From: a virus
Virus record (IMG/VR): IMGVR_UViG_3300038701_002468
Location: 1 to 41,534 of that record
DNA: 41,534 bases
Direction: 5' to 3' (one strand)
Within the stretch, counting starts at the first letter, position 1; the number at the start of each line of letters is the position of its first letter. The position numbers and the translations under genes were made by a program. Under the pieces are notes generated by a model. It saw only the letters and a list, made by a program, of their open reading frames with translations, ran no database searches and was not told the origin of the DNA. Positions 1-41,534 of this stretch are shown here, in pieces.

Positions 1-221
1 ATGTAGGCTTCTAGTTCATCAGTCGTCATTTTTTCTGATAAAACGAAAATAGCTGCAAAAATGTCTTGGATCCTGGAAACTGTTAAGCTGCTTCCTTTGA
101 TGAATTTGCCCCAAGTGTATTTGCTTACGTTGGCTTTTTTTGAAATATCCGATGGCGTGATATCGTGTCTGAGCATCATGTGACGGACTATTTCAGCCGT
201 TCCTTTGGTGTATTGATTCAT
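1..221 (-). CDS. Small HTH DNA-binding protein, N-terminal part (gene continues at 41319-41406 across the circle)
   Basis: The reading frame starts at an ATG at 221, preceded by an AAAGGA Shine-Dalgarno, and runs off the left end. Joined to the right end through the terminal repeat it gives a 102-residue protein that stops at 41319. Residues about 20-55 read as a helix-turn-helix (DITPSDISKKANVSKYTWGK, then FIKGSSLTVSRIQ), the form of small XRE/Cro-like phage regulators. It opens the leftward early operon just after the HNH-like gene. Its leader holds the ACCCAC-loop hairpin. A second small HTH gene follows at 41018-41233. A role in early or lysogeny control is inference; the operator is unknown. 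Confidence 0.75.
   Translation of the reverse strand, partial: MNQYTKGTAEIVRHMMLRHDITPSDISKKANVSKYTWGKFIKGSSLTVSRIQDIFAAIFVLSEKMTTDELEAY
2..127 (+). repeat. Left copy of 126-bp terminal direct repeat
   Basis: Bases 2-127 are identical to 41408-41533. The bases just outside differ: base 1 is A against G, and base 128 is C against T. The repeat lies inside the coding sequence of the junction HTH gene, which becomes one open frame when the two copies are merged. This is either assembly overlap of a circular molecule or a real short terminal redundancy; the sequence alone does not decide. Confidence 0.9.
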
Positions 222-266
222 TTCTTATTCCTTTCTTTGTTTGTTTAAATGGCTAGTGGGTTAGCC
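222..266 (-). promoter_or_regulatory. ACCCAC-hexaloop leader hairpin before the junction HTH gene
   Basis: On the minus strand a 5-bp stem, GGCTA with TAGCC, closes a hexaloop ACCCAC (251-266). It is followed by TTTA, then AACAAACAAAG and the AAAGGA ribosome binding site of the gene starting at 221. The stop codon TAA of the upstream HNH-like gene lies inside the hairpin. The same loop with different but complementary stems recurs at 6352, 9086, 12561, 27544 and 34708. A regulatory RNA role is inference. Confidence 0.65.
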
Positions 267-665
267 GCAATATAATGCTGTATCGTTAATATTCCAGAAA
301 TCCAGACGTTCCTCAGACCTCTCAAGCCTTAGTTGCTTGCTTCTAGGGTTTTTGGATCTGTTAATCTGTAGATTTCTTGGGTGGTAATCGGCATTGTCTT
401 TTTTAAGTGAAATGCGGTCATTCATATTGGGATTCCAATCAGTGAATTGAATGACAACTTCTCTTAAAAGCGATCTTCTTGAACTTCCTGATGCGTGATT
501 AATTCTGACTAGCAATCTATCGCCATCGTAATAAGGTCTTAAAAACTGTCCACCACGTCTTGTAGTGTAAACTGTTCCGTTAACGTCGATGAAATAATCT
601 GTTGTGCCTGTGAACTGCTTGAAACCCATAGAAAATAGGTCGCAAGGACGTAATCCTTTACTCAT
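261..665 (-). CDS. HNH/NUMOD-like DNA-binding protein
   Basis: The 134-residue protein starts at the ATG at 665, which has AAGGAG eight bases upstream. The frame is open up to an ATG at 749, but that one has no ribosome binding site. The pattern DYFIDVNGTVYTTRRGGQFL resembles the NUMOD4-type repeat found beside HNH homing endonucleases. The later segment NDRISLKKDNADYHPRNLQI resembles the H..DGN..NN..NL part of an HNH fold, but the catalytic histidines are not all visible. It may be a DNA-binding regulator derived from an HNH enzyme. It is the first gene of the leftward operon, facing the 700-base control region. Confidence 0.6.
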   Translation of the reverse strand: MSKGLRPCDLFSMGFKQFTGTTDYFIDVNGTVYTTRRGGQFLRPYYDGDRLLVRINHASGSSRRSLLREVVIQFTDWNPNMNDRISLKKDNADYHPRNLQINRSKNPRSKQLRLERSEERLDFWNINDTALYCG

Positions 666-853
666 TTCTTTCTCCTTAGCAATGTTTGTAGTTGAACCTG
701 CAACTCCTGGGACGGAAATTGTCGGCTCCTGTCCATTGTAGGCTTTCATGTGGGTTGGTTGTCAAATGAAAAAATGAAATAATTGGGAGGATGGCTGAGA
801 TCGTGATTATTATTGAGAAGAAATTTTTTAGGTGTGTGTCGAAAAATCACATA

Positions 854-866
854 TCACAAATTGTGA
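854..866. promoter_or_regulatory. Palindromic operator-like site
   Basis: TCACAA and TTGTGA are perfect inverted arms around one central A. The site lies about 190 bases upstream of the first gene of the leftward operon, a natural place for a repressor operator. The binding protein is unknown; the XRE protein at 2872-3189 and the two small HTH proteins are candidates. Confidence 0.45.
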
Positions 867-874
867 CCTTTAAA

Positions 875-923
875 ATGTAACAAATGACACCCGAAAAAGG
901 TCAGTGAGTGCTGGTTGTTACAT
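875..923. repeat. 9-bp perfect inverted repeat with 31-base spacer
   Basis: ATGTAACAA at 875-883 is the exact reverse complement of TTGTTACAT at 915-923. It sits next to the operator-like palindrome at 854-866. It could be a pair of half-sites for a looping regulator, or a cruciform near an origin. Confidence 0.4.
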
Positions 924-1449
924 ATTAGGGAGAGGGGGAATAAAATTGGGGGATGGTAAAATAAAACTAGCGCAGCAGACAAGACCCCCACCCCCCCCTA
1001 TCAAATCAAAAATCGAATCCCTTTCAAATCCTTTGTATAAGCCTCATCATTCAAAGGTATACAAGCACATACATAATTAAAAACACACGCTTAAAACGAA
1101 TATATAGGCTTCATAAAGTGTAATTATCCGTACATTATAGCTGGCCAATGGCTACTGCTACCTAGCTGGCAACTTTCCTCAACGATATCAAAGACTTAGC
1201 CAGCAATGTTCTACAATGTTTCTTGTGGAACAATTTTAGACAAGACTGGACAAGATAAATCGTTCACAGATGCTTGAACGACTAGCATTTCAACCCTTCA
1301 GCTTCGCATTTTATTTTACTTATCCACACTCTCAATCAAGCTAATAGTCAGCCTCTATTACATTCTATTAATCAATCTATTTATAAATACACCTACTCTT
1401 TCATTTGTTTTTCCATTAAACTTTAAGTCAAACAAACAAGGAAAGAAAA

Positions 1450-2268
1450 ATGTCTTCAAAAGAAATTATCAAAAACTTTTCATCTAACTATTTAAACAAG
1501 ACAACAAAATCTCAAGCTGTTGCAATTTTAAATGACTTCATAGATGAGATAAAAATCAAAAAACTAAGCAGCTTAAAAATTAATCATCTAATTAAATACA
1601 GAGACATTCTGATTGCTAATAAATATAAACCAGCAACGATTCAACAGAAGTTTTCTTTTATAAAAAGCTTCTTAGATTATTTAGTTGGTGAAAATATGAT
1701 TGATAACAATCCAACCTCTAAAGTTAATCTTCCCAAAATTAAGAAACAGAATCATGCTAGAAATAACACAATCACTTCTATCGAAGCTAAAAAAGTTTTA
1801 GATGCGACTGACAACGAAAGAGATTATTTAATTATTTGGTTTGCTCTTTTTCTAGGTTTAAGAAGAAGTGAAATTGCTGGCTTGAAAGTTAAAGACATAA
1901 GCTATGGCTTAATTAAAATCAATGGCAAAGGGGACAAGGATCGTGAAGTTCCAATTCCATATTCTATTGCTGATAAATGTAGAAAAATTGCTGGTGATAA
2001 ATATATATTTCAAGGACAGGGAAAAGCTAAGCATATTGCCGCCATGACTGTTTACAGAATAGTTACCAAGCTGTGTTTCAAAAGACTGGGAAAGCATGTT
2101 TACCCTCATGCTGCCAGAGCTTCATTTGCAACTAATGCACTCTCTAAGACTCAAAATGTAGTTGATATCGGTCGAATCATGGGTCACTCATCACCAAAAA
2201 CTACAATGCTCTATGACAGCTCTGACTCTAATCAGTTAAAGAATACAATGAGGGATTTTTGGGATTGA
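1450..2268 (+). CDS. Xer-like tyrosine recombinase
   Basis: This 272-residue site-specific recombinase has a SAM-like core-binding domain (about 1-95) and a catalytic domain (about 108-270). The full catalytic set is visible: R138 in GLRRSE, K160/K163 in GKGDKD, H220 and R223 in HAAR, H246 in GHSSP and Y255 in LYDSS. Its length and lack of an arm-binding N-terminal domain resemble XerC/XerD and small integrases. The phage integrase at 33497 is a separate, larger type. The start has AAGGAAAG upstream and follows an AAACAAACAAGG leader without the hairpin. Possible jobs are dimer resolution of the circular genome, integration at a dif-like site, or a second integration system. Confidence 0.88.
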   Translation: MSSKEIIKNFSSNYLNKTTKSQAVAILNDFIDEIKIKKLSSLKINHLIKYRDILIANKYKPATIQQKFSFIKSFLDYLVGENMIDNNPTSKVNLPKIKKQNHARNNTITSIEAKKVLDATDNERDYLIIWFALFLGLRRSEIAGLKVKDISYGLIKINGKGDKDREVPIPYSIADKCRKIAGDKYIFQGQGKAKHIAAMTVYRIVTKLCFKRLGKHVYPHAARASFATNALSKTQNVVDIGRIMGHSSPKTTMLYDSSDSNQLKNTMRDFWD

Positions 2269-2411
2269 TCAAACTAATCAATTAACCAACCAGCCAACCA
2301 ACTGACTAGAATCACCGCATTCAACCAAGTAAATTCTAGCTGATTTTTGTTTACAAAATCATTAACCAATCATTCTGCCGATAGCTATTGGCAATCTATT
2401 CCAATATAAAT

Positions 2412-2475
2412 AAAGTAGCTTCAACAAACAAAGACTCCTAGCTGCTCTTTATTCCCACTAAAGGGCGGCTACTTT
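2412..2475. promoter_or_regulatory. Compound stem-loop 3' of the recombinase gene
   Basis: AAAGTAGC at 2412-2419 pairs with GCTACTTT at 2468-2475. Inside is a second hairpin, CTCTTTA (2445-2451) with TAAAGGG (2459-2465), closing the loop TTCCCAC. The tract AACAAACAAAG lies before the inner hairpin, the reverse of the order in the other leaders. On the minus strand the outer stem is followed by TTTATTTATATT, so it may also terminate the operon ending at 2469. It could alternatively be a retroregulatory 3' structure of the recombinase message. Confidence 0.4.
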
Positions 2476-2588
2476 GATCTATTAAATCTCTCAGTAACTT
2501 CTAAAAGCAACACAGGCACAAAGAAAATAAGAAAAGGAATGATTGCATACACCAACCATTCCTGGAATTCAGTCATTTGATAGGTCAT
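2469..2588 (-). CDS. Tiny single-pass membrane protein, lysogeny module
   Basis: A 39-residue frame starts at the ATG at 2588 (or at the in-frame ATG four codons later). It ends with a basic tail after one hydrophobic helix, roughly WLVYAIIPFLIFFVPVLLL at residues 11-29. It lies 56 bases downstream of the secreted-protein gene on the same strand, in the probable lysogenic operon headed by the XRE repressor. No clear Shine-Dalgarno precedes it, which lowers confidence. Small membrane proteins expressed from prophages often exclude superinfecting phage; here that is only inference. Confidence 0.5.
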   Translation of the reverse strand: MTYQMTEFQEWLVYAIIPFLIFFVPVLLLEVTERFNRSK

Positions 2589-2644
2589 ATAAGACCATTA
2601 TCACATGCTTATTAATTTTTCAGTAAATTATTCAGATAAGGATA

Positions 2645-2863
2645 TTACATACCGGCTTGAGCATAAGCCATGCCCTTCTTTAGGCCTTCTCTGTAGTCGT
2701 TAGATCCGATAGGTGTAATTGGAGCTATTGGGCAAATAGGTACTATAGCAATATCACCTTTTACGGCCTTGTAGCCCTCTTTGAAGCCAGCACAAAATTC
2801 AGCTTGACCGGCAAGCAAGCTAGTAGACATAAATAAAACAGCTAAAATGATTAGATTTTTCAT
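2645..2863 (-). CDS. Small secreted protein, lysogenic conversion candidate
   Basis: The 72-residue protein begins with a clear Sec signal peptide (basic MKN, hydrophobic core to about residue 18, then LLAG). The mature part of about 53 residues has two cysteines, one in EFCAGF and one in the proline-rich ICPIAPITPIG, and a repeated GYK/GMA-type GxxxG pattern. It follows the repressor stop by 8 bases with AGGGGA as ribosome binding site, so repressor and secreted protein are probably cotranscribed in the lysogen. That position marks it as a gene expressed from the prophage and acting outside the cytoplasm. The function is not recognised. Confidence 0.75.
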   Translation of the reverse strand: MKNLIILAVLFMSTSLLAGQAEFCAGFKEGYKAVKGDIAIVPICPIAPITPIGSNDYREGLKKGMAYAQAGM

Positions 2864-2871
2864 AAATTCCC

Positions 2872-3189
2872 CTATTTCTTAATTATATCATAGCCCAAAT
2901 GATCCAGCACAACCTTGAAGTCATCTGATTCTACAATGTTTTTTATTGAGTTGGTTAATAGTTGGCTTGGAGCTGATTTGCTCTCAATACCCAAAAGCTC
3001 ATCTGATGTAATCCCTAAAGCTAAGGATAGCGGCTTGATCATGTCCATACTGGGCTTTTTGCGTCCATTTTCCCAGTTGGCAATAGTTATCCTTGCAATT
3101 CCAGTGGCCTCAGCAAGGGCCTCTTGAGTTATCCCAAGGCGCTTTCTGGCTGACAAAAGATTAGACGAAAAGTTCAAATTGTTTCCCAT
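2872..3189 (-). CDS. XRE-family phage repressor (cI-like)
   Basis: This 105-residue DNA-binding protein has a lambda-repressor-type HTH at about 10-65: LSARKRLGITQEALAEATGI, then ARITIANWENGRKKPS. The C-terminal 35 residues are short and lack the LexA/cI self-cleavage peptidase fold, so induction would need another mechanism, such as an antirepressor or the HExxH protein at 34718. The ATG at 3189 is preferred over a TTG at 3198. It is divergent from the rightward early operon, with inverted repeats in between. It most likely maintains lysogeny. Confidence 0.85.
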   Translation of the reverse strand: MGNNLNFSSNLLSARKRLGITQEALAEATGIARITIANWENGRKKPSMDMIKPLSLALGITSDELLGIESKSAPSQLLTNSIKNIVESDDFKVVLDHLGYDIIKK

Positions 3190-3273
3190 AATGAACAATG
3201 TTTCTTTTTAATTAAAAAAACTATTGCCAACTGGAAATAATAAAAATATATTATCTCCATCAGGAAACATTCA

Positions 3274-3288
3274 CAGACAGGAAGTCTG
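3274..3288. promoter_or_regulatory. Inverted repeat, possible repressor operator
   Basis: CAGAC and GTCTG flank the pentamer AGGAA in the region between the repressor and the rightward operon. A longer pair, ATCTAC (3303-3308) and GTAGAT (3331-3336), lies just downstream. Their position between divergent operons suggests operators, but the arms do not match the site at 3412-3435 closely. Confidence 0.35.
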
Positions 3289-3411
3289 CTAATAACTAAA
3301 AAATCTACTCGCTCACCGCCAAGATCGTAAGTAGATACACAAAGGACGTGCCAAAGTGACAACAGCAAAACTTCTAACACCAATTCAAACTATATTCAAT
3401 TACGTCAAAAA

Positions 3412-3463
3412 ACTGTCGTGCAAATATTTGACAGTGACCCCATGTGAAAGCCTAAACTATAAA
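3412..3463 (+). promoter_or_regulatory. Rightward early promoter with overlapping palindrome
   Basis: A consensus -35 hexamer TTGACA is at 3428-3433. Possible -10 elements are TAAACT at 3453-3458 (spacing 19) or TATAAA at 3458-3463 (paired with GTGACC at 3434, spacing 18). The -35 lies in the inverted repeat ACTGTC (3412-3417)/GACAGT (3430-3435), and CAAATATTTG at 3421-3430 is itself a perfect palindrome. A repressor bound here would block the promoter, as expected of the phage switch. Non-ideal spacing lowers confidence in the exact hexamers. Confidence 0.5.
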
Positions 3464-3518
3464 AAGCGAGAAATACGCAGAAATAAGATAATTATTAAAG
3501 CCGGAGAGAGAGTTCATA

Positions 3519-3586
3519 GGTCTAGTAATCAAATACTTAGTCCCACCCTATTAAACCCTCTTTATTCTCCAGCCAAACAAACAAAG
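3519..3586 (+). promoter_or_regulatory. Weak copy of the CCCAC hairpin leader, right operon
   Basis: GGTCTAGTA (3519-3527) can pair with TATTAAACC (3549-3557) with one mismatch and one wobble. The enclosed loop holds TCCCAC at 3541-3546. It is followed by AAACAAACAAAG and AAAGG, but no start codon comes directly after. This matches the layout at 9086-9127, where a long structured leader intervenes before the gene. Confidence 0.35.
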
Positions 3587-3649
3587 CAAAGGCCAACATA
3601 GAAATGAAGGTCTAGCTCCTGATTCTGACTATATCCTAGTTTCTAAATC

Positions 3650-3736
3650 AGGCGCAACAGTAATTAAGTTATTTCTAAGTTTTTTGAGCACTTAGTCAAT
3701 TAATGCGCCTTGTTGATAACCCGCTATCCAGCAAGG
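3650..3736 (+). promoter_or_regulatory. Structured leader with two mutually exclusive stems
   Basis: AGGCGCA (3650-3656) pairs with TGCGCCT (3704-3710). Inside, TAATT (3661-3665) pairs with AATTA (3698-3702), and CTAAGT (3675-3680) with ACTTAG (3690-3695), giving a long imperfect hairpin. CCTTG (3708-3712) can instead pair with CAAGG (3732-3736), which would break the outer stem. It lies between the early promoter and the first rightward gene at 3763. An attenuator-like switch or an origin element are both possible. Confidence 0.4.
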
Positions 3737-3762
3737 GCAATTAACAAGCAAAGGAGAGGGGA

Positions 3763-3912
3763 ATGGAAAACCATCAGCAATTAACTCAATTTTGGAGCGA
3801 TCTCAGAGCGGCTTGTAACGAAAATGACCTAGAGAAGCTACTAGAGCTAGTTCAACCAAGTGTTTATGACATTTACGAGGAAACTGAGCAAATGGAAAGC
3901 GAGGTTAAATAA
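3763..3912 (+). CDS. Small acidic protein, first gene of the rightward operon
   Basis: A 49-residue frame with an excellent ribosome binding site (AAGGAGAGGGG) whose TAA overlaps the ATG of the replication gene (TAATG), so the two are translationally coupled. The protein is acidic and helical, with DLEKLLELVQPSVYDIYEE in the middle. No family is recognised. Position and coupling suggest an early or replication-associated function. Confidence 0.75.
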   Translation: MENHQQLTQFWSDLRAACNENDLEKLLELVQPSVYDIYEETEQMESEVK

Positions 3913-4760
3913 TGGCTTACGGAGAAAGTAAAAGCGACACAGGCTTCTGGTTCAAGCACTCTGCGATTGCCGGAAAAGATGAAAAGATCATGCAGATGAT
4001 TGATGATATGGGCAAAGAGTCATACTTCTACTTTTTTACTATTTTAGAAATGTGCACTGAAAAATATTACCAAACACCAGTAAAAGAAAGAACTAACACT
4101 TTTAAGTTTCATACGAGATTTCTTAGGGATAGGCTTAGAATAAACACTCGTAAACTCAACATATACTTAGTTTATCTTCAAGATAAGTTCAATATAAACT
4201 CAACTTATATTGAGTCTTCACTCCAGATAAATATTCCTAACCTACCGAAATATATGGGAAATGAAACCGTAGAGAAAGAGAAAGAGAAAGAGAAAGAGAA
4301 AGAGAATATATTATGTATTGTTGATAAATCAACAACACCGAAAGAGCCCCTAAAAATTGTTAGTGAAACCATCGAACTTCCATTAGAAGAAAAACCAAAG
4401 AAAGCTAATAATTCAAAGCACAGAGAAAAAGCCAAAGAGATACTTGAGCTACTAAACAAAAAAGCTAGCAAGAAATATAGGCCAGTTAATACCAATCTCG
4501 ACTTGATAATTTCACGCCTAAAAGAAGGCTATGAATTCAGTGATTTTGAGCACGTTATCAGCAACAAATCTATCGAGTGGTTAGCCGATGAAAAAATGAA
4601 CAAGTTTTTACGCCCAAAAACCCTGTTTTCCAAGACAAACTTCGCAAACTATACAGGAGAGGAAAAAATTGAGTCCATAGAGGCCCAAATTAAAGCCATA
4701 GACGATGAAATCAACCAGACCCTAGCAGATGCCTTCGATAAAGTGGAGCCTTGGATATGA
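3912..4760 (+). CDS. Phage replication initiation protein (DnaD-like, conserved phage C-terminal domain)
   Basis: The 282-residue protein has an N-terminal winged-helix-like half (about 10-115; GFWFKHSAIAGKDEKIMQMI, then a folded region with KFHTRFLRDRLRI). A charged linker of alternating Lys-Glu (120-131) follows. The C-terminal domain (about 170-250) has the pattern of the conserved phage C-terminal domain: HREKAKEILELLNKKASKKY, I.SRLKEGYEFSDFEHVI, W..D.KM..FLRP.TLF. Such proteins recruit the helicase to the phage origin. The next gene, overlapping by 4 bases, is the DnaB-like ATPase, as expected of an initiator/helicase pair. Confidence 0.75.
   Translation: MAYGESKSDTGFWFKHSAIAGKDEKIMQMIDDMGKESYFYFFTILEMCTEKYYQTPVKERTNTFKFHTRFLRDRLRINTRKLNIYLVYLQDKFNINSTYIESSLQINIPNLPKYMGNETVEKEKEKEKEKENILCIVDKSTTPKEPLKIVSETIELPLEEKPKKANNSKHREKAKEILELLNKKASKKYRPVNTNLDLIISRLKEGYEFSDFEHVISNKSIEWLADEKMNKFLRPKTLFSKTNFANYTGEEKIESIEAQIKAIDDEINQTLADAFDKVEPWI
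4272..4306 (+). repeat. GAGAAA hexanucleotide tandem repeat
   Basis: Five perfect GAGAAA units are followed by a partial sixth. They lie in frame in the replication gene and encode the alternating Glu-Lys linker. Because the unit is six bases, slippage would change linker length without a frameshift. Confidence 0.9.
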
Positions 4761-5623
4761 GCCATTTTCAAGACAATCAGAAAATAGAGCTAGAGCTGCA
4801 AAAAAAGAGTGTTATGAATCATGTAACCTCGATGACTTTTTTAGGTCAGCACAAGGGTTTTCGTGATGGAAAAATGCACGTTATTTCAGCTCCCACAGAT
4901 AGCGGTAAATCTACTCTAGTTAGAACAATAATTTTAGACCATTTAACAGCCAATCAAGAAATGACAATTTTTCTCTACTTATCAGAAGAAACCACGATCG
5001 ATTTTAAAGTTGAGATGCTCCAAATTATCAAAGACATTCAGAAAGAATCCCCAGTAAGAGCGCAAAAACTACAAGATTTGTTTAATCACAACTTGGTTAT
5101 TTACAGCGAGCAAGATCCTGGAGTCAATGAACGTGATCCAATTACTATGGTTAATGACCTTGCTTTAATGTTTGCCGAGTCAGGAGCTCACATCTTAATT
5201 ATCGACAATCTCACTACTAGCGGAATGTATGCAGATAAACAGATTCATGTTCAATCGAGGATCGCCACAAGGGTTAAGAAAATGGCACAAACTTTTCAGG
5301 TTCCAGTTGTTCCAATTATGCACCTTGGAAAAGGTAAGGGTGTCGGTGCTGCTGGTGAGCCCTCAAAGGATGATGTTCGTGGTGGAGCTACAATTATTAA
5401 CTTGGCTGAGTTCAGTTACATGCTTCAAATGATTCAGATCGATGACAAAAAACACACTTTTGTTCGTGCTGATAAATCAAGGGGCTTCAATAAACTGCAT
5501 CAGTATTTTTCACTTGAGTACAATCCTAAAATGCAAATTTACCAGAAATGTATACCAGTGAAGTTCGCTAATTTTAAAGAGAAATTTAATCTAAGAAACC
5601 GTCTAACAGACAAGAAAAAATAA
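4757..5623 (+). CDS. DnaB-like replicative helicase / RecA-fold ATPase
   Basis: This 288-residue RecA-fold ATPase has Walker A APTDSGKS at about 45-52, Walker B HILIID at about 145-150, and a Q/R-rich later region (MAQTFQVPVVPIMHLGKGKG) like the DnaB C-terminal domain. The DnaB N-terminal primase-interaction domain is absent, so it is a short helicase of the phage type. The ATG at 4757 is chosen because GGAG lies eight bases upstream and it overlaps the initiator stop (ATGA). No primase gene is recognised, so priming is probably by the host. Confidence 0.82.
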   Translation: MSHFQDNQKIELELQKKSVMNHVTSMTFLGQHKGFRDGKMHVISAPTDSGKSTLVRTIILDHLTANQEMTIFLYLSEETTIDFKVEMLQIIKDIQKESPVRAQKLQDLFNHNLVIYSEQDPGVNERDPITMVNDLALMFAESGAHILIIDNLTTSGMYADKQIHVQSRIATRVKKMAQTFQVPVVPIMHLGKGKGVGAAGEPSKDDVRGGATIINLAEFSYMLQMIQIDDKKHTFVRADKSRGFNKLHQYFSLEYNPKMQIYQKCIPVKFANFKEKFNLRNRLTDKKK

Positions 5624-5632
5624 GGAGAATAA

Positions 5633-6379
5633 ATGATTAAACTAAATGGCCATGAAATAAAGCCAACCATTTTTCCAGATAAAACATCACAGATTTGGAA
5701 GATTAGTGATTTATTTGTTAATGGTCGCCAACAAATAACGTGGGAGTTTGAAAGTGAATCAGAAATAATTCAACTTAAGCAACTTGCCGATCTCGTAGAA
5801 TTTAAAAGATTCTCAGCCTCACTTTACATGCCCTATCTCCCATATGGAAGACAGGATAAGCCTGTTTCGGATATGCAGACATTTGCGCTTCTAAGTCTAT
5901 CCAGGATTATTAACAGCATGGGCTTCTGGGAAGTAAAAACACTTGATGCCCACTCTCGAAAATTTAATCATTTTTTTAAAAGTGCTGAAAATATCTTGCC
6001 TAACAAAGAAATACGAACAGCTCTCATAGCATCTAACCCCGATGTAATAGTTATTCCAGATAGTGGTGCAAAAAGGTATTTAGATATGCCAATCCTTGAG
6101 GGCTACCCATACTGCATTGGTGAAAAAGAAAGAGATGAAGCAACTGGATATATCACTAACTATGAAATTGATGGAGAAGTTGATTCAAGAAAATGTCTAA
6201 TCATTGACGACATTTGTGACGGTGGAATGACCTTTAAACTACTGGCAGCCGAGCTTCTAAGTCAAGGCGCAGCAGAGGTCAATCTATATGTCACTCACGG
6301 CATTTTTTCAAAAGGAATACAAACACTAAAAGACGCAGGAATTAATAGAATCTTTACCCACAAAGGAGAAATCAAATGA
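5633..6379 (+). CDS. prs: PRPP-synthetase-like enzyme (Prs/Adps-type)
   Basis: The 248-residue protein belongs to the ribose-phosphate pyrophosphokinase family. The ATP-binding loop PYLPYGRQDKPVS is at about 67-79, the metal-binding histidine in DAHS at about 107, and the PRPP loop IIDDICDGGMTF at about 190-201. It is shorter than bacterial PrsA (about 315 residues), as in other phages. It ends inside the start of nadV (overlap ATGA). Known family chemistry is pyrophosphate transfer from ATP to a ribose-5-phosphate group. Beside a NAMPT-like gene it either supplies PRPP or, as in NARP1 systems, makes ADP-ribose pyrophosphate. The sequence alone does not settle the substrate. Confidence 0.88.
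   Translation: MIKLNGHEIKPTIFPDKTSQIWKISDLFVNGRQQITWEFESESEIIQLKQLADLVEFKRFSASLYMPYLPYGRQDKPVSDMQTFALLSLSRIINSMGFWEVKTLDAHSRKFNHFFKSAENILPNKEIRTALIASNPDVIVIPDSGAKRYLDMPILEGYPYCIGEKERDEATGYITNYEIDGEVDSRKCLIIDDICDGGMTFKLLAAELLSQGAAEVNLYVTHGIFSKGIQTLKDAGINRIFTHKGEIK
6352..6365 (+). promoter_or_regulatory. ACCCAC-hexaloop hairpin over the nadV ribosome binding site
   Basis: CTTT (6352-6355) and AAAG (6362-6365) close the hexaloop ACCCAC. The 3' arm is the first part of the AAAGGAG Shine-Dalgarno of nadV, which starts at 6376, so the folded form hides it. The stem is short (four pairs plus one wobble) and lies in the end of the prs coding sequence. Confidence 0.5.
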
Positions 6380-7881
6380 AGTTATTAGCAACATTAGCAG
6401 CAGACGGTTACAAACTAAGCCACAAAAATCAATACCCAGAAGGAACTGAAAAGGTTTACTCAACATGGATCCCAAGATCAGGAAAGCACTTACCTCAAGT
6501 AGATGAGGTTGTAGCCTTTGGCTTTCAAGGTGCAATTAAAGAAATGCACGATCTGTTTGACGAGCAATTTTTTAGCAGATCAAAAGAAGATGTAATGGCC
6601 GAGTACAAAAGAGCGATTAAGTCTTATCTTTTTATTCAAGATGCAGACACATCTCACTGGGAGTCATTGCATGATCTGGGTTATTTGCCACTAGAGATCA
6701 AGGCATTAGATGAGGGTACACTTGTTCCTTTTCGGGTTCCAATACTAACTATTGAGAATACCCATAATGATTTTTTCTGGCTTACAAACTATCTTGAAAC
6801 TTTCTTTTCAGCACTGTTATGGAAACCCTGCACCACCGCTTCCATCGCTAGAAAATATCGCCAAATCCTTGACAAGTATGCACTTGAAACAACTGGATCA
6901 ACGGAAGGTGTAGGTTTTCAAGGTCACGATTTTTCAGCCAGGGGAATGAGTGGACTAGAAGATGCAGCAAGGTCAGGAATGGGTCACATCACTGCATTTG
7001 ATGGCTCAGACACACTTCCAGTCCTTGCCTACGCTGAACATTACTATAACGCTAACCTCGATGAAGAATTAGTTGCATGTAGTGTTCCAGCAACGGAGCA
7101 TTCGGTGATGTGTGCTGGCGGTGCAGATGATGAATATGAAACTTATCGCAGATTGATTGAAGACATTCATCCCACTGGAATTGTAAGTATCGTTTCTGAT
7201 ACTTGGGATTTATGGCATGTAATGACTGACACCTTGCCGAAGTTAAAGGATAAAATCCTAGCTAGAGATGGTGGAGAAGGTTCAATTGACAAGGTTGTTA
7301 TTCGTCCTGACAGTGGTAATCCTGCTGACATTATTTGTGGAATTGGTAAAAATCCAGAAGCTCAATTTAAAAATACACCAGAGGAAAAAGGTGTCATTGA
7401 ACTTTTGTGGGATGTTTTTGGCGGTCATGTAAATGAACAAGGATACAAAGTTTTAAATCCTAAAATCGGTGCAATCTATGGCGACTCAATTACCCTTGAA
7501 ATCTGTGAGGATATTTGCAAAAGACTCAAGCAAAAAGGCTTTGCCTCTACCAACGTAGTCTTTGGCATCGGTTCATATACATATCAATACTTAACTAGAG
7601 ATAGCTTAGGGTTTGCCATGAAAGCAACTAACGTAACTATTAACGGCAGCGAAAGGGCTATTTTCAAAGACCCAGTTACTGATGATGGAACCAAGAAATC
7701 ACTGAAGGGTCGATGTGCAGTTTTAAGGAGCCCACAAAACGGAAAATTAAATACTATCGATGATGAAACATTGAATGTTAGAGTTTTTTTAAGAGAGGAA
7801 GATTTGCTAACCACGGTCTACAGTAACGGAAAACTTTTAAAAGAAACAAGCTTAAAGGAAATCAGGTCAAGGTTAAGATAA
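6376..7881 (+). CDS. nadV: Nicotinamide phosphoribosyltransferase family enzyme (NadV/NAMPT)
   Basis: This 501-residue protein is full length for the NAMPT/NadV family. Visible signatures are GFQGHDFSARGMSGLE at about 180-195 (the HDFG..G region), VPATEHS at about 238-243 with the catalytic histidine, and VVIRPDSGNP at about 307-316. A further one is IYGDSITLE followed by FGIGSYTYQYLTRDS. The enzyme joins nicotinamide to PRPP, giving NMN, or, in the phage NARP1 pathway, to ADP-ribose pyrophosphate, giving NAD+ directly. It is coupled to the Prs-like gene by a 4-base overlap. No NMN adenylyltransferase was recognised in the genome. Confidence 0.93.
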   Translation: MKLLATLAADGYKLSHKNQYPEGTEKVYSTWIPRSGKHLPQVDEVVAFGFQGAIKEMHDLFDEQFFSRSKEDVMAEYKRAIKSYLFIQDADTSHWESLHDLGYLPLEIKALDEGTLVPFRVPILTIENTHNDFFWLTNYLETFFSALLWKPCTTASIARKYRQILDKYALETTGSTEGVGFQGHDFSARGMSGLEDAARSGMGHITAFDGSDTLPVLAYAEHYYNANLDEELVACSVPATEHSVMCAGGADDEYETYRRLIEDIHPTGIVSIVSDTWDLWHVMTDTLPKLKDKILARDGGEGSIDKVVIRPDSGNPADIICGIGKNPEAQFKNTPEEKGVIELLWDVFGGHVNEQGYKVLNPKIGAIYGDSITLEICEDICKRLKQKGFASTNVVFGIGSYTYQYLTRDSLGFAMKATNVTINGSERAIFKDPVTDDGTKKSLKGRCAVLRSPQNGKLNTIDDETLNVRVFLREEDLLTTVYSNGKLLKETSLKEIRSRLR

Positions 7882-7882
7882 A

Positions 7883-8218
7883 ATGATATCAACCCTCCTA
7901 CCCTACGCCAAACAAGAACACCTCACCAATCCAACCTTGGATTTGGAAGCACTTATTCATATATTAATTAGTTGCGACAATGACCAGCTTCCAATCCAAA
8001 GCCCGAAACGACTGTGTGCTTACCGCCTAGCTGTAGGAGCTCACACCCTAGAGACTGATGAAATCTATGGCGTGTCAATTGATGGATTTGTTTTAAATAT
8101 TTCTATCGGGTTACAAGTTAGATTTCAGAATGTCTTTAGGGAGTTATTTAATGAGCAGAATGAGAAAAAGAAAATTGAATATTTTAACAAAATAGTGAAC
8201 AAAGATGAACACAGTTAA
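7883..8218 (+). CDS. Unknown protein downstream of nadV
   Basis: This 111-residue protein of no recognised family starts one base after the nadV stop, so it belongs to the same transcript. It looks globular, mixed alpha/beta, with a charged helical C-terminus (FRELFNEQNEKKKIEYFNKI). No membrane segment, signal peptide or metal motif is seen. A link to NAD metabolism is suggested only by position. Confidence 0.65.
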   Translation: MISTLLPYAKQEHLTNPTLDLEALIHILISCDNDQLPIQSPKRLCAYRLAVGAHTLETDEIYGVSIDGFVLNISIGLQVRFQNVFRELFNEQNEKKKIEYFNKIVNKDEHS

Positions 8219-8264
8219 CAGCAGCTTAAACCTCTGAAAACACTGGACTTGTTCACTGAAAAGG

Positions 8265-8289
8265 AAGTGTTCATTTTTTATGAACGCTT
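8265..8289 (+). promoter_or_regulatory. 10-bp hairpin with U5 loop before the P-loop gene
   Basis: AAGTGTTCAT pairs with ATGAACGCTT (one wobble) around a TTTTT loop, and AAGGAG of the next gene (start 8305) follows directly. It lies in the only gap of the nadV-downstream cluster. A terminator is unlikely because no U-tract follows; a stability or translation element is possible. Confidence 0.4.
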
Positions 8290-8304
8290 TAAGGAGATGA
8301 TTAA

Positions 8305-8493
8305 ATGAGCGACTTTGAAAAGTTCGTGAAGGATAAATACCCGGAATTTGAATTAACAAAATGGCAATTGAGGTATGCTGATTTTTACTTAAGAAAAAAG
8401 ATTACAGGAAAAATGATCTTATCCGGTGGTAGAGCTTGTGGAAAAACACTTATCAAAAATCTAATTAAAGAATACAAGGAGAAAAACCAATGA
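8305..8493 (+). CDS. P-loop microprotein
   Basis: The 62-residue protein has a clear Walker A motif (MILSGGRACGKT at about residues 38-49) but ends 13 residues later, with no Walker B or remaining ATPase core. The upstream part (ELTKWQLRYADFYL) resembles the short helix before the P-loop in terminase-like or AAA-type phage ATPases. It has a good ribosome binding site (AAGGAG) and overlaps the next gene by 4 bases, so it is probably expressed. It is either a remnant of a larger ATPase or a small nucleotide-binding protein. Confidence 0.65.
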   Translation: MSDFEKFVKDKYPEFELTKWQLRYADFYLRKKITGKMILSGGRACGKTLIKNLIKEYKEKNQ

Positions 8494-8798
8494 AGTTATG
8501 GAATGCCGTTAAGCACGTTCAAGAAGGATTCCCAGTAAGATTTAAAGCTGATGACTGTGATTACATTATATCGGAAGTTCGTGAATTTACAGAATACGAT
8601 TTATGCAGCATGGAAGATGGCTGGCAAGTCCACCAAGAAACCAAAGAACTAACCTGGCAAGAAATTGAGGAAGCAATAAATAGCTATAAAGGAACGGACG
8701 TTGTTGATTTTCAAGCGGTCAATGAAAACACCTCAACTATCCAGACCAGGGAGCGCATTCTCTTAGGGAAGGTTAAACAAAAACTAGGCTTCAAATAA
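8490..8798 (+). CDS. Unknown early protein
   Basis: This 102-residue acidic protein is coupled by overlaps to both neighbours (ATGA at 8490, TAATG at 8798). The first part reads like the small beta-rich phage proteins that start MKLWNAVKHVQEGFPVRFK and carry WQVHQETKELTWQEIEEAI. That pattern is familiar from hypothetical genes in many phages, but no function is known to me. No membrane or metal motifs. Confidence 0.65.
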   Translation: MKLWNAVKHVQEGFPVRFKADDCDYIISEVREFTEYDLCSMEDGWQVHQETKELTWQEIEEAINSYKGTDVVDFQAVNENTSTIQTRERILLGKVKQKLGFK

Positions 8799-9025
8799 TG
8801 CAAAAGCTAAAATTCAAGCACAGGCTTTTCACACTAACCCTTGAGTATAAGAATAAATATATCTTCGTGGAGCTAATAGAAGATATCAGTGAGAACGGTG
8901 ATATACTCTACGTAAGCGAAACCTACAACCCAAGAGTCGATGAAGATAAAAAACTAGCACATAGCAGATTTAACGAGCTAAGAGTTAAGTTAATCAACGG
9001 CAAGTTCAACTCGTCAAAAAACTGA
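8798..9025 (+). CDS. Small unknown early protein
   Basis: This 75-residue basic protein starts within the stop of the previous gene (TAATG). Its alternating hydrophobic pattern (FKHRLFTLTLEYKNKYIFVEL) suggests a small beta-sheet fold. It ends the first rightward gene block; a possible hairpin GGGTTA/TAACCC (9034-9039/9050-9055) and a new promoter follow. Confidence 0.6.
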   Translation: MQKLKFKHRLFTLTLEYKNKYIFVELIEDISENGDILYVSETYNPRVDEDKKLAHSRFNELRVKLINGKFNSSKN

Positions 9026-9058
9026 CCAAAAAAGGGTTATGCACTCACCTAACCCAAT

Positions 9059-9067
9059 TGATATAAT
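9059..9067 (+). promoter_or_regulatory. Extended -10 promoter for the RuvC operon
   Basis: TGATATAAT is a consensus TATAAT (9062-9067) with an extended TGN in front. No good -35 lies at the normal distance, which an extended -10 can tolerate. A start near 9074 would put the hairpin at 9086 very early in the transcript. Confidence 0.5.
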
Positions 9068-9085
9068 TACTATAACGAAATAAAC

Positions 9086-9127
9086 GTAGGTCTAACCCAC
9101 TAGACCTACCCAACAAACAAAGCGGAG
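9086..9127 (+). promoter_or_regulatory. ACCCAC-hexaloop leader hairpin with AACAAACAAAG tract
   Basis: A perfect 9-bp stem, GTAGGTCTA with TAGACCTAC, closes the hexaloop ACCCAC at 9095-9100. It is the longest simple stem of the family. It is followed after CC by AACAAACAAAGCGGAG (9112-9127), identical over 16 bases to the tract before the major coat gene. No start codon follows at SD distance here; the next gene begins at 9270 after a further structured stretch. Confidence 0.7.
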
Positions 9128-9151
9128 TTTAACAAACCAATTATTCATATA

Positions 9152-9245
9152 CCTTGCAGGGTGTTTTCCTTACTAAATCCTTACTTTTTTAGCCAAACGT
9201 TTTGATGTAGTTTTTTTTCTTTCCGCCCTGCAAGGCCCTTCGGGG
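9152..9245 (+). promoter_or_regulatory. Long GC-rich stem structure in the RuvC leader
   Basis: CCTTGCAGGGTG (9152-9163) pairs with CGCCCTGCAAGG (9224-9235) over 12 bp including one wobble. The 60-base loop is T-rich and holds a small CTAAA/TTTAG stem (9173-9177/9188-9192). A CCC-TTCG-GGG hairpin with a stable UUCG tetraloop follows at 9236-9245. No gene is seen between 9026 and 9269. It could be a riboswitch-like leader, a small RNA or an origin structure; no known class is recognised. Confidence 0.45.
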
Positions 9246-9269
9246 AATGAGTAATCAGTTTAATGGATT

Positions 9270-9818
9270 ATGAATTACTCACTCGGTGTAGATTTTGGAA
9301 GTAACGGTGGACTAGCTCTACTCTCTCCATGCGGTGAAATTGAAAAAGTATCTGTTATGCCTATGACTAAATCATCATGGGGAGCAAATATCGTTGATGT
9401 AGTTAAGCTTCGTGACTTTGTTATGAGGTGTGAATCAATCGCTGAAACTTCTATATATGTAACGATGGAAATTGGCAGATCACATGGCAGAAATCTTGGA
9501 AAGGGTGCTGTCTCTATGGGTGACAATTTTGGATCTGTTCGTTCATTTTTCGAGTGTTTAGGTTATGAGCTTCATCTAGTAGAGCCTAAGAAGTGGCAGA
9601 AATATATCTTTAGTGAGTACAAGATTAAGCCAATTAAAAAAGCAAATAAGAAATCAAGAGACACAAAAGCAATGGCCTTGGATGCTGTGAAAGTTATTTA
9701 TCCAGGCTTTGATTTTAGAAAAAATAGCAGATGTAAAATTTTTCATGATGGGATTGTAGATGCAACTCTCATGGCACGTTATCAGATGGAGGTAAAGGGA
9801 AATGAGAAAAGTAGTTGA
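9270..9818 (+). CDS. RuvC-like Holliday junction resolvase
   Basis: This 182-residue RNase H-fold nuclease has D8 in GVDFGSNGG, E67 in VTMEIGRS and the acidic pair D160/D164 in HDGIVDATLMARY, the four-carboxylate layout of RuvC and poxvirus A22-type resolvases. It would cleave branched DNA in replication or recombination intermediates before packaging. The start codon lies next to a TGAGTAAT/ATTACTCA inverted repeat (9248-9255/9274-9281), and no strong Shine-Dalgarno is visible, so translation may be controlled. It overlaps the next gene by 17 bases. Confidence 0.75.
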   Translation: MNYSLGVDFGSNGGLALLSPCGEIEKVSVMPMTKSSWGANIVDVVKLRDFVMRCESIAETSIYVTMEIGRSHGRNLGKGAVSMGDNFGSVRSFFECLGYELHLVEPKKWQKYIFSEYKIKPIKKANKKSRDTKAMALDAVKVIYPGFDFRKNSRCKIFHDGIVDATLMARYQMEVKGNEKSS

Positions 9819-10086
9819 GACTAAAAAATGCACTGAAATTTCTATTGATGAGATATCAATGGATCAGACGGTAATTTTTAAGCATACCAACGGAAGCATT
9901 TATAAGCTTTCAAAAATGGTGAGCCTTAGTGGGCCTGATAAATACATGTTCGGGAACCTTGAGGGAATTGGTCAAGGTTGGTCTGGTGTTCACTCATCCT
10001 TTGAGGCGGCAATTAAAAGTGCCTTCAGCAACTATGGCCAAATTTACGTCCTCGATAGCATTTCAGAACTAAAGGAATTCTTGTAA
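9802..10086 (+). CDS. Unknown early protein
   Basis: The 94-residue protein overlaps the resolvase end. It looks like a small globular alpha/beta domain with GYxx-type turns (SGPDKYMFGNLEGIGQGWSG) and no recognised motif. Its stop overlaps the ATG of a 19-codon frame (TAATG). Confidence 0.6.
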   Translation: MRKVVETKKCTEISIDEISMDQTVIFKHTNGSIYKLSKMVSLSGPDKYMFGNLEGIGQGWSGVHSSFEAAIKSAFSNYGQIYVLDSISELKEFL

Positions 10087-10145
10087 TGAAAAGAATTAGA
10101 ATATTTTTATCATGGTTAAAAGAAGCAACTAAGGAGATCCTTTAA
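10086..10145 (+). CDS. Possible 19-residue peptide bridging two genes
   Basis: The frame begins in the TAATG of the previous gene and ends in the TAATG of the next, filling the whole gap between them. The peptide is basic and amphipathic (MKRIRIFLSWLKEATKEIL). AAGGA lies upstream, and it contains the AAGGAG used by the next gene. It may be a genuine micro-gene or simply a frame kept open for coupling. Confidence 0.35.
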   Translation: MKRIRIFLSWLKEATKEIL

Positions 10146-10366
10146 TGGAAAAATTAAAATCGTTCATGGTAAAGACCATTGAATACGAGCAAAAAACTAC
10201 CAAAAAAACCTATCTTGTAAAGGCTGAGAGTAGGGATATTGCTAGGGCTTCTTTGCCTTGCAATCACATTGAGCCGACTCATACCTCGATAAATCACAAT
10301 ATAGATAATAAAGAAAAAGTGACATTTTGCGAAGAACTCATGGAGGAAAGCAATGACAACAATTAG
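10145..10366 (+). CDS. Small unknown early protein
   Basis: This 73-residue protein has AAGGAG six bases before the ATG and overlaps the next gene. Its N-terminal half (FMVKTIEYEQKTTKKTYLVKAESRD truncated to its pattern) looks like the small domain of phage proteins with a MKSFKVTYEI..VVEAEsreeA form. The C-terminus is acidic. No function recognised. Confidence 0.55.
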   Translation: MEKLKSFMVKTIEYEQKTTKKTYLVKAESRDIARASLPCNHIEPTHTSINHNIDNKEKVTFCEELMEESNDNN

Positions 10367-10958
10367 AAAAGCAATTCCCAAAATAGCTATTTGCGGAACC
10401 AACCAAACAAGCAACGTAACAATTGCCCTTGGTCTTGCTAGTAGATTAAGCAAGGATATCACTGTAGTTGAATCTAGTAAGTTTTATGAGTCATCTTCAC
10501 TGGCAGATCGAGTTAAGTTTGAGCCTGTTTATATTGATGAGCCAACTTATTTGAACTTTGATAAAGCGTTGTCGGGAGTTAAAAATCTCGCAGTTGTAAA
10601 TTCAATGTCAGATGCTTGGCTAAATGCTAGGGCAAAAATGGAAGGTAAACCAATTCATGCTTGGAAAACTGTTAAAGGTTCGATTGATAATATCTACACA
10701 AAGCTCCAGGCAATTCCACAGACATTAGTTTTTACCTATAGGACTTCACCATCAACGGACATTAAAAACCCTAATGCACCAGCGAAATATAATCCTGTAG
10801 CGGAAAACAAAGGTCTAGTTAAATTTGCTCCGCGATTTTCTGTAATTGTTGAGGAAAAAGATAACACTGGCAAATACTACATCACAAAAAACCTTCACGA
10901 TCCATCAACTGTTGGAAGTGAATATAACCCAGAAACTTTAGCGGAGAAATTGAAATAA
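10353..10958 (+). CDS. Degenerate RecA/Sak4-like AAA ATPase-fold protein
   Basis: The 201-residue protein has the order of motifs of Sak4-type single-strand annealing ATPases. A beta-strand and loop at the Walker A place come first (IAICGTNQTSNVTIA, about 12-26), then a Walker-B-like strand followed by SMSDAWLNA, then VFTYRTS near 130 where Sak4 proteins have an arginine strand. The loop lacks the GKS/T lysine, so ATP hydrolysis is doubtful. It lies upstream of SSB and the RecE-like exonuclease, which fits a recombination role. The family call is inference from layout. Confidence 0.45.
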   Translation: MTTIRKAIPKIAICGTNQTSNVTIALGLASRLSKDITVVESSKFYESSSLADRVKFEPVYIDEPTYLNFDKALSGVKNLAVVNSMSDAWLNARAKMEGKPIHAWKTVKGSIDNIYTKLQAIPQTLVFTYRTSPSTDIKNPNAPAKYNPVAENKGLVKFAPRFSVIVEEKDNTGKYYITKNLHDPSTVGSEYNPETLAEKLK

Positions 10959-11158
10959 TGGACGGAAACAAAATAGAAAGCGTAAGAGCTACCTTTAATG
11001 GCTTTAGTGTTGATATCGGAATGAACCCTCACTCGTCAAGAGATATTGGCATGCACATTAACTTTCCAATTACCAAGGATAAACAAGAAGAAGCCCTTGC
11101 ATTAATGGAGAAGATTGCAAGGGAAGTTAGAGAGTTTGAAAAGAGGATTAATCAATGA
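10958..11158 (+). CDS. Small unknown protein
   Basis: The 66-residue protein is coupled to both neighbours (TAATG at 10958, ATGA at 11155). It has the look of a small beta hairpin followed by one long helix (DKQEEALALMEKIAREVREF). No motif recognised; the neighbours suggest a DNA recombination accessory. Confidence 0.6.
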   Translation: MDGNKIESVRATFNGFSVDIGMNPHSSRDIGMHINFPITKDKQEEALALMEKIAREVREFEKRINQ

Positions 11159-11436
11159 GCTCTCACTTTAAAAAAGTAGCTGTAGCAAAATACAATGCCG
11201 CCAGAGAAAGGCACAAGCAAGATTTCGGGTTGGCAAAAGACCAATTAAGCAGACTGTTTAAAGACAAGGAAATCATCCAGCAAGCCAGGCAAGCAAGAGA
11301 TGAGATTAACACTCAAGCAAAGAAGAGGCTAGTTAAGTCATCTAACGGCTGCAATTACACAGCGCAGAGATTATTTAAAACATATAAACCTGTCACGCTA
11401 AAAGAAGTGATGGCAGCTACATTGAAGGAGAATTAG
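11155..11436 (+). CDS. Small basic unknown protein
   Basis: This 93-residue, strongly basic, mainly helical protein is rich in Ala, Lys and Gln (FKKVAVAKYNAARERHKQDF). It could bind nucleic acid, but no domain is recognised. It overlaps the previous gene by 4 bases and is followed by the next after one base. Confidence 0.6.
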   Translation: MSSHFKKVAVAKYNAARERHKQDFGLAKDQLSRLFKDKEIIQQARQARDEINTQAKKRLVKSSNGCNYTAQRLFKTYKPVTLKEVMAATLKEN

Positions 11437-11437
11437 G

Positions 11438-12034
11438 ATGGCTTACAATTATGATAATGAGACGAGTTCAAGCGCAAGTCTTAGGCCTAGTCTTGATTAC
11501 TTTGACACTCTTAGGTACTCGATAAGTGACTGGGATTTTGGGAGGTCAAGGCTCACAAAAGAAAAATACGAAATGCTAAAAGCAACAAATTTCACGGCAG
11601 CTAAAGTACTTGGTTTTGATTGTATCTCCACATATTCAATTAACAATAAGATCAAAGGCCTTGAAAAGACTATTCGCAGTCGTGAGGACTACGCAGATGG
11701 AATGAGAAGTTCTTTAGATATTGCAAAAGAAAATTCACACCCATTCATGTTCTTGAATCGTATCTCTTTAAAAATCACAGAAATGCTTACTAAGAATATT
11801 AATAGAACCGTTGAATATAAAGATGAGCTATATGCGCTTAGAACTTTGTTGTCAAATGTAAAAGAGGTTGAAAAATATGAAGATCAAATTGCAAAAGATA
11901 AGGAAAGGGCAAGGCAAAGAGAGCAAGAGCTTGCTGACCAGATAACAGCGTTAGAGGCTCTAGCCAAAAAGAAGAAAAAGAAAACCAAAAAGAAGACTAA
12001 GAAAAAAGTAGTCAAGAAAACTAAGAAGAAATAG
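11438..12034 (+). CDS. Coiled-coil protein with lysine-rich tail
   Basis: The 198-residue protein has a globular N-terminal half and a long helical region (about 70-170, ending [20 protein letters not shown]). A C-terminal tail of about 25 residues is almost all Lys and Thr ([20 protein letters not shown]). Such tails bind nucleic acid without sequence specificity. It lies directly before SSB with a shared spacing of 10 bases. It may be a DNA-binding accessory of replication or recombination. Confidence 0.6.
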
Positions 12035-12044
12035 GAGAATTAAA

Positions 12045-12464
12045 ATGAGTTTAAGCAAAACAATGATTATTGGAAAATTAGGGGCTGATCCGGAGCTCAA
12101 GTACACACCTAGCGGAGCAGCAGTCTGCAACTTCTCTGTTGCGACTGACGAGAGCTACACTGATAAGTCTGGCACCAAGCAGGAGAAAACTGAGTGGCAT
12201 CGTATTGTCGTTTGGGGGAAATTAGCCGAGCTGTGCAATCAATATTTATCCAAAGGCAAGCAAGCATATATTGAGGGAAAAAACTCAACTAGAAGCTGGG
12301 ATGATAAAGACGGAAACAAGAGATACACGACTGAGATTAATGCTCACTCTGTTCAATTTCTAAGCCCTAAGTCAGAAGGCGCAACCACTGGATCGAATGA
12401 TTCTCCGGCTGCAAATACCCCTGTAGCTGATTCTGCTTATGCAGCATCGGATATACCTTTCTAG
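12045..12464 (+). CDS. ssb: Single-stranded DNA-binding protein
   Basis: This 139-residue SSB has the typical OB fold: [20 protein letters not shown] at the start, [35 protein letters not shown] and [11 protein letters not shown]. The tail ends in DIPF, the acidic-hydrophobic tip by which bacterial SSBs recruit partner proteins. It lies in the recombination block between the Lys-tail protein and a RecE-like nuclease, and the tRNA gene begins 8 bases after its stop. Confidence 0.95.
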
Positions 12465-12471
12465 TAAAAGT

Positions 12472-12547
12472 GCCCTGATAGCTTAATTGGTAAAGTCGCT
12501 GATTCCAAATCAGTTGGATAAGAGTTCAAATCTCTTGAAGGGTGCCA
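12472..12547 (+). tRNA. tRNA-Trp (anticodon CCA)
   Basis: A 76-base cloverleaf can be drawn by hand: D stem GCTT/AAGT, anticodon stem GCTGA/TCAGT with loop TTCCAAA (anticodon CCA at 12505-12507), T stem AAGAG/CTCTT with loop TTCAAAT, discriminator G and encoded CCA. The acceptor pairs are 1-5 with 68-72, and positions 6-7 with 66-67 form a tandem G-A mismatch. It sits between ssb and the RecE-like gene. It would supplement reading of UGG codons. Confidence 0.85.
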
Positions 12548-12560
12548 CTTAAAAAAGACT

Positions 12561-12618
12561 GCCTCGTTAATTTTCCCACAAGTTAGCGAGGCTTTTAGAG
12601 AACAAACAAAGGATTGAA
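12561..12618 (+). promoter_or_regulatory. UCCCAC-hexaloop leader hairpin before the RecE-like gene
   Basis: GCCTCGTTAA (12561-12570) pairs with TTAGCGAGGC (12583-12592). Three more pairs (T71-G82, T72-A81, T73-A80) extend it to 13 bp closing the hexaloop TCCCAC (12574-12579). Then come TTTTAGAG, AACAAACAAAGG (12601-12612) and the ATG at 12619. It belongs to the same leader family as those at 251, 9086, 27544 and 34708. It lies 14 bases after the tRNA, so it could also set the processed end of the message. Confidence 0.65.
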
Positions 12619-13605
12619 ATGAAAGAGCCAGAAGTAATCTTAGACCTAAGCAATGACGAATATCACGGTGAGAAAGATCATATCTCATCATCTAAATTAA
12701 AAGTCGCATATTCCAATATCGAGGAATTTGAGCACGACTATGTAAAGAAGTTAAAGGTGCAAAAATCGTCTGAGGCCATGGATCTAGGCACGGTTATTCA
12801 CGTTGTTACTCTTGAAGATCACTTGTTTGAAAAAGAAGTTGCTATATATGAAAAGGAAAAAGTTAAAAAGCTAGTAGAGGCAAATAAGAAAAAGCTGGAT
12901 AAAGAAATCAAAGAACAGATTAAAAATAAAGCCCTTGGCAAAAAGGTTTTAACTCAAAAAGAAATTAAAGCAAAATATAAAGACATAACCAAAGAGAAAT
13001 ACTTTGCAGAAGAATTTAAAAAGCAAAATCCTAATAAAACAATCATTACAGACAAGCAGTATGAAGTTGTAAAACATAATAGAATCAAGCTCTCGGAATA
13101 TCCGGAAGCTTTAGAGCTAGTCAGGGATGGAGTCGCAGAAACCAGTATATTTTTCCAACACCCATCAGGTAAGCTTATGAAGACACGCCCTGACTACCTC
13201 TCCTTAAAAGAGGATCACGTTCACATTGTTGATGTTAAAACTTGCCACTACTCGCCTACGCCTAAAAATTTCAAAAGAAAAGGCATAGACGATCTTCTCT
13301 ATGGTTTGTCAGCCGCAAAATATATCCACTCTGCAAACCTCGCATATAAGCTGCCGGTAAAGTTTACTTGGCTTGTATGTCAAACTAAGCCGCCCTACTC
13401 GGTTGCTGTTTTCCATTGCGATCAAGATACCTACCTGGAAGGCTTTAAGCAATACAATGCCGCAGTAGATGCCTTAATAGAGGCAGAAAAAACTAACAAC
13501 TATCGCCTACAAAAGAAGCCAGCTTTTCTTCAAGAGCCTCTATGTATTGAAGGCATTACAGAAGAACCGACTGACTTATTTGTTCATGGGGAAGTCTGTG
13601 AATAA
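12619..13605 (+). CDS. RecE-like PD-(D/E)XK exonuclease
   Basis: This 328-residue nuclease resembles the C-terminal domain of RecE/exonuclease VIII. It starts with the EYHGEKDHISSSKLKVAYSN pattern and has LGTVIHVVTLE with H61. A long charged insertion (about 75-140) follows. The catalytic block is E174 in AETSIFF, D192 in RPDYL, and D205/K207 in VDVKT, then Y228 and Y235 in LLYGLSAAKYI (the Q/YxxxY helix). It would resect double-stranded ends to give 3' single strands for annealing, together with SSB and possibly the Sak4-like protein. Its stop overlaps the next gene. Confidence 0.8.
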   Translation: MKEPEVILDLSNDEYHGEKDHISSSKLKVAYSNIEEFEHDYVKKLKVQKSSEAMDLGTVIHVVTLEDHLFEKEVAIYEKEKVKKLVEANKKKLDKEIKEQIKNKALGKKVLTQKEIKAKYKDITKEKYFAEEFKKQNPNKTIITDKQYEVVKHNRIKLSEYPEALELVRDGVAETSIFFQHPSGKLMKTRPDYLSLKEDHVHIVDVKTCHYSPTPKNFKRKGIDDLLYGLSAAKYIHSANLAYKLPVKFTWLVCQTKPPYSVAVFHCDQDTYLEGFKQYNAAVDALIEAEKTNNYRLQKKPAFLQEPLCIEGITEEPTDLFVHGEVCE

Positions 13606-14287
13606 TACCAGGAAGGGTCAAGGCAAGCAGTATGCTCGGCCTACCCTTAACTTCTTCAATGATGTAGAAACAACCGGACTCAGCAAGAAGTGGAGCGAGG
13701 TTATAGCCATTGGATATGAGGTGCGAGATTTTTCTAATAATTTAGTTAAGAAAGACTATCTCACTATTAAGGCAAAAACAAAATGGGTCATTGATAAATG
13801 GTACGAGCCCAGTAGTGATGGCAGAAAAACTCACTATGAAATTCATGGACTCAGACATGAAGAACTAGAATATGAGCCCATTGATGCAGCTAAAAAGATA
13901 CTTAGAGATTTGTATGATCTAAAAGCTCACCTTAATTTTGTTTGTCATCACGGTTCATATTTTGATCGAAACTTCATGGAGATATTTTTCAGAGGTGTTG
14001 GGCTTCATGGTTGGTTTAACTCTTTAATGAGAAGACCGCTTGATCCAATGAATGACGAACCAGAGTTAGAAGAGCAGTTTTACATTGAAGATACGGTTAA
14101 GATCGCTAAGAGAGTCGGATTCCCAGAAGCTAATTTAAAGTATCTTGCTAACTATTTTGAGCTTGAGCTAGATCACCACAACGCTGAATCAGATACATGT
14201 GTATTAGCTGAAATATACCCGAAGTTAAAAGAAATTGAAGCCAATGGATTGGTTGAAAAAGAATTAAGCCAAGGACTGCTTATATGA
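13598..14287 (+). CDS. DnaQ-like 3'-5' exonuclease
   Basis: This protein of about 229 residues has the DEDDh exonuclease motifs: NDVETTGLS (ExoI, with the DxE pair), HHGSYFDRNF (ExoII) and HHNAESDTCVLAEIY (ExoIII, His and Asp). The family removes 3' nucleotides in proofreading or recombination. No DNA polymerase is seen, so it may work with the host polymerase or in recombination beside the RecE-like nuclease. The GTG at 13598 follows GGGGAAG and overlaps the previous stop; ATG at 13586 is the alternative, and the frame is open back to 13547. Confidence 0.78.
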   Translation: MNNTRKGQGKQYARPTLNFFNDVETTGLSKKWSEVIAIGYEVRDFSNNLVKKDYLTIKAKTKWVIDKWYEPSSDGRKTHYEIHGLRHEELEYEPIDAAKKILRDLYDLKAHLNFVCHHGSYFDRNFMEIFFRGVGLHGWFNSLMRRPLDPMNDEPELEEQFYIEDTVKIAKRVGFPEANLKYLANYFELELDHHNAESDTCVLAEIYPKLKEIEANGLVEKELSQGLLI

Positions 14288-14724
14288 ATTATGAAGACAT
14301 GCTCTGTTCCAGGTGCGAGTCGAACTTGGTCTCTATGGGAAAAAACGGAGCTGGCAAGCCTTTTAAAAGAAAGTTTTGTGAGAGCTGCCATAAGAAGACT
14401 ACTGGCAATATGTCCAGGGCTAAAAACAAAATCTTTTGTAAGGACTATAAGAAGCTAGATTACTGCGAAGTTTGCGGCATTAGATATGAGCCTCATGTTC
14501 TATGTGAAGACCATATAGATGGAGACCAGACTAATGCTCATATCGATAACTTTATGACTGTTTGCCATAATTGCCATGCTGGTAAATCACACGCTGAGAG
14601 ATTGATAAGAAATCTAGCACATACAAGAAACAAATTATACGAAACGCAAAACGCTCTTTATAGGCTCAAGAAGAAGCTTGCAAGAATTGAAGGCATTAGA
14701 ATTTCGGAGGTGGAGATTGAATAA
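14284..14724 (+). CDS. HNH / endonuclease VII-type nuclease
   Basis: The 146-residue protein has an N-terminal zinc-binding region (LCSRC... then FCESCHKK, about residues 7-40). An HNH core (about 60-105) follows: YCEVCGIRYEPH, CEDHIDGDQTNAHIDN, then VCHNCHAGKSH, with two CxxC zinc pairs. This is the form of T4 endonuclease VII-like and HNH phage nucleases that cut branched or nicked DNA. The C-terminal 35 residues form a basic helix. It ends in TAATG shared with a short out-of-frame ORF before the endolysin gene. Confidence 0.8.
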   Translation: MNYEDMLCSRCESNLVSMGKNGAGKPFKRKFCESCHKKTTGNMSRAKNKIFCKDYKKLDYCEVCGIRYEPHVLCEDHIDGDQTNAHIDNFMTVCHNCHAGKSHAERLIRNLAHTRNKLYETQNALYRLKKKLARIEGIRISEVEIE

Positions 14725-14837
14725 TGTATCACATATTATCTGGCCTAAAGGTGAAGACATGGGGCTACATATGGCCTTATTTAAGCAGTCAGATTTTGAA
14801 TGCAATTGCTCTTTATCTACTTGCAAGCGTCAGTTGA
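14724..14837 (+). CDS. Short hydrophobic ORF overlapping the endolysin gene
   Basis: A 37-codon frame starts at the TAATG junction with the HNH gene, with GGAGG/GGAG upstream. It runs out of frame through the first 79 bases of the M15 peptidase gene. The product is hydrophobic (WGYIWPYLSSQILNAIALYL near residues 13-32) and could span the membrane once. Position beside the endolysin and holin suggests a lysis role. It may equally be a chance frame. Confidence 0.3.
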   Translation: MYHILSGLKVKTWGYIWPYLSSQILNAIALYLLASVS

Positions 14838-15142
14838 TGAGCATTGATTTAATGTCTTCATTACAGCATTTGAGAGTTGATTTTGGTCATCCTATTTGGG
14901 TTACATCAGCTTTTAGATGCAAAGAATATAATCGAATTATCGGCAGCAAAGATACCTCTCAGCACATTAGAGGAAATGCAGTTGATATTACCTGTCACCC
15001 TCAATTCCTAGATCAGTTATATGAGCTTTGTTGCAAATACTTCAAAGCTGTTGGTGATGGTCGTAAGTATAACGATGGAAAAAGATCAGGGTTTATTCAT
15101 GTAGATATTAGAAAAGATAAAATTAGAAGGTGGAATTATTAA
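14759..15142 (+). CDS. M15-family peptidase endolysin
   Basis: The 127-residue protein matches the peptidase M15 (D-Ala-D-Ala carboxypeptidase / L-Ala-D-Glu endopeptidase) type used as phage endolysin. Zinc ligands are H69 and D76 in QHIRGNAVDI and H114 in FIHVDIR, with TSAFRCKEYN in front. ATG at 14759 with AAGGTG upstream is preferred; the frame is open back to 14678 inside the HNH gene. No signal peptide is present, so export depends on the holin, which follows with overlap TAATG. Confidence 0.85.
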   Translation: MGLHMALFKQSDFECNCSLSTCKRQLMSIDLMSSLQHLRVDFGHPIWVTSAFRCKEYNRIIGSKDTSQHIRGNAVDITCHPQFLDQLYELCCKYFKAVGDGRKYNDGKRSGFIHVDIRKDKIRRWNY

Positions 15143-15513
15143 TGTTTAGTTTAATTAAAAATGCAGTCAGTTCAATATTTAGTTCATCAAGCCTTGTAGA
15201 GGGTGGAATGAAGGGCATAGATAAAGCAATTTTCACAGACGAAGAAAAAAAAGATATTCACTTAAAGATGCTTACCCTTTATGAGCCGTTTAAGATTGCC
15301 CAAAGAGTCATTGCTTTTTTCTTCTGTGGATTATTTGGTTTTGCGTTTGTGCTTTACTTAGGACTCATAACTTTCCACTTTGAACTTGAGGCAAGCAATG
15401 TATTAGATGCTGTGAGTGAGTTTTACTTAGGCCAGATAACATTGGCGGTTGTGAGTTTTTATTTTGGTGGTGGAACAATTGCAGAAATTAGAAGAAATAA
15501 AGAGGTCAAATAA
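15142..15513 (+). CDS. Holin (3-TM, GTA-type)
   Basis: This protein of about 123 residues starts at the ATG overlapping the endolysin stop, with AAGGTGG upstream. The sequence TDEEKKDIHLKMLTLYEPFK before IAQRVIAFFF is typical of the GTA-holin/3-TM family. Two hydrophobic helices are clear (about 55-78 and 88-110), and the C-terminus is short and basic. Adjacent to the endolysin, it would form the membrane lesion that releases it. Confidence 0.75.
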   Translation: MFSLIKNAVSSIFSSSSLVEGGMKGIDKAIFTDEEKKDIHLKMLTLYEPFKIAQRVIAFFFCGLFGFAFVLYLGLITFHFELEASNVLDAVSEFYLGQITLAVVSFYFGGGTIAEIRRNKEVK

Positions 15514-15692
15514 TGCAAGACTTTATAAATGTATTTGATGATTATGTATTCCAGTGTTGTACCCAATTAGAGGGTACAAATACTTGTTCGATATGCAAGG
15601 AAACTGACAACCACACCTATTTTGATTCTGAAATACCAGGAGTCATTTGCTTTGATTGCTTAAAAGAAGAAGTTAAAAGGGATTTAATGTAA
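15513..15692 (+). CDS. Small zinc-finger-like protein
   Basis: A 59-residue frame overlaps both neighbours (TAATG at 15513 and 15692). Cysteine pairs CSIC (27-30) and CFDC (49-52) give a four-cysteine zinc-binding layout, with another CC at 15-16. The gene contains an 8-bp hairpin, TTGTACCC/GGGTACAA (15557-15579). The function is unknown; the start has AGAGG upstream. Confidence 0.65.
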   Translation: MQDFINVFDDYVFQCCTQLEGTNTCSICKETDNHTYFDSEIPGVICFDCLKEEVKRDLM

Positions 15693-15940
15693 TGGAAAAA
15701 GACATGATCGATGAGCTCGCATATATAGAGCGGCAGAATTTAAACGTGATTGTGAAAAAAGCGAAATTTGAAGGCGAAATTCTCCTGAGGATTGCAGATG
15801 TAAATGGTGAGCTGGAATATACAATAATTAATGACTCTGCTCTTGTTTCTAAATCATTGGCAGAGCAAGTTCTAAGAGACGCCCTAGGCTCCAAATTTAC
15901 CAGCTTAGAGAGTGTAATGAGAGGGCTTGGTTTTGAGTAA
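15692..15940 (+). CDS. Small unknown protein
   Basis: This 82-residue acidic alpha/beta protein (MEKDMIDELAYIERQNLNVI at the start) has no recognised motif. It is coupled to both neighbours, and AAAAGGGA upstream serves as ribosome binding site. Confidence 0.6.
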   Translation: MEKDMIDELAYIERQNLNVIVKKAKFEGEILLRIADVNGELEYTIINDSALVSKSLAEQVLRDALGSKFTSLESVMRGLGFE

Positions 15941-16127
15941 GCAAGATCAATTAAAGCGTGATATAGCTAACCTCGTTTACCTGTGTTCATGCACTATTAT
16001 GAGTCGTGAAATGAAGGCTTATCTAGTCAGAGCTGAGAAGCTATGTAAAGGTATCGAAGGTGATTCAGATATCCCTTTATTAATTAAAACAATTAAAAAA
16101 AGACTACAAACTGAGGGTAGAATTTAG
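15933..16127 (+). CDS. Small helical protein
   Basis: About 64 residues, probably starting at the TTG at 15933, which has AGAGGG seven bases upstream and overlaps the previous stop (TTGAGTAA); a TTG at 15927 is the alternative. The protein is basic and helical, with two cysteines in VYLCSCTIM. No family recognised. Confidence 0.5.
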   Translation: MSKQDQLKRDIANLVYLCSCTIMSREMKAYLVRAEKLCKGIEGDSDIPLLIKTIKKRLQTEGRI

Positions 16128-16149
16128 TTATTTATGTTAATATATTCGG

Positions 16150-16293
16150 GTGGAAAAATCTTTAAAGCCGCCTAGGAAGATCAATAAATTAGACTCAATT
16201 AACAGGCTAAAAGATCAGCTAGTTTTAACCAAAGATACCCGATTAAAAAGACTCATTCAAAAATGTATAGATAGAATTGAAAGAGATAATTAA
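16150..16293 (+). CDS. Possible last gene of the rightward operon
   Basis: A 47-codon frame starts at a GTG with a weak ribosome binding site. The product is basic and helical (INRLKDQLVLTKDTRLKRLI), similar in character to the preceding protein. It ends 25 bases before the convergent late operon. A T-rich stretch follows, but no strong terminator hairpin is seen. Confidence 0.4.
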   Translation: MEKSLKPPRKINKLDSINRLKDQLVLTKDTRLKRLIQKCIDRIERDN

Positions 16294-16318
16294 TTTAGCT
16301 GCATTGATAGCTTTGCTT

Positions 16319-16615
16319 TTATTTTTCTATTCTTAAAATAGCTTCTTTTATTTCGCTGGTATTATTTTTAATGTGAGATATATCATTTTTGATAACTGCT
16401 ATATCGGTTTGATATTGGGCTTTTACTTTGTCAAACTCTGCCCTACCCACCTTTGAATTCCAAACGATGGTGAGCATTGCGATTAATCCGGCCCCTAGTA
16501 TTGTTAGTAGTAAATTTGATAATTCCTTTATCACTTTATCTCTCTTTGACTTAACCCCTAGTCTTTTTGGTTGATTTATTCTTGGGCTGCTTGATTTGCC
16601 ATTAGTGATTGCCAT
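16319..16615 (-). CDS. Single-pass membrane protein with coiled coil (spanin- or holin-like)
   Basis: The 98-residue protein has a basic cytoplasmic N-terminus, one membrane helix at about 33-52 (LSNLLLTILGAGLIAMLTIV), then a helical region of about 45 residues with Ile/Asn heptads (IAVIKNDISHIKNNTSEIKE). This is the layout of an inner-membrane spanin or small holin-associated protein. It is the last gene of the late operon and overlaps the ejection protein by 40 bases. An internal start is possible, as the first ATG lacks a clear ribosome binding site. Confidence 0.6.
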   Translation of the reverse strand: MAITNGKSSSPRINQPKRLGVKSKRDKVIKELSNLLLTILGAGLIAMLTIVWNSKVGRAEFDKVKAQYQTDIAVIKNDISHIKNNTSEIKEAILRIEK

Positions 16616-18081
16616 ATTTTTCTGCTAACAGTTCCGGCTTCTTTTTTACCACCAAGCCTTGATAATTTGTCTTGAATCTTCATTAAGGCTCTTTTTGTTG
16701 CAGGTTTTCCATACGCTGTATATGCAAGCAAGGGCGCCGCATACATTAAATCACCTGATGATAATTCGCCATCCCTGCCAGCCCCTAGAATGCCTCCAAC
16801 TGCAAGCATATTTCTCAAGGCGAATGGGCTTCTGTTGGTATCTTCTGACGTTGCAGCAACAATGTCATTTTCAATGCTTTTAAGGGCTGAATATTTTTTA
16901 TTGGCTTCTTTGAATTGCTTGCTAATGGCTGGGTCTTCAAAGCTCATGCCTTCATCAACATATTTTCTAAGTTTATTGGCTATATCCTCAGCCGCTTCAT
17001 TGGTTGTACTCTTAACTTCCTTCTCTCCAAACTTTGCCAATGAATCCATCTCTCTTCTGATTTGGTTTAGGTTTTTTATGTCAGATTTACCGCCATTAAA
17101 AGAGAGGTTTTCCTTTAATAGTTCTTTTAACTTTTCGTTATAATCTCTACTGACCCTTGTTCTAACAGGTTTTTTTAAGTCCTTGTATATTGATCCTGTC
17201 ATGCCATCAAATTTTGCAAGAGCATTTGATTTATTAATTGCGTCCTCTGCTGGTTCATAAATTAATCTTTTTGCAGAACTTATACTCTCTGCTGCATCTC
17301 TTGAGTTAAACTTCAATGGGTCGACTTCTTTTATGACTTGGGCAACATCATCAAAGTTACCCCTTTGAGAAATTAGCTTTCTTGTTCCCTTTTTAAGCCC
17401 AAGGCTTTTGAGGGCATTTTCGTTAGACCATTTCCCCATTTTTCTGCCGACATTGCCAAGTCCTTTTAAAGCTCCAAATGTTCCGGCTGATATAGCGGCA
17501 GTTTTAAGCCTGTCTAACAAGTCGCCTTCACCTTCTGCTGAGTCTGGATTGTATGCGAAACCTTCTGCGCCAGCACCACCAGCACCAAGCATTATACCCT
17601 TAAAGCCCTTTCCAGCCCCAGCCAATGCTCTTGCTCCCTTAACGCCTTTCAGCGCAGTTCCGGCAGCTCCACCAAGACCAATTGAACCTGCGACTTGTCC
17701 AGCGATACTTGCAACTGGAAATTTGTCAGAATCACTGGCAACTTGTTTTCTTATGTTTTGAGCAATCTCATTTACTGATTGATCGTTTTCTTGGATAGTA
17801 AACCCTTGCTCTTTTAATTGAGCATCTATATCACTATCAGGTGAAACAGCTTCAATGCCTTTTCTGACAGTAGCTGCTATTTCTGGTGCGTAACCAAGAG
17901 TCGCTGCATCACCAGCGTTTTGCAAAAAAGCTTTTGCATTTCCGGCAATGTCTATTGGTTCTTCTTTTTGTTCTTGATTGAAGTATTTGTCTTGAATCTT
18001 GGCTTTTGCTTCCTCGACTGAATAGCCTCTTGCAATAGCTCCTTCCATTAACTTCTTAGCTTCTTCTCTGGTTATTGACAT
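16576..18081 (-). CDS. Putative DNA-ejection / internal virion protein
   Basis: This 501-residue protein has a Gly/Ala-rich, weakly hydrophobic segment at about 115-180 (SIAGQVAGSIGLGGAAGTAL, GARALAGAGKGFKGIMLG), typical of phage ejection proteins that insert into the host envelope. The flanking parts are helical and charged. It is one of four consecutive proteins after the nozzle/adaptor genes, like the gp7/gp16/gp20 set of P22-type phages. No lytic transglycosylase motif is seen. The assignment rests on position and composition. Confidence 0.55.
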   Translation of the reverse strand: MSITREEAKKLMEGAIARGYSVEEAKAKIQDKYFNQEQKEEPIDIAGNAKAFLQNAGDAATLGYAPEIAATVRKGIEAVSPDSDIDAQLKEQGFTIQENDQSVNEIAQNIRKQVASDSDKFPVASIAGQVAGSIGLGGAAGTALKGVKGARALAGAGKGFKGIMLGAGGAGAEGFAYNPDSAEGEGDLLDRLKTAAISAGTFGALKGLGNVGRKMGKWSNENALKSLGLKKGTRKLISQRGNFDDVAQVIKEVDPLKFNSRDAAESISSAKRLIYEPAEDAINKSNALAKFDGMTGSIYKDLKKPVRTRVSRDYNEKLKELLKENLSFNGGKSDIKNLNQIRREMDSLAKFGEKEVKSTTNEAAEDIANKLRKYVDEGMSFEDPAISKQFKEANKKYSALKSIENDIVAATSEDTNRSPFALRNMLAVGGILGAGRDGELSSGDLMYAAPLLAYTAYGKPATKRALMKIQDKLSRLGGKKEAGTVSRKIWQSLMANQAAQE

Positions 18082-18084
18082 AAA

Positions 18085-18975
18085 CTAACCCTTTACTGGA
18101 AATAGATCATCTAGCGCGCTGTCCAGTGAGGCTGGTTGCTTTACCTCTGGCTTAACGCTTGTTTTGTTGTTTTGGTTGTGAACATTTGGCTCAGGCACAT
18201 AATAGCCACTCATTTCAACTGCTTGCTTCCAGTCATTATATTTAGCTGTTAAAAATTGCTGCAATTGTTGAGCTTTAAATTCCGCAACTTCTGGAAGATC
18301 GGATAACTGAGGAAGCATCTCTCGATACTTTTTCTCATCTTCCTTCCTCATGACACCACCTTCCATAAACTTACCGACTAATTGGGTAATGGCTTTTGAT
18401 GTAGCATTGAATTTTTGACCTCTTTCGCTAAATGGGTTTGCAGATTTTAATCTACCTGTAAGTGGCCCCATTATATCTTTATTTTCACCGATAGCTGCAT
18501 TCATTGTTGCCAATAACCCTGGCATTTGTCTCCCTGCTGAGAAGGCTTCGTTTTCATTCGGTTTTAATGCTTTTAAGTTTTTACGCTTCCACTCATCAGA
18601 ATTTTTATCAACATTAGCCTCTGCATTTAACGCCTTGATTTTTGCATCTAACAATTGACCTTCAAGCCCCATCTTTTTAAGGTTGTGCTTATTGTATGCT
18701 TCCTTAAACTCATCCAGTTTGGCTTGCCTGTTACGCTTATAAGACTTTTCCTCATCTTGCACTTGAGCATCAGCCTGTTGCATTTGTAGCTTTTGCAATT
18801 TACCTAGCAATTCTTCTGGCTGTGGCTGTTTATTTAAGCCGAGTGCCTGTACTTGATTTCCACCTGATAATTTATCAGCAAGTGCAGCTACATATTTAGC
18901 TTTGCTAGGTCGCGCATTCTCTAGCTGCATTTCCTGGAATTGAATTAGTTTATTATACAGATCGTTTCTATCCAT
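18085..18975 (-). CDS. Putative internal virion protein, coiled-coil
   Basis: The 296-residue, mainly helical protein is rich in Gln, Lys and Leu (LGKLQKLQMQQADAQVQDEE). It has a central globular part around GRQMPGLLATMNAAIGENKD and ends LDDLFPVKG. The pattern and position (between two other putative ejection proteins) suggest a virion-internal protein. It is separated by 3 bases from the next gene and overlaps the previous one by 1 base. Confidence 0.5.
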   Translation of the reverse strand: MDRNDLYNKLIQFQEMQLENARPSKAKYVAALADKLSGGNQVQALGLNKQPQPEELLGKLQKLQMQQADAQVQDEEKSYKRNRQAKLDEFKEAYNKHNLKKMGLEGQLLDAKIKALNAEANVDKNSDEWKRKNLKALKPNENEAFSAGRQMPGLLATMNAAIGENKDIMGPLTGRLKSANPFSERGQKFNATSKAITQLVGKFMEGGVMRKEDEKKYREMLPQLSDLPEVAEFKAQQLQQFLTAKYNDWKQAVEMSGYYVPEPNVHNQNNKTSVKPEVKQPASLDSALDDLFPVKG

Positions 18976-19340
18976 TAGAAATATCCCTTCATGATCTGCT
19001 CAGGCGTTAGTTGATCTAGAGGAATATCCTTCTCTGCATTTGCTAAATATTGAGGCTTGTCTGCATGTTGCTTTTTCATTTGAGATTGATATTTTTGTCT
19101 CTCGTACATATCTTTCATTCTCTGAAACTTTCCAGCTTCCTCGTTCTCTGCAATGATATTGCTAACACCATCGTTAATTGTATCCATTGAATTAAGCTGC
19201 GTGGCGTTCATTGCATTTGCCCCAGCCTGACTTAACCAAGGCCCATACTTAGCTTGAACTACGTCAACCTTGCCTTGTCGCTTTTGATTCTCTTTGTCTT
19301 GGAGCATCTTGCCCACTGTCATTAGTCCTTGTATCCACAT
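18975..19340 (-). CDS. Small virion-associated protein
   Basis: The 121-residue protein starts with a short hydrophobic stretch (MWIQGLMTVGKML) followed by a helical, Gln/Asn-rich region. Its start and stop overlap both neighbours by one base (TAATG). It lies in the ejection-protein block, so a structural or chaperone role is likely, but nothing specific is recognised. Confidence 0.5.
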   Translation of the reverse strand: MWIQGLMTVGKMLQDKENQKRQGKVDVVQAKYGPWLSQAGANAMNATQLNSMDTINDGVSNIIAENEEAGKFQRMKDMYERQKYQSQMKKQHADKPQYLANAEKDIPLDQLTPEQIMKGYF

Positions 19341-20071
19341 TATAAAACCCCCGCAATTCCAAGCCCTAGTAGTCCGCTTGGCTTGTTAGCTGCTTGTAAT
19401 TCACTTGCACTATTTTTAGCCGCCCATGCCTTCATCATTTCTTGCCATGAGTTCTGTTGAAAGCCTGTTGATCTCTGAATATCTCTATCAAGCTTTGAGT
19501 CATCGTAAGCAGCTTGATTTTGATAGCTATTTGCAAGTGACTTTTGAAGATCGACTTTTCTTGCATTGTCTTGATTAAGAATAGTCATCTCGTTATCAAG
19601 CTCTTGACCTCTGGTTGCTAGAGATGAAGCATTGTTATTTCTCATATTTTGTTGAGCTAACCTTTCAGAAGATGCACCACCTAAACCACCAAAGCGAGAC
19701 ATGTTACTCATGTTAGATGCTAGGCTTGATTGATTCTGTTTGGTTTGGTTCATCAGGTTTCTTCTTGAACTAAGCCTGTTTTGATCTAATTGTCCTTGAG
19801 CTAGAGAAGTAGGGCCTTCCGTGTCTGCCATGCCTTGCAGTTTGCCAAGGTTATTTTGGGCTTGCAGTTGCTGCCAGCTAGTTTTTCCAGCCGTTTCGTA
19901 CTGGTCTTTTAGAGTGCCGTCTTCGTTTGTAAAAACTGGCATCTCTGGCATGTTGTTATAGTTAACACTTCCGTCAGCATTTTTGCTGCCAAAAACACTA
20001 TCTGCAATACCCTTGTTCGCTATAAGCCCAACTGGATTAATTATTTTTAATGCGTCACTGAAAAATCCCAT
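19340..20071 (-). CDS. Putative internal virion / ejection protein
   Basis: This 243-residue protein begins MGFFSDALKIINPVGLIANK, a start type often found in small ejection proteins of short-tailed phages. A Gln/Asn/Ser-rich helical middle follows (RRNLMNQTKQNQSSLASNMS), and the end is Gly/Leu-rich. It follows the adaptor gene by 12 bases. Function assigned by position and composition. Confidence 0.5.
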   Translation of the reverse strand: MGFFSDALKIINPVGLIANKGIADSVFGSKNADGSVNYNNMPEMPVFTNEDGTLKDQYETAGKTSWQQLQAQNNLGKLQGMADTEGPTSLAQGQLDQNRLSSRRNLMNQTKQNQSSLASNMSNMSRFGGLGGASSERLAQQNMRNNNASSLATRGQELDNEMTILNQDNARKVDLQKSLANSYQNQAAYDDSKLDRDIQRSTGFQQNSWQEMMKAWAAKNSASELQAANKPSGLLGLGIAGVL

Positions 20072-20083
20072 TATATTTATCTC

Positions 20084-20785
20084 CTACTGACAGTCGAAAA
20101 AGAACTTGAAATCACCACGGATCTCGTCATTCTCATCATCGACTCTCTTAGCTAAACTTTTAATCATAAGCTGTTTAAGTTCTTCTAGCTCTGCCTTGGC
20201 CACTTGAAGTGACTGCCATTGCTTTTCTTTTTCGTGAAATTTTACGATGCAGAATTGAGTACAGAAATCAGCAAATTCGGGTATGTCGATTTCTTGTGAA
20301 TCTAAGCCAGATGGGTTTATCGTGGCAGCATCTCTTATATAATACACTATTATGCGTGTATTTGAAGTAAAATTAGGTGTCGGATAGATCGTAAGTTTTG
20401 TGTCACCTGTGCGATTAAATATTGAATACTTATACACATCATATCTTGAGCTAACTGATTCGTTTTTAAATCTTTCCAACTCAACTGGATCTTCTAGTTG
20501 AGTGACTTCATATACCTCATCGGAATTTCTAACCTCGACAATCTTTCTAATTTTATCTGCATAGATATCAGATGGTAGATCATATTCGGCTGTATCGCTG
20601 ACGATTTCAAGAGCTTCATAGTTTAGAAAGTAGTCTTCTGCTAGTGAATTAATGTAACTTTCAGCTATTTTAATTGCCTTGTTGTACCAGTTTGAAATTT
20701 GTTGGTCTGTTACGATTTGATCGTCTTGAGCGTCTAGTTCTTCTAGTATCTCGGTTTTAACTTCGCCCCATGTTTTACTGGCCAT
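20084..20785 (-). CDS. Head-tail adaptor (tail tubular A / gp4-like)
   Basis: The 233-residue protein has the features of short-tail adaptors: an N-terminal helix pair (TWGEVKTEILEELDAQDDQI, then ISNWYNKAIKIAESYINSL), a middle beta part with YDLPSDIYADKIRKI, and TRIIVYYIRDA followed by IDIPEFADFCTQFCIVKFHE. Such proteins form the ring between portal and nozzle. It directly follows the 57-residue protein and the nozzle candidate, the usual cluster in podoviruses. Confidence 0.62.
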   Translation of the reverse strand: MASKTWGEVKTEILEELDAQDDQIVTDQQISNWYNKAIKIAESYINSLAEDYFLNYEALEIVSDTAEYDLPSDIYADKIRKIVEVRNSDEVYEVTQLEDPVELERFKNESVSSRYDVYKYSIFNRTGDTKLTIYPTPNFTSNTRIIVYYIRDAATINPSGLDSQEIDIPEFADFCTQFCIVKFHEKEKQWQSLQVAKAELEELKQLMIKSLAKRVDDENDEIRGDFKFFFDCQ

Positions 20786-20948
20786 TTTTTACCTCTATGC
20801 TAATGCGGTTATCTTCGACTGTGAGCGCGTAAAGTTTTTTGTCTTTACCTGTGATGAGTAATTCGGTTGAGTTAAGGGCTTCCAGGATGAGCCTTAATGC
20901 TTCCCTTGTGCTAGGGTCTTGGATGAGTGAGAGGTCAATATCAACCAT
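20775..20948 (-). CDS. Small protein between nozzle and adaptor genes
   Basis: A 57-residue frame overlaps the nozzle stop by 8 bases and the adaptor start by 11. It has a predicted helix (STREALRLILEALNSTELL) followed by beta strands (KKLYALTVEDNRISIEV). Tight overlap on both sides and filling of an otherwise empty 155-base gap support expression. No family recognised. Confidence 0.65.
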   Translation of the reverse strand: MVDIDLSLIQDPSTREALRLILEALNSTELLITGKDKKLYALTVEDNRISIEVKNGQ

Positions 20949-23097
20949 TATCGGCCTCGTTTATTTCCATTGGCGTGAAGTACGTAGTGACTGATCTGAG
21001 GTGAACTCTCTCACTTCTGGGAATGCCTGTTATTGAATATTCATAGCTACCATCAGATAGATTATCGTCATCGTCAGAGATTCTCATTGTCGTTGTAGTT
21101 GTTGATAATATCGTGTAAGTGTTACTGTCACCTTCAAGTGTTAGTGTTGCTCCGTAAAGATTCTCTAAGAACTCGTAAGATGAAGGGTCTGAAAGCGTTG
21201 CTGTTTTTGCTGTAGCATCAATGACAATATAAGAGTCAGTGTCATCGGTTGAATTCATTAATGTTTTAGAGCCATTGGTTGCCTCTAGTTGGATTTCTTT
21301 CGCTCTTAAAGATCCAGCTTTAAACCTTCTGTGCCTTGAAAGGTTTTCTCTCTTATCCCATACAAACCCTGGATCGCCCCATGTAAATGTTGGGTCACCC
21401 CACTCAAAGCCAGGTAAGTAAGAAATCACTTGGCATGGATAAGCTGTATCTGAGCCGTTGTTGTATCTGTTAATTTGTATAAGGTTTTTAGTGTCGGGTT
21501 TTCCTTGAATGGCTATCTTGGTTGCCCATTTATTTAATTCAAAAAAGCCCATATCGAGCTGGACTGTTTTCCACTTCCATATAATGGGAGCTGCTTGCCA
21601 GATAGAGCTTGCAATATCTAGGTCAACTATAATATCGTCATAATCACTACTTCGATGCTGCATGATATTTCCATATTCATCACCTCTGTATAAAACACCG
21701 TCTTCATAGTGAATTGATGTTGCGGATATTCCATCACCAGTCCACTTGGTAAAGCAGCCAAACTTTTCATAAAAACACAATATCTCTCTGTCTTCGATTG
21801 TGAACTTGACTACTTTATTTTTAGAGTCGTAAGTTGCAGAGATTCTTGCTTTTTCCGAGTCTGATATATTTTGGTAATAATCTTCTAGCTTATTTTCAGT
21901 TGTGATGGCAGCTTGAAATCCATCGGTATAGGCAATCCCATCAATCGAGGCAAAATACAGCCCCCTATTGGTAATCGCCATTGACCTTGGAGATACACAG
22001 CCTATTTCATTACTAATGGTTATTGGCTGCACATTGCCTGATCCATCAAAGCCGTAAAAAGAACTTAATCTAAAAGATTCGTCTTCTGTTGTGACAATTG
22101 TTTGCCCTCTAAAGTTTGATATACCTGTGCATCTATCAGGAAGTTCAACTGTGGCGGTTGCATTAACTTCACCAGGAGAGCCATTATAAGCTTGAATAAC
22201 CAAGTCTGGTCTTTCGGAACCGTCCGTGTCGTTAATATCTCCGTAGTAAAAATAGCCCTGGTTTCTGCCTACAATTCTTGCCTTTGGGGCTGGATAAGAT
22301 TCTATTTCAGAGATAGCCTCGTTTAAAACAAGATCATCATCTGATACATCATCAGTAAAATCGCCACTATCTGCGTAGTCATATTCACCTACTTTGTAAT
22401 ACGTTCCACCACCGTCTGTAGTTCTAAAAATAAGTAACTTAAAATTATCAAGGTCATAGTTAAGATTTGAGCCGTTAGAAGGAAAGCTAATAGATGAGAT
22501 TGTAATATTGTTGGATGATGGATCTGCTGCTCCTGTATGAATAACGTCAGAAAATGGGCCTATGTCGATGTATGATTTAGCGGCAGTTGAATAGCTGTAT
22601 TGATAATAAAATCTATAACCATAAACCGATGAGCCAGCCGAGCTCGATGTTGAAGGTGCGCTTGATATTGCTGGAACACCATTTGTTATTGCTACAATAT
22701 TATTAGATGAATTTTCATATATCCTGACTGTTTCTACCTTGTCACTTGATGCAGCTACTAGAAAGTCACCATCAGAAGCGGCCGTTATAACTGTTGATGC
22801 AGAGTCATTGTAAAATGCTGGATTGCCACCCTCACCGTCTGTTTCTACGCCATCGACATAGAGCTTGCCTTCTACAAAGTGTATTGTGCTGCCGTGAAAC
22901 TGACCATTCCATGTGACCTTTCCAGTTGTTCCCTCTGAATCTCTTTCATGCAAAAGAGCGCAACCGTGCCTAGTTTCAATGCTTCTGTCAGGCAATATGG
23001 AAATGTTTTCAAAGACCTCAAAAGTATTAGGCGTGTTGTCGATAATATAATCGGTTAATCCACCTGTGAAATCTTTAAGTTCGTACCTTTGTGCCAT
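20941..23097 (-). CDS. Tail nozzle / tail tubular B-like protein
   Basis: This 718-residue protein, mostly beta-rich, starts MAQRYELKDFTGGLTDYIID and continues with FENISILPDRSIETRHG, the opening typical of nozzle proteins (T7 gp12/P22 gp10 type). Repeated GxLYVDG and YGDIND strands fit a beta-propeller. A tandem WGDPTFTWGDPGFVW occurs near residue 570. The protein would form the distal short tail tube and contact the fibres. It precedes the adaptor gene and follows small virion genes. The family call rests on length, position and N-terminal pattern. Confidence 0.6.
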   Translation of the reverse strand: MAQRYELKDFTGGLTDYIIDNTPNTFEVFENISILPDRSIETRHGCALLHERDSEGTTGKVTWNGQFHGSTIHFVEGKLYVDGVETDGEGGNPAFYNDSASTVITAASDGDFLVAASSDKVETVRIYENSSNNIVAITNGVPAISSAPSTSSSAGSSVYGYRFYYQYSYSTAAKSYIDIGPFSDVIHTGAADPSSNNITISSISFPSNGSNLNYDLDNFKLLIFRTTDGGGTYYKVGEYDYADSGDFTDDVSDDDLVLNEAISEIESYPAPKARIVGRNQGYFYYGDINDTDGSERPDLVIQAYNGSPGEVNATATVELPDRCTGISNFRGQTIVTTEDESFRLSSFYGFDGSGNVQPITISNEIGCVSPRSMAITNRGLYFASIDGIAYTDGFQAAITTENKLEDYYQNISDSEKARISATYDSKNKVVKFTIEDREILCFYEKFGCFTKWTGDGISATSIHYEDGVLYRGDEYGNIMQHRSSDYDDIIVDLDIASSIWQAAPIIWKWKTVQLDMGFFELNKWATKIAIQGKPDTKNLIQINRYNNGSDTAYPCQVISYLPGFEWGDPTFTWGDPGFVWDKRENLSRHRRFKAGSLRAKEIQLEATNGSKTLMNSTDDTDSYIVIDATAKTATLSDPSSYEFLENLYGATLTLEGDSNTYTILSTTTTTMRISDDDDNLSDGSYEYSITGIPRSERVHLRSVTTYFTPMEINEADNG

Positions 23098-23098
23098 G

Positions 23099-23473
23099 TT
23101 AAAAAATCACCGTTAATTCCAAAGAACTAGAAATGTTTTGAGTCATATAAAAAGTCGTTGATGTAACTCGCTCAATTGTCGGATTGATAAGTCTGTAGTC
23201 AGACGTTCTAAAAATTGGCAAATAGCTTTCAATATTAAAGCCTGATGGGCATGTGATAAGCTTTCTCCACCCCTTATCTGTAACCGTAAGCCAGCTAGCC
23301 GATGAAACAGCTACTGTTGATTTTGAGATAGATGCAGCGCTAATCTTGGCACTATTTGTACCATCGTGGGTATGTGCTTCTTGCTGATCTATGTTACTCC
23401 CAAGCGCGTCAAACACCAGCTCTCCACTGTCCCCTGATTCTGGTTTTTTTATTCCGTAGTCTTTGTTAATCAT
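23099..23473 (-). CDS. Small virion (tail) protein
   Basis: The 124-residue protein contains HTHDGTNSAKIS, a sequence type common in phage tail-fibre and baseplate-linked proteins where histidines coordinate metal on the trimer axis. Beta-rich C-terminal half (IFRTSDYRLINPTIERVTST). It starts 8 bases inside the previous gene and ends 1 base before the nozzle gene. Likely a fibre-associated or tail-needle-like trimer. Confidence 0.5.
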   Translation of the reverse strand: MINKDYGIKKPESGDSGELVFDALGSNIDQQEAHTHDGTNSAKISAASISKSTVAVSSASWLTVTDKGWRKLITCPSGFNIESYLPIFRTSDYRLINPTIERVTSTTFYMTQNISSSLELTVIF

Positions 23474-23758
23474 TAAATTGCTCCTTGAGTTTTCTTATTT
23501 CTTCTCGCCATTGCTGTCTTTGCTCTTTTACCTTGGTACTGTCTTGGTCATAATCTGGAAGGACTTTGTGATCTGTTTTGCTTAGAAGCTCTTGAAGCTT
23601 AGATATTCTTTGTCGCTTTAAATCTTCTTCACTTGGCGTGTTTATCTTGGTGAGTATTTTATTGAATTCTTCTTCTGATATTTCTTGAAGTTGATGGTTT
23701 TTAATTACATCGATTGATGGATCTGCGAATAAATTGCCTTGCTTGTTTTTAAAGTATT

Positions 23759-23762
<4 letters not shown>
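23466..23762 (-). CDS. Tail assembly chaperone-like protein
   Basis: The 98-residue helical protein sits directly after the big fibre gene (overlap ATGA). The C-terminal pattern TDHKVLPDYDQ....QRQQWREEIRKL matches the phage tail assembly chaperone form TDWxxLPD...W..YR..LR. Such small proteins help fold or attach fibres. Confidence is moderate because the motif is short. Confidence 0.5.
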
Positions 23763-25608
<1,846 letters not shown>

Positions 25609-25609
<1 letters not shown>

Positions 25610-26241
25610 TAGTTAATTTTTATAAATGCGTTTAATGTTACGTTTTTAGGTCTTGTTTCATCGTCTCCACCGCCGGTAATGCTGTGACTGTGAGTGTCTG
25701 ATGATGTTGATTGCGAGCTACTTGACGAGCCGTTAATACTCCAAACATATGACCCACCAGATGATTCACTTCCATATCTCTTTGTAAATGTATGGCTGTG
25801 AGTGTCTGAATTGGTTGTAAATGCCGTATTTCTAGGCGTCCTTGTCGTATCGTTTTCAAAATCGCCTAGATCATTTTCTCCGGCAGGGTTTTCATTTCCA
25901 TCTTCCCTAGAGTTATTTTTACCTCTAATGAAAACACCTCTTAAATCAGGAACGGTTGAATTACCTGTTAGTGCCTCGTATTTACTACCAGTAACGTCTC
26001 CACCATCTGCTAGAATCCAATCATCGCCGTATTCATCTTGCATTTGTGTTTCTGTAAGCATTGAATACTTAACATCACCAACAAACCCATCTAAAACCTT
26101 TTGAATCTTGCTAGAAAGCTGCACAATCATGCAGTCACTTGCCTTGCTAAATTCTAGTTTTCCTAGTTGAGTTGCATCACTTGTTCGATCGGTTGCTTTG
26201 ATCTCTAGTTGTGCGTCAATTAATTCTGAACCTATATCCAT
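25609..26241 (-). CDS. Short tail fibre / collar-domain protein
   Basis: This 210-residue protein has a clear tail-collar pattern in its last 140 residues: DDWILADGGDVTGSKYEALT, STVPDLRGVFIRGKNN, two THSH metal-binding segments, and ETRPKNVTLNAFIKIN at the end. It is translationally coupled to the larger fibre gene (the start of that gene lies at 25609) and shares this ending with it. Both probably serve as receptor-binding fibres on the short tail. Confidence 0.75.
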
Positions 26242-26253
26242 AATTTATCCGTG

Positions 26254-26282
26254 AAAAAGCCCCTCGCTGAAAAGCAAGGGGC
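26254..26282 (-). terminator. Intrinsic terminator after the major coat gene
   Basis: On the minus strand GCCCCTTGC and GCGAGGGGC form a 9-bp stem with one mismatch around TTTTCA, followed by TTTTT. It lies 12 bases after the coat stop and would lower expression of the downstream fibre genes compared with coat. Confidence 0.85.
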
Positions 26283-26293
26283 CTAGTAAAAAA

Positions 26294-27514
26294 TTAAAGT
26301 GAAAGACTGTGAACTGCACCGTTTCCGCATGGGTTGTCACAAACAAGATCACCGTAAACAACGTGATCTGAAATGTATGTGTAACCTGTACCGCTTCTTT
26401 CAGTGTAGTATTCGTCACCGTCTGGAGAGACAACACGTCTAACTAATTGGTCTGTGTGGAACTTGAAAGTTGAAGGGTCAACGATATACATTTTATCCTT
26501 GTCCATTTCTTTAACACCACAGAACTCAAGCACGTTTCCACCAGCTCCAAGAATTTGAATCTTGTGATATCCGTACATTGTAGTTTTCTTACTCTCAGGA
26601 ATGATGTTGAATCCACCTTTTGTCGCTTCAACTTTTTTCATGATGGTTGCAAAGTTTCCTAAGTCCATTACGATTTTAGTTGGAGCTCCACCGTGGTAAG
26701 TTGCAATATCAGTTGTCCAGTCATATAGATCACCGACAATTGAATCCGCATCAGAGTTGCCACCATCAAACTGAGCGTTATTCAGGAACGTGTAGCTAGC
26801 TTTAGTTTTTCCGTAAAGAGTATCTGAGCCACCGTTTGTTGCACTCAAAAGAATGTCAGCAAAAGATGTAAAACTTGATGCCTTTGCTCCTGGAAGGTAT
26901 AGGTTTTCACCATCAACAATTGCAGAAGAAATATCAGCCGCAGAACCACCGCGAGTAGCAGAAAGCGTTACTGTTTTTGCATTTCTATCAATTGCAATTA
27001 CATACCAAGTGTCGTCAGCGTTATCTTGGATCTCTTGACCAATTACAAATCTATCAGGTCTATCAACTGCAAGTACACCGCCAGCAGTACCGTCGTCAGT
27101 AGCCTTGGCTAAAACAGCACCGTTTAAAAGGTTTCCACTTAAACCAGTCTTCATGTAACGCACGTGGCGCTCAAGTTCAGTTGGAAGCATCTTTAAAAAA
27201 GAACCTTCGTTAATTTTCCCTTTATGAATTTGTAAATCAATGTCGTTAAACTTGATTGAACCAGTCATAAAGTTTGGCTCAGAAACAGTACCTTTTACTG
27301 CTTCAACTGGTGCGATGTTTGTTGAATATCCACCGAACGCAATACTAGATGCTGGCGCTTCAACAAAAGGAACTCGTAAAGGGCCATGTCCTTTCCAGTC
27401 TTTTTTAATGTCAATCATGTTCAGAGCAAAAACTCTGTCTTTAAATTCGTTTGCTAGTAGATCATAAGGAGCATGCTCTCTTAATAGATCCGTTAGCGAT
27501 TTGTTATCTGCCAT
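26294..27514 (-). CDS. Major capsid (coat) protein
   Basis: The 406-residue protein has features of the HK97-fold coat of short-tailed phages: an N-terminal helix, KFNDIDLQIHKGKINEGSFL, and NGAVLAKATDDGTAGGVLAV. A beta insertion (TWYVIAIDRNAKTVTLSATR) and ATKGGFNIIPESKKTTMYGY complete the picture. It follows the portal-scaffold pair, has its own strong leader (hairpin plus AACAAACAAAGCGGAG) and is followed by a strong terminator, so it should be the most expressed late gene. Identity is by position, size and expression signals more than by motif. Confidence 0.75.
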   Translation of the reverse strand: MADNKSLTDLLREHAPYDLLANEFKDRVFALNMIDIKKDWKGHGPLRVPFVEAPASSIAFGGYSTNIAPVEAVKGTVSEPNFMTGSIKFNDIDLQIHKGKINEGSFLKMLPTELERHVRYMKTGLSGNLLNGAVLAKATDDGTAGGVLAVDRPDRFVIGQEIQDNADDTWYVIAIDRNAKTVTLSATRGGSAADISSAIVDGENLYLPGAKASSFTSFADILLSATNGGSDTLYGKTKASYTFLNNAQFDGGNSDADSIVGDLYDWTTDIATYHGGAPTKIVMDLGNFATIMKKVEATKGGFNIIPESKKTTMYGYHKIQILGAGGNVLEFCGVKEMDKDKMYIVDPSTFKFHTDQLVRRVVSPDGDEYYTERSGTGYTYISDHVVYGDLVCDNPCGNGAVHSLSL

Positions 27515-27520
27515 TTAGGC

Positions 27521-27561
27521 CTCCGCTTTGTTTGTTTTGTTATGTGCTTGTGGGTAAGCAC
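27521..27561 (-). promoter_or_regulatory. ACCCAC-hexaloop leader hairpin before the coat gene
   Basis: On the minus strand GTGCTT and AAGCAC close the hexaloop ACCCAC (27544-27561). ATAACAA, AACAAACAAAG and the ribosome binding site GCGGAGG follow, then the ATG at 27514. The 16-base tract at 27521-27536 is identical to that at 9112-9127. Confidence 0.7.
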
Positions 27562-27575
27562 GTTTTTAAAAAATA

Positions 27576-28529
27576 TTAATTCTTTCCAATTTCACTAATT
27601 CTCGAAGGTCTTTTTTTGACCACCGATGCACTAGATCCACCGGTAAGTGTTTTGATTGATGCCGTGCCTGGTTTAGCAGGGGCTTTTACTTGTGGTTGCT
27701 CTGTTGTTTCTACAGGTGCTTGAGAGGCAGCGTTTTTAAAGCCTACGCAATACTTGCTAATAAACTCATTAACTGCTTGATCTGGTGTTAGAACTGCACC
27801 CTGCATTTCTCTCATGGCTCCATACTCGAAAAGTTGTTTCATAAAAGCACCCTCACCAAGCTGTGAATCAAAAGCACTAACAACGTCTGAATTCTCAGCC
27901 ACAATGTTGTTAATTTGATTTAGAGCTTGTTCGGTTTCTCTTTGCTGAAATTGCTGTTCATATTGAGCAACACGGTCTTCATACTGCTTCAATTGAATGT
28001 TTACACTAGGGTCTTGGATTGGTTGTCCTTTCTCCTGTGCTTCAAGTAACTGAACGGCAGTTTGAATAATTGCATCTTGATTTACACCAAGAGCTGCTAG
28101 AGCACTTAATTGATCGCCTTTTTCTACGAAGTGGTTATACATATCAACCTGATTAAGCACATCCTGTTTCTCAGATTTAAAAGCCTCGAATTCTTGGGCA
28201 TATCGAGCCGCTTCGTTTTTGTAGTGATCTTTTTTTTCAGCTATCTGGTCAAAAGCATCAATTTTAGAAAAGGTTTTTTTCCAATACTCATTACTCTCCT
28301 GGTCGCTGATAAGTGATCTAATGTTTTCGGGAATTTCTTTTTCTTCACCTAGCGCCTTGTAAGTAAAATCTGGTGTAAATTCACTCTCGACTGGTTCAGC
28401 TTCTTCTCCCTCTAGTTGCGCCTCTGGTTGAGCGACTTCATCTGTTGAAGCTAGGTCTTGTTCCACTTCCTGTGTCTCGTTGATCTCTGCTTCGTTTGTT
28501 TCTTCTGTCTGCATGGTTTCTGCATCCAT
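27576..28529 (-). CDS. Scaffold protein
   Basis: The 317-residue protein is acidic at the N-terminus (Glu-rich for about 50 residues) and strongly helical with Gln/Glu-rich coiled coil in the middle (YEDRVAQYEQQFQQRETEQA). It ends in a basic tail (VVKKRPSRISEIGKN) of the type that binds coat protein. It lies between portal and coat, the classical place of the scaffold that directs procapsid assembly. The start overlaps the portal stop (TAATG). Confidence 0.8.
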   Translation of the reverse strand: MDAETMQTEETNEAEINETQEVEQDLASTDEVAQPEAQLEGEEAEPVESEFTPDFTYKALGEEKEIPENIRSLISDQESNEYWKKTFSKIDAFDQIAEKKDHYKNEAARYAQEFEAFKSEKQDVLNQVDMYNHFVEKGDQLSALAALGVNQDAIIQTAVQLLEAQEKGQPIQDPSVNIQLKQYEDRVAQYEQQFQQRETEQALNQINNIVAENSDVVSAFDSQLGEGAFMKQLFEYGAMREMQGAVLTPDQAVNEFISKYCVGFKNAASQAPVETTEQPQVKAPAKPGTASIKTLTGGSSASVVKKRPSRISEIGKN

Positions 28530-30616
28530 TAGTATTCTCCTACGTTATTGCCCTGTGGGTTGGGCATTGATTCAGTAGCAATTGGTTGTTGCTGCTGTTG
28601 TTGATTTTGTAAGAATTGGTCTGCCACTTGAGCTTGAAGTCCTTGTGGCATATTTGAAAATTGATCTGTAAAAAAGCCTTGTTGCTCTAATCTCTTTTGT
28701 AGCTCTTGAAGTGCTGCTAGAGGCAACTTAACTCTTTCATGTTTAACTTGACCTTTACTTCCGATAGTCTCTTTATAAAGACCTTCAACTGGCACAAGAG
28801 CACCGTCAGTAGGCAAGAACTCAGACTCAGCTCTTTTAAGCTTCTCCATCTGTGCTGCCTTTGCCATTTCATAAGCTTCAATAGCAGCGTCATAGTTGGC
28901 CTTAATAGACTCGTCAAAATATTGAAAGTCAGCCTTGTTTGTTCGTGCGTATAATTTAGGAATAATGTAATCAACATCAGGATCAGACTCAGTAATCATT
29001 ACTGCCTCACCTCTATCAAGAGCCAGAATTATGTTTTTAGCTCTGTCATATTTAGAAGTAGACTCAGAAAAGATTTCTTCACCATTTACAAAGGCAAGAT
29101 TTCTAAGAACTTGTCCGACTTGCTCTTGTGACATTTGACCACCAAGATATTGCATTGAATCTCTAAGAACTAAGTATTTACCTAGTCTTGATTCAGCATC
29201 TTCGTTTCCTGGTTTAACTTTAATTTGAAAAGAGAGATCGTCAGAGGCTTTGAATTCTGGGATGTTTACTCTTTCACTTCTGCCAACGAGCTTAACGAAA
29301 GCATCATCTGATAAGTTGGCCTTATATAATTTAAGCGTAATTTCGCAAGCTTCTTTTAGAAAGTTTTCAAACTTCTCTGCATATATAGTGAATCTTGCTT
29401 TTTGCTTTGCTGTACGACTTAGCTCTGTAATTGCATCAAATTGACCTGAGTTTTTTTCCTCAAGTAGCTCATACATATTTGAAACTTTATACATGGCCTC
29501 TGTGTTTTGAGCGATTGTTTCAATATATTGTGATCCATTTCTACCAGCTAGGATTGTTGGTTTTTCACCATTAACGACTAGAGTCCTAACACCAGGAACG
29601 CTTGCCCCTCTTTGAAGTGTAGATCCAGCATTTAAAATTAGCTTATCGTCACCGAGGGTAATCCAATGCTTGACTGCTGAACTGATTGCTTTATTGATTA
29701 AGACTTGAAAAGGGATAAGTTGCTTAACAATTGATACTGAGCGAGCCGAATTAGGCATCTCATCATAGTCCATATGTATTAATGGAAAAATCCCTAATGG
29801 GAGCTCATTTTCTTCGTGAATAATAACTGAGCCAGTAAAGACACAATATTTACCTTTAGGGTGCTTTGCACAAGGCTTGTAAAACTTATAATTTACCTTA
29901 ACCTTTTTTTCTTTATGCTCTTTATATTGACCACCAGAGTAAGTAATATAATTACCCTTATCTGCCTCTAATTTGTCATGTAGCGACTCATCTACCTGGC
30001 TTTTTAATTCCTGGTAGTCCATAAGTTCTTCAAAACCCATCCATGCGGCTTCTGATTTTGAATCAGCACTAGGGTCAATTCTCACGTTATAGGGAAGTAT
30101 TCTTTTTGTTTCAACCAACCCTGTTCTGACCTCCATGCCTTCTTCGTCTGTTCCAACTACATCACCGAGATTAGGATTCCAGTTTATAAACCACCACGCT
30201 TCACCAGCTACAACGAGGTCTTTTACAGCGAGCCTCTTTTTTTCATCGTATCTATCTTTTGATTTGTGGAACTCGTAAATAGAGTCGTGCAGCTCGGCAG
30301 CTTTAATGTCTTGCATCTCGGTTTCTGAGTTAGGCATAGGCGAAACATCAGGTGCGAGAGTTAAAACACTATTAACTGCATTTGAGGCAATGTGGTGGAT
30401 ATGGTTTCTCGTAACTCTAACGTCTAGGTCATTGTCTTGAGAGTTATGTTTAAATCTTTTATTGAACTCATTGGTTACACGACTACTTTTTTTGTAGTGG
30501 TTTCCAATGTAGTAATTCATAAATTGGCGATACGACTTAAAGATACTGCTATCTTTTCGAGTCGACTTATCCCAATCTTCTTGGTGTTTTTTTTGATCTT
30601 TTGGTTTAAATTCCAT
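28529..30616 (-). CDS. Portal protein (head-tail connector)
   Basis: The 695-residue protein is of the size of P22-type portals. Typical parts are NHIHHIASNAVNSVLTLAPD near 70, VAGEAWWFINWNPN near 130, GIFPLIHMDYDEMPNSARSV near 275, KQLIPFQVLINKAISSAVKH, and a long C-terminal helical, Gln-rich barrel region (QQGFFTDQFSNMPQGLQAQV). It forms the dodecameric ring through which DNA is packaged and ejected, and it follows terminase. Its 3' end contains a TGCCC/GGGCA hairpin with an ACCCAC loop upstream of the scaffold start. Confidence 0.85.
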   Translation of the reverse strand: MEFKPKDQKKHQEDWDKSTRKDSSIFKSYRQFMNYYIGNHYKKSSRVTNEFNKRFKHNSQDNDLDVRVTRNHIHHIASNAVNSVLTLAPDVSPMPNSETEMQDIKAAELHDSIYEFHKSKDRYDEKKRLAVKDLVVAGEAWWFINWNPNLGDVVGTDEEGMEVRTGLVETKRILPYNVRIDPSADSKSEAAWMGFEELMDYQELKSQVDESLHDKLEADKGNYITYSGGQYKEHKEKKVKVNYKFYKPCAKHPKGKYCVFTGSVIIHEENELPLGIFPLIHMDYDEMPNSARSVSIVKQLIPFQVLINKAISSAVKHWITLGDDKLILNAGSTLQRGASVPGVRTLVVNGEKPTILAGRNGSQYIETIAQNTEAMYKVSNMYELLEEKNSGQFDAITELSRTAKQKARFTIYAEKFENFLKEACEITLKLYKANLSDDAFVKLVGRSERVNIPEFKASDDLSFQIKVKPGNEDAESRLGKYLVLRDSMQYLGGQMSQEQVGQVLRNLAFVNGEEIFSESTSKYDRAKNIILALDRGEAVMITESDPDVDYIIPKLYARTNKADFQYFDESIKANYDAAIEAYEMAKAAQMEKLKRAESEFLPTDGALVPVEGLYKETIGSKGQVKHERVKLPLAALQELQKRLEQQGFFTDQFSNMPQGLQAQVADQFLQNQQQQQQPIATESMPNPQGNNVGEY
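28549..28566 (-). promoter_or_regulatory. Related CCCAC hairpin before the scaffold gene
   Basis: On the minus strand TGCCC and GGGCA close the 8-base loop AACCCACA, which contains ACCCAC. It is followed by AATAACGTAGGAG and the scaffold ATG at 28529. The hairpin lies in the portal coding end, so codon constraints apply too. It is a less perfect member of the leader family. Confidence 0.4.
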
Positions 30617-30623
30617 TAACTGC

Positions 30624-30893
30624 CTAGTCGTCGAACTGAGCTAGTAGATAGTCTTCCGCTTCATCAGGGTCTACCGTTAGCATTTCTAAATCTTCAATTT
30701 CTTCTAAGAGTTCGGCTTCACTGGTTGGTGATAGCTCAGAGGGCTGTGGCAGTTGATTTTCTGCCATCGGTTCAATATTCTCATAGTTTTGCTCTATCAT
30801 CAAGAAATTTATATAGATATCACCTATCTCTATTTCTTTAACCCCAGATTCAGAGCAAGTTCTCACTAGCTTGCAAAGGTCTTTAATATTCAA
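30624..30893 (-). CDS. Small acidic protein between terminase and portal
   Basis: About 89 residues from a TTG at 30893; the frame is open to 30965, but that would overlap terminase by 83 bases. The product is very acidic in its second half (EAELLEEIEDLEMLTVDPDE). No clear ribosome binding site. Small genes at this place in podovirus operons are common and mostly of unknown function. Confidence 0.5.
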   Translation of the reverse strand: MNIKDLCKLVRTCSESGVKEIEIGDIYINFLMIEQNYENIEPMAENQLPQPSELSPTSEAELLEEIEDLEMLTVDPDEAEDYLLAQFDD

Positions 30894-32400
30894 GGTCGAA
30901 CATTGAGTTGATTTCACTGATTTCGTCGATGATTTCGTCTTTTTCTTTTTGCGTATAGATGCCATTGTCAGTCCACCTTGTTCGCTCTTTTGGAACGTGT
31001 TTAACTTCTTCTTTTGGGTCTAGTTTTTTGATTGCTTCTAATTGAAAGTTGAGCTTTGAGAGTGCATACCTAAGAGAGTCTGAGAGTGTGTCCTCTACTG
31101 ACTGCTTGACTGCATTTATAGGAATTGATCTTAGTTCAGCTAATAAAAGCGTGTTATCTGTATGCTCATCAGTCATGATTTTAAGAGCACCGTGCTTAAA
31201 AAGAGTGTTTAAAAGATTTAATCCTGGTTCACGCTTCTTGTTAGCGGTTTCAACTGATATTCCATGCCTAGCTGCTAAAATCCCAATATCTGCTGCTGAA
31301 TAATCATAAAAACAGCGAGTGATTTTAAATCTCGTTAATACGCTTCTTTTGTACTTTTCTAAAATGTCACCGCTGGTTACATCTTCACCGCTTGATCGCC
31401 ATGACCAAACAACCCTTGCTTTGATATACTCAGGGCATACAGCAACAACCACGATTCCAGCGTTGTGACCTGTTTTTCCACCTGAGCCATAATCGATTCC
31501 GCAAAAGTAATTCCAATCTTTTGGCAATGGGTGTGGGTTGCTGGTGTTCCTTTGCTCGTCATATCCATTAAAAAGAAGTCCATCCTCTTTCATGAATCCA
31601 CCGTAAATTCTGACTTTAATTTGCTTAGGTGTTAGTGATTTTTCTAGCTCTTTAATTTTTTCGACAGTAACTTCGGTTTCTGTTCCATCTTCATATTCAA
31701 GACAGTCATAGGCCGATACTTTCATTTTCAGAATATCCACCTCGTGCTCAGGCCAGACTTCTTCTTCTGGGTTTTTAGGATCAGGCTCAATAACCCTTCT
31801 CCATTCATCTTGCCCAATAGTCGGAGTTGCAACCATTGAGAAATATCCACTGTTAGCATTTAACCTGAGCCTTAATTCTCCCTCTAAATCCCAAGGCAAT
31901 TCTTCATCACAAAAAAGAGCGTAAACGGTTGCACCTTGAAGGGCTTTCTTACCCTGCTTGTAAGCACGGAATTCAATACGAACGCCAGAGTTAAATTTGA
32001 TATAGTGGATGTCTTGACCTTTATACTTAAAAGTCCATCCATATATAGGGTGATCTTTCAGCGATTCATCAGGCAATAAACCTTTCCATTTAAGCTCAAA
32101 CTCAGAAGTTGCATCTTTTCTTGAGGGATATAAATACCAAAACAAATTTGGTGTTTTTTTCCATAAAGAAGGCCAGAGCTTCGGGCTGGTTGCCCATTTA
32201 ATAGCCTTGGTGATTTGAATGTGAGATTTACCGATCTGGTTTCCGGCTGACAGTATGCAAAAGCGATTCGTGGCTTCCAAAAATTTTCTCTGCCAGGGAT
32301 AAAACTTAAACTGATACAAATGCGGAAGCTTAGACCTCATCTTATTGATGTAGTCCATTGCCTCAAGTTCTTGTATTAAATCTTCTCTAGTCTTGGTCAT
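30883..32400 (-). CDS. terL: Terminase large subunit
   Basis: The 505-residue packaging motor has Walker A SAGNQIGKS at about 51-59 and Walker B ALFCDEE at about 161-167. The nuclease domain shows D303 in CGIDYGSGG and acidic residues in FYDYSAADIG (about 364-373). The ATPase drives DNA into the prohead and the RNase H-like domain cuts it. It overlaps the TerS stop by 14 bases. With short terminal repeats or a circular map, the packaging mode cannot be decided from the sequence. Confidence 0.93.
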   Translation of the reverse strand: MTKTREDLIQELEAMDYINKMRSKLPHLYQFKFYPWQRKFLEATNRFCILSAGNQIGKSHIQITKAIKWATSPKLWPSLWKKTPNLFWYLYPSRKDATSEFELKWKGLLPDESLKDHPIYGWTFKYKGQDIHYIKFNSGVRIEFRAYKQGKKALQGATVYALFCDEELPWDLEGELRLRLNANSGYFSMVATPTIGQDEWRRVIEPDPKNPEEEVWPEHEVDILKMKVSAYDCLEYEDGTETEVTVEKIKELEKSLTPKQIKVRIYGGFMKEDGLLFNGYDEQRNTSNPHPLPKDWNYFCGIDYGSGGKTGHNAGIVVVAVCPEYIKARVVWSWRSSGEDVTSGDILEKYKRSVLTRFKITRCFYDYSAADIGILAARHGISVETANKKREPGLNLLNTLFKHGALKIMTDEHTDNTLLLAELRSIPINAVKQSVEDTLSDSLRYALSKLNFQLEAIKKLDPKEEVKHVPKERTRWTDNGIYTQKEKDEIIDEISEINSMFDLEY

Positions 32401-33058
32401 CAGGCGTTACGTCAATTGCGTCACTTAACAGTGATGCCCTACGTTCAGCCAAACGCTTTTCAAGTTCTTCAACTTCCATATTTTTGTAATCTATTTTCTT
32501 TTTTACTGATGGATCATCGGTGTTGACGTTGTAGTTTACACTCTCAGATCGAGTGTGTTGCATAGGCCCACCGTGAAGCCTTAAATCATTGATCTTGTAG
32601 ATATCAATTAAGTTTTTAATTAACTTGTTATCAATCTCACCGTCACCATTTTCAAGTGAGAGTTCAAGAACATCATCAAAACGATCCAGAATCCTCATCT
32701 GCAACGCTTCTACTAATAACGTCTGTTTAACTGGTCTAGTGAACACATAGGCAGCCTTCCATGGATCTTCTAAATGTCTGTAAAAAGCTCTATGAGTGCA
32801 TACCGAAGCATAAACCCTAGTCATCGACATTTGAGTATCTCTAGCAACTGCTTGATCGTATTCATGCCAAAATGAAAGCCTGATACAATCAATGATTTTA
32901 ATATTTGCGTGTTTTAGTTTTTCTCTTAGATGTTTTTCGCTTTTAGTCTCCATTAGTTCCTGGACTTCTGAATCCATGAACATAGAAGCGAGCTTTTCGC
33001 TGCCCAAAAGACGCTCAAGAGAAATTTCGGTATCTGCTTTAGTAGTTAAATCTGACAT
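32387..33058 (-). CDS. terS: Terminase small subunit
   Basis: The 223-residue protein immediately upstream of terL is helical. The middle region (MSMTRVYASVCTHRAFYRHL) can be read as a DNA-binding or oligomerization domain, and the C-terminus is acidic (LSDAIDVTPDDQD). Position, size and coupling define it as TerS, which recognises the packaging site. A late promoter candidate lies 85 bases upstream. Confidence 0.75.
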   Translation of the reverse strand: MSDLTTKADTEISLERLLGSEKLASMFMDSEVQELMETKSEKHLREKLKHANIKIIDCIRLSFWHEYDQAVARDTQMSMTRVYASVCTHRAFYRHLEDPWKAAYVFTRPVKQTLLVEALQMRILDRFDDVLELSLENGDGEIDNKLIKNLIDIYKINDLRLHGGPMQHTRSESVNYNVNTDDPSVKKKIDYKNMEVEELEKRLAERRASLLSDAIDVTPDDQD

Positions 33059-33075
33059 ATTTTAAAAGAGACATG

Positions 33076-33091
33076 GGGAATTGCTTCCCCA
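33076..33091 (-). promoter_or_regulatory. GNRA-tetraloop hairpin in the terS leader
   Basis: GGGGAA and TTCCCC close a GCAA tetraloop on the minus strand, 17 bases before the terS start. GNRA loops are very stable. No Shine-Dalgarno is seen between hairpin and start. A role in mRNA stability or translation is possible. Confidence 0.45.
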
Positions 33092-33142
33092 AGAAAGACA
33101 ACCATTAAGAAATGGCCAGTGGGACGTAAGCCTACATGAATA

Positions 33143-33171
33143 ATTGTAGATTAAAGGTTGATAGATAGCAA
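33143..33171 (-). promoter_or_regulatory. Probable late promoter
   Basis: On the minus strand TTGCTA (33171-33166) and TACAAT (33148-33143) are separated by 17 bases. They match the consensus at four and five of six positions. The start would be near 33136, about 80 bases before terS. The leader carries TCCCAC at about 33119-33124 in a poorly paired context. Confidence 0.55.
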
Positions 33172-33245
33172 CTATTATTTTTAAAACTCAATAGATGAGC
33201 ACTATTCAATGTACCCCGAAAAAGAGTACATATCCCCAAAAAAAA

Positions 33246-33265
33246 TGTGGTAAAAATGTGGCAAT
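33246..33265 (+). repeat. Left arm-type repeat of attP
   Basis: TGTGGTAAAAATGTGGCAAT contains two close copies of TGTGG. It recurs at 33485-33504 with one change (T to C), on the other side of the tRNA-like core. Such pairs around the core are typical arm-binding sites of tyrosine integrases. Confidence 0.7.
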
Positions 33266-33418
33266 TTTTTAAAAAACAGGTCAAAGTATGGCAAATACTG
33301 TCCATAAAAGACTAGATTTAGCGAGGCTGCGAAACAGTCAAAAGCACTATAAGTACAGGGCAACCGGCTTTGTTTCACCTCTAGATGTGCTGTGTGCAGT
33401 TTTAGCCAAAAAGTAGCC

Positions 33419-33442
33419 GTTCGATCCCGGGTACCTCCACCA
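33419..33442 (+). other. attP: attP core identical in form to the 3' end of a tRNA gene
   Basis: The 24 bases have the T-loop TTCGATC, the 3' strand of a T stem, an acceptor 3' strand (TACCTCC), a discriminator A and CCA. No tRNA 5' part is present. This is what is left of the host attachment site, so the phage integrates into the 3' end of a tRNA gene and rebuilds it. The core lies 55 bases from the integrase start and between two arm repeats. The host tRNA would start with the acceptor complement GGAGGTA. Confidence 0.8.
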
Positions 33443-33484
33443 TGACCGCTCAAGTTATTGAAATTATAGACTTTTCAAAATCCT

Positions 33485-33504
33485 TGTGGCAAAAATGTGG
33501 CAAT
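33485..33504 (+). repeat. Right arm-type repeat of attP, overlapping the integrase start
   Basis: TGTGGCAAAAATGTGGCAAT differs from the left arm at one base. The GTG start (33497) of the integrase gene lies inside it, so integrase bound here would cover its own start region in DNA. Confidence 0.7.
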
Positions 33505-34516
33505 GGCAATTATAAAAAGAAATTCTAAGAAGGGTGCACGCTACATGGCAAGATTCATGTCGGGCGGTATTCGCTATTCAAAAACCTTTGAAACGCTAAG
33601 GGCAGCTAAGAAATGGGAGGCCAATTTCGACACAGATAAAAAGATTGCTCATAAAGGCAGTTATTTTACTGTTAAAGATGCCTGGTCTGAATTCATAAAA
33701 GAGCGTGTTCCAACAAGAGCAAATTCAACTATCAGGGATTATCACGCAACAATGAAATATTGTGTTGAGTTTTTCAAAGATAAAATGGTTGATGAAATAA
33801 CAAGATCGGACTGCACTAGGTTTAGAGATTCGCTGTCTAAAAAAGGGCTTCATCCAAGAACGGTTAATAGTCATATTAATCTATTAAAAGCCCTGTTCAA
33901 TAGTCTTTTAAGTAAAGAAGAAATTGAAAAAACACCACTTCACAAGTTTGAAGCACTCCCCCTGCAAAAAGATGAGCATGTATATTGGTCAGTTGATGAA
34001 GTGAATGAATTTAAGGAAAAATCAAAGGGCTGGGAGCATCGAGATATTATTTTATTTGCTCTAAATACAGGCATGAGGCTTGGAGAAATAGCTGCGCTAA
34101 CTAACAGGTCAATTGATCTAAATAATGAGCTAATAAGGGTTGATAAGAGCCTATCAAGAGGTGAATTAAAAAGAACTAAAACTGGTGAGATGAGGTTTTT
34201 GCCAATTAACAAAAGCCTTAAAGATATCATTAAAAGAGCTGATAAGAATGGCTATTTGTTTACAGTCAATAACCAGCCAATTCAAACTAACAGATTTTGC
34301 AGCCGTACTTTTAAGCCGTTCCTGGTAAAGAATAATATTCCACTGATTAGATTTCATGATTTAAGACATACTTTCGCCAGTCACTTTATGATGAATGGCG
34401 GTGATGTGTTTACGCTAAAAAAACTACTAGGCCACAAAGACATTGCAAGCACTATGATTTATGCTCATCTTTCAAAGGATTACTTGAAGAAGGCTGGGGA
34501 GATTGTAGGGTTTTAA
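33497..34516 (+). CDS. int: Phage integrase (tyrosine recombinase)
   Basis: The 339-residue integrase has an arm-binding N-terminal domain (KRNSKKGARYMARFMSGGIR), a SAM-like domain at about 58-155, and a catalytic domain at about 165-339. All catalytic residues are seen: R194 in TGMRLGE, K228, H287 and R290 in HDLRH, H313 in LGHKD, and Y322 in MIYAHL. The start is either GTG at 33497 or ATG at 33503; neither has a strong Shine-Dalgarno. The gene sits next to attP, converging with the excisionase gene. Confidence 0.93.
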   Translation: MAMAIIKRNSKKGARYMARFMSGGIRYSKTFETLRAAKKWEANFDTDKKIAHKGSYFTVKDAWSEFIKERVPTRANSTIRDYHATMKYCVEFFKDKMVDEITRSDCTRFRDSLSKKGLHPRTVNSHINLLKALFNSLLSKEEIEKTPLHKFEALPLQKDEHVYWSVDEVNEFKEKSKGWEHRDIILFALNTGMRLGEIAALTNRSIDLNNELIRVDKSLSRGELKRTKTGEMRFLPINKSLKDIIKRADKNGYLFTVNNQPIQTNRFCSRTFKPFLVKNNIPLIRFHDLRHTFASHFMMNGGDVFTLKKLLGHKDIASTMIYAHLSKDYLKKAGEIVGF

Positions 34517-34689
34517 TTCAACCCCTGGTTAAACAACCAATTATTCACCTTATCTTCATAAAACCTTACCAGCCCACCAAGCTTAAAGCTAGGTAGTGGA
34601 TCTTTCTTTTTGGTTCTTAGTCGATCAATTGTTCGTTCTGATATTTTAAGTTTTTCTGATAGTTCTTTTTTATCGATTATTTTTGGCAT
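34513..34689 (-). CDS. xis: Excisionase (winged HTH, MerR-like)
   Basis: A 58-residue frame has the HTH_17/AlpA-Xis pattern: DKKELSEKLKISERTIDRLR, then KDPLPSFKLGGLVRFYEDKV with a C-terminal NNWLF. Such proteins bind and bend the attP arm and direct excision. It converges with int, overlapping its stop by 4 bases. It is preceded by an ACCCAC-loop hairpin, AAAACAAAC and GGAG, and is the last gene of the leftward operon, so excision is coupled to early lytic transcription. Confidence 0.8.
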   Translation of the reverse strand: MPKIIDKKELSEKLKISERTIDRLRTKKKDPLPSFKLGGLVRFYEDKVNNWLFNQGLN

Positions 34690-34723
34690 ATTGTCTCCGT
34701 TTGTTTTGCCTAGTGGGTTAGGC
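34690..34723 (-). promoter_or_regulatory. ACCCAC-hexaloop leader hairpin before xis
   Basis: On the minus strand GCCTA and TAGGC close the hexaloop ACCCAC (34708-34723). AAAACAAAC, GGAG and the xis ATG at 34689 follow. The stop TAA of the metalloprotease gene lies within the hairpin, exactly as the HNH-like gene stop does at 251-266. Confidence 0.65.
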
Positions 34724-35017
34724 TTTCTTTAAATAAATTATAAAATTTTCTGCTAGAAAAGTTGCGATCTGGTCACATAGCTTTTCTTCTGTCTTCTCGT
34801 CAAAGTCATCATTTAGCATCAGTCTTTCAAAAACTGCATGTAAGAGTTCATGAAGGAATGTTACTCGTAATAGTTCTCCTGATATTTTTGAATCAAGCTC
34901 GATTGTGAAATTACTGTGCTTAAATCTTCCGTATGCTTCATGTTTTTTAACCAGGTCTTTAACTTTTACGATCTTGCAATCTTTTCCAAATATGTTTATT
35001 GATCTTGGTATTTTCAT
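34718..35017 (-). CDS. Small zinc metalloprotease-like protein (HExxH)
   Basis: The 99-residue protein has HELLHAVFER with HELLH at about 56-60 and an acidic helix FDEKTEEKL that could give the third ligand, as in minimal zincins related to ImmA/IrrE and SprT. The ATG at 35017 has GGAGG upstream; the frame is open to 35059 without such a signal. In other elements ImmA-type proteases cleave the XRE repressor to trigger excision. As the repressor here lacks a self-cleavage domain, and xis follows in the same operon, this is a plausible induction partner, but that is inference. Confidence 0.65.
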   Translation of the reverse strand: MKIPRSINIFGKDCKIVKVKDLVKKHEAYGRFKHSNFTIELDSKISGELLRVTFLHELLHAVFERLMLNDDFDEKTEEKLCDQIATFLAENFIIYLKKA

Positions 35018-35040
35018 AATCCTCCGTGGCTTTTCAGTGA

Positions 35041-35113
35041 TTAGGAAATTCCTAAACACTCATCTTTTCTATTTATGTTTCTTCTATATCCTCAGCTATC
35101 CGGAAATTCCGGA
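35041..35113. promoter_or_regulatory. Tandem GGAAATTCC palindromes before the metalloprotease gene
   Basis: TTAGGAAATTCCTAA at 35041-35055 and TCCGGAAATTCCGGA at 35099-35113 are perfect palindromes with one central A. They share GGAAATTCC but differ symmetrically outside it. On the minus strand each is preceded by ATGAGT. Either operators of a dimeric regulator, or hairpins with AATTT loops and changed but paired stems (TTAGG/CCTAA, TCCGG/CCGGA). Confidence 0.5.
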
Positions 35114-35146
35114 CTACTCATTTTTTCTCTATTAATATCAAACTTT

Positions 35147-35386
35147 TTACAATGAATTTGCGATCCCTTTCCAGAAATCTTTTTCTTCCTCGCTGTGAGG
35201 TACCAAGACTTTTTTAGTGTATTTTTCGCCACAGCCATGATCTTCGCTTTTTAAGCCACGATAACCTTTCATGGCAAAAGGTATATTTGCGACTATATCG
35301 GCTTTACACTTAGGGCAACTACCTTCAATCACTCTAATGTTGTAAAGCTTAGACCACTCCTCACAGCTTACTTGTGGATAAATCAT
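35147..35386 (-). CDS. Small zinc-ribbon-like protein
   Basis: The 79-residue protein has CPKC at about residues 24-27, then a later histidine and cysteine (HGCGEKY, about 50-56), a partial zinc ribbon. The start has GGGAGGAG upstream and overlaps the previous stop by 1 base. It resembles small zinc proteins of early phage operons; function unknown. Confidence 0.6.
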   Translation of the reverse strand: MIYPQVSCEEWSKLYNIRVIEGSCPKCKADIVANIPFAMKGYRGLKSEDHGCGEKYTKKVLVPHSEEEKDFWKGIANSL

Positions 35387-35724
35387 TACTCACTCCTCCC
35401 GATCTTCTCTATTTGCTCAAGTGCTTCATGAATTACATCGTCAATGTATGGCTTGAAATGAGAAATCGTTATTTCATTCAAGGCTTCAACCGCACACTCC
35501 AACTGCCTCTCTAGTAGAATAATTCTGCTCTCTAGCCATACCTTTTTTTGAAATGGAATATAAACATGCTTAAACGACTGATTATGTGGCATTACATACC
35601 TAGCAAAATCCCCCGACTTGAGAGCCTGCATAATTACTTCTTTGGCATCTTCTTCCATTATCTCTGAGCGCTGCCTGTGAAGCTCCAGTGCTGCCCCTTC
35701 TAACATCTCATCTAAATCACTCAC
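35386..35724 (-). CDS. Unknown early helical protein
   Basis: The 112-residue helical protein starts at a GTG with AAGGGAGG upstream. The C-terminal half (ESRIILLERQLECAVEALNE, ISHFKPYIDDVIHEALEQIE) has coiled-coil character and a form often seen in small hypothetical phage proteins. It is the first gene after a possible promoter with a 19-bp palindrome at 35751-35769. Confidence 0.6.
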   Translation of the reverse strand: MSDLDEMLEGAALELHRQRSEIMEEDAKEVIMQALKSGDFARYVMPHNQSFKHVYIPFQKKVWLESRIILLERQLECAVEALNEITISHFKPYIDDVIHEALEQIEKIGRSE

Positions 35725-35750
35725 TTAAAACCTCCCTTATACTAATAACC

Positions 35751-35769
35751 GTATAGAATGATTCTATAC
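35751..35769 (-). promoter_or_regulatory. 19-bp palindrome, probable operator/promoter
   Basis: GTATAGAAT and ATTCTATAC are perfect 9-bp arms around one base. TATAGAAT inside can serve as a -10 for the gene at 35724, for which AAGGGAGG follows. It lies in the only clear gap within the distal part of the leftward operon, so this part may have its own regulated promoter. Confidence 0.45.
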
Positions 35770-35805
35770 TGATTTCCGTATGCACATAAACAATTTCAAT
35801 AACTT

Positions 35806-35827
35806 AAAAGCTTTTTCGCTTTTTTTA
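35806..35827. terminator. Small bidirectional terminator-like hairpin
   Basis: AAAAGC and GCTTTT close a loop TTTTTC; T- and A-runs flank both sides. It lies directly after the stop of the gene at 35825-36157 and before the palindromic promoter candidate, as expected of a break between transcription units. The stem has only two GC pairs, so efficiency would be low. Confidence 0.35.
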
Positions 35828-36157
35828 ATCACCTAAAATCTCTTTAACTTTTGCTTCTGCTTGCCTTGCTTTAAATCCACCATATGCACCTGTATGGGTT
35901 TCTATTGCATCTGCTCTTTTTATCGATGCCACCCAATCGTCATGCTCATCCACTGCGAATTCCCAATTGTCCTTGTCAGCGTAATAAAGATTACTCGCCC
36001 TAAGTATCTCAACTGCTTTTTTGAGAGTGGTGATTTGTTTTTCCAGAACTTCTTTTTCCGTGCATGGCGAAGATTCATCCTTCTTTCTATCAGGCTGATC
36101 CCTAAAAGCTTTTGCTAATTCCCAGTCTGGGCCATTATCTGTCCATCCCCTATCCAT
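35825..36157 (-). CDS. Early phage protein with YAD..W motif (paralog of next gene upstream)
   Basis: The 110-residue protein has a coiled coil (KEVLEKQITTLKKAVEILRA) followed by LYYADKDNWE, EHDDW and GAYGGFKARQAEAKVKEI. This coiled-coil plus YADxxNWE...ARxA form is widespread in small phage proteins of unknown function. The upstream neighbour at 36150-36506 has the same layout, so the two look like a tandem duplication. Confidence 0.6.
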   Translation of the reverse strand: MDRGWTDNGPDWELAKAFRDQPDRKKDESSPCTEKEVLEKQITTLKKAVEILRASNLYYADKDNWEFAVDEHDDWVASIKRADAIETHTGAYGGFKARQAEAKVKEILGD

Positions 36158-36506
36158 TATTAATTTCTCCCTTATTGATTTCCATCCCTTTAATTAAACG
36201 CCCTGTCTCTCTTGCTAGTTTTCCGCCAATAGGCATGTGATTAGATGAAAACGTATAGTCATCGTGGGCATCGCTATCTAAAAGCGAGCGCCTAAACTCA
36301 TCTACATGCCAGTGATAAGAATCCGCATAAAACCCCAGACACTTCTCATAAAGCTCAATTTTTTTATTGGCAAGCTCTAGGTCTTTTTTGAGTTGTTGGA
36401 TTTCCTCCACTAGGTTTTTATTGCACCTCTCATGATTACCCTTACCGTGGTCGTCGTAACACTTAGGGCATATCCATGTTTGGAAATTTATATTTGGCTC
36501 GCTCAT
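36150..36506 (-). CDS. Early phage protein with zinc pair and YAD..W motif
   Basis: About 118 residues from the ATG at 36506, which has GGAGG eight bases upstream and overlaps the stop of the membrane micro-gene (ATGA). The N-terminus carries CPKCYDDHG and a later CNK, a possible zinc site; then a coiled coil (VEEIQQLKKDLELANKKIEL) and LGFYADSYHW, AHDDY and IGGKLARETGRLI. The last part matches the neighbouring protein at 35825. Confidence 0.6.
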   Translation of the reverse strand: MSEPNINFQTWICPKCYDDHGKGNHERCNKNLVEEIQQLKKDLELANKKIELYEKCLGFYADSYHWHVDEFRRSLLDSDAHDDYTFSSNHMPIGGKLARETGRLIKGMEINKGEINNG

Positions 36507-36616
36507 GCCATCAACCTCCAAATAAAACCTAATATCTTAAAGGCTAAAAAAAGACATCCACCCAAAAGTATTAGCCCAGCCATGATAGATAGTAGTCTAT
36601 TTTGTTTTTTGCTCAC
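36503..36616 (-). CDS. 37-residue single-pass membrane protein
   Basis: GTG start at 36616 overlaps the stop of the gene at 36613 (GTGA), with GGAGGTGGGG upstream; the stop overlaps the next start (ATGA). The protein is basic at the start (MSKKQNR) and then hydrophobic (LSIMAGLILLGGCLFLAFKI, about 9-28) with a Trp-Arg end. It fills a gap of exactly its length, which supports expression. Confidence 0.7.
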   Translation of the reverse strand: MSKKQNRLLSIMAGLILLGGCLFLAFKILGFIWRLMA

Positions 36617-36819
36617 TCCCCACCTCCGTTAATTATTGCGTCTAGTTTCTTTTCCAGATTCATCACCTTGATCTTGTACCCAATTATCTCGTGATCTCTA
36701 ATCCAAGCTTGATGCCTAAACTTTTCAGCCTCTAACCTAACCTTGTGAAGTTCAAGATAAAGCTCATGCGCCATCATTCGATCATATAGCTTAATAAACA
36801 TTCTCTTTAACCACTTCAT
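36613..36819 (-). CDS. Small basic helical protein
   Basis: The 68-residue protein starts MKWLKRMFIKLYDRMMAHEL, an amphipathic basic helix that could bind a membrane surface or nucleic acid, followed by a coiled-coil-like region. It overlaps both membrane micro-genes (ATGA at 36816-36819, GTGA at 36613-36616). No family recognised. Confidence 0.6.
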   Translation of the reverse strand: MKWLKRMFIKLYDRMMAHELYLELHKVRLEAEKFRHQAWIRDHEIIGYKIKVMNLEKKLDAIINGGGE

Positions 36820-36965
36820 TGTTGATCCTCACTTCTTGATAGCTCATTGATTGCTTTGTCTTCACGAATCTCTGTCTCGCGCAAAGCCCACACACCTGAG
36901 ATAAACCATAAAGCTGTTAATAATATCGACAAGTATAAAAACCAGCGTCCTTCTTCTTTATTCAT
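36816..36965 (-). CDS. 49-residue single-pass membrane protein
   Basis: ATG at 36965 overlaps the end of the zinc-ribbon gene by 8 bases, and the stop overlaps the next ATG. One membrane helix at about 9-29 (FLYLSILLTALWFISGVWAL) is followed by a charged tail (RETEIREDKAINELSRSEDQ). Orientation would be N-in by size, but charges are balanced. Possible spanin- or exclusion-type small membrane protein; function unknown. Confidence 0.7.
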   Translation of the reverse strand: MNKEEGRWFLYLSILLTALWFISGVWALRETEIREDKAINELSRSEDQQ

Positions 36966-37143
36966 GGTCGGCTTGCTCCTTGTTTTCTAACTTTGCAATT
37001 CTTTCCTCTAGCTCTCTCTGTCTGTTTTCCCTGGCACTGGAATCGCAACAGGGAACACATTTATACCTATAGAAAGGTAATCCATTTTCTCTAACCTTCT
37101 TTGTTCTCACCCCGCACCTAGGGCACCTTGGATTAAACATCAC
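36958..37143 (-). CDS. Small zinc-ribbon protein
   Basis: The 61-residue protein has CPRC at 6-9 and CVPCC at about 30-34, a two-knuckle zinc ribbon, then a charged helix (RQRELEERIAKLENKEQADH). Such ribbons bind nucleic acid or partner proteins. ATGA overlaps with the previous gene. Confidence 0.65.
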   Translation of the reverse strand: MMFNPRCPRCGVRTKKVRENGLPFYRYKCVPCCDSSARENRQRELEERIAKLENKEQADHE

Positions 37144-37526
37144 TTCTCTCCTGATTCTTGTTTGTGTTTTTCTACTAAAAGCTCGACCAGCATTAAGCCT
37201 TCAAGTATTCCCTTGGGATACTTTGCATTGGTTATTTCACTGCATGCCGCTATAAAGTCCTTAACCTTCGCCTTCTCTGCTTCTAGTTGGTACTTGAGCT
37301 TTCTGCTTTCATCGAATTGGTCATGAACCGTACCAAGTGATTCGTTATAGCCTTTCCTCTCTGCTTCTAGCTCCTTGATCTTAGCTTCTAGTTGGGATTG
37401 AACGGCTTTATAGCCAGCAAAAAAAGCGTCCTTTATCTCGTTACTGGCATCTGTATAGTCAAAATACATGCTCCCTGTTTCTTCACAGTATTCATTTGCT
37501 AATTTCTCTAATTCCTTCTCACTCAT
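37140..37526 (-). CDS. Coiled-coil early protein
   Basis: The 128-residue protein has a small N-terminal domain (EKELEKLANEYCEETGSMYF, ...DAFFAGYKAV) followed by a long coiled coil (SQLEAKIKELEAERKGYNES). The first part resembles small phage proteins with a FxxGYKAA motif. The start has GAGAGGA upstream. Function unknown. Confidence 0.6.
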   Translation of the reverse strand: MSEKELEKLANEYCEETGSMYFDYTDASNEIKDAFFAGYKAVQSQLEAKIKELEAERKGYNESLGTVHDQFDESRKLKYQLEAEKAKVKDFIAACSEITNAKYPKGILEGLMLVELLVEKHKQESGEK

Positions 37527-37527
37527 C

Positions 37528-37866
37528 TTAATCCTCTCTTTGCTCAGGTGGTTTGTTGGTTAGGTTTAGTTCGGTGATTACCTCCGCAAGTCTGTGAGCA
37601 AGAAGTTCAACGTCTCCAGCTCTAAATGCGTGAGTAATAAGTATTTCTAAATCACATTGATTCTCATCAAGTGTCTCGCTGTTGAAAAACGGATAAAGCT
37701 TTCTATAAAGTTCGGCAAGTTTATTGAGGTCGGTTAAATAATCCCATTGAAGCTCTTTCGCTTGCCCTTGAAAAAACTCTTGCTTAAACCAGTGTATCTC
37801 AACTTCCTTGCCATCAAACCCAGCCAACACCTTAACCGTTTCAATCTGCTTATCTGTTAAATTCAT
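37528..37866 (-). CDS. Unknown early protein
   Basis: The 112-residue alpha-helical protein (MNLTDKQIETVKVLAGFDGK at the start) contains LNKLAELYRKLYPFF and a C-terminal helix ELLAHRLAEVITELN. This form is common in phage hypothetical proteins. It overlaps the previous gene at GACGAATGA. Confidence 0.6.
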   Translation of the reverse strand: MNLTDKQIETVKVLAGFDGKEVEIHWFKQEFFQGQAKELQWDYLTDLNKLAELYRKLYPFFNSETLDENQCDLEILITHAFRAGDVELLAHRLAEVITELNLTNKPPEQRED

Positions 37867-38045
37867 TCGTCACGATCCCCTAGAAACTCCTCCATTTCAA
37901 TATCCATTATTTTGTCTTGCAGGTCAGTAGCAGAGCAGCCATCATCCCACTTTAAGCCGCAGTTTTCGCAGCCATGAGTGTTGCAATAATCTCTGATAAC
38001 TGAACCAAGTCTCTCCCGAAAATCTTTAAGTATTTCATCGCTCAT
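37863..38045 (-). CDS. Small cysteine-containing protein
   Basis: The 60-residue acidic protein has CNTHGCENCGLKWDDGCSA at about 17-35, four cysteines and one histidine in 18 residues, a likely zinc site. It ends DRDE, as the preceding gene ends ERDE, because the gene junctions share the sequence CGTGACGAATGA. Confidence 0.6.
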   Translation of the reverse strand: MSDEILKDFRERLGSVIRDYCNTHGCENCGLKWDDGCSATDLQDKIMDIEMEEFLGDRDE

Positions 38046-38440
38046 TCGTCACGCTCCAGTACAAGTGAGAGGGCTTCTTTTTTGGTTGCGAGTCTTTCAA
38101 CGCTGTACAGGAAATCAAATCCATTAGAATAATAAACCTTTCCGTCATGCAAGCTATGCACAATCCTTACTGTATTCTCACCGTCATTATATTTAATAAT
38201 AATGGCAACTGGTGTTGCATCTTCTTTTTTAAAATGCTCAACCAGTAACTCTTTATCAGTTTTCCTTTCGATGATTGCCCAGCCATCTCTAAGGAAGTAA
38301 GGCTTTATTTTCTCAACAAGCCGAAGCATGTCATCTAGTGTTTTTTGTTCACCACCTGAGAATATATGTCTACATCTGTGACCTTGATTAACAGCCTCAA
38401 GTGCTTCCTCAAAAGTCTTATCGTAAATTAACTCACTCAC
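38042..38440 (-). CDS. Unknown early protein
   Basis: The 132-residue protein starts at a GTG overlapping the stop of the previous gene (TAGTG). The opening (YDKTFEEALEAVNQGHRCRH) matches a familiar small phage protein opening in which a strand-helix unit is followed by a short cysteine- or basic-rich turn. No function is known to me. Confidence 0.6.
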   Translation of the reverse strand: MSELIYDKTFEEALEAVNQGHRCRHIFSGGEQKTLDDMLRLVEKIKPYFLRDGWAIIERKTDKELLVEHFKKEDATPVAIIIKYNDGENTVRIVHSLHDGKVYYSNGFDFLYSVERLATKKEALSLVLERDE

Positions 38441-38955
38441 TACTCACGCTCCTTGTTGATTAGTTTTTCAAAACTCATGCTGTCTAGTTCGGATTGGGTT
38501 AGTGGTCGGTAGTCACTCCAAAGTTCTCCATTTATATCTATGAGCGTTTCATTTTTAAAACATTTTCCAAAAGTAAGAGTCCAAGTATTTGCCCTGTAGT
38601 CTTTCACCGAGAAGGGAACATTTATACCTCTCTCAAGTAAATCAATGAGCTGTTGTTTTTGGGATTTGATTTCGATGAGGTCATAAGCACTTTCTGTTTT
38701 TCCAGCCATTTGCTTCATTGTTGAATAAAGATGAACTGAATCATAAATGCCATATTCGTCACTAAAAACAAGCATATATGGTTTCATTGAACCAGAACTG
38801 TTCTTGTAAACAATAACTGGACTAATGCTCGCATCTCTGCACCTATAAGTTTTCCCGTTATGCTCTATGGTTTTGTTTGTGTCGATTTTCATCTTTGGAT
38901 CCTTTTGATTAAGCCAGTCAATGTAATGCTCAAGTGTACCCGGTGTGCCATTCAT
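38440..38955 (-). CDS. Unknown early protein, beta-rich
   Basis: The 171-residue protein shows repeated short beta strands (KTYRCRDASISPVIVYKNSS) and ends in a YRPLTQSELDSM helix. It may hold two copies of a small domain, with ...WSDYRPLTQ and similar turn patterns, but no family is recognised. It overlaps the preceding gene at GCAATGA. Confidence 0.55.
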   Translation of the reverse strand: MNGTPGTLEHYIDWLNQKDPKMKIDTNKTIEHNGKTYRCRDASISPVIVYKNSSGSMKPYMLVFSDEYGIYDSVHLYSTMKQMAGKTESAYDLIEIKSQKQQLIDLLERGINVPFSVKDYRANTWTLTFGKCFKNETLIDINGELWSDYRPLTQSELDSMSFEKLINKERE

Positions 38956-39161
38956 TGCTCATCCTTGTAGTGACCAAGTAGGTTTTGCACCTGAGTTCTT
39001 ATTTCAATAGCGTCCTCACTTAATGACCTGAGAGACTTGTAATGTTCCATTGGTATCAAGGTAGAAACAGTGTGGTTTTCAAACTCTTTCTCGTATAAAA
39101 ATAGAGCTGCCTTGATTATTTCAAACGTCTTTTTAGTGCCGTAAAACTTTAGTTCTTTCAT
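38952..39161 (-). CDS. Small unknown protein
   Basis: The 69-residue protein is helical at both ends (TFEIIKAALFLYEKEFENHT, LRSLSEDAIEIRTQVQNLLG) and ends KDEQ, as the previous gene does, because both junctions carry AAGGATGAGCAATGA. No motif recognised. Confidence 0.55.
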   Translation of the reverse strand: MKELKFYGTKKTFEIIKAALFLYEKEFENHTVSTLIPMEHYKSLRSLSEDAIEIRTQVQNLLGHYKDEQ

Positions 39162-39373
39162 TGCTCATCCTTGGTTGAGTTGGTTTTTGGCACACAACAA
39201 ACTTTGCCTTTAAGGCGATAGCTTTCTAGCTGCATGCTGTCCTCGTGGTCTAGTTCTTTTTGATAAGACTTAAACTCTCGACCTTCACACATAAAGCCCT
39301 CTGGCGAAGAATCTTCGTAGCCGTCTTTTTCGTAGTAGTCTAAATATTTACATGAATAACAATTCTTACTCAT
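39158..39373 (-). CDS. Small cysteine-rich protein
   Basis: The 71-residue protein has CYSC at 5-8, then FMCEG near 29 and VCC near 58-60, a likely zinc- or iron-binding set. The form NCYSCKYLDYYE is typical of small phage zinc proteins that begin with a knuckle. Overlaps the membrane protein gene upstream (ATGA). Confidence 0.6.
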   Translation of the reverse strand: MSKNCYSCKYLDYYEKDGYEDSSPEGFMCEGREFKSYQKELDHEDSMQLESYRLKGKVCCVPKTNSTKDEQ

Positions 39374-39633
39374 TTTGCTTCCTTTGTTTTTTGTTGGGTT
39401 TTTGCAATTAACGCCACTGAGGTCGCAGCGAAAAACATATTGCCTGTCATAAAATAATAATTCTGCTCAACTACGAAATTGGTAAACGCATAAAGGTTAG
39501 CTGAACATGCAAGGCTTATGAAGAACACTTGTAAGTAATCGCCTTTGATTGTTTTCAAAGTTCTAAGAGTTGGGAGCCCTACGCCTATAAAGCCAAGAGT
39601 TGAGCCAAGGCAGAATGATTCAAAGTTAGTCAT
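39370..39633 (-). CDS. Small membrane protein
   Basis: The 87-residue protein has two or three hydrophobic helices (about 6-26, 35-54 and 58-76) and a short basic C-terminus (KTQQKTKEAK). It is coupled to the PAPS-reductase-like gene upstream by an 8-base overlap. A role in envelope modification or exclusion is possible; no family recognised. Confidence 0.6.
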   Translation of the reverse strand: MTNFESFCLGSTLGFIGVGLPTLRTLKTIKGDYLQVFFISLACSANLYAFTNFVVEQNYYFMTGNMFFAATSVALIAKTQQKTKEAK

Positions 39634-40570
39634 TGAACACCTCGCATGATTCTTGGCAGCCTGAGCTTAACCGCATTTCTTCTTGGTCTGGGTCGTCTTT
39701 CATGAAGTCTCTAATAACGTCATCAATTTTGCGATTGCCTCTAAACATTTCTCTAGGCTCTTTTAGACTTGGCATTTTTTCTAGCTGTTTAATTGAGTTG
39801 TAAATTTCTGGATCTCTTACGTTTTCAATTAACTTTTTAAAAGACTTCTTATGACAACCCATACAGTTTCCAAGCCTGTGGGGAATATCGAGATTAAAAC
39901 TCTGCTTTGACCAGAATTCCTCAACCTCTTTTTTGCCAACAATCCAATCAACTAAAGGATAGAAAAGCTTTTTCTCTATGTACTTAACCGACATACGATC
40001 TGCTTCATCTGACCTGATACCGATTGCAGTTAAATGAGAGTCAAGATTAAGTGATCTAACATAACTGTTAAAAGGGTTTGTTTTTAGTTCCCTAGTACAG
40101 TGCAGATACTTAACATTTGGATGACCGTATTTGTAAATCATTGCCTCAAAAAGCTCTAAACCTCTATGCGCTGTCTCTGCCGTTACAATCCTGTGAGTTG
40201 AGCCTTTCTTTTGACCGTTTCTGACTACTGGCTCAAGCCATACGAGATCGAGTCCAAACTCTCTGTCACACCTTTCGATAAACTCATAAGTTTTCGGATG
40301 CTCTTGGCCTGTGTTCATAAATACAAAATGAAGGTTGTGCGAGTCTTGGTATTTATCCTTAACCAGCTTTGCCATGTAGCCTGATGTCTTACCGCCAGAG
40401 AATGAGACGAAAATGTCTTTGGTGTTTTTTACACGATCTTCTGTTTTTGGTGGCTTGCTATCTTCTGCACATAGACCGCAAATACCCTTTTTTGCGTCTG
40501 CTTGGGCGGTTAGTTGGTTAGTGCAGGTTTTAGTTTTGCAGTATGGGGCTGTATCAAAATCTAAGCTCAC
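39626..40570 (-). CDS. PAPS-reductase-like PP-loop protein
   Basis: The 314-residue protein has the ATP-pyrophosphatase PP-loop SGGKTSG at about 58-64, followed by FVFMNTGQEHPKTYEFIERC and a conserved YLHCTRELKTNPFNSYV, as in the PAPS reductase/DndC-like family. The N-terminus has cysteines C11, C16, C31 and C34, and further cysteines occur in CMGCHKK (near 235) and CQESC at the end, so a metal or Fe-S site is likely. Phage members are widespread but their substrate is unresolved: sulfation, thiolation of nucleic acid, or host sulfur metabolism. The GTG start has GAGGGGGTGA upstream. Confidence 0.8.
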   Translation of the reverse strand: MSLDFDTAPYCKTKTCTNQLTAQADAKKGICGLCAEDSKPPKTEDRVKNTKDIFVSFSGGKTSGYMAKLVKDKYQDSHNLHFVFMNTGQEHPKTYEFIERCDREFGLDLVWLEPVVRNGQKKGSTHRIVTAETAHRGLELFEAMIYKYGHPNVKYLHCTRELKTNPFNSYVRSLNLDSHLTAIGIRSDEADRMSVKYIEKKLFYPLVDWIVGKKEVEEFWSKQSFNLDIPHRLGNCMGCHKKSFKKLIENVRDPEIYNSIKQLEKMPSLKEPREMFRGNRKIDDVIRDFMKDDPDQEEMRLSSGCQESCEVFND

Positions 40571-41021
40571 AACTCACCCCCTCAATAACTTCCTTGATCT
40601 TCTTGGCTTGTTCCTCTGTGATTTCAAGGTCGAGAATTCCAAAACTTTTTAGCGTTCCCCTTGGTGGATTTCTTTTAAGTTTTGCCAGAAAGGCAGCATC
40701 ATCAAACTGATCAAGTGAACATTTATGCCAAGACCTATTGTTGTGATTCCATTGCTTGAACCTTGAGCCCCTGAATCTATATCTCGCAAAATCGCACTCA
40801 AATTCGTAACCATCAATCATATCTTTAAGAATCTCGTTTCTGGTTTTTGGGAGGAGGGTTAGGTTTTCCCCGTAAACCCATAGATTTCTACTTAAAGTAG
40901 AACCATAGTTACTTGCTAGGTAATACCTATTGTCATTAGAATCCCAGTGAACAACATAAAGTTCGTTGCCTTCAAACTCAACCCTATCTCCAAACTTAAA
41001 CTTCGGTTTTTTATTGCTCAT
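40554..41021 (-). CDS. Unknown early protein
   Basis: The 155-residue protein has an SH3-like N-terminal stretch (FKFGDRVEFEGNELYVVHWD), then a helical part and a C-terminal region ending ITEEQAKKIKEVIEGV. The opening recalls small beta-barrel phage proteins. It overlaps both neighbours by 4-17 bases. Function unknown. Confidence 0.6.
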   Translation of the reverse strand: MSNKKPKFKFGDRVEFEGNELYVVHWDSNDNRYYLASNYGSTLSRNLWVYGENLTLLPKTRNEILKDMIDGYEFECDFARYRFRGSRFKQWNHNNRSWHKCSLDQFDDAAFLAKLKRNPPRGTLKSFGILDLEITEEQAKKIKEVIEGVSCELRF

Positions 41022-41233
41022 TTAATTTCTCCATAAATATATTCACTAACGTCTTTCTTAATGCTCTTACCAATCAACTTCTCAGCTCCTTGAACTAGGC
41101 ATTTAAAGTTGAATACATTTAAGCCGTCGTTGTTTAAGAAGTTGTGAATTGATTGACGGTGTACTCCACTGGCTTTTTCTAGGGCTGTGATTCCACCTGG
41201 TTGATTGATTAGGTTGGTGATTAGGTGTTTCAT
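41018..41233 (-). CDS. Small HTH regulator (Cro-like)
   Basis: The 71-residue protein has an HTH at about 13-45 (GGITALEKASGVHRQSIHNF, LNNDGLNVFN). It overlaps the tiny membrane gene start by 3 bases and the next gene by 4. With the junction HTH gene it forms a pair of small DNA-binding proteins at the start of the leftward operon. One of them may act as Cro against the XRE repressor. Confidence 0.7.
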   Translation of the reverse strand: MKHLITNLINQPGGITALEKASGVHRQSIHNFLNNDGLNVFNFKCLVQGAEKLIGKSIKKDVSEYIYGEIK

Positions 41234-41325
41234 TTAGCAGCCTCATCAATAATTAAAGCCACGCAAAGAACTAAAGCTACAAAAAAGCAAATGTGCCAAA
41301 TGTTATTCCAGGAAACCTCTAACAT
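41230..41325 (-). CDS. 31-residue single-pass membrane protein
   Basis: ATG at 41325 has AAGGAGG five bases upstream and overlaps the stop of the junction HTH gene (ATGTTAG); its TGA overlaps the next ATG. The product is one hydrophobic helix (IWHICFFVALVLCVALII at about 9-26) with a short acidic C-terminus. Excellent ribosome binding site and perfect packing between two HTH genes support expression. Function unknown. Confidence 0.75.
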   Translation of the reverse strand: MLEVSWNNIWHICFFVALVLCVALIIDEAAK

Positions 41326-41534
41326 GAAGCCTCCTTGTGAAGTGCTCTCTTGCAATCCTTTGAATACTGATAACAACCAAGTGATAGGCAGTGAAAATAT
41401 TGGTATGTGTAGGCTTCTAGTTCATCAGTCGTCATTTTTTCTGATAAAACGAAAATAGCTGCAAAAATGTCTTGGATCCTGGAAACTGTTAAGCTGCTTC
41501 CTTTGATGAATTTGCCCCAAGTGTATTTGCTTAT
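41319..41534 (-). CDS. Small HTH DNA-binding protein, C-terminal part (gene starts at 221 across the circle)
   Basis: This is the continuation of the 102-residue junction protein. Bases 41407-41534 repeat the coding sequence at 1-128, and the unique part 41319-41406 adds the C-terminus after ELEAY, with cysteines in HCLSLGCYQYSKDC, and the stop TAG. See the entry at 1-221. The stop overlaps the ATG of the 31-residue membrane protein. Confidence 0.75.
   Translation of the reverse strand: MSKYTWGKFIKGSSLTVSRIQDIFAAIFVLSEKMTTDELEAYTYQYFHCLSLGCYQYSKDCKRALHKEASC
41408..41533 (+). repeat. Right copy of 126-bp terminal direct repeat
   Basis: Identical to 2-127. It supports circular closure of the genome or a short terminal redundancy; unit length about 41,406 bp. 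Confidence 0.9.

Follow-up and report, generated by a model that had tools for sequence, protein, structure and literature searches.

The window analysed here, the whole 41,534-nucleotide stretch of a virus record, carries copies of a short hairpin ahead of the ribosome-binding sites in five or more unrelated phage genes, in which stems of differing sequence present the same loop, (A/U)CCCAC. Six such hairpins were found on the sense strand, five of them with their end 18-29 nt before a start codon (29 nt for the HTH and coat genes, 26 nt for the RecE-like gene, 19 nt for the scaffold gene and 18 nt for xis). By kind, this is a loop-recognised leader hairpin; its form and sequence are, as far as we searched, undescribed, making it a new variant. 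We give an about even chance to the reading in which a putative factor recognises the loop and regulates translation initiation through it. Most known phage regulons work through promoters, operators, or antitermination, and one loop placed before genes of every stage would amount to a post-transcriptional phage regulon.

An exact 126-bp terminal repeat (bases 2-127 equal 41408-41533) shows that the window holds the phage genome in full. Podovirus-type head genes are present (TerL, portal, and tail/internal virion proteins), and the other predicted genes comprise a RecE-like exonuclease, a RuvC-like resolvase, a helicase, a repressor, two integrases, and nadV. A 58-aa protein matching HTH_17 (ATG 34689) is consistent with xis. 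Both integrase genes (1450-2268 and 33497-34516) are of the tyrosine type, two in a single phage genome.

Table 1 Hairpin copies and tail sequences of the leader element in the phage genome.
Feature	Position	Strand	Context
HTH hairpin, GGCTA-ACCCAC-TAGCC	251..266	-	Before HTH gene, ATG at 221; 5′ arm includes TAA stop (261-263) of preceding gene
HTH tail, AACAAACAAAG, then AAAGGA SD	235..245	-	
RuvC-operon leader hairpin, GTAGGTCTA-ACCCAC-TAGACCTAC, 9 bp	9086..9109	+	
RuvC-leader tail and SD, AACAAACAAAGCGGAG	9112..9127	+	Same as coat copy
RecE hairpin, 13 bp, loop TCCCAC	12561..12592	+	Between tRNA-Trp and RecE-like gene, ATG 12619
RecE tail, AACAAACAAAG	12601..12611	+	
Coat hairpin, GTGCTT-ACCCAC-AAGCAC	27544..27561	-	Scaffold-coat junction, 14 nt past scaffold stop; coat ATG 27514
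Coat tail and SD, AACAAACAAAGCGGAG	27521..27536	-	
Scaffold hairpin, TGCCC-AACCCACA-GGGCA, 5 bp, 8-nt loop	28549..28566	-	19 nt before scaffold ATG 28529; within final codons of portal gene; no AACAAACAAAG
xis hairpin, GCCTA-ACCCAC-TAGGC	34708..34723	-	Before 58-aa xis-like gene, ATG 34689; upstream gene's TAA inside 5′ arm; tail AACAAACGGAG
Doubtful nadV copy, ACCCAC, weak 4-5 bp A-U stem, ~-0.3 kcal/mol	6351..6366	+	Inside end of prs gene; hairpin end 9 nt from start codon
Atypical copy, AACAAACAAAG (2423), then 13-bp hairpin 2439-2471, loop TTCCCAC	2423..2471	+	
Tail alone, AACAAACAAAG, at most 3 bp around CCCAC	3576..3586	+	
AACAAACAAGG, no hairpin	1431..1441	+	Leader of integrase gene 1450

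The hairpins that the sequence-only reading had placed before the HTH, RuvC, RecE-like, coat, and xis genes were all found, as was the shorter scaffold hairpin, and its view that genes of different stages share the element is upheld for early, late, and excision genes. Three of its other sites fared less well: the nadV copy, counted among the good ones, has the loop on a barely stable stem; the copy at 3519-3586 has AACAAACAAAG and just 3 bp around CCCAC; and no stem was found at ~33119 when one was looked for. Two points had escaped that reading: an eighth copy, at 2439-2471(+), with AACAAACAAAG ahead of its hairpin, and the lack of a start codon behind the SD of the 9086 copy.

The excess of these hairpins over chance was evaluated in several ways. 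The genome has four ACCCAC-hexaloop hairpins, each with AACAAA at most 12 nt downstream, whereas 300 dinucleotide shuffles gave at most two such shared-loop hairpins (two in 6/300, otherwise one), any shared loop, not just ACCCAC, being allowed in the shuffles. In leaders, defined as the 80 nt upstream of predicted starts, six of the seven CCCAC occurrences lie inside hairpins, against 3/28 elsewhere (Fisher p = 3e-4). When all 1024 pentamers were ranked as leader-hairpin loops, CCCAC came first (p = 4e-9), and the best pentamer unrelated to it had p = 0.003. Without the leader criterion, the excess of CCCAC hairpins was modest (6/35, p = 1.3e-4).

The stems were then compared between copies. 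Across seven copies, 97.1% of the pair cells are paired versus 63.8% after shuffling, and the covariation score is 1.04 versus 0.33, with 0/500 shuffles as high; sliding the pairing partners left at most 57% paired. Each of the five inner pairs differs between copies in both arms yet stays paired, the exception being one A-A in the scaffold copy, and the commonest pairs at stem columns 3-4 are C-G and U-A. Because the seven copies were picked partly for pairing, a fairer test is the pentamer ranking, in which loop and position alone decide the choice of sites. As the element was found in no other genome, the covariation rests on copies within one genome.

Each gene-linked copy has its CCCAC loop on the coding strand of the gene that it precedes. 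In addition, the G-U pairs of the strong stems (RecE and 2439-2471) help the CCCAC strand only: the RecE hairpin is predicted at -16.5 kcal/mol in the sense orientation versus -9.7 kcal/mol on the opposite strand, and the 2439-2471 hairpin at -16.3 kcal/mol on the + strand versus -9.3 kcal/mol on the opposite one. Confinement of these pairs to the CCCAC strand makes sense-strand RNA, and not duplex DNA, the likely selected form. The earlier claim of an RNA-level element is upheld by the varying stems, the fixed loop, its constant place on the sense strand of the gene, and the sense-strand-only G-U pairs.

The same observations bear on two DNA- or antisense-based explanations. On the opposite strand, the copies could be intrinsic terminators with a GTGGG loop followed by T-rich stretches, and indeed the RuvC, RecE, coat, xis, and nadV copies have T-rich antisense tails and two copies scored terminator-like on the antisense strand. 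We regard this as very improbable, as the RecE and 2439 hairpins are stable in the sense orientation and broken by their G-U pairs in the antisense one, the HTH and scaffold copies have no T tails, and the fixed loop would go unexplained. Equally disfavoured is a duplex-DNA operator or promoter element: although CTAACCCACTAG is common to the HTH, RuvC, and xis copies and a TATAAT-like sequence lies upstream of the RuvC and xis copies, the arms vary complementarily, the copies keep the orientation of their genes, and a sigma70 scan gave no matching promoter at the copies. The longest open frame, 721 codons, rules against an N4-type virion RNA polymerase, which uses DNA hairpins.

In the predicted leader folds, the hairpin is formed, the loop is unpaired, and the linker is mostly open. 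The loop-recognised leader hairpin could be pictured as follows. A sequence-specific factor would recognise the (A/U)CCCAC hexaloop on its short stem, a stem of any sequence serving only to present the loop, and the A/C-rich, unstructured AACAAACAAAG would keep the Shine-Dalgarno sequence (SD) behind it open. The hairpin would end at the upstream edge of the 30S loading zone, 18-29 nt before the start, so that binding of the factor would either stimulate or block initiation. Its targets would mostly be downstream cistrons (HTH regulator, RecE-like, scaffold, coat, and xis), and the element would link several phage genes at the level of translation. The factor is probably a phage-encoded RNA-binding protein; a kissing RNA whose loop reads GUGGGU is another possibility. 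The fixed loop with compensatory stems, the leader excess, the sense-strand bias, the 18-29 nt spacing, and the unpaired loop and mostly open linker speak for this reading, as does the density of AACAAACAAAG, with six occurrences in this 41-kb genome versus seven in family contigs totalling 1.88 Mb (~39-fold denser here). The features themselves are observed, whereas the factor, its coding gene, an activating or repressing action, and a timing are inferred. The ACCCAC hairpin would be a defined RNA bait for fishing out such a factor.

The linkers also raise the possibility that no factor is involved, the hairpin and a CAA-type unstructured linker simply keeping the SD open and the unit having spread in the genome by duplication. 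AACAAACAAAG-type linkers without a hairpin, at 1431 and 3576, would suit a factor-free leader. So would the 16 nt shared by two copies, where the identity noticed earlier between 9112-9127(+) and 27521-27536(-) was confirmed. Neither duplication with drift nor a purely structural role predicts differing stems with a fixed loop, and we consider this explanation improbable.

A role in RNA processing or stability is unlikely, though the likeliest of the rival readings. Here, a host or phage nuclease would cut the A/U-rich stretch before the hairpin, which would shield the new 5′ end and raise expression of the downstream cistron over that of the upstream gene. Most copies lie at junctions of co-read genes, the HTH and xis copies holding the preceding stop codon in the 5′ arm, the scaffold and nadV copies lying inside the last part of the gene before them, and the coat copy beginning shortly after the scaffold stop; these intercistronic positions, their A/U-rich, single-stranded flanks, and the need for differential expression of scaffold and coat would all fit. 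However, a 5′ stabiliser does not require a fixed loop sequence, and RNase III needs stems longer than 5 bp.

Two copies fit a translational role poorly. The 9086 copy is followed by a CGGAG SD with no start codon within reach, and ~140 nt of strongly folded sequence separate it from RuvC (whole-leader z -3.6). This folded leader (9127-9270) has a 10-bp inverted repeat, CCTTGCAGGG/CCCTGCAAGG, and gave no Rfam match. The 2423-2471 copy lies 155 nt 3′ of integrase gene 1450-2268 with its modules in reversed order, has no downstream gene on the + strand, obtains a low score with model R1 (9.4 bits), and also scores terminator-like. Unless they are relics, these copies argue against a role in translation alone, and cleavage by a nuclease would account for both of them.

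They also recall nut- or put-like antitermination, in which a factor bound to a hairpin and a linear box in nascent RNA modifies RNA polymerase. Lambda-type nut sites likewise combine a conserved-loop hairpin with a linear box in phage mRNA, and this bipartite form, the other module order at 2423-2471, and the position of the 9086 copy at the head of an operon, before a strongly folded leader, would be in keeping with such a function. In contrast to lambda, boxA-like sequences are not enriched (8 found versus 11 expected) and none stands beside a copy, and the copies, at least six, mostly lie where genes and not operons begin, those of scaffold and coat just 1 kb apart in one operon. The nut-like function suggested by the sequence-only reading hence appears rather improbable.

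Among known systems, the sites of CsrA/RsmE are close in design: near the SDs of many genes, a short stem of variable sequence, with C-G/U-A closing pairs, carries a fixed hexaloop (PMC4005645). RsmE/CsrA bind with high affinity when this hexaloop, ANGGAX, sits immediately on a stem whose closing pairs are C-G and U-A (PMC4005645), the two pairs that are also commonest at columns 3-4 of the present stems. Here, the hexaloop also sits directly on a stem with a variable lower part (the scaffold loop has 8 nt), but the loop is (A/U)CCCAC, GGA is found in the loop of 0/8 copies, and the element lies upstream of the SD rather than covering it. Cluster K mycobacteriophages offer another parallel in their Start-Associated Sequences and Extended SAS (SAS/ESAS), a short element repeated right upstream of many phage starts, about half of the copies having inverted repeats. 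The ESAS arms are conserved and RNA pairing is unsupported, which fits a DNA operator (PMC3203893), whereas here the arms vary and pair; in place of conserved 17-bp inverted-repeat arms, we found arms of 5-13 bp that differ between copies, and the 13-bp SAS consensus GGGATAGGAGCCC had 0 matches in the window with up to 2 mismatches. As a constant loop on stems of arbitrary sequence resembles CsrA/RsmE sites and an ESAS-type DNA operator does not fit, translation control is the favoured reading.

Phage translational operators, such as those of MS2 coat and T4 gp32/RegA, also place an RNA site at a translation start. Such operators usually act on a single gene or a small number of genes and extend over the start, whereas here one loop precedes many genes from 18-29 nt upstream. 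It is a tentative further step, and one we think may well be wrong, that a global regulator of translation akin to CsrA, encoded by the phage and using ACCCAC as its own loop code, coordinates the early, excision, and capsid genes; we know of no phage with a post-transcriptional regulon of this kind. Among the phage proteins scanned, none matched CsrA and no candidate RNA-binding protein could be named. The region 11155-12034 encodes a protein with a lysine-rich C-terminal tail (11438-12034) and a small basic ORF (11155, pI 10.2), both possible nucleic-acid binders.

The element was also sought elsewhere. Rfam covariance models returned only tRNA-Trp in the window at E <= 1, and tblastn searches of INPHARED with coat, TerL, portal, and helicase gave nothing at 1e-5. 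In searches for relatives with RecE and RuvC, all matches among those listed were below 30% identity. Peptide scans with coat or TerL alone were rejected, and TerL plus coat profile scans of IMG/VR reached the phage's own family, ~120 contigs with TerL 35-46% and coat 29-41% identical. The element was absent from these ~120 profile-matched contigs and, among whole family records, from 35 by pattern and 26 by model. Hairpins in the coat leader are not a family trait. The sole strong model match in relatives (L348:3452) was rejected, as it lies within the portal coding sequence. Exact DNA patterns in IMG/VR yielded, among the matches listed, chance ones without good stems in leaders, and 84,980 GTDB species genomes gave no match with a convincing leader stem. 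The earlier claim that the element is undescribed thus stands for Rfam, the literature (narrow search), and large sequence collections. No convincing recurrent loop of different sequence was seen in the relatives. In one of them, a hairpin of nine perfect base pairs (L165:7631-7654) presents the loop AGGCCA right before the scaffold SD, a loop for which no recurrence was found.

Other features of the genome were observed alongside. The tRNA-Trp gene (12472-12547) lies immediately upstream of the RecE hairpin copy. Upstream of integrase 33497, within 33400-33450, TTCGATCCCGGGTACCTCCACCA resembles a tRNA 3′ end and is likely the attP core; the putative attB, as an exact 23-mer, had 0 matches in 399 Pseudomonadota genomes. 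Finally, nadV and the adjoining prs-like phosphoribosyltransferase (5633-7881) form an NAD-salvage pair, and 1938 phage records match nadV, nearly all at below 60% identity.
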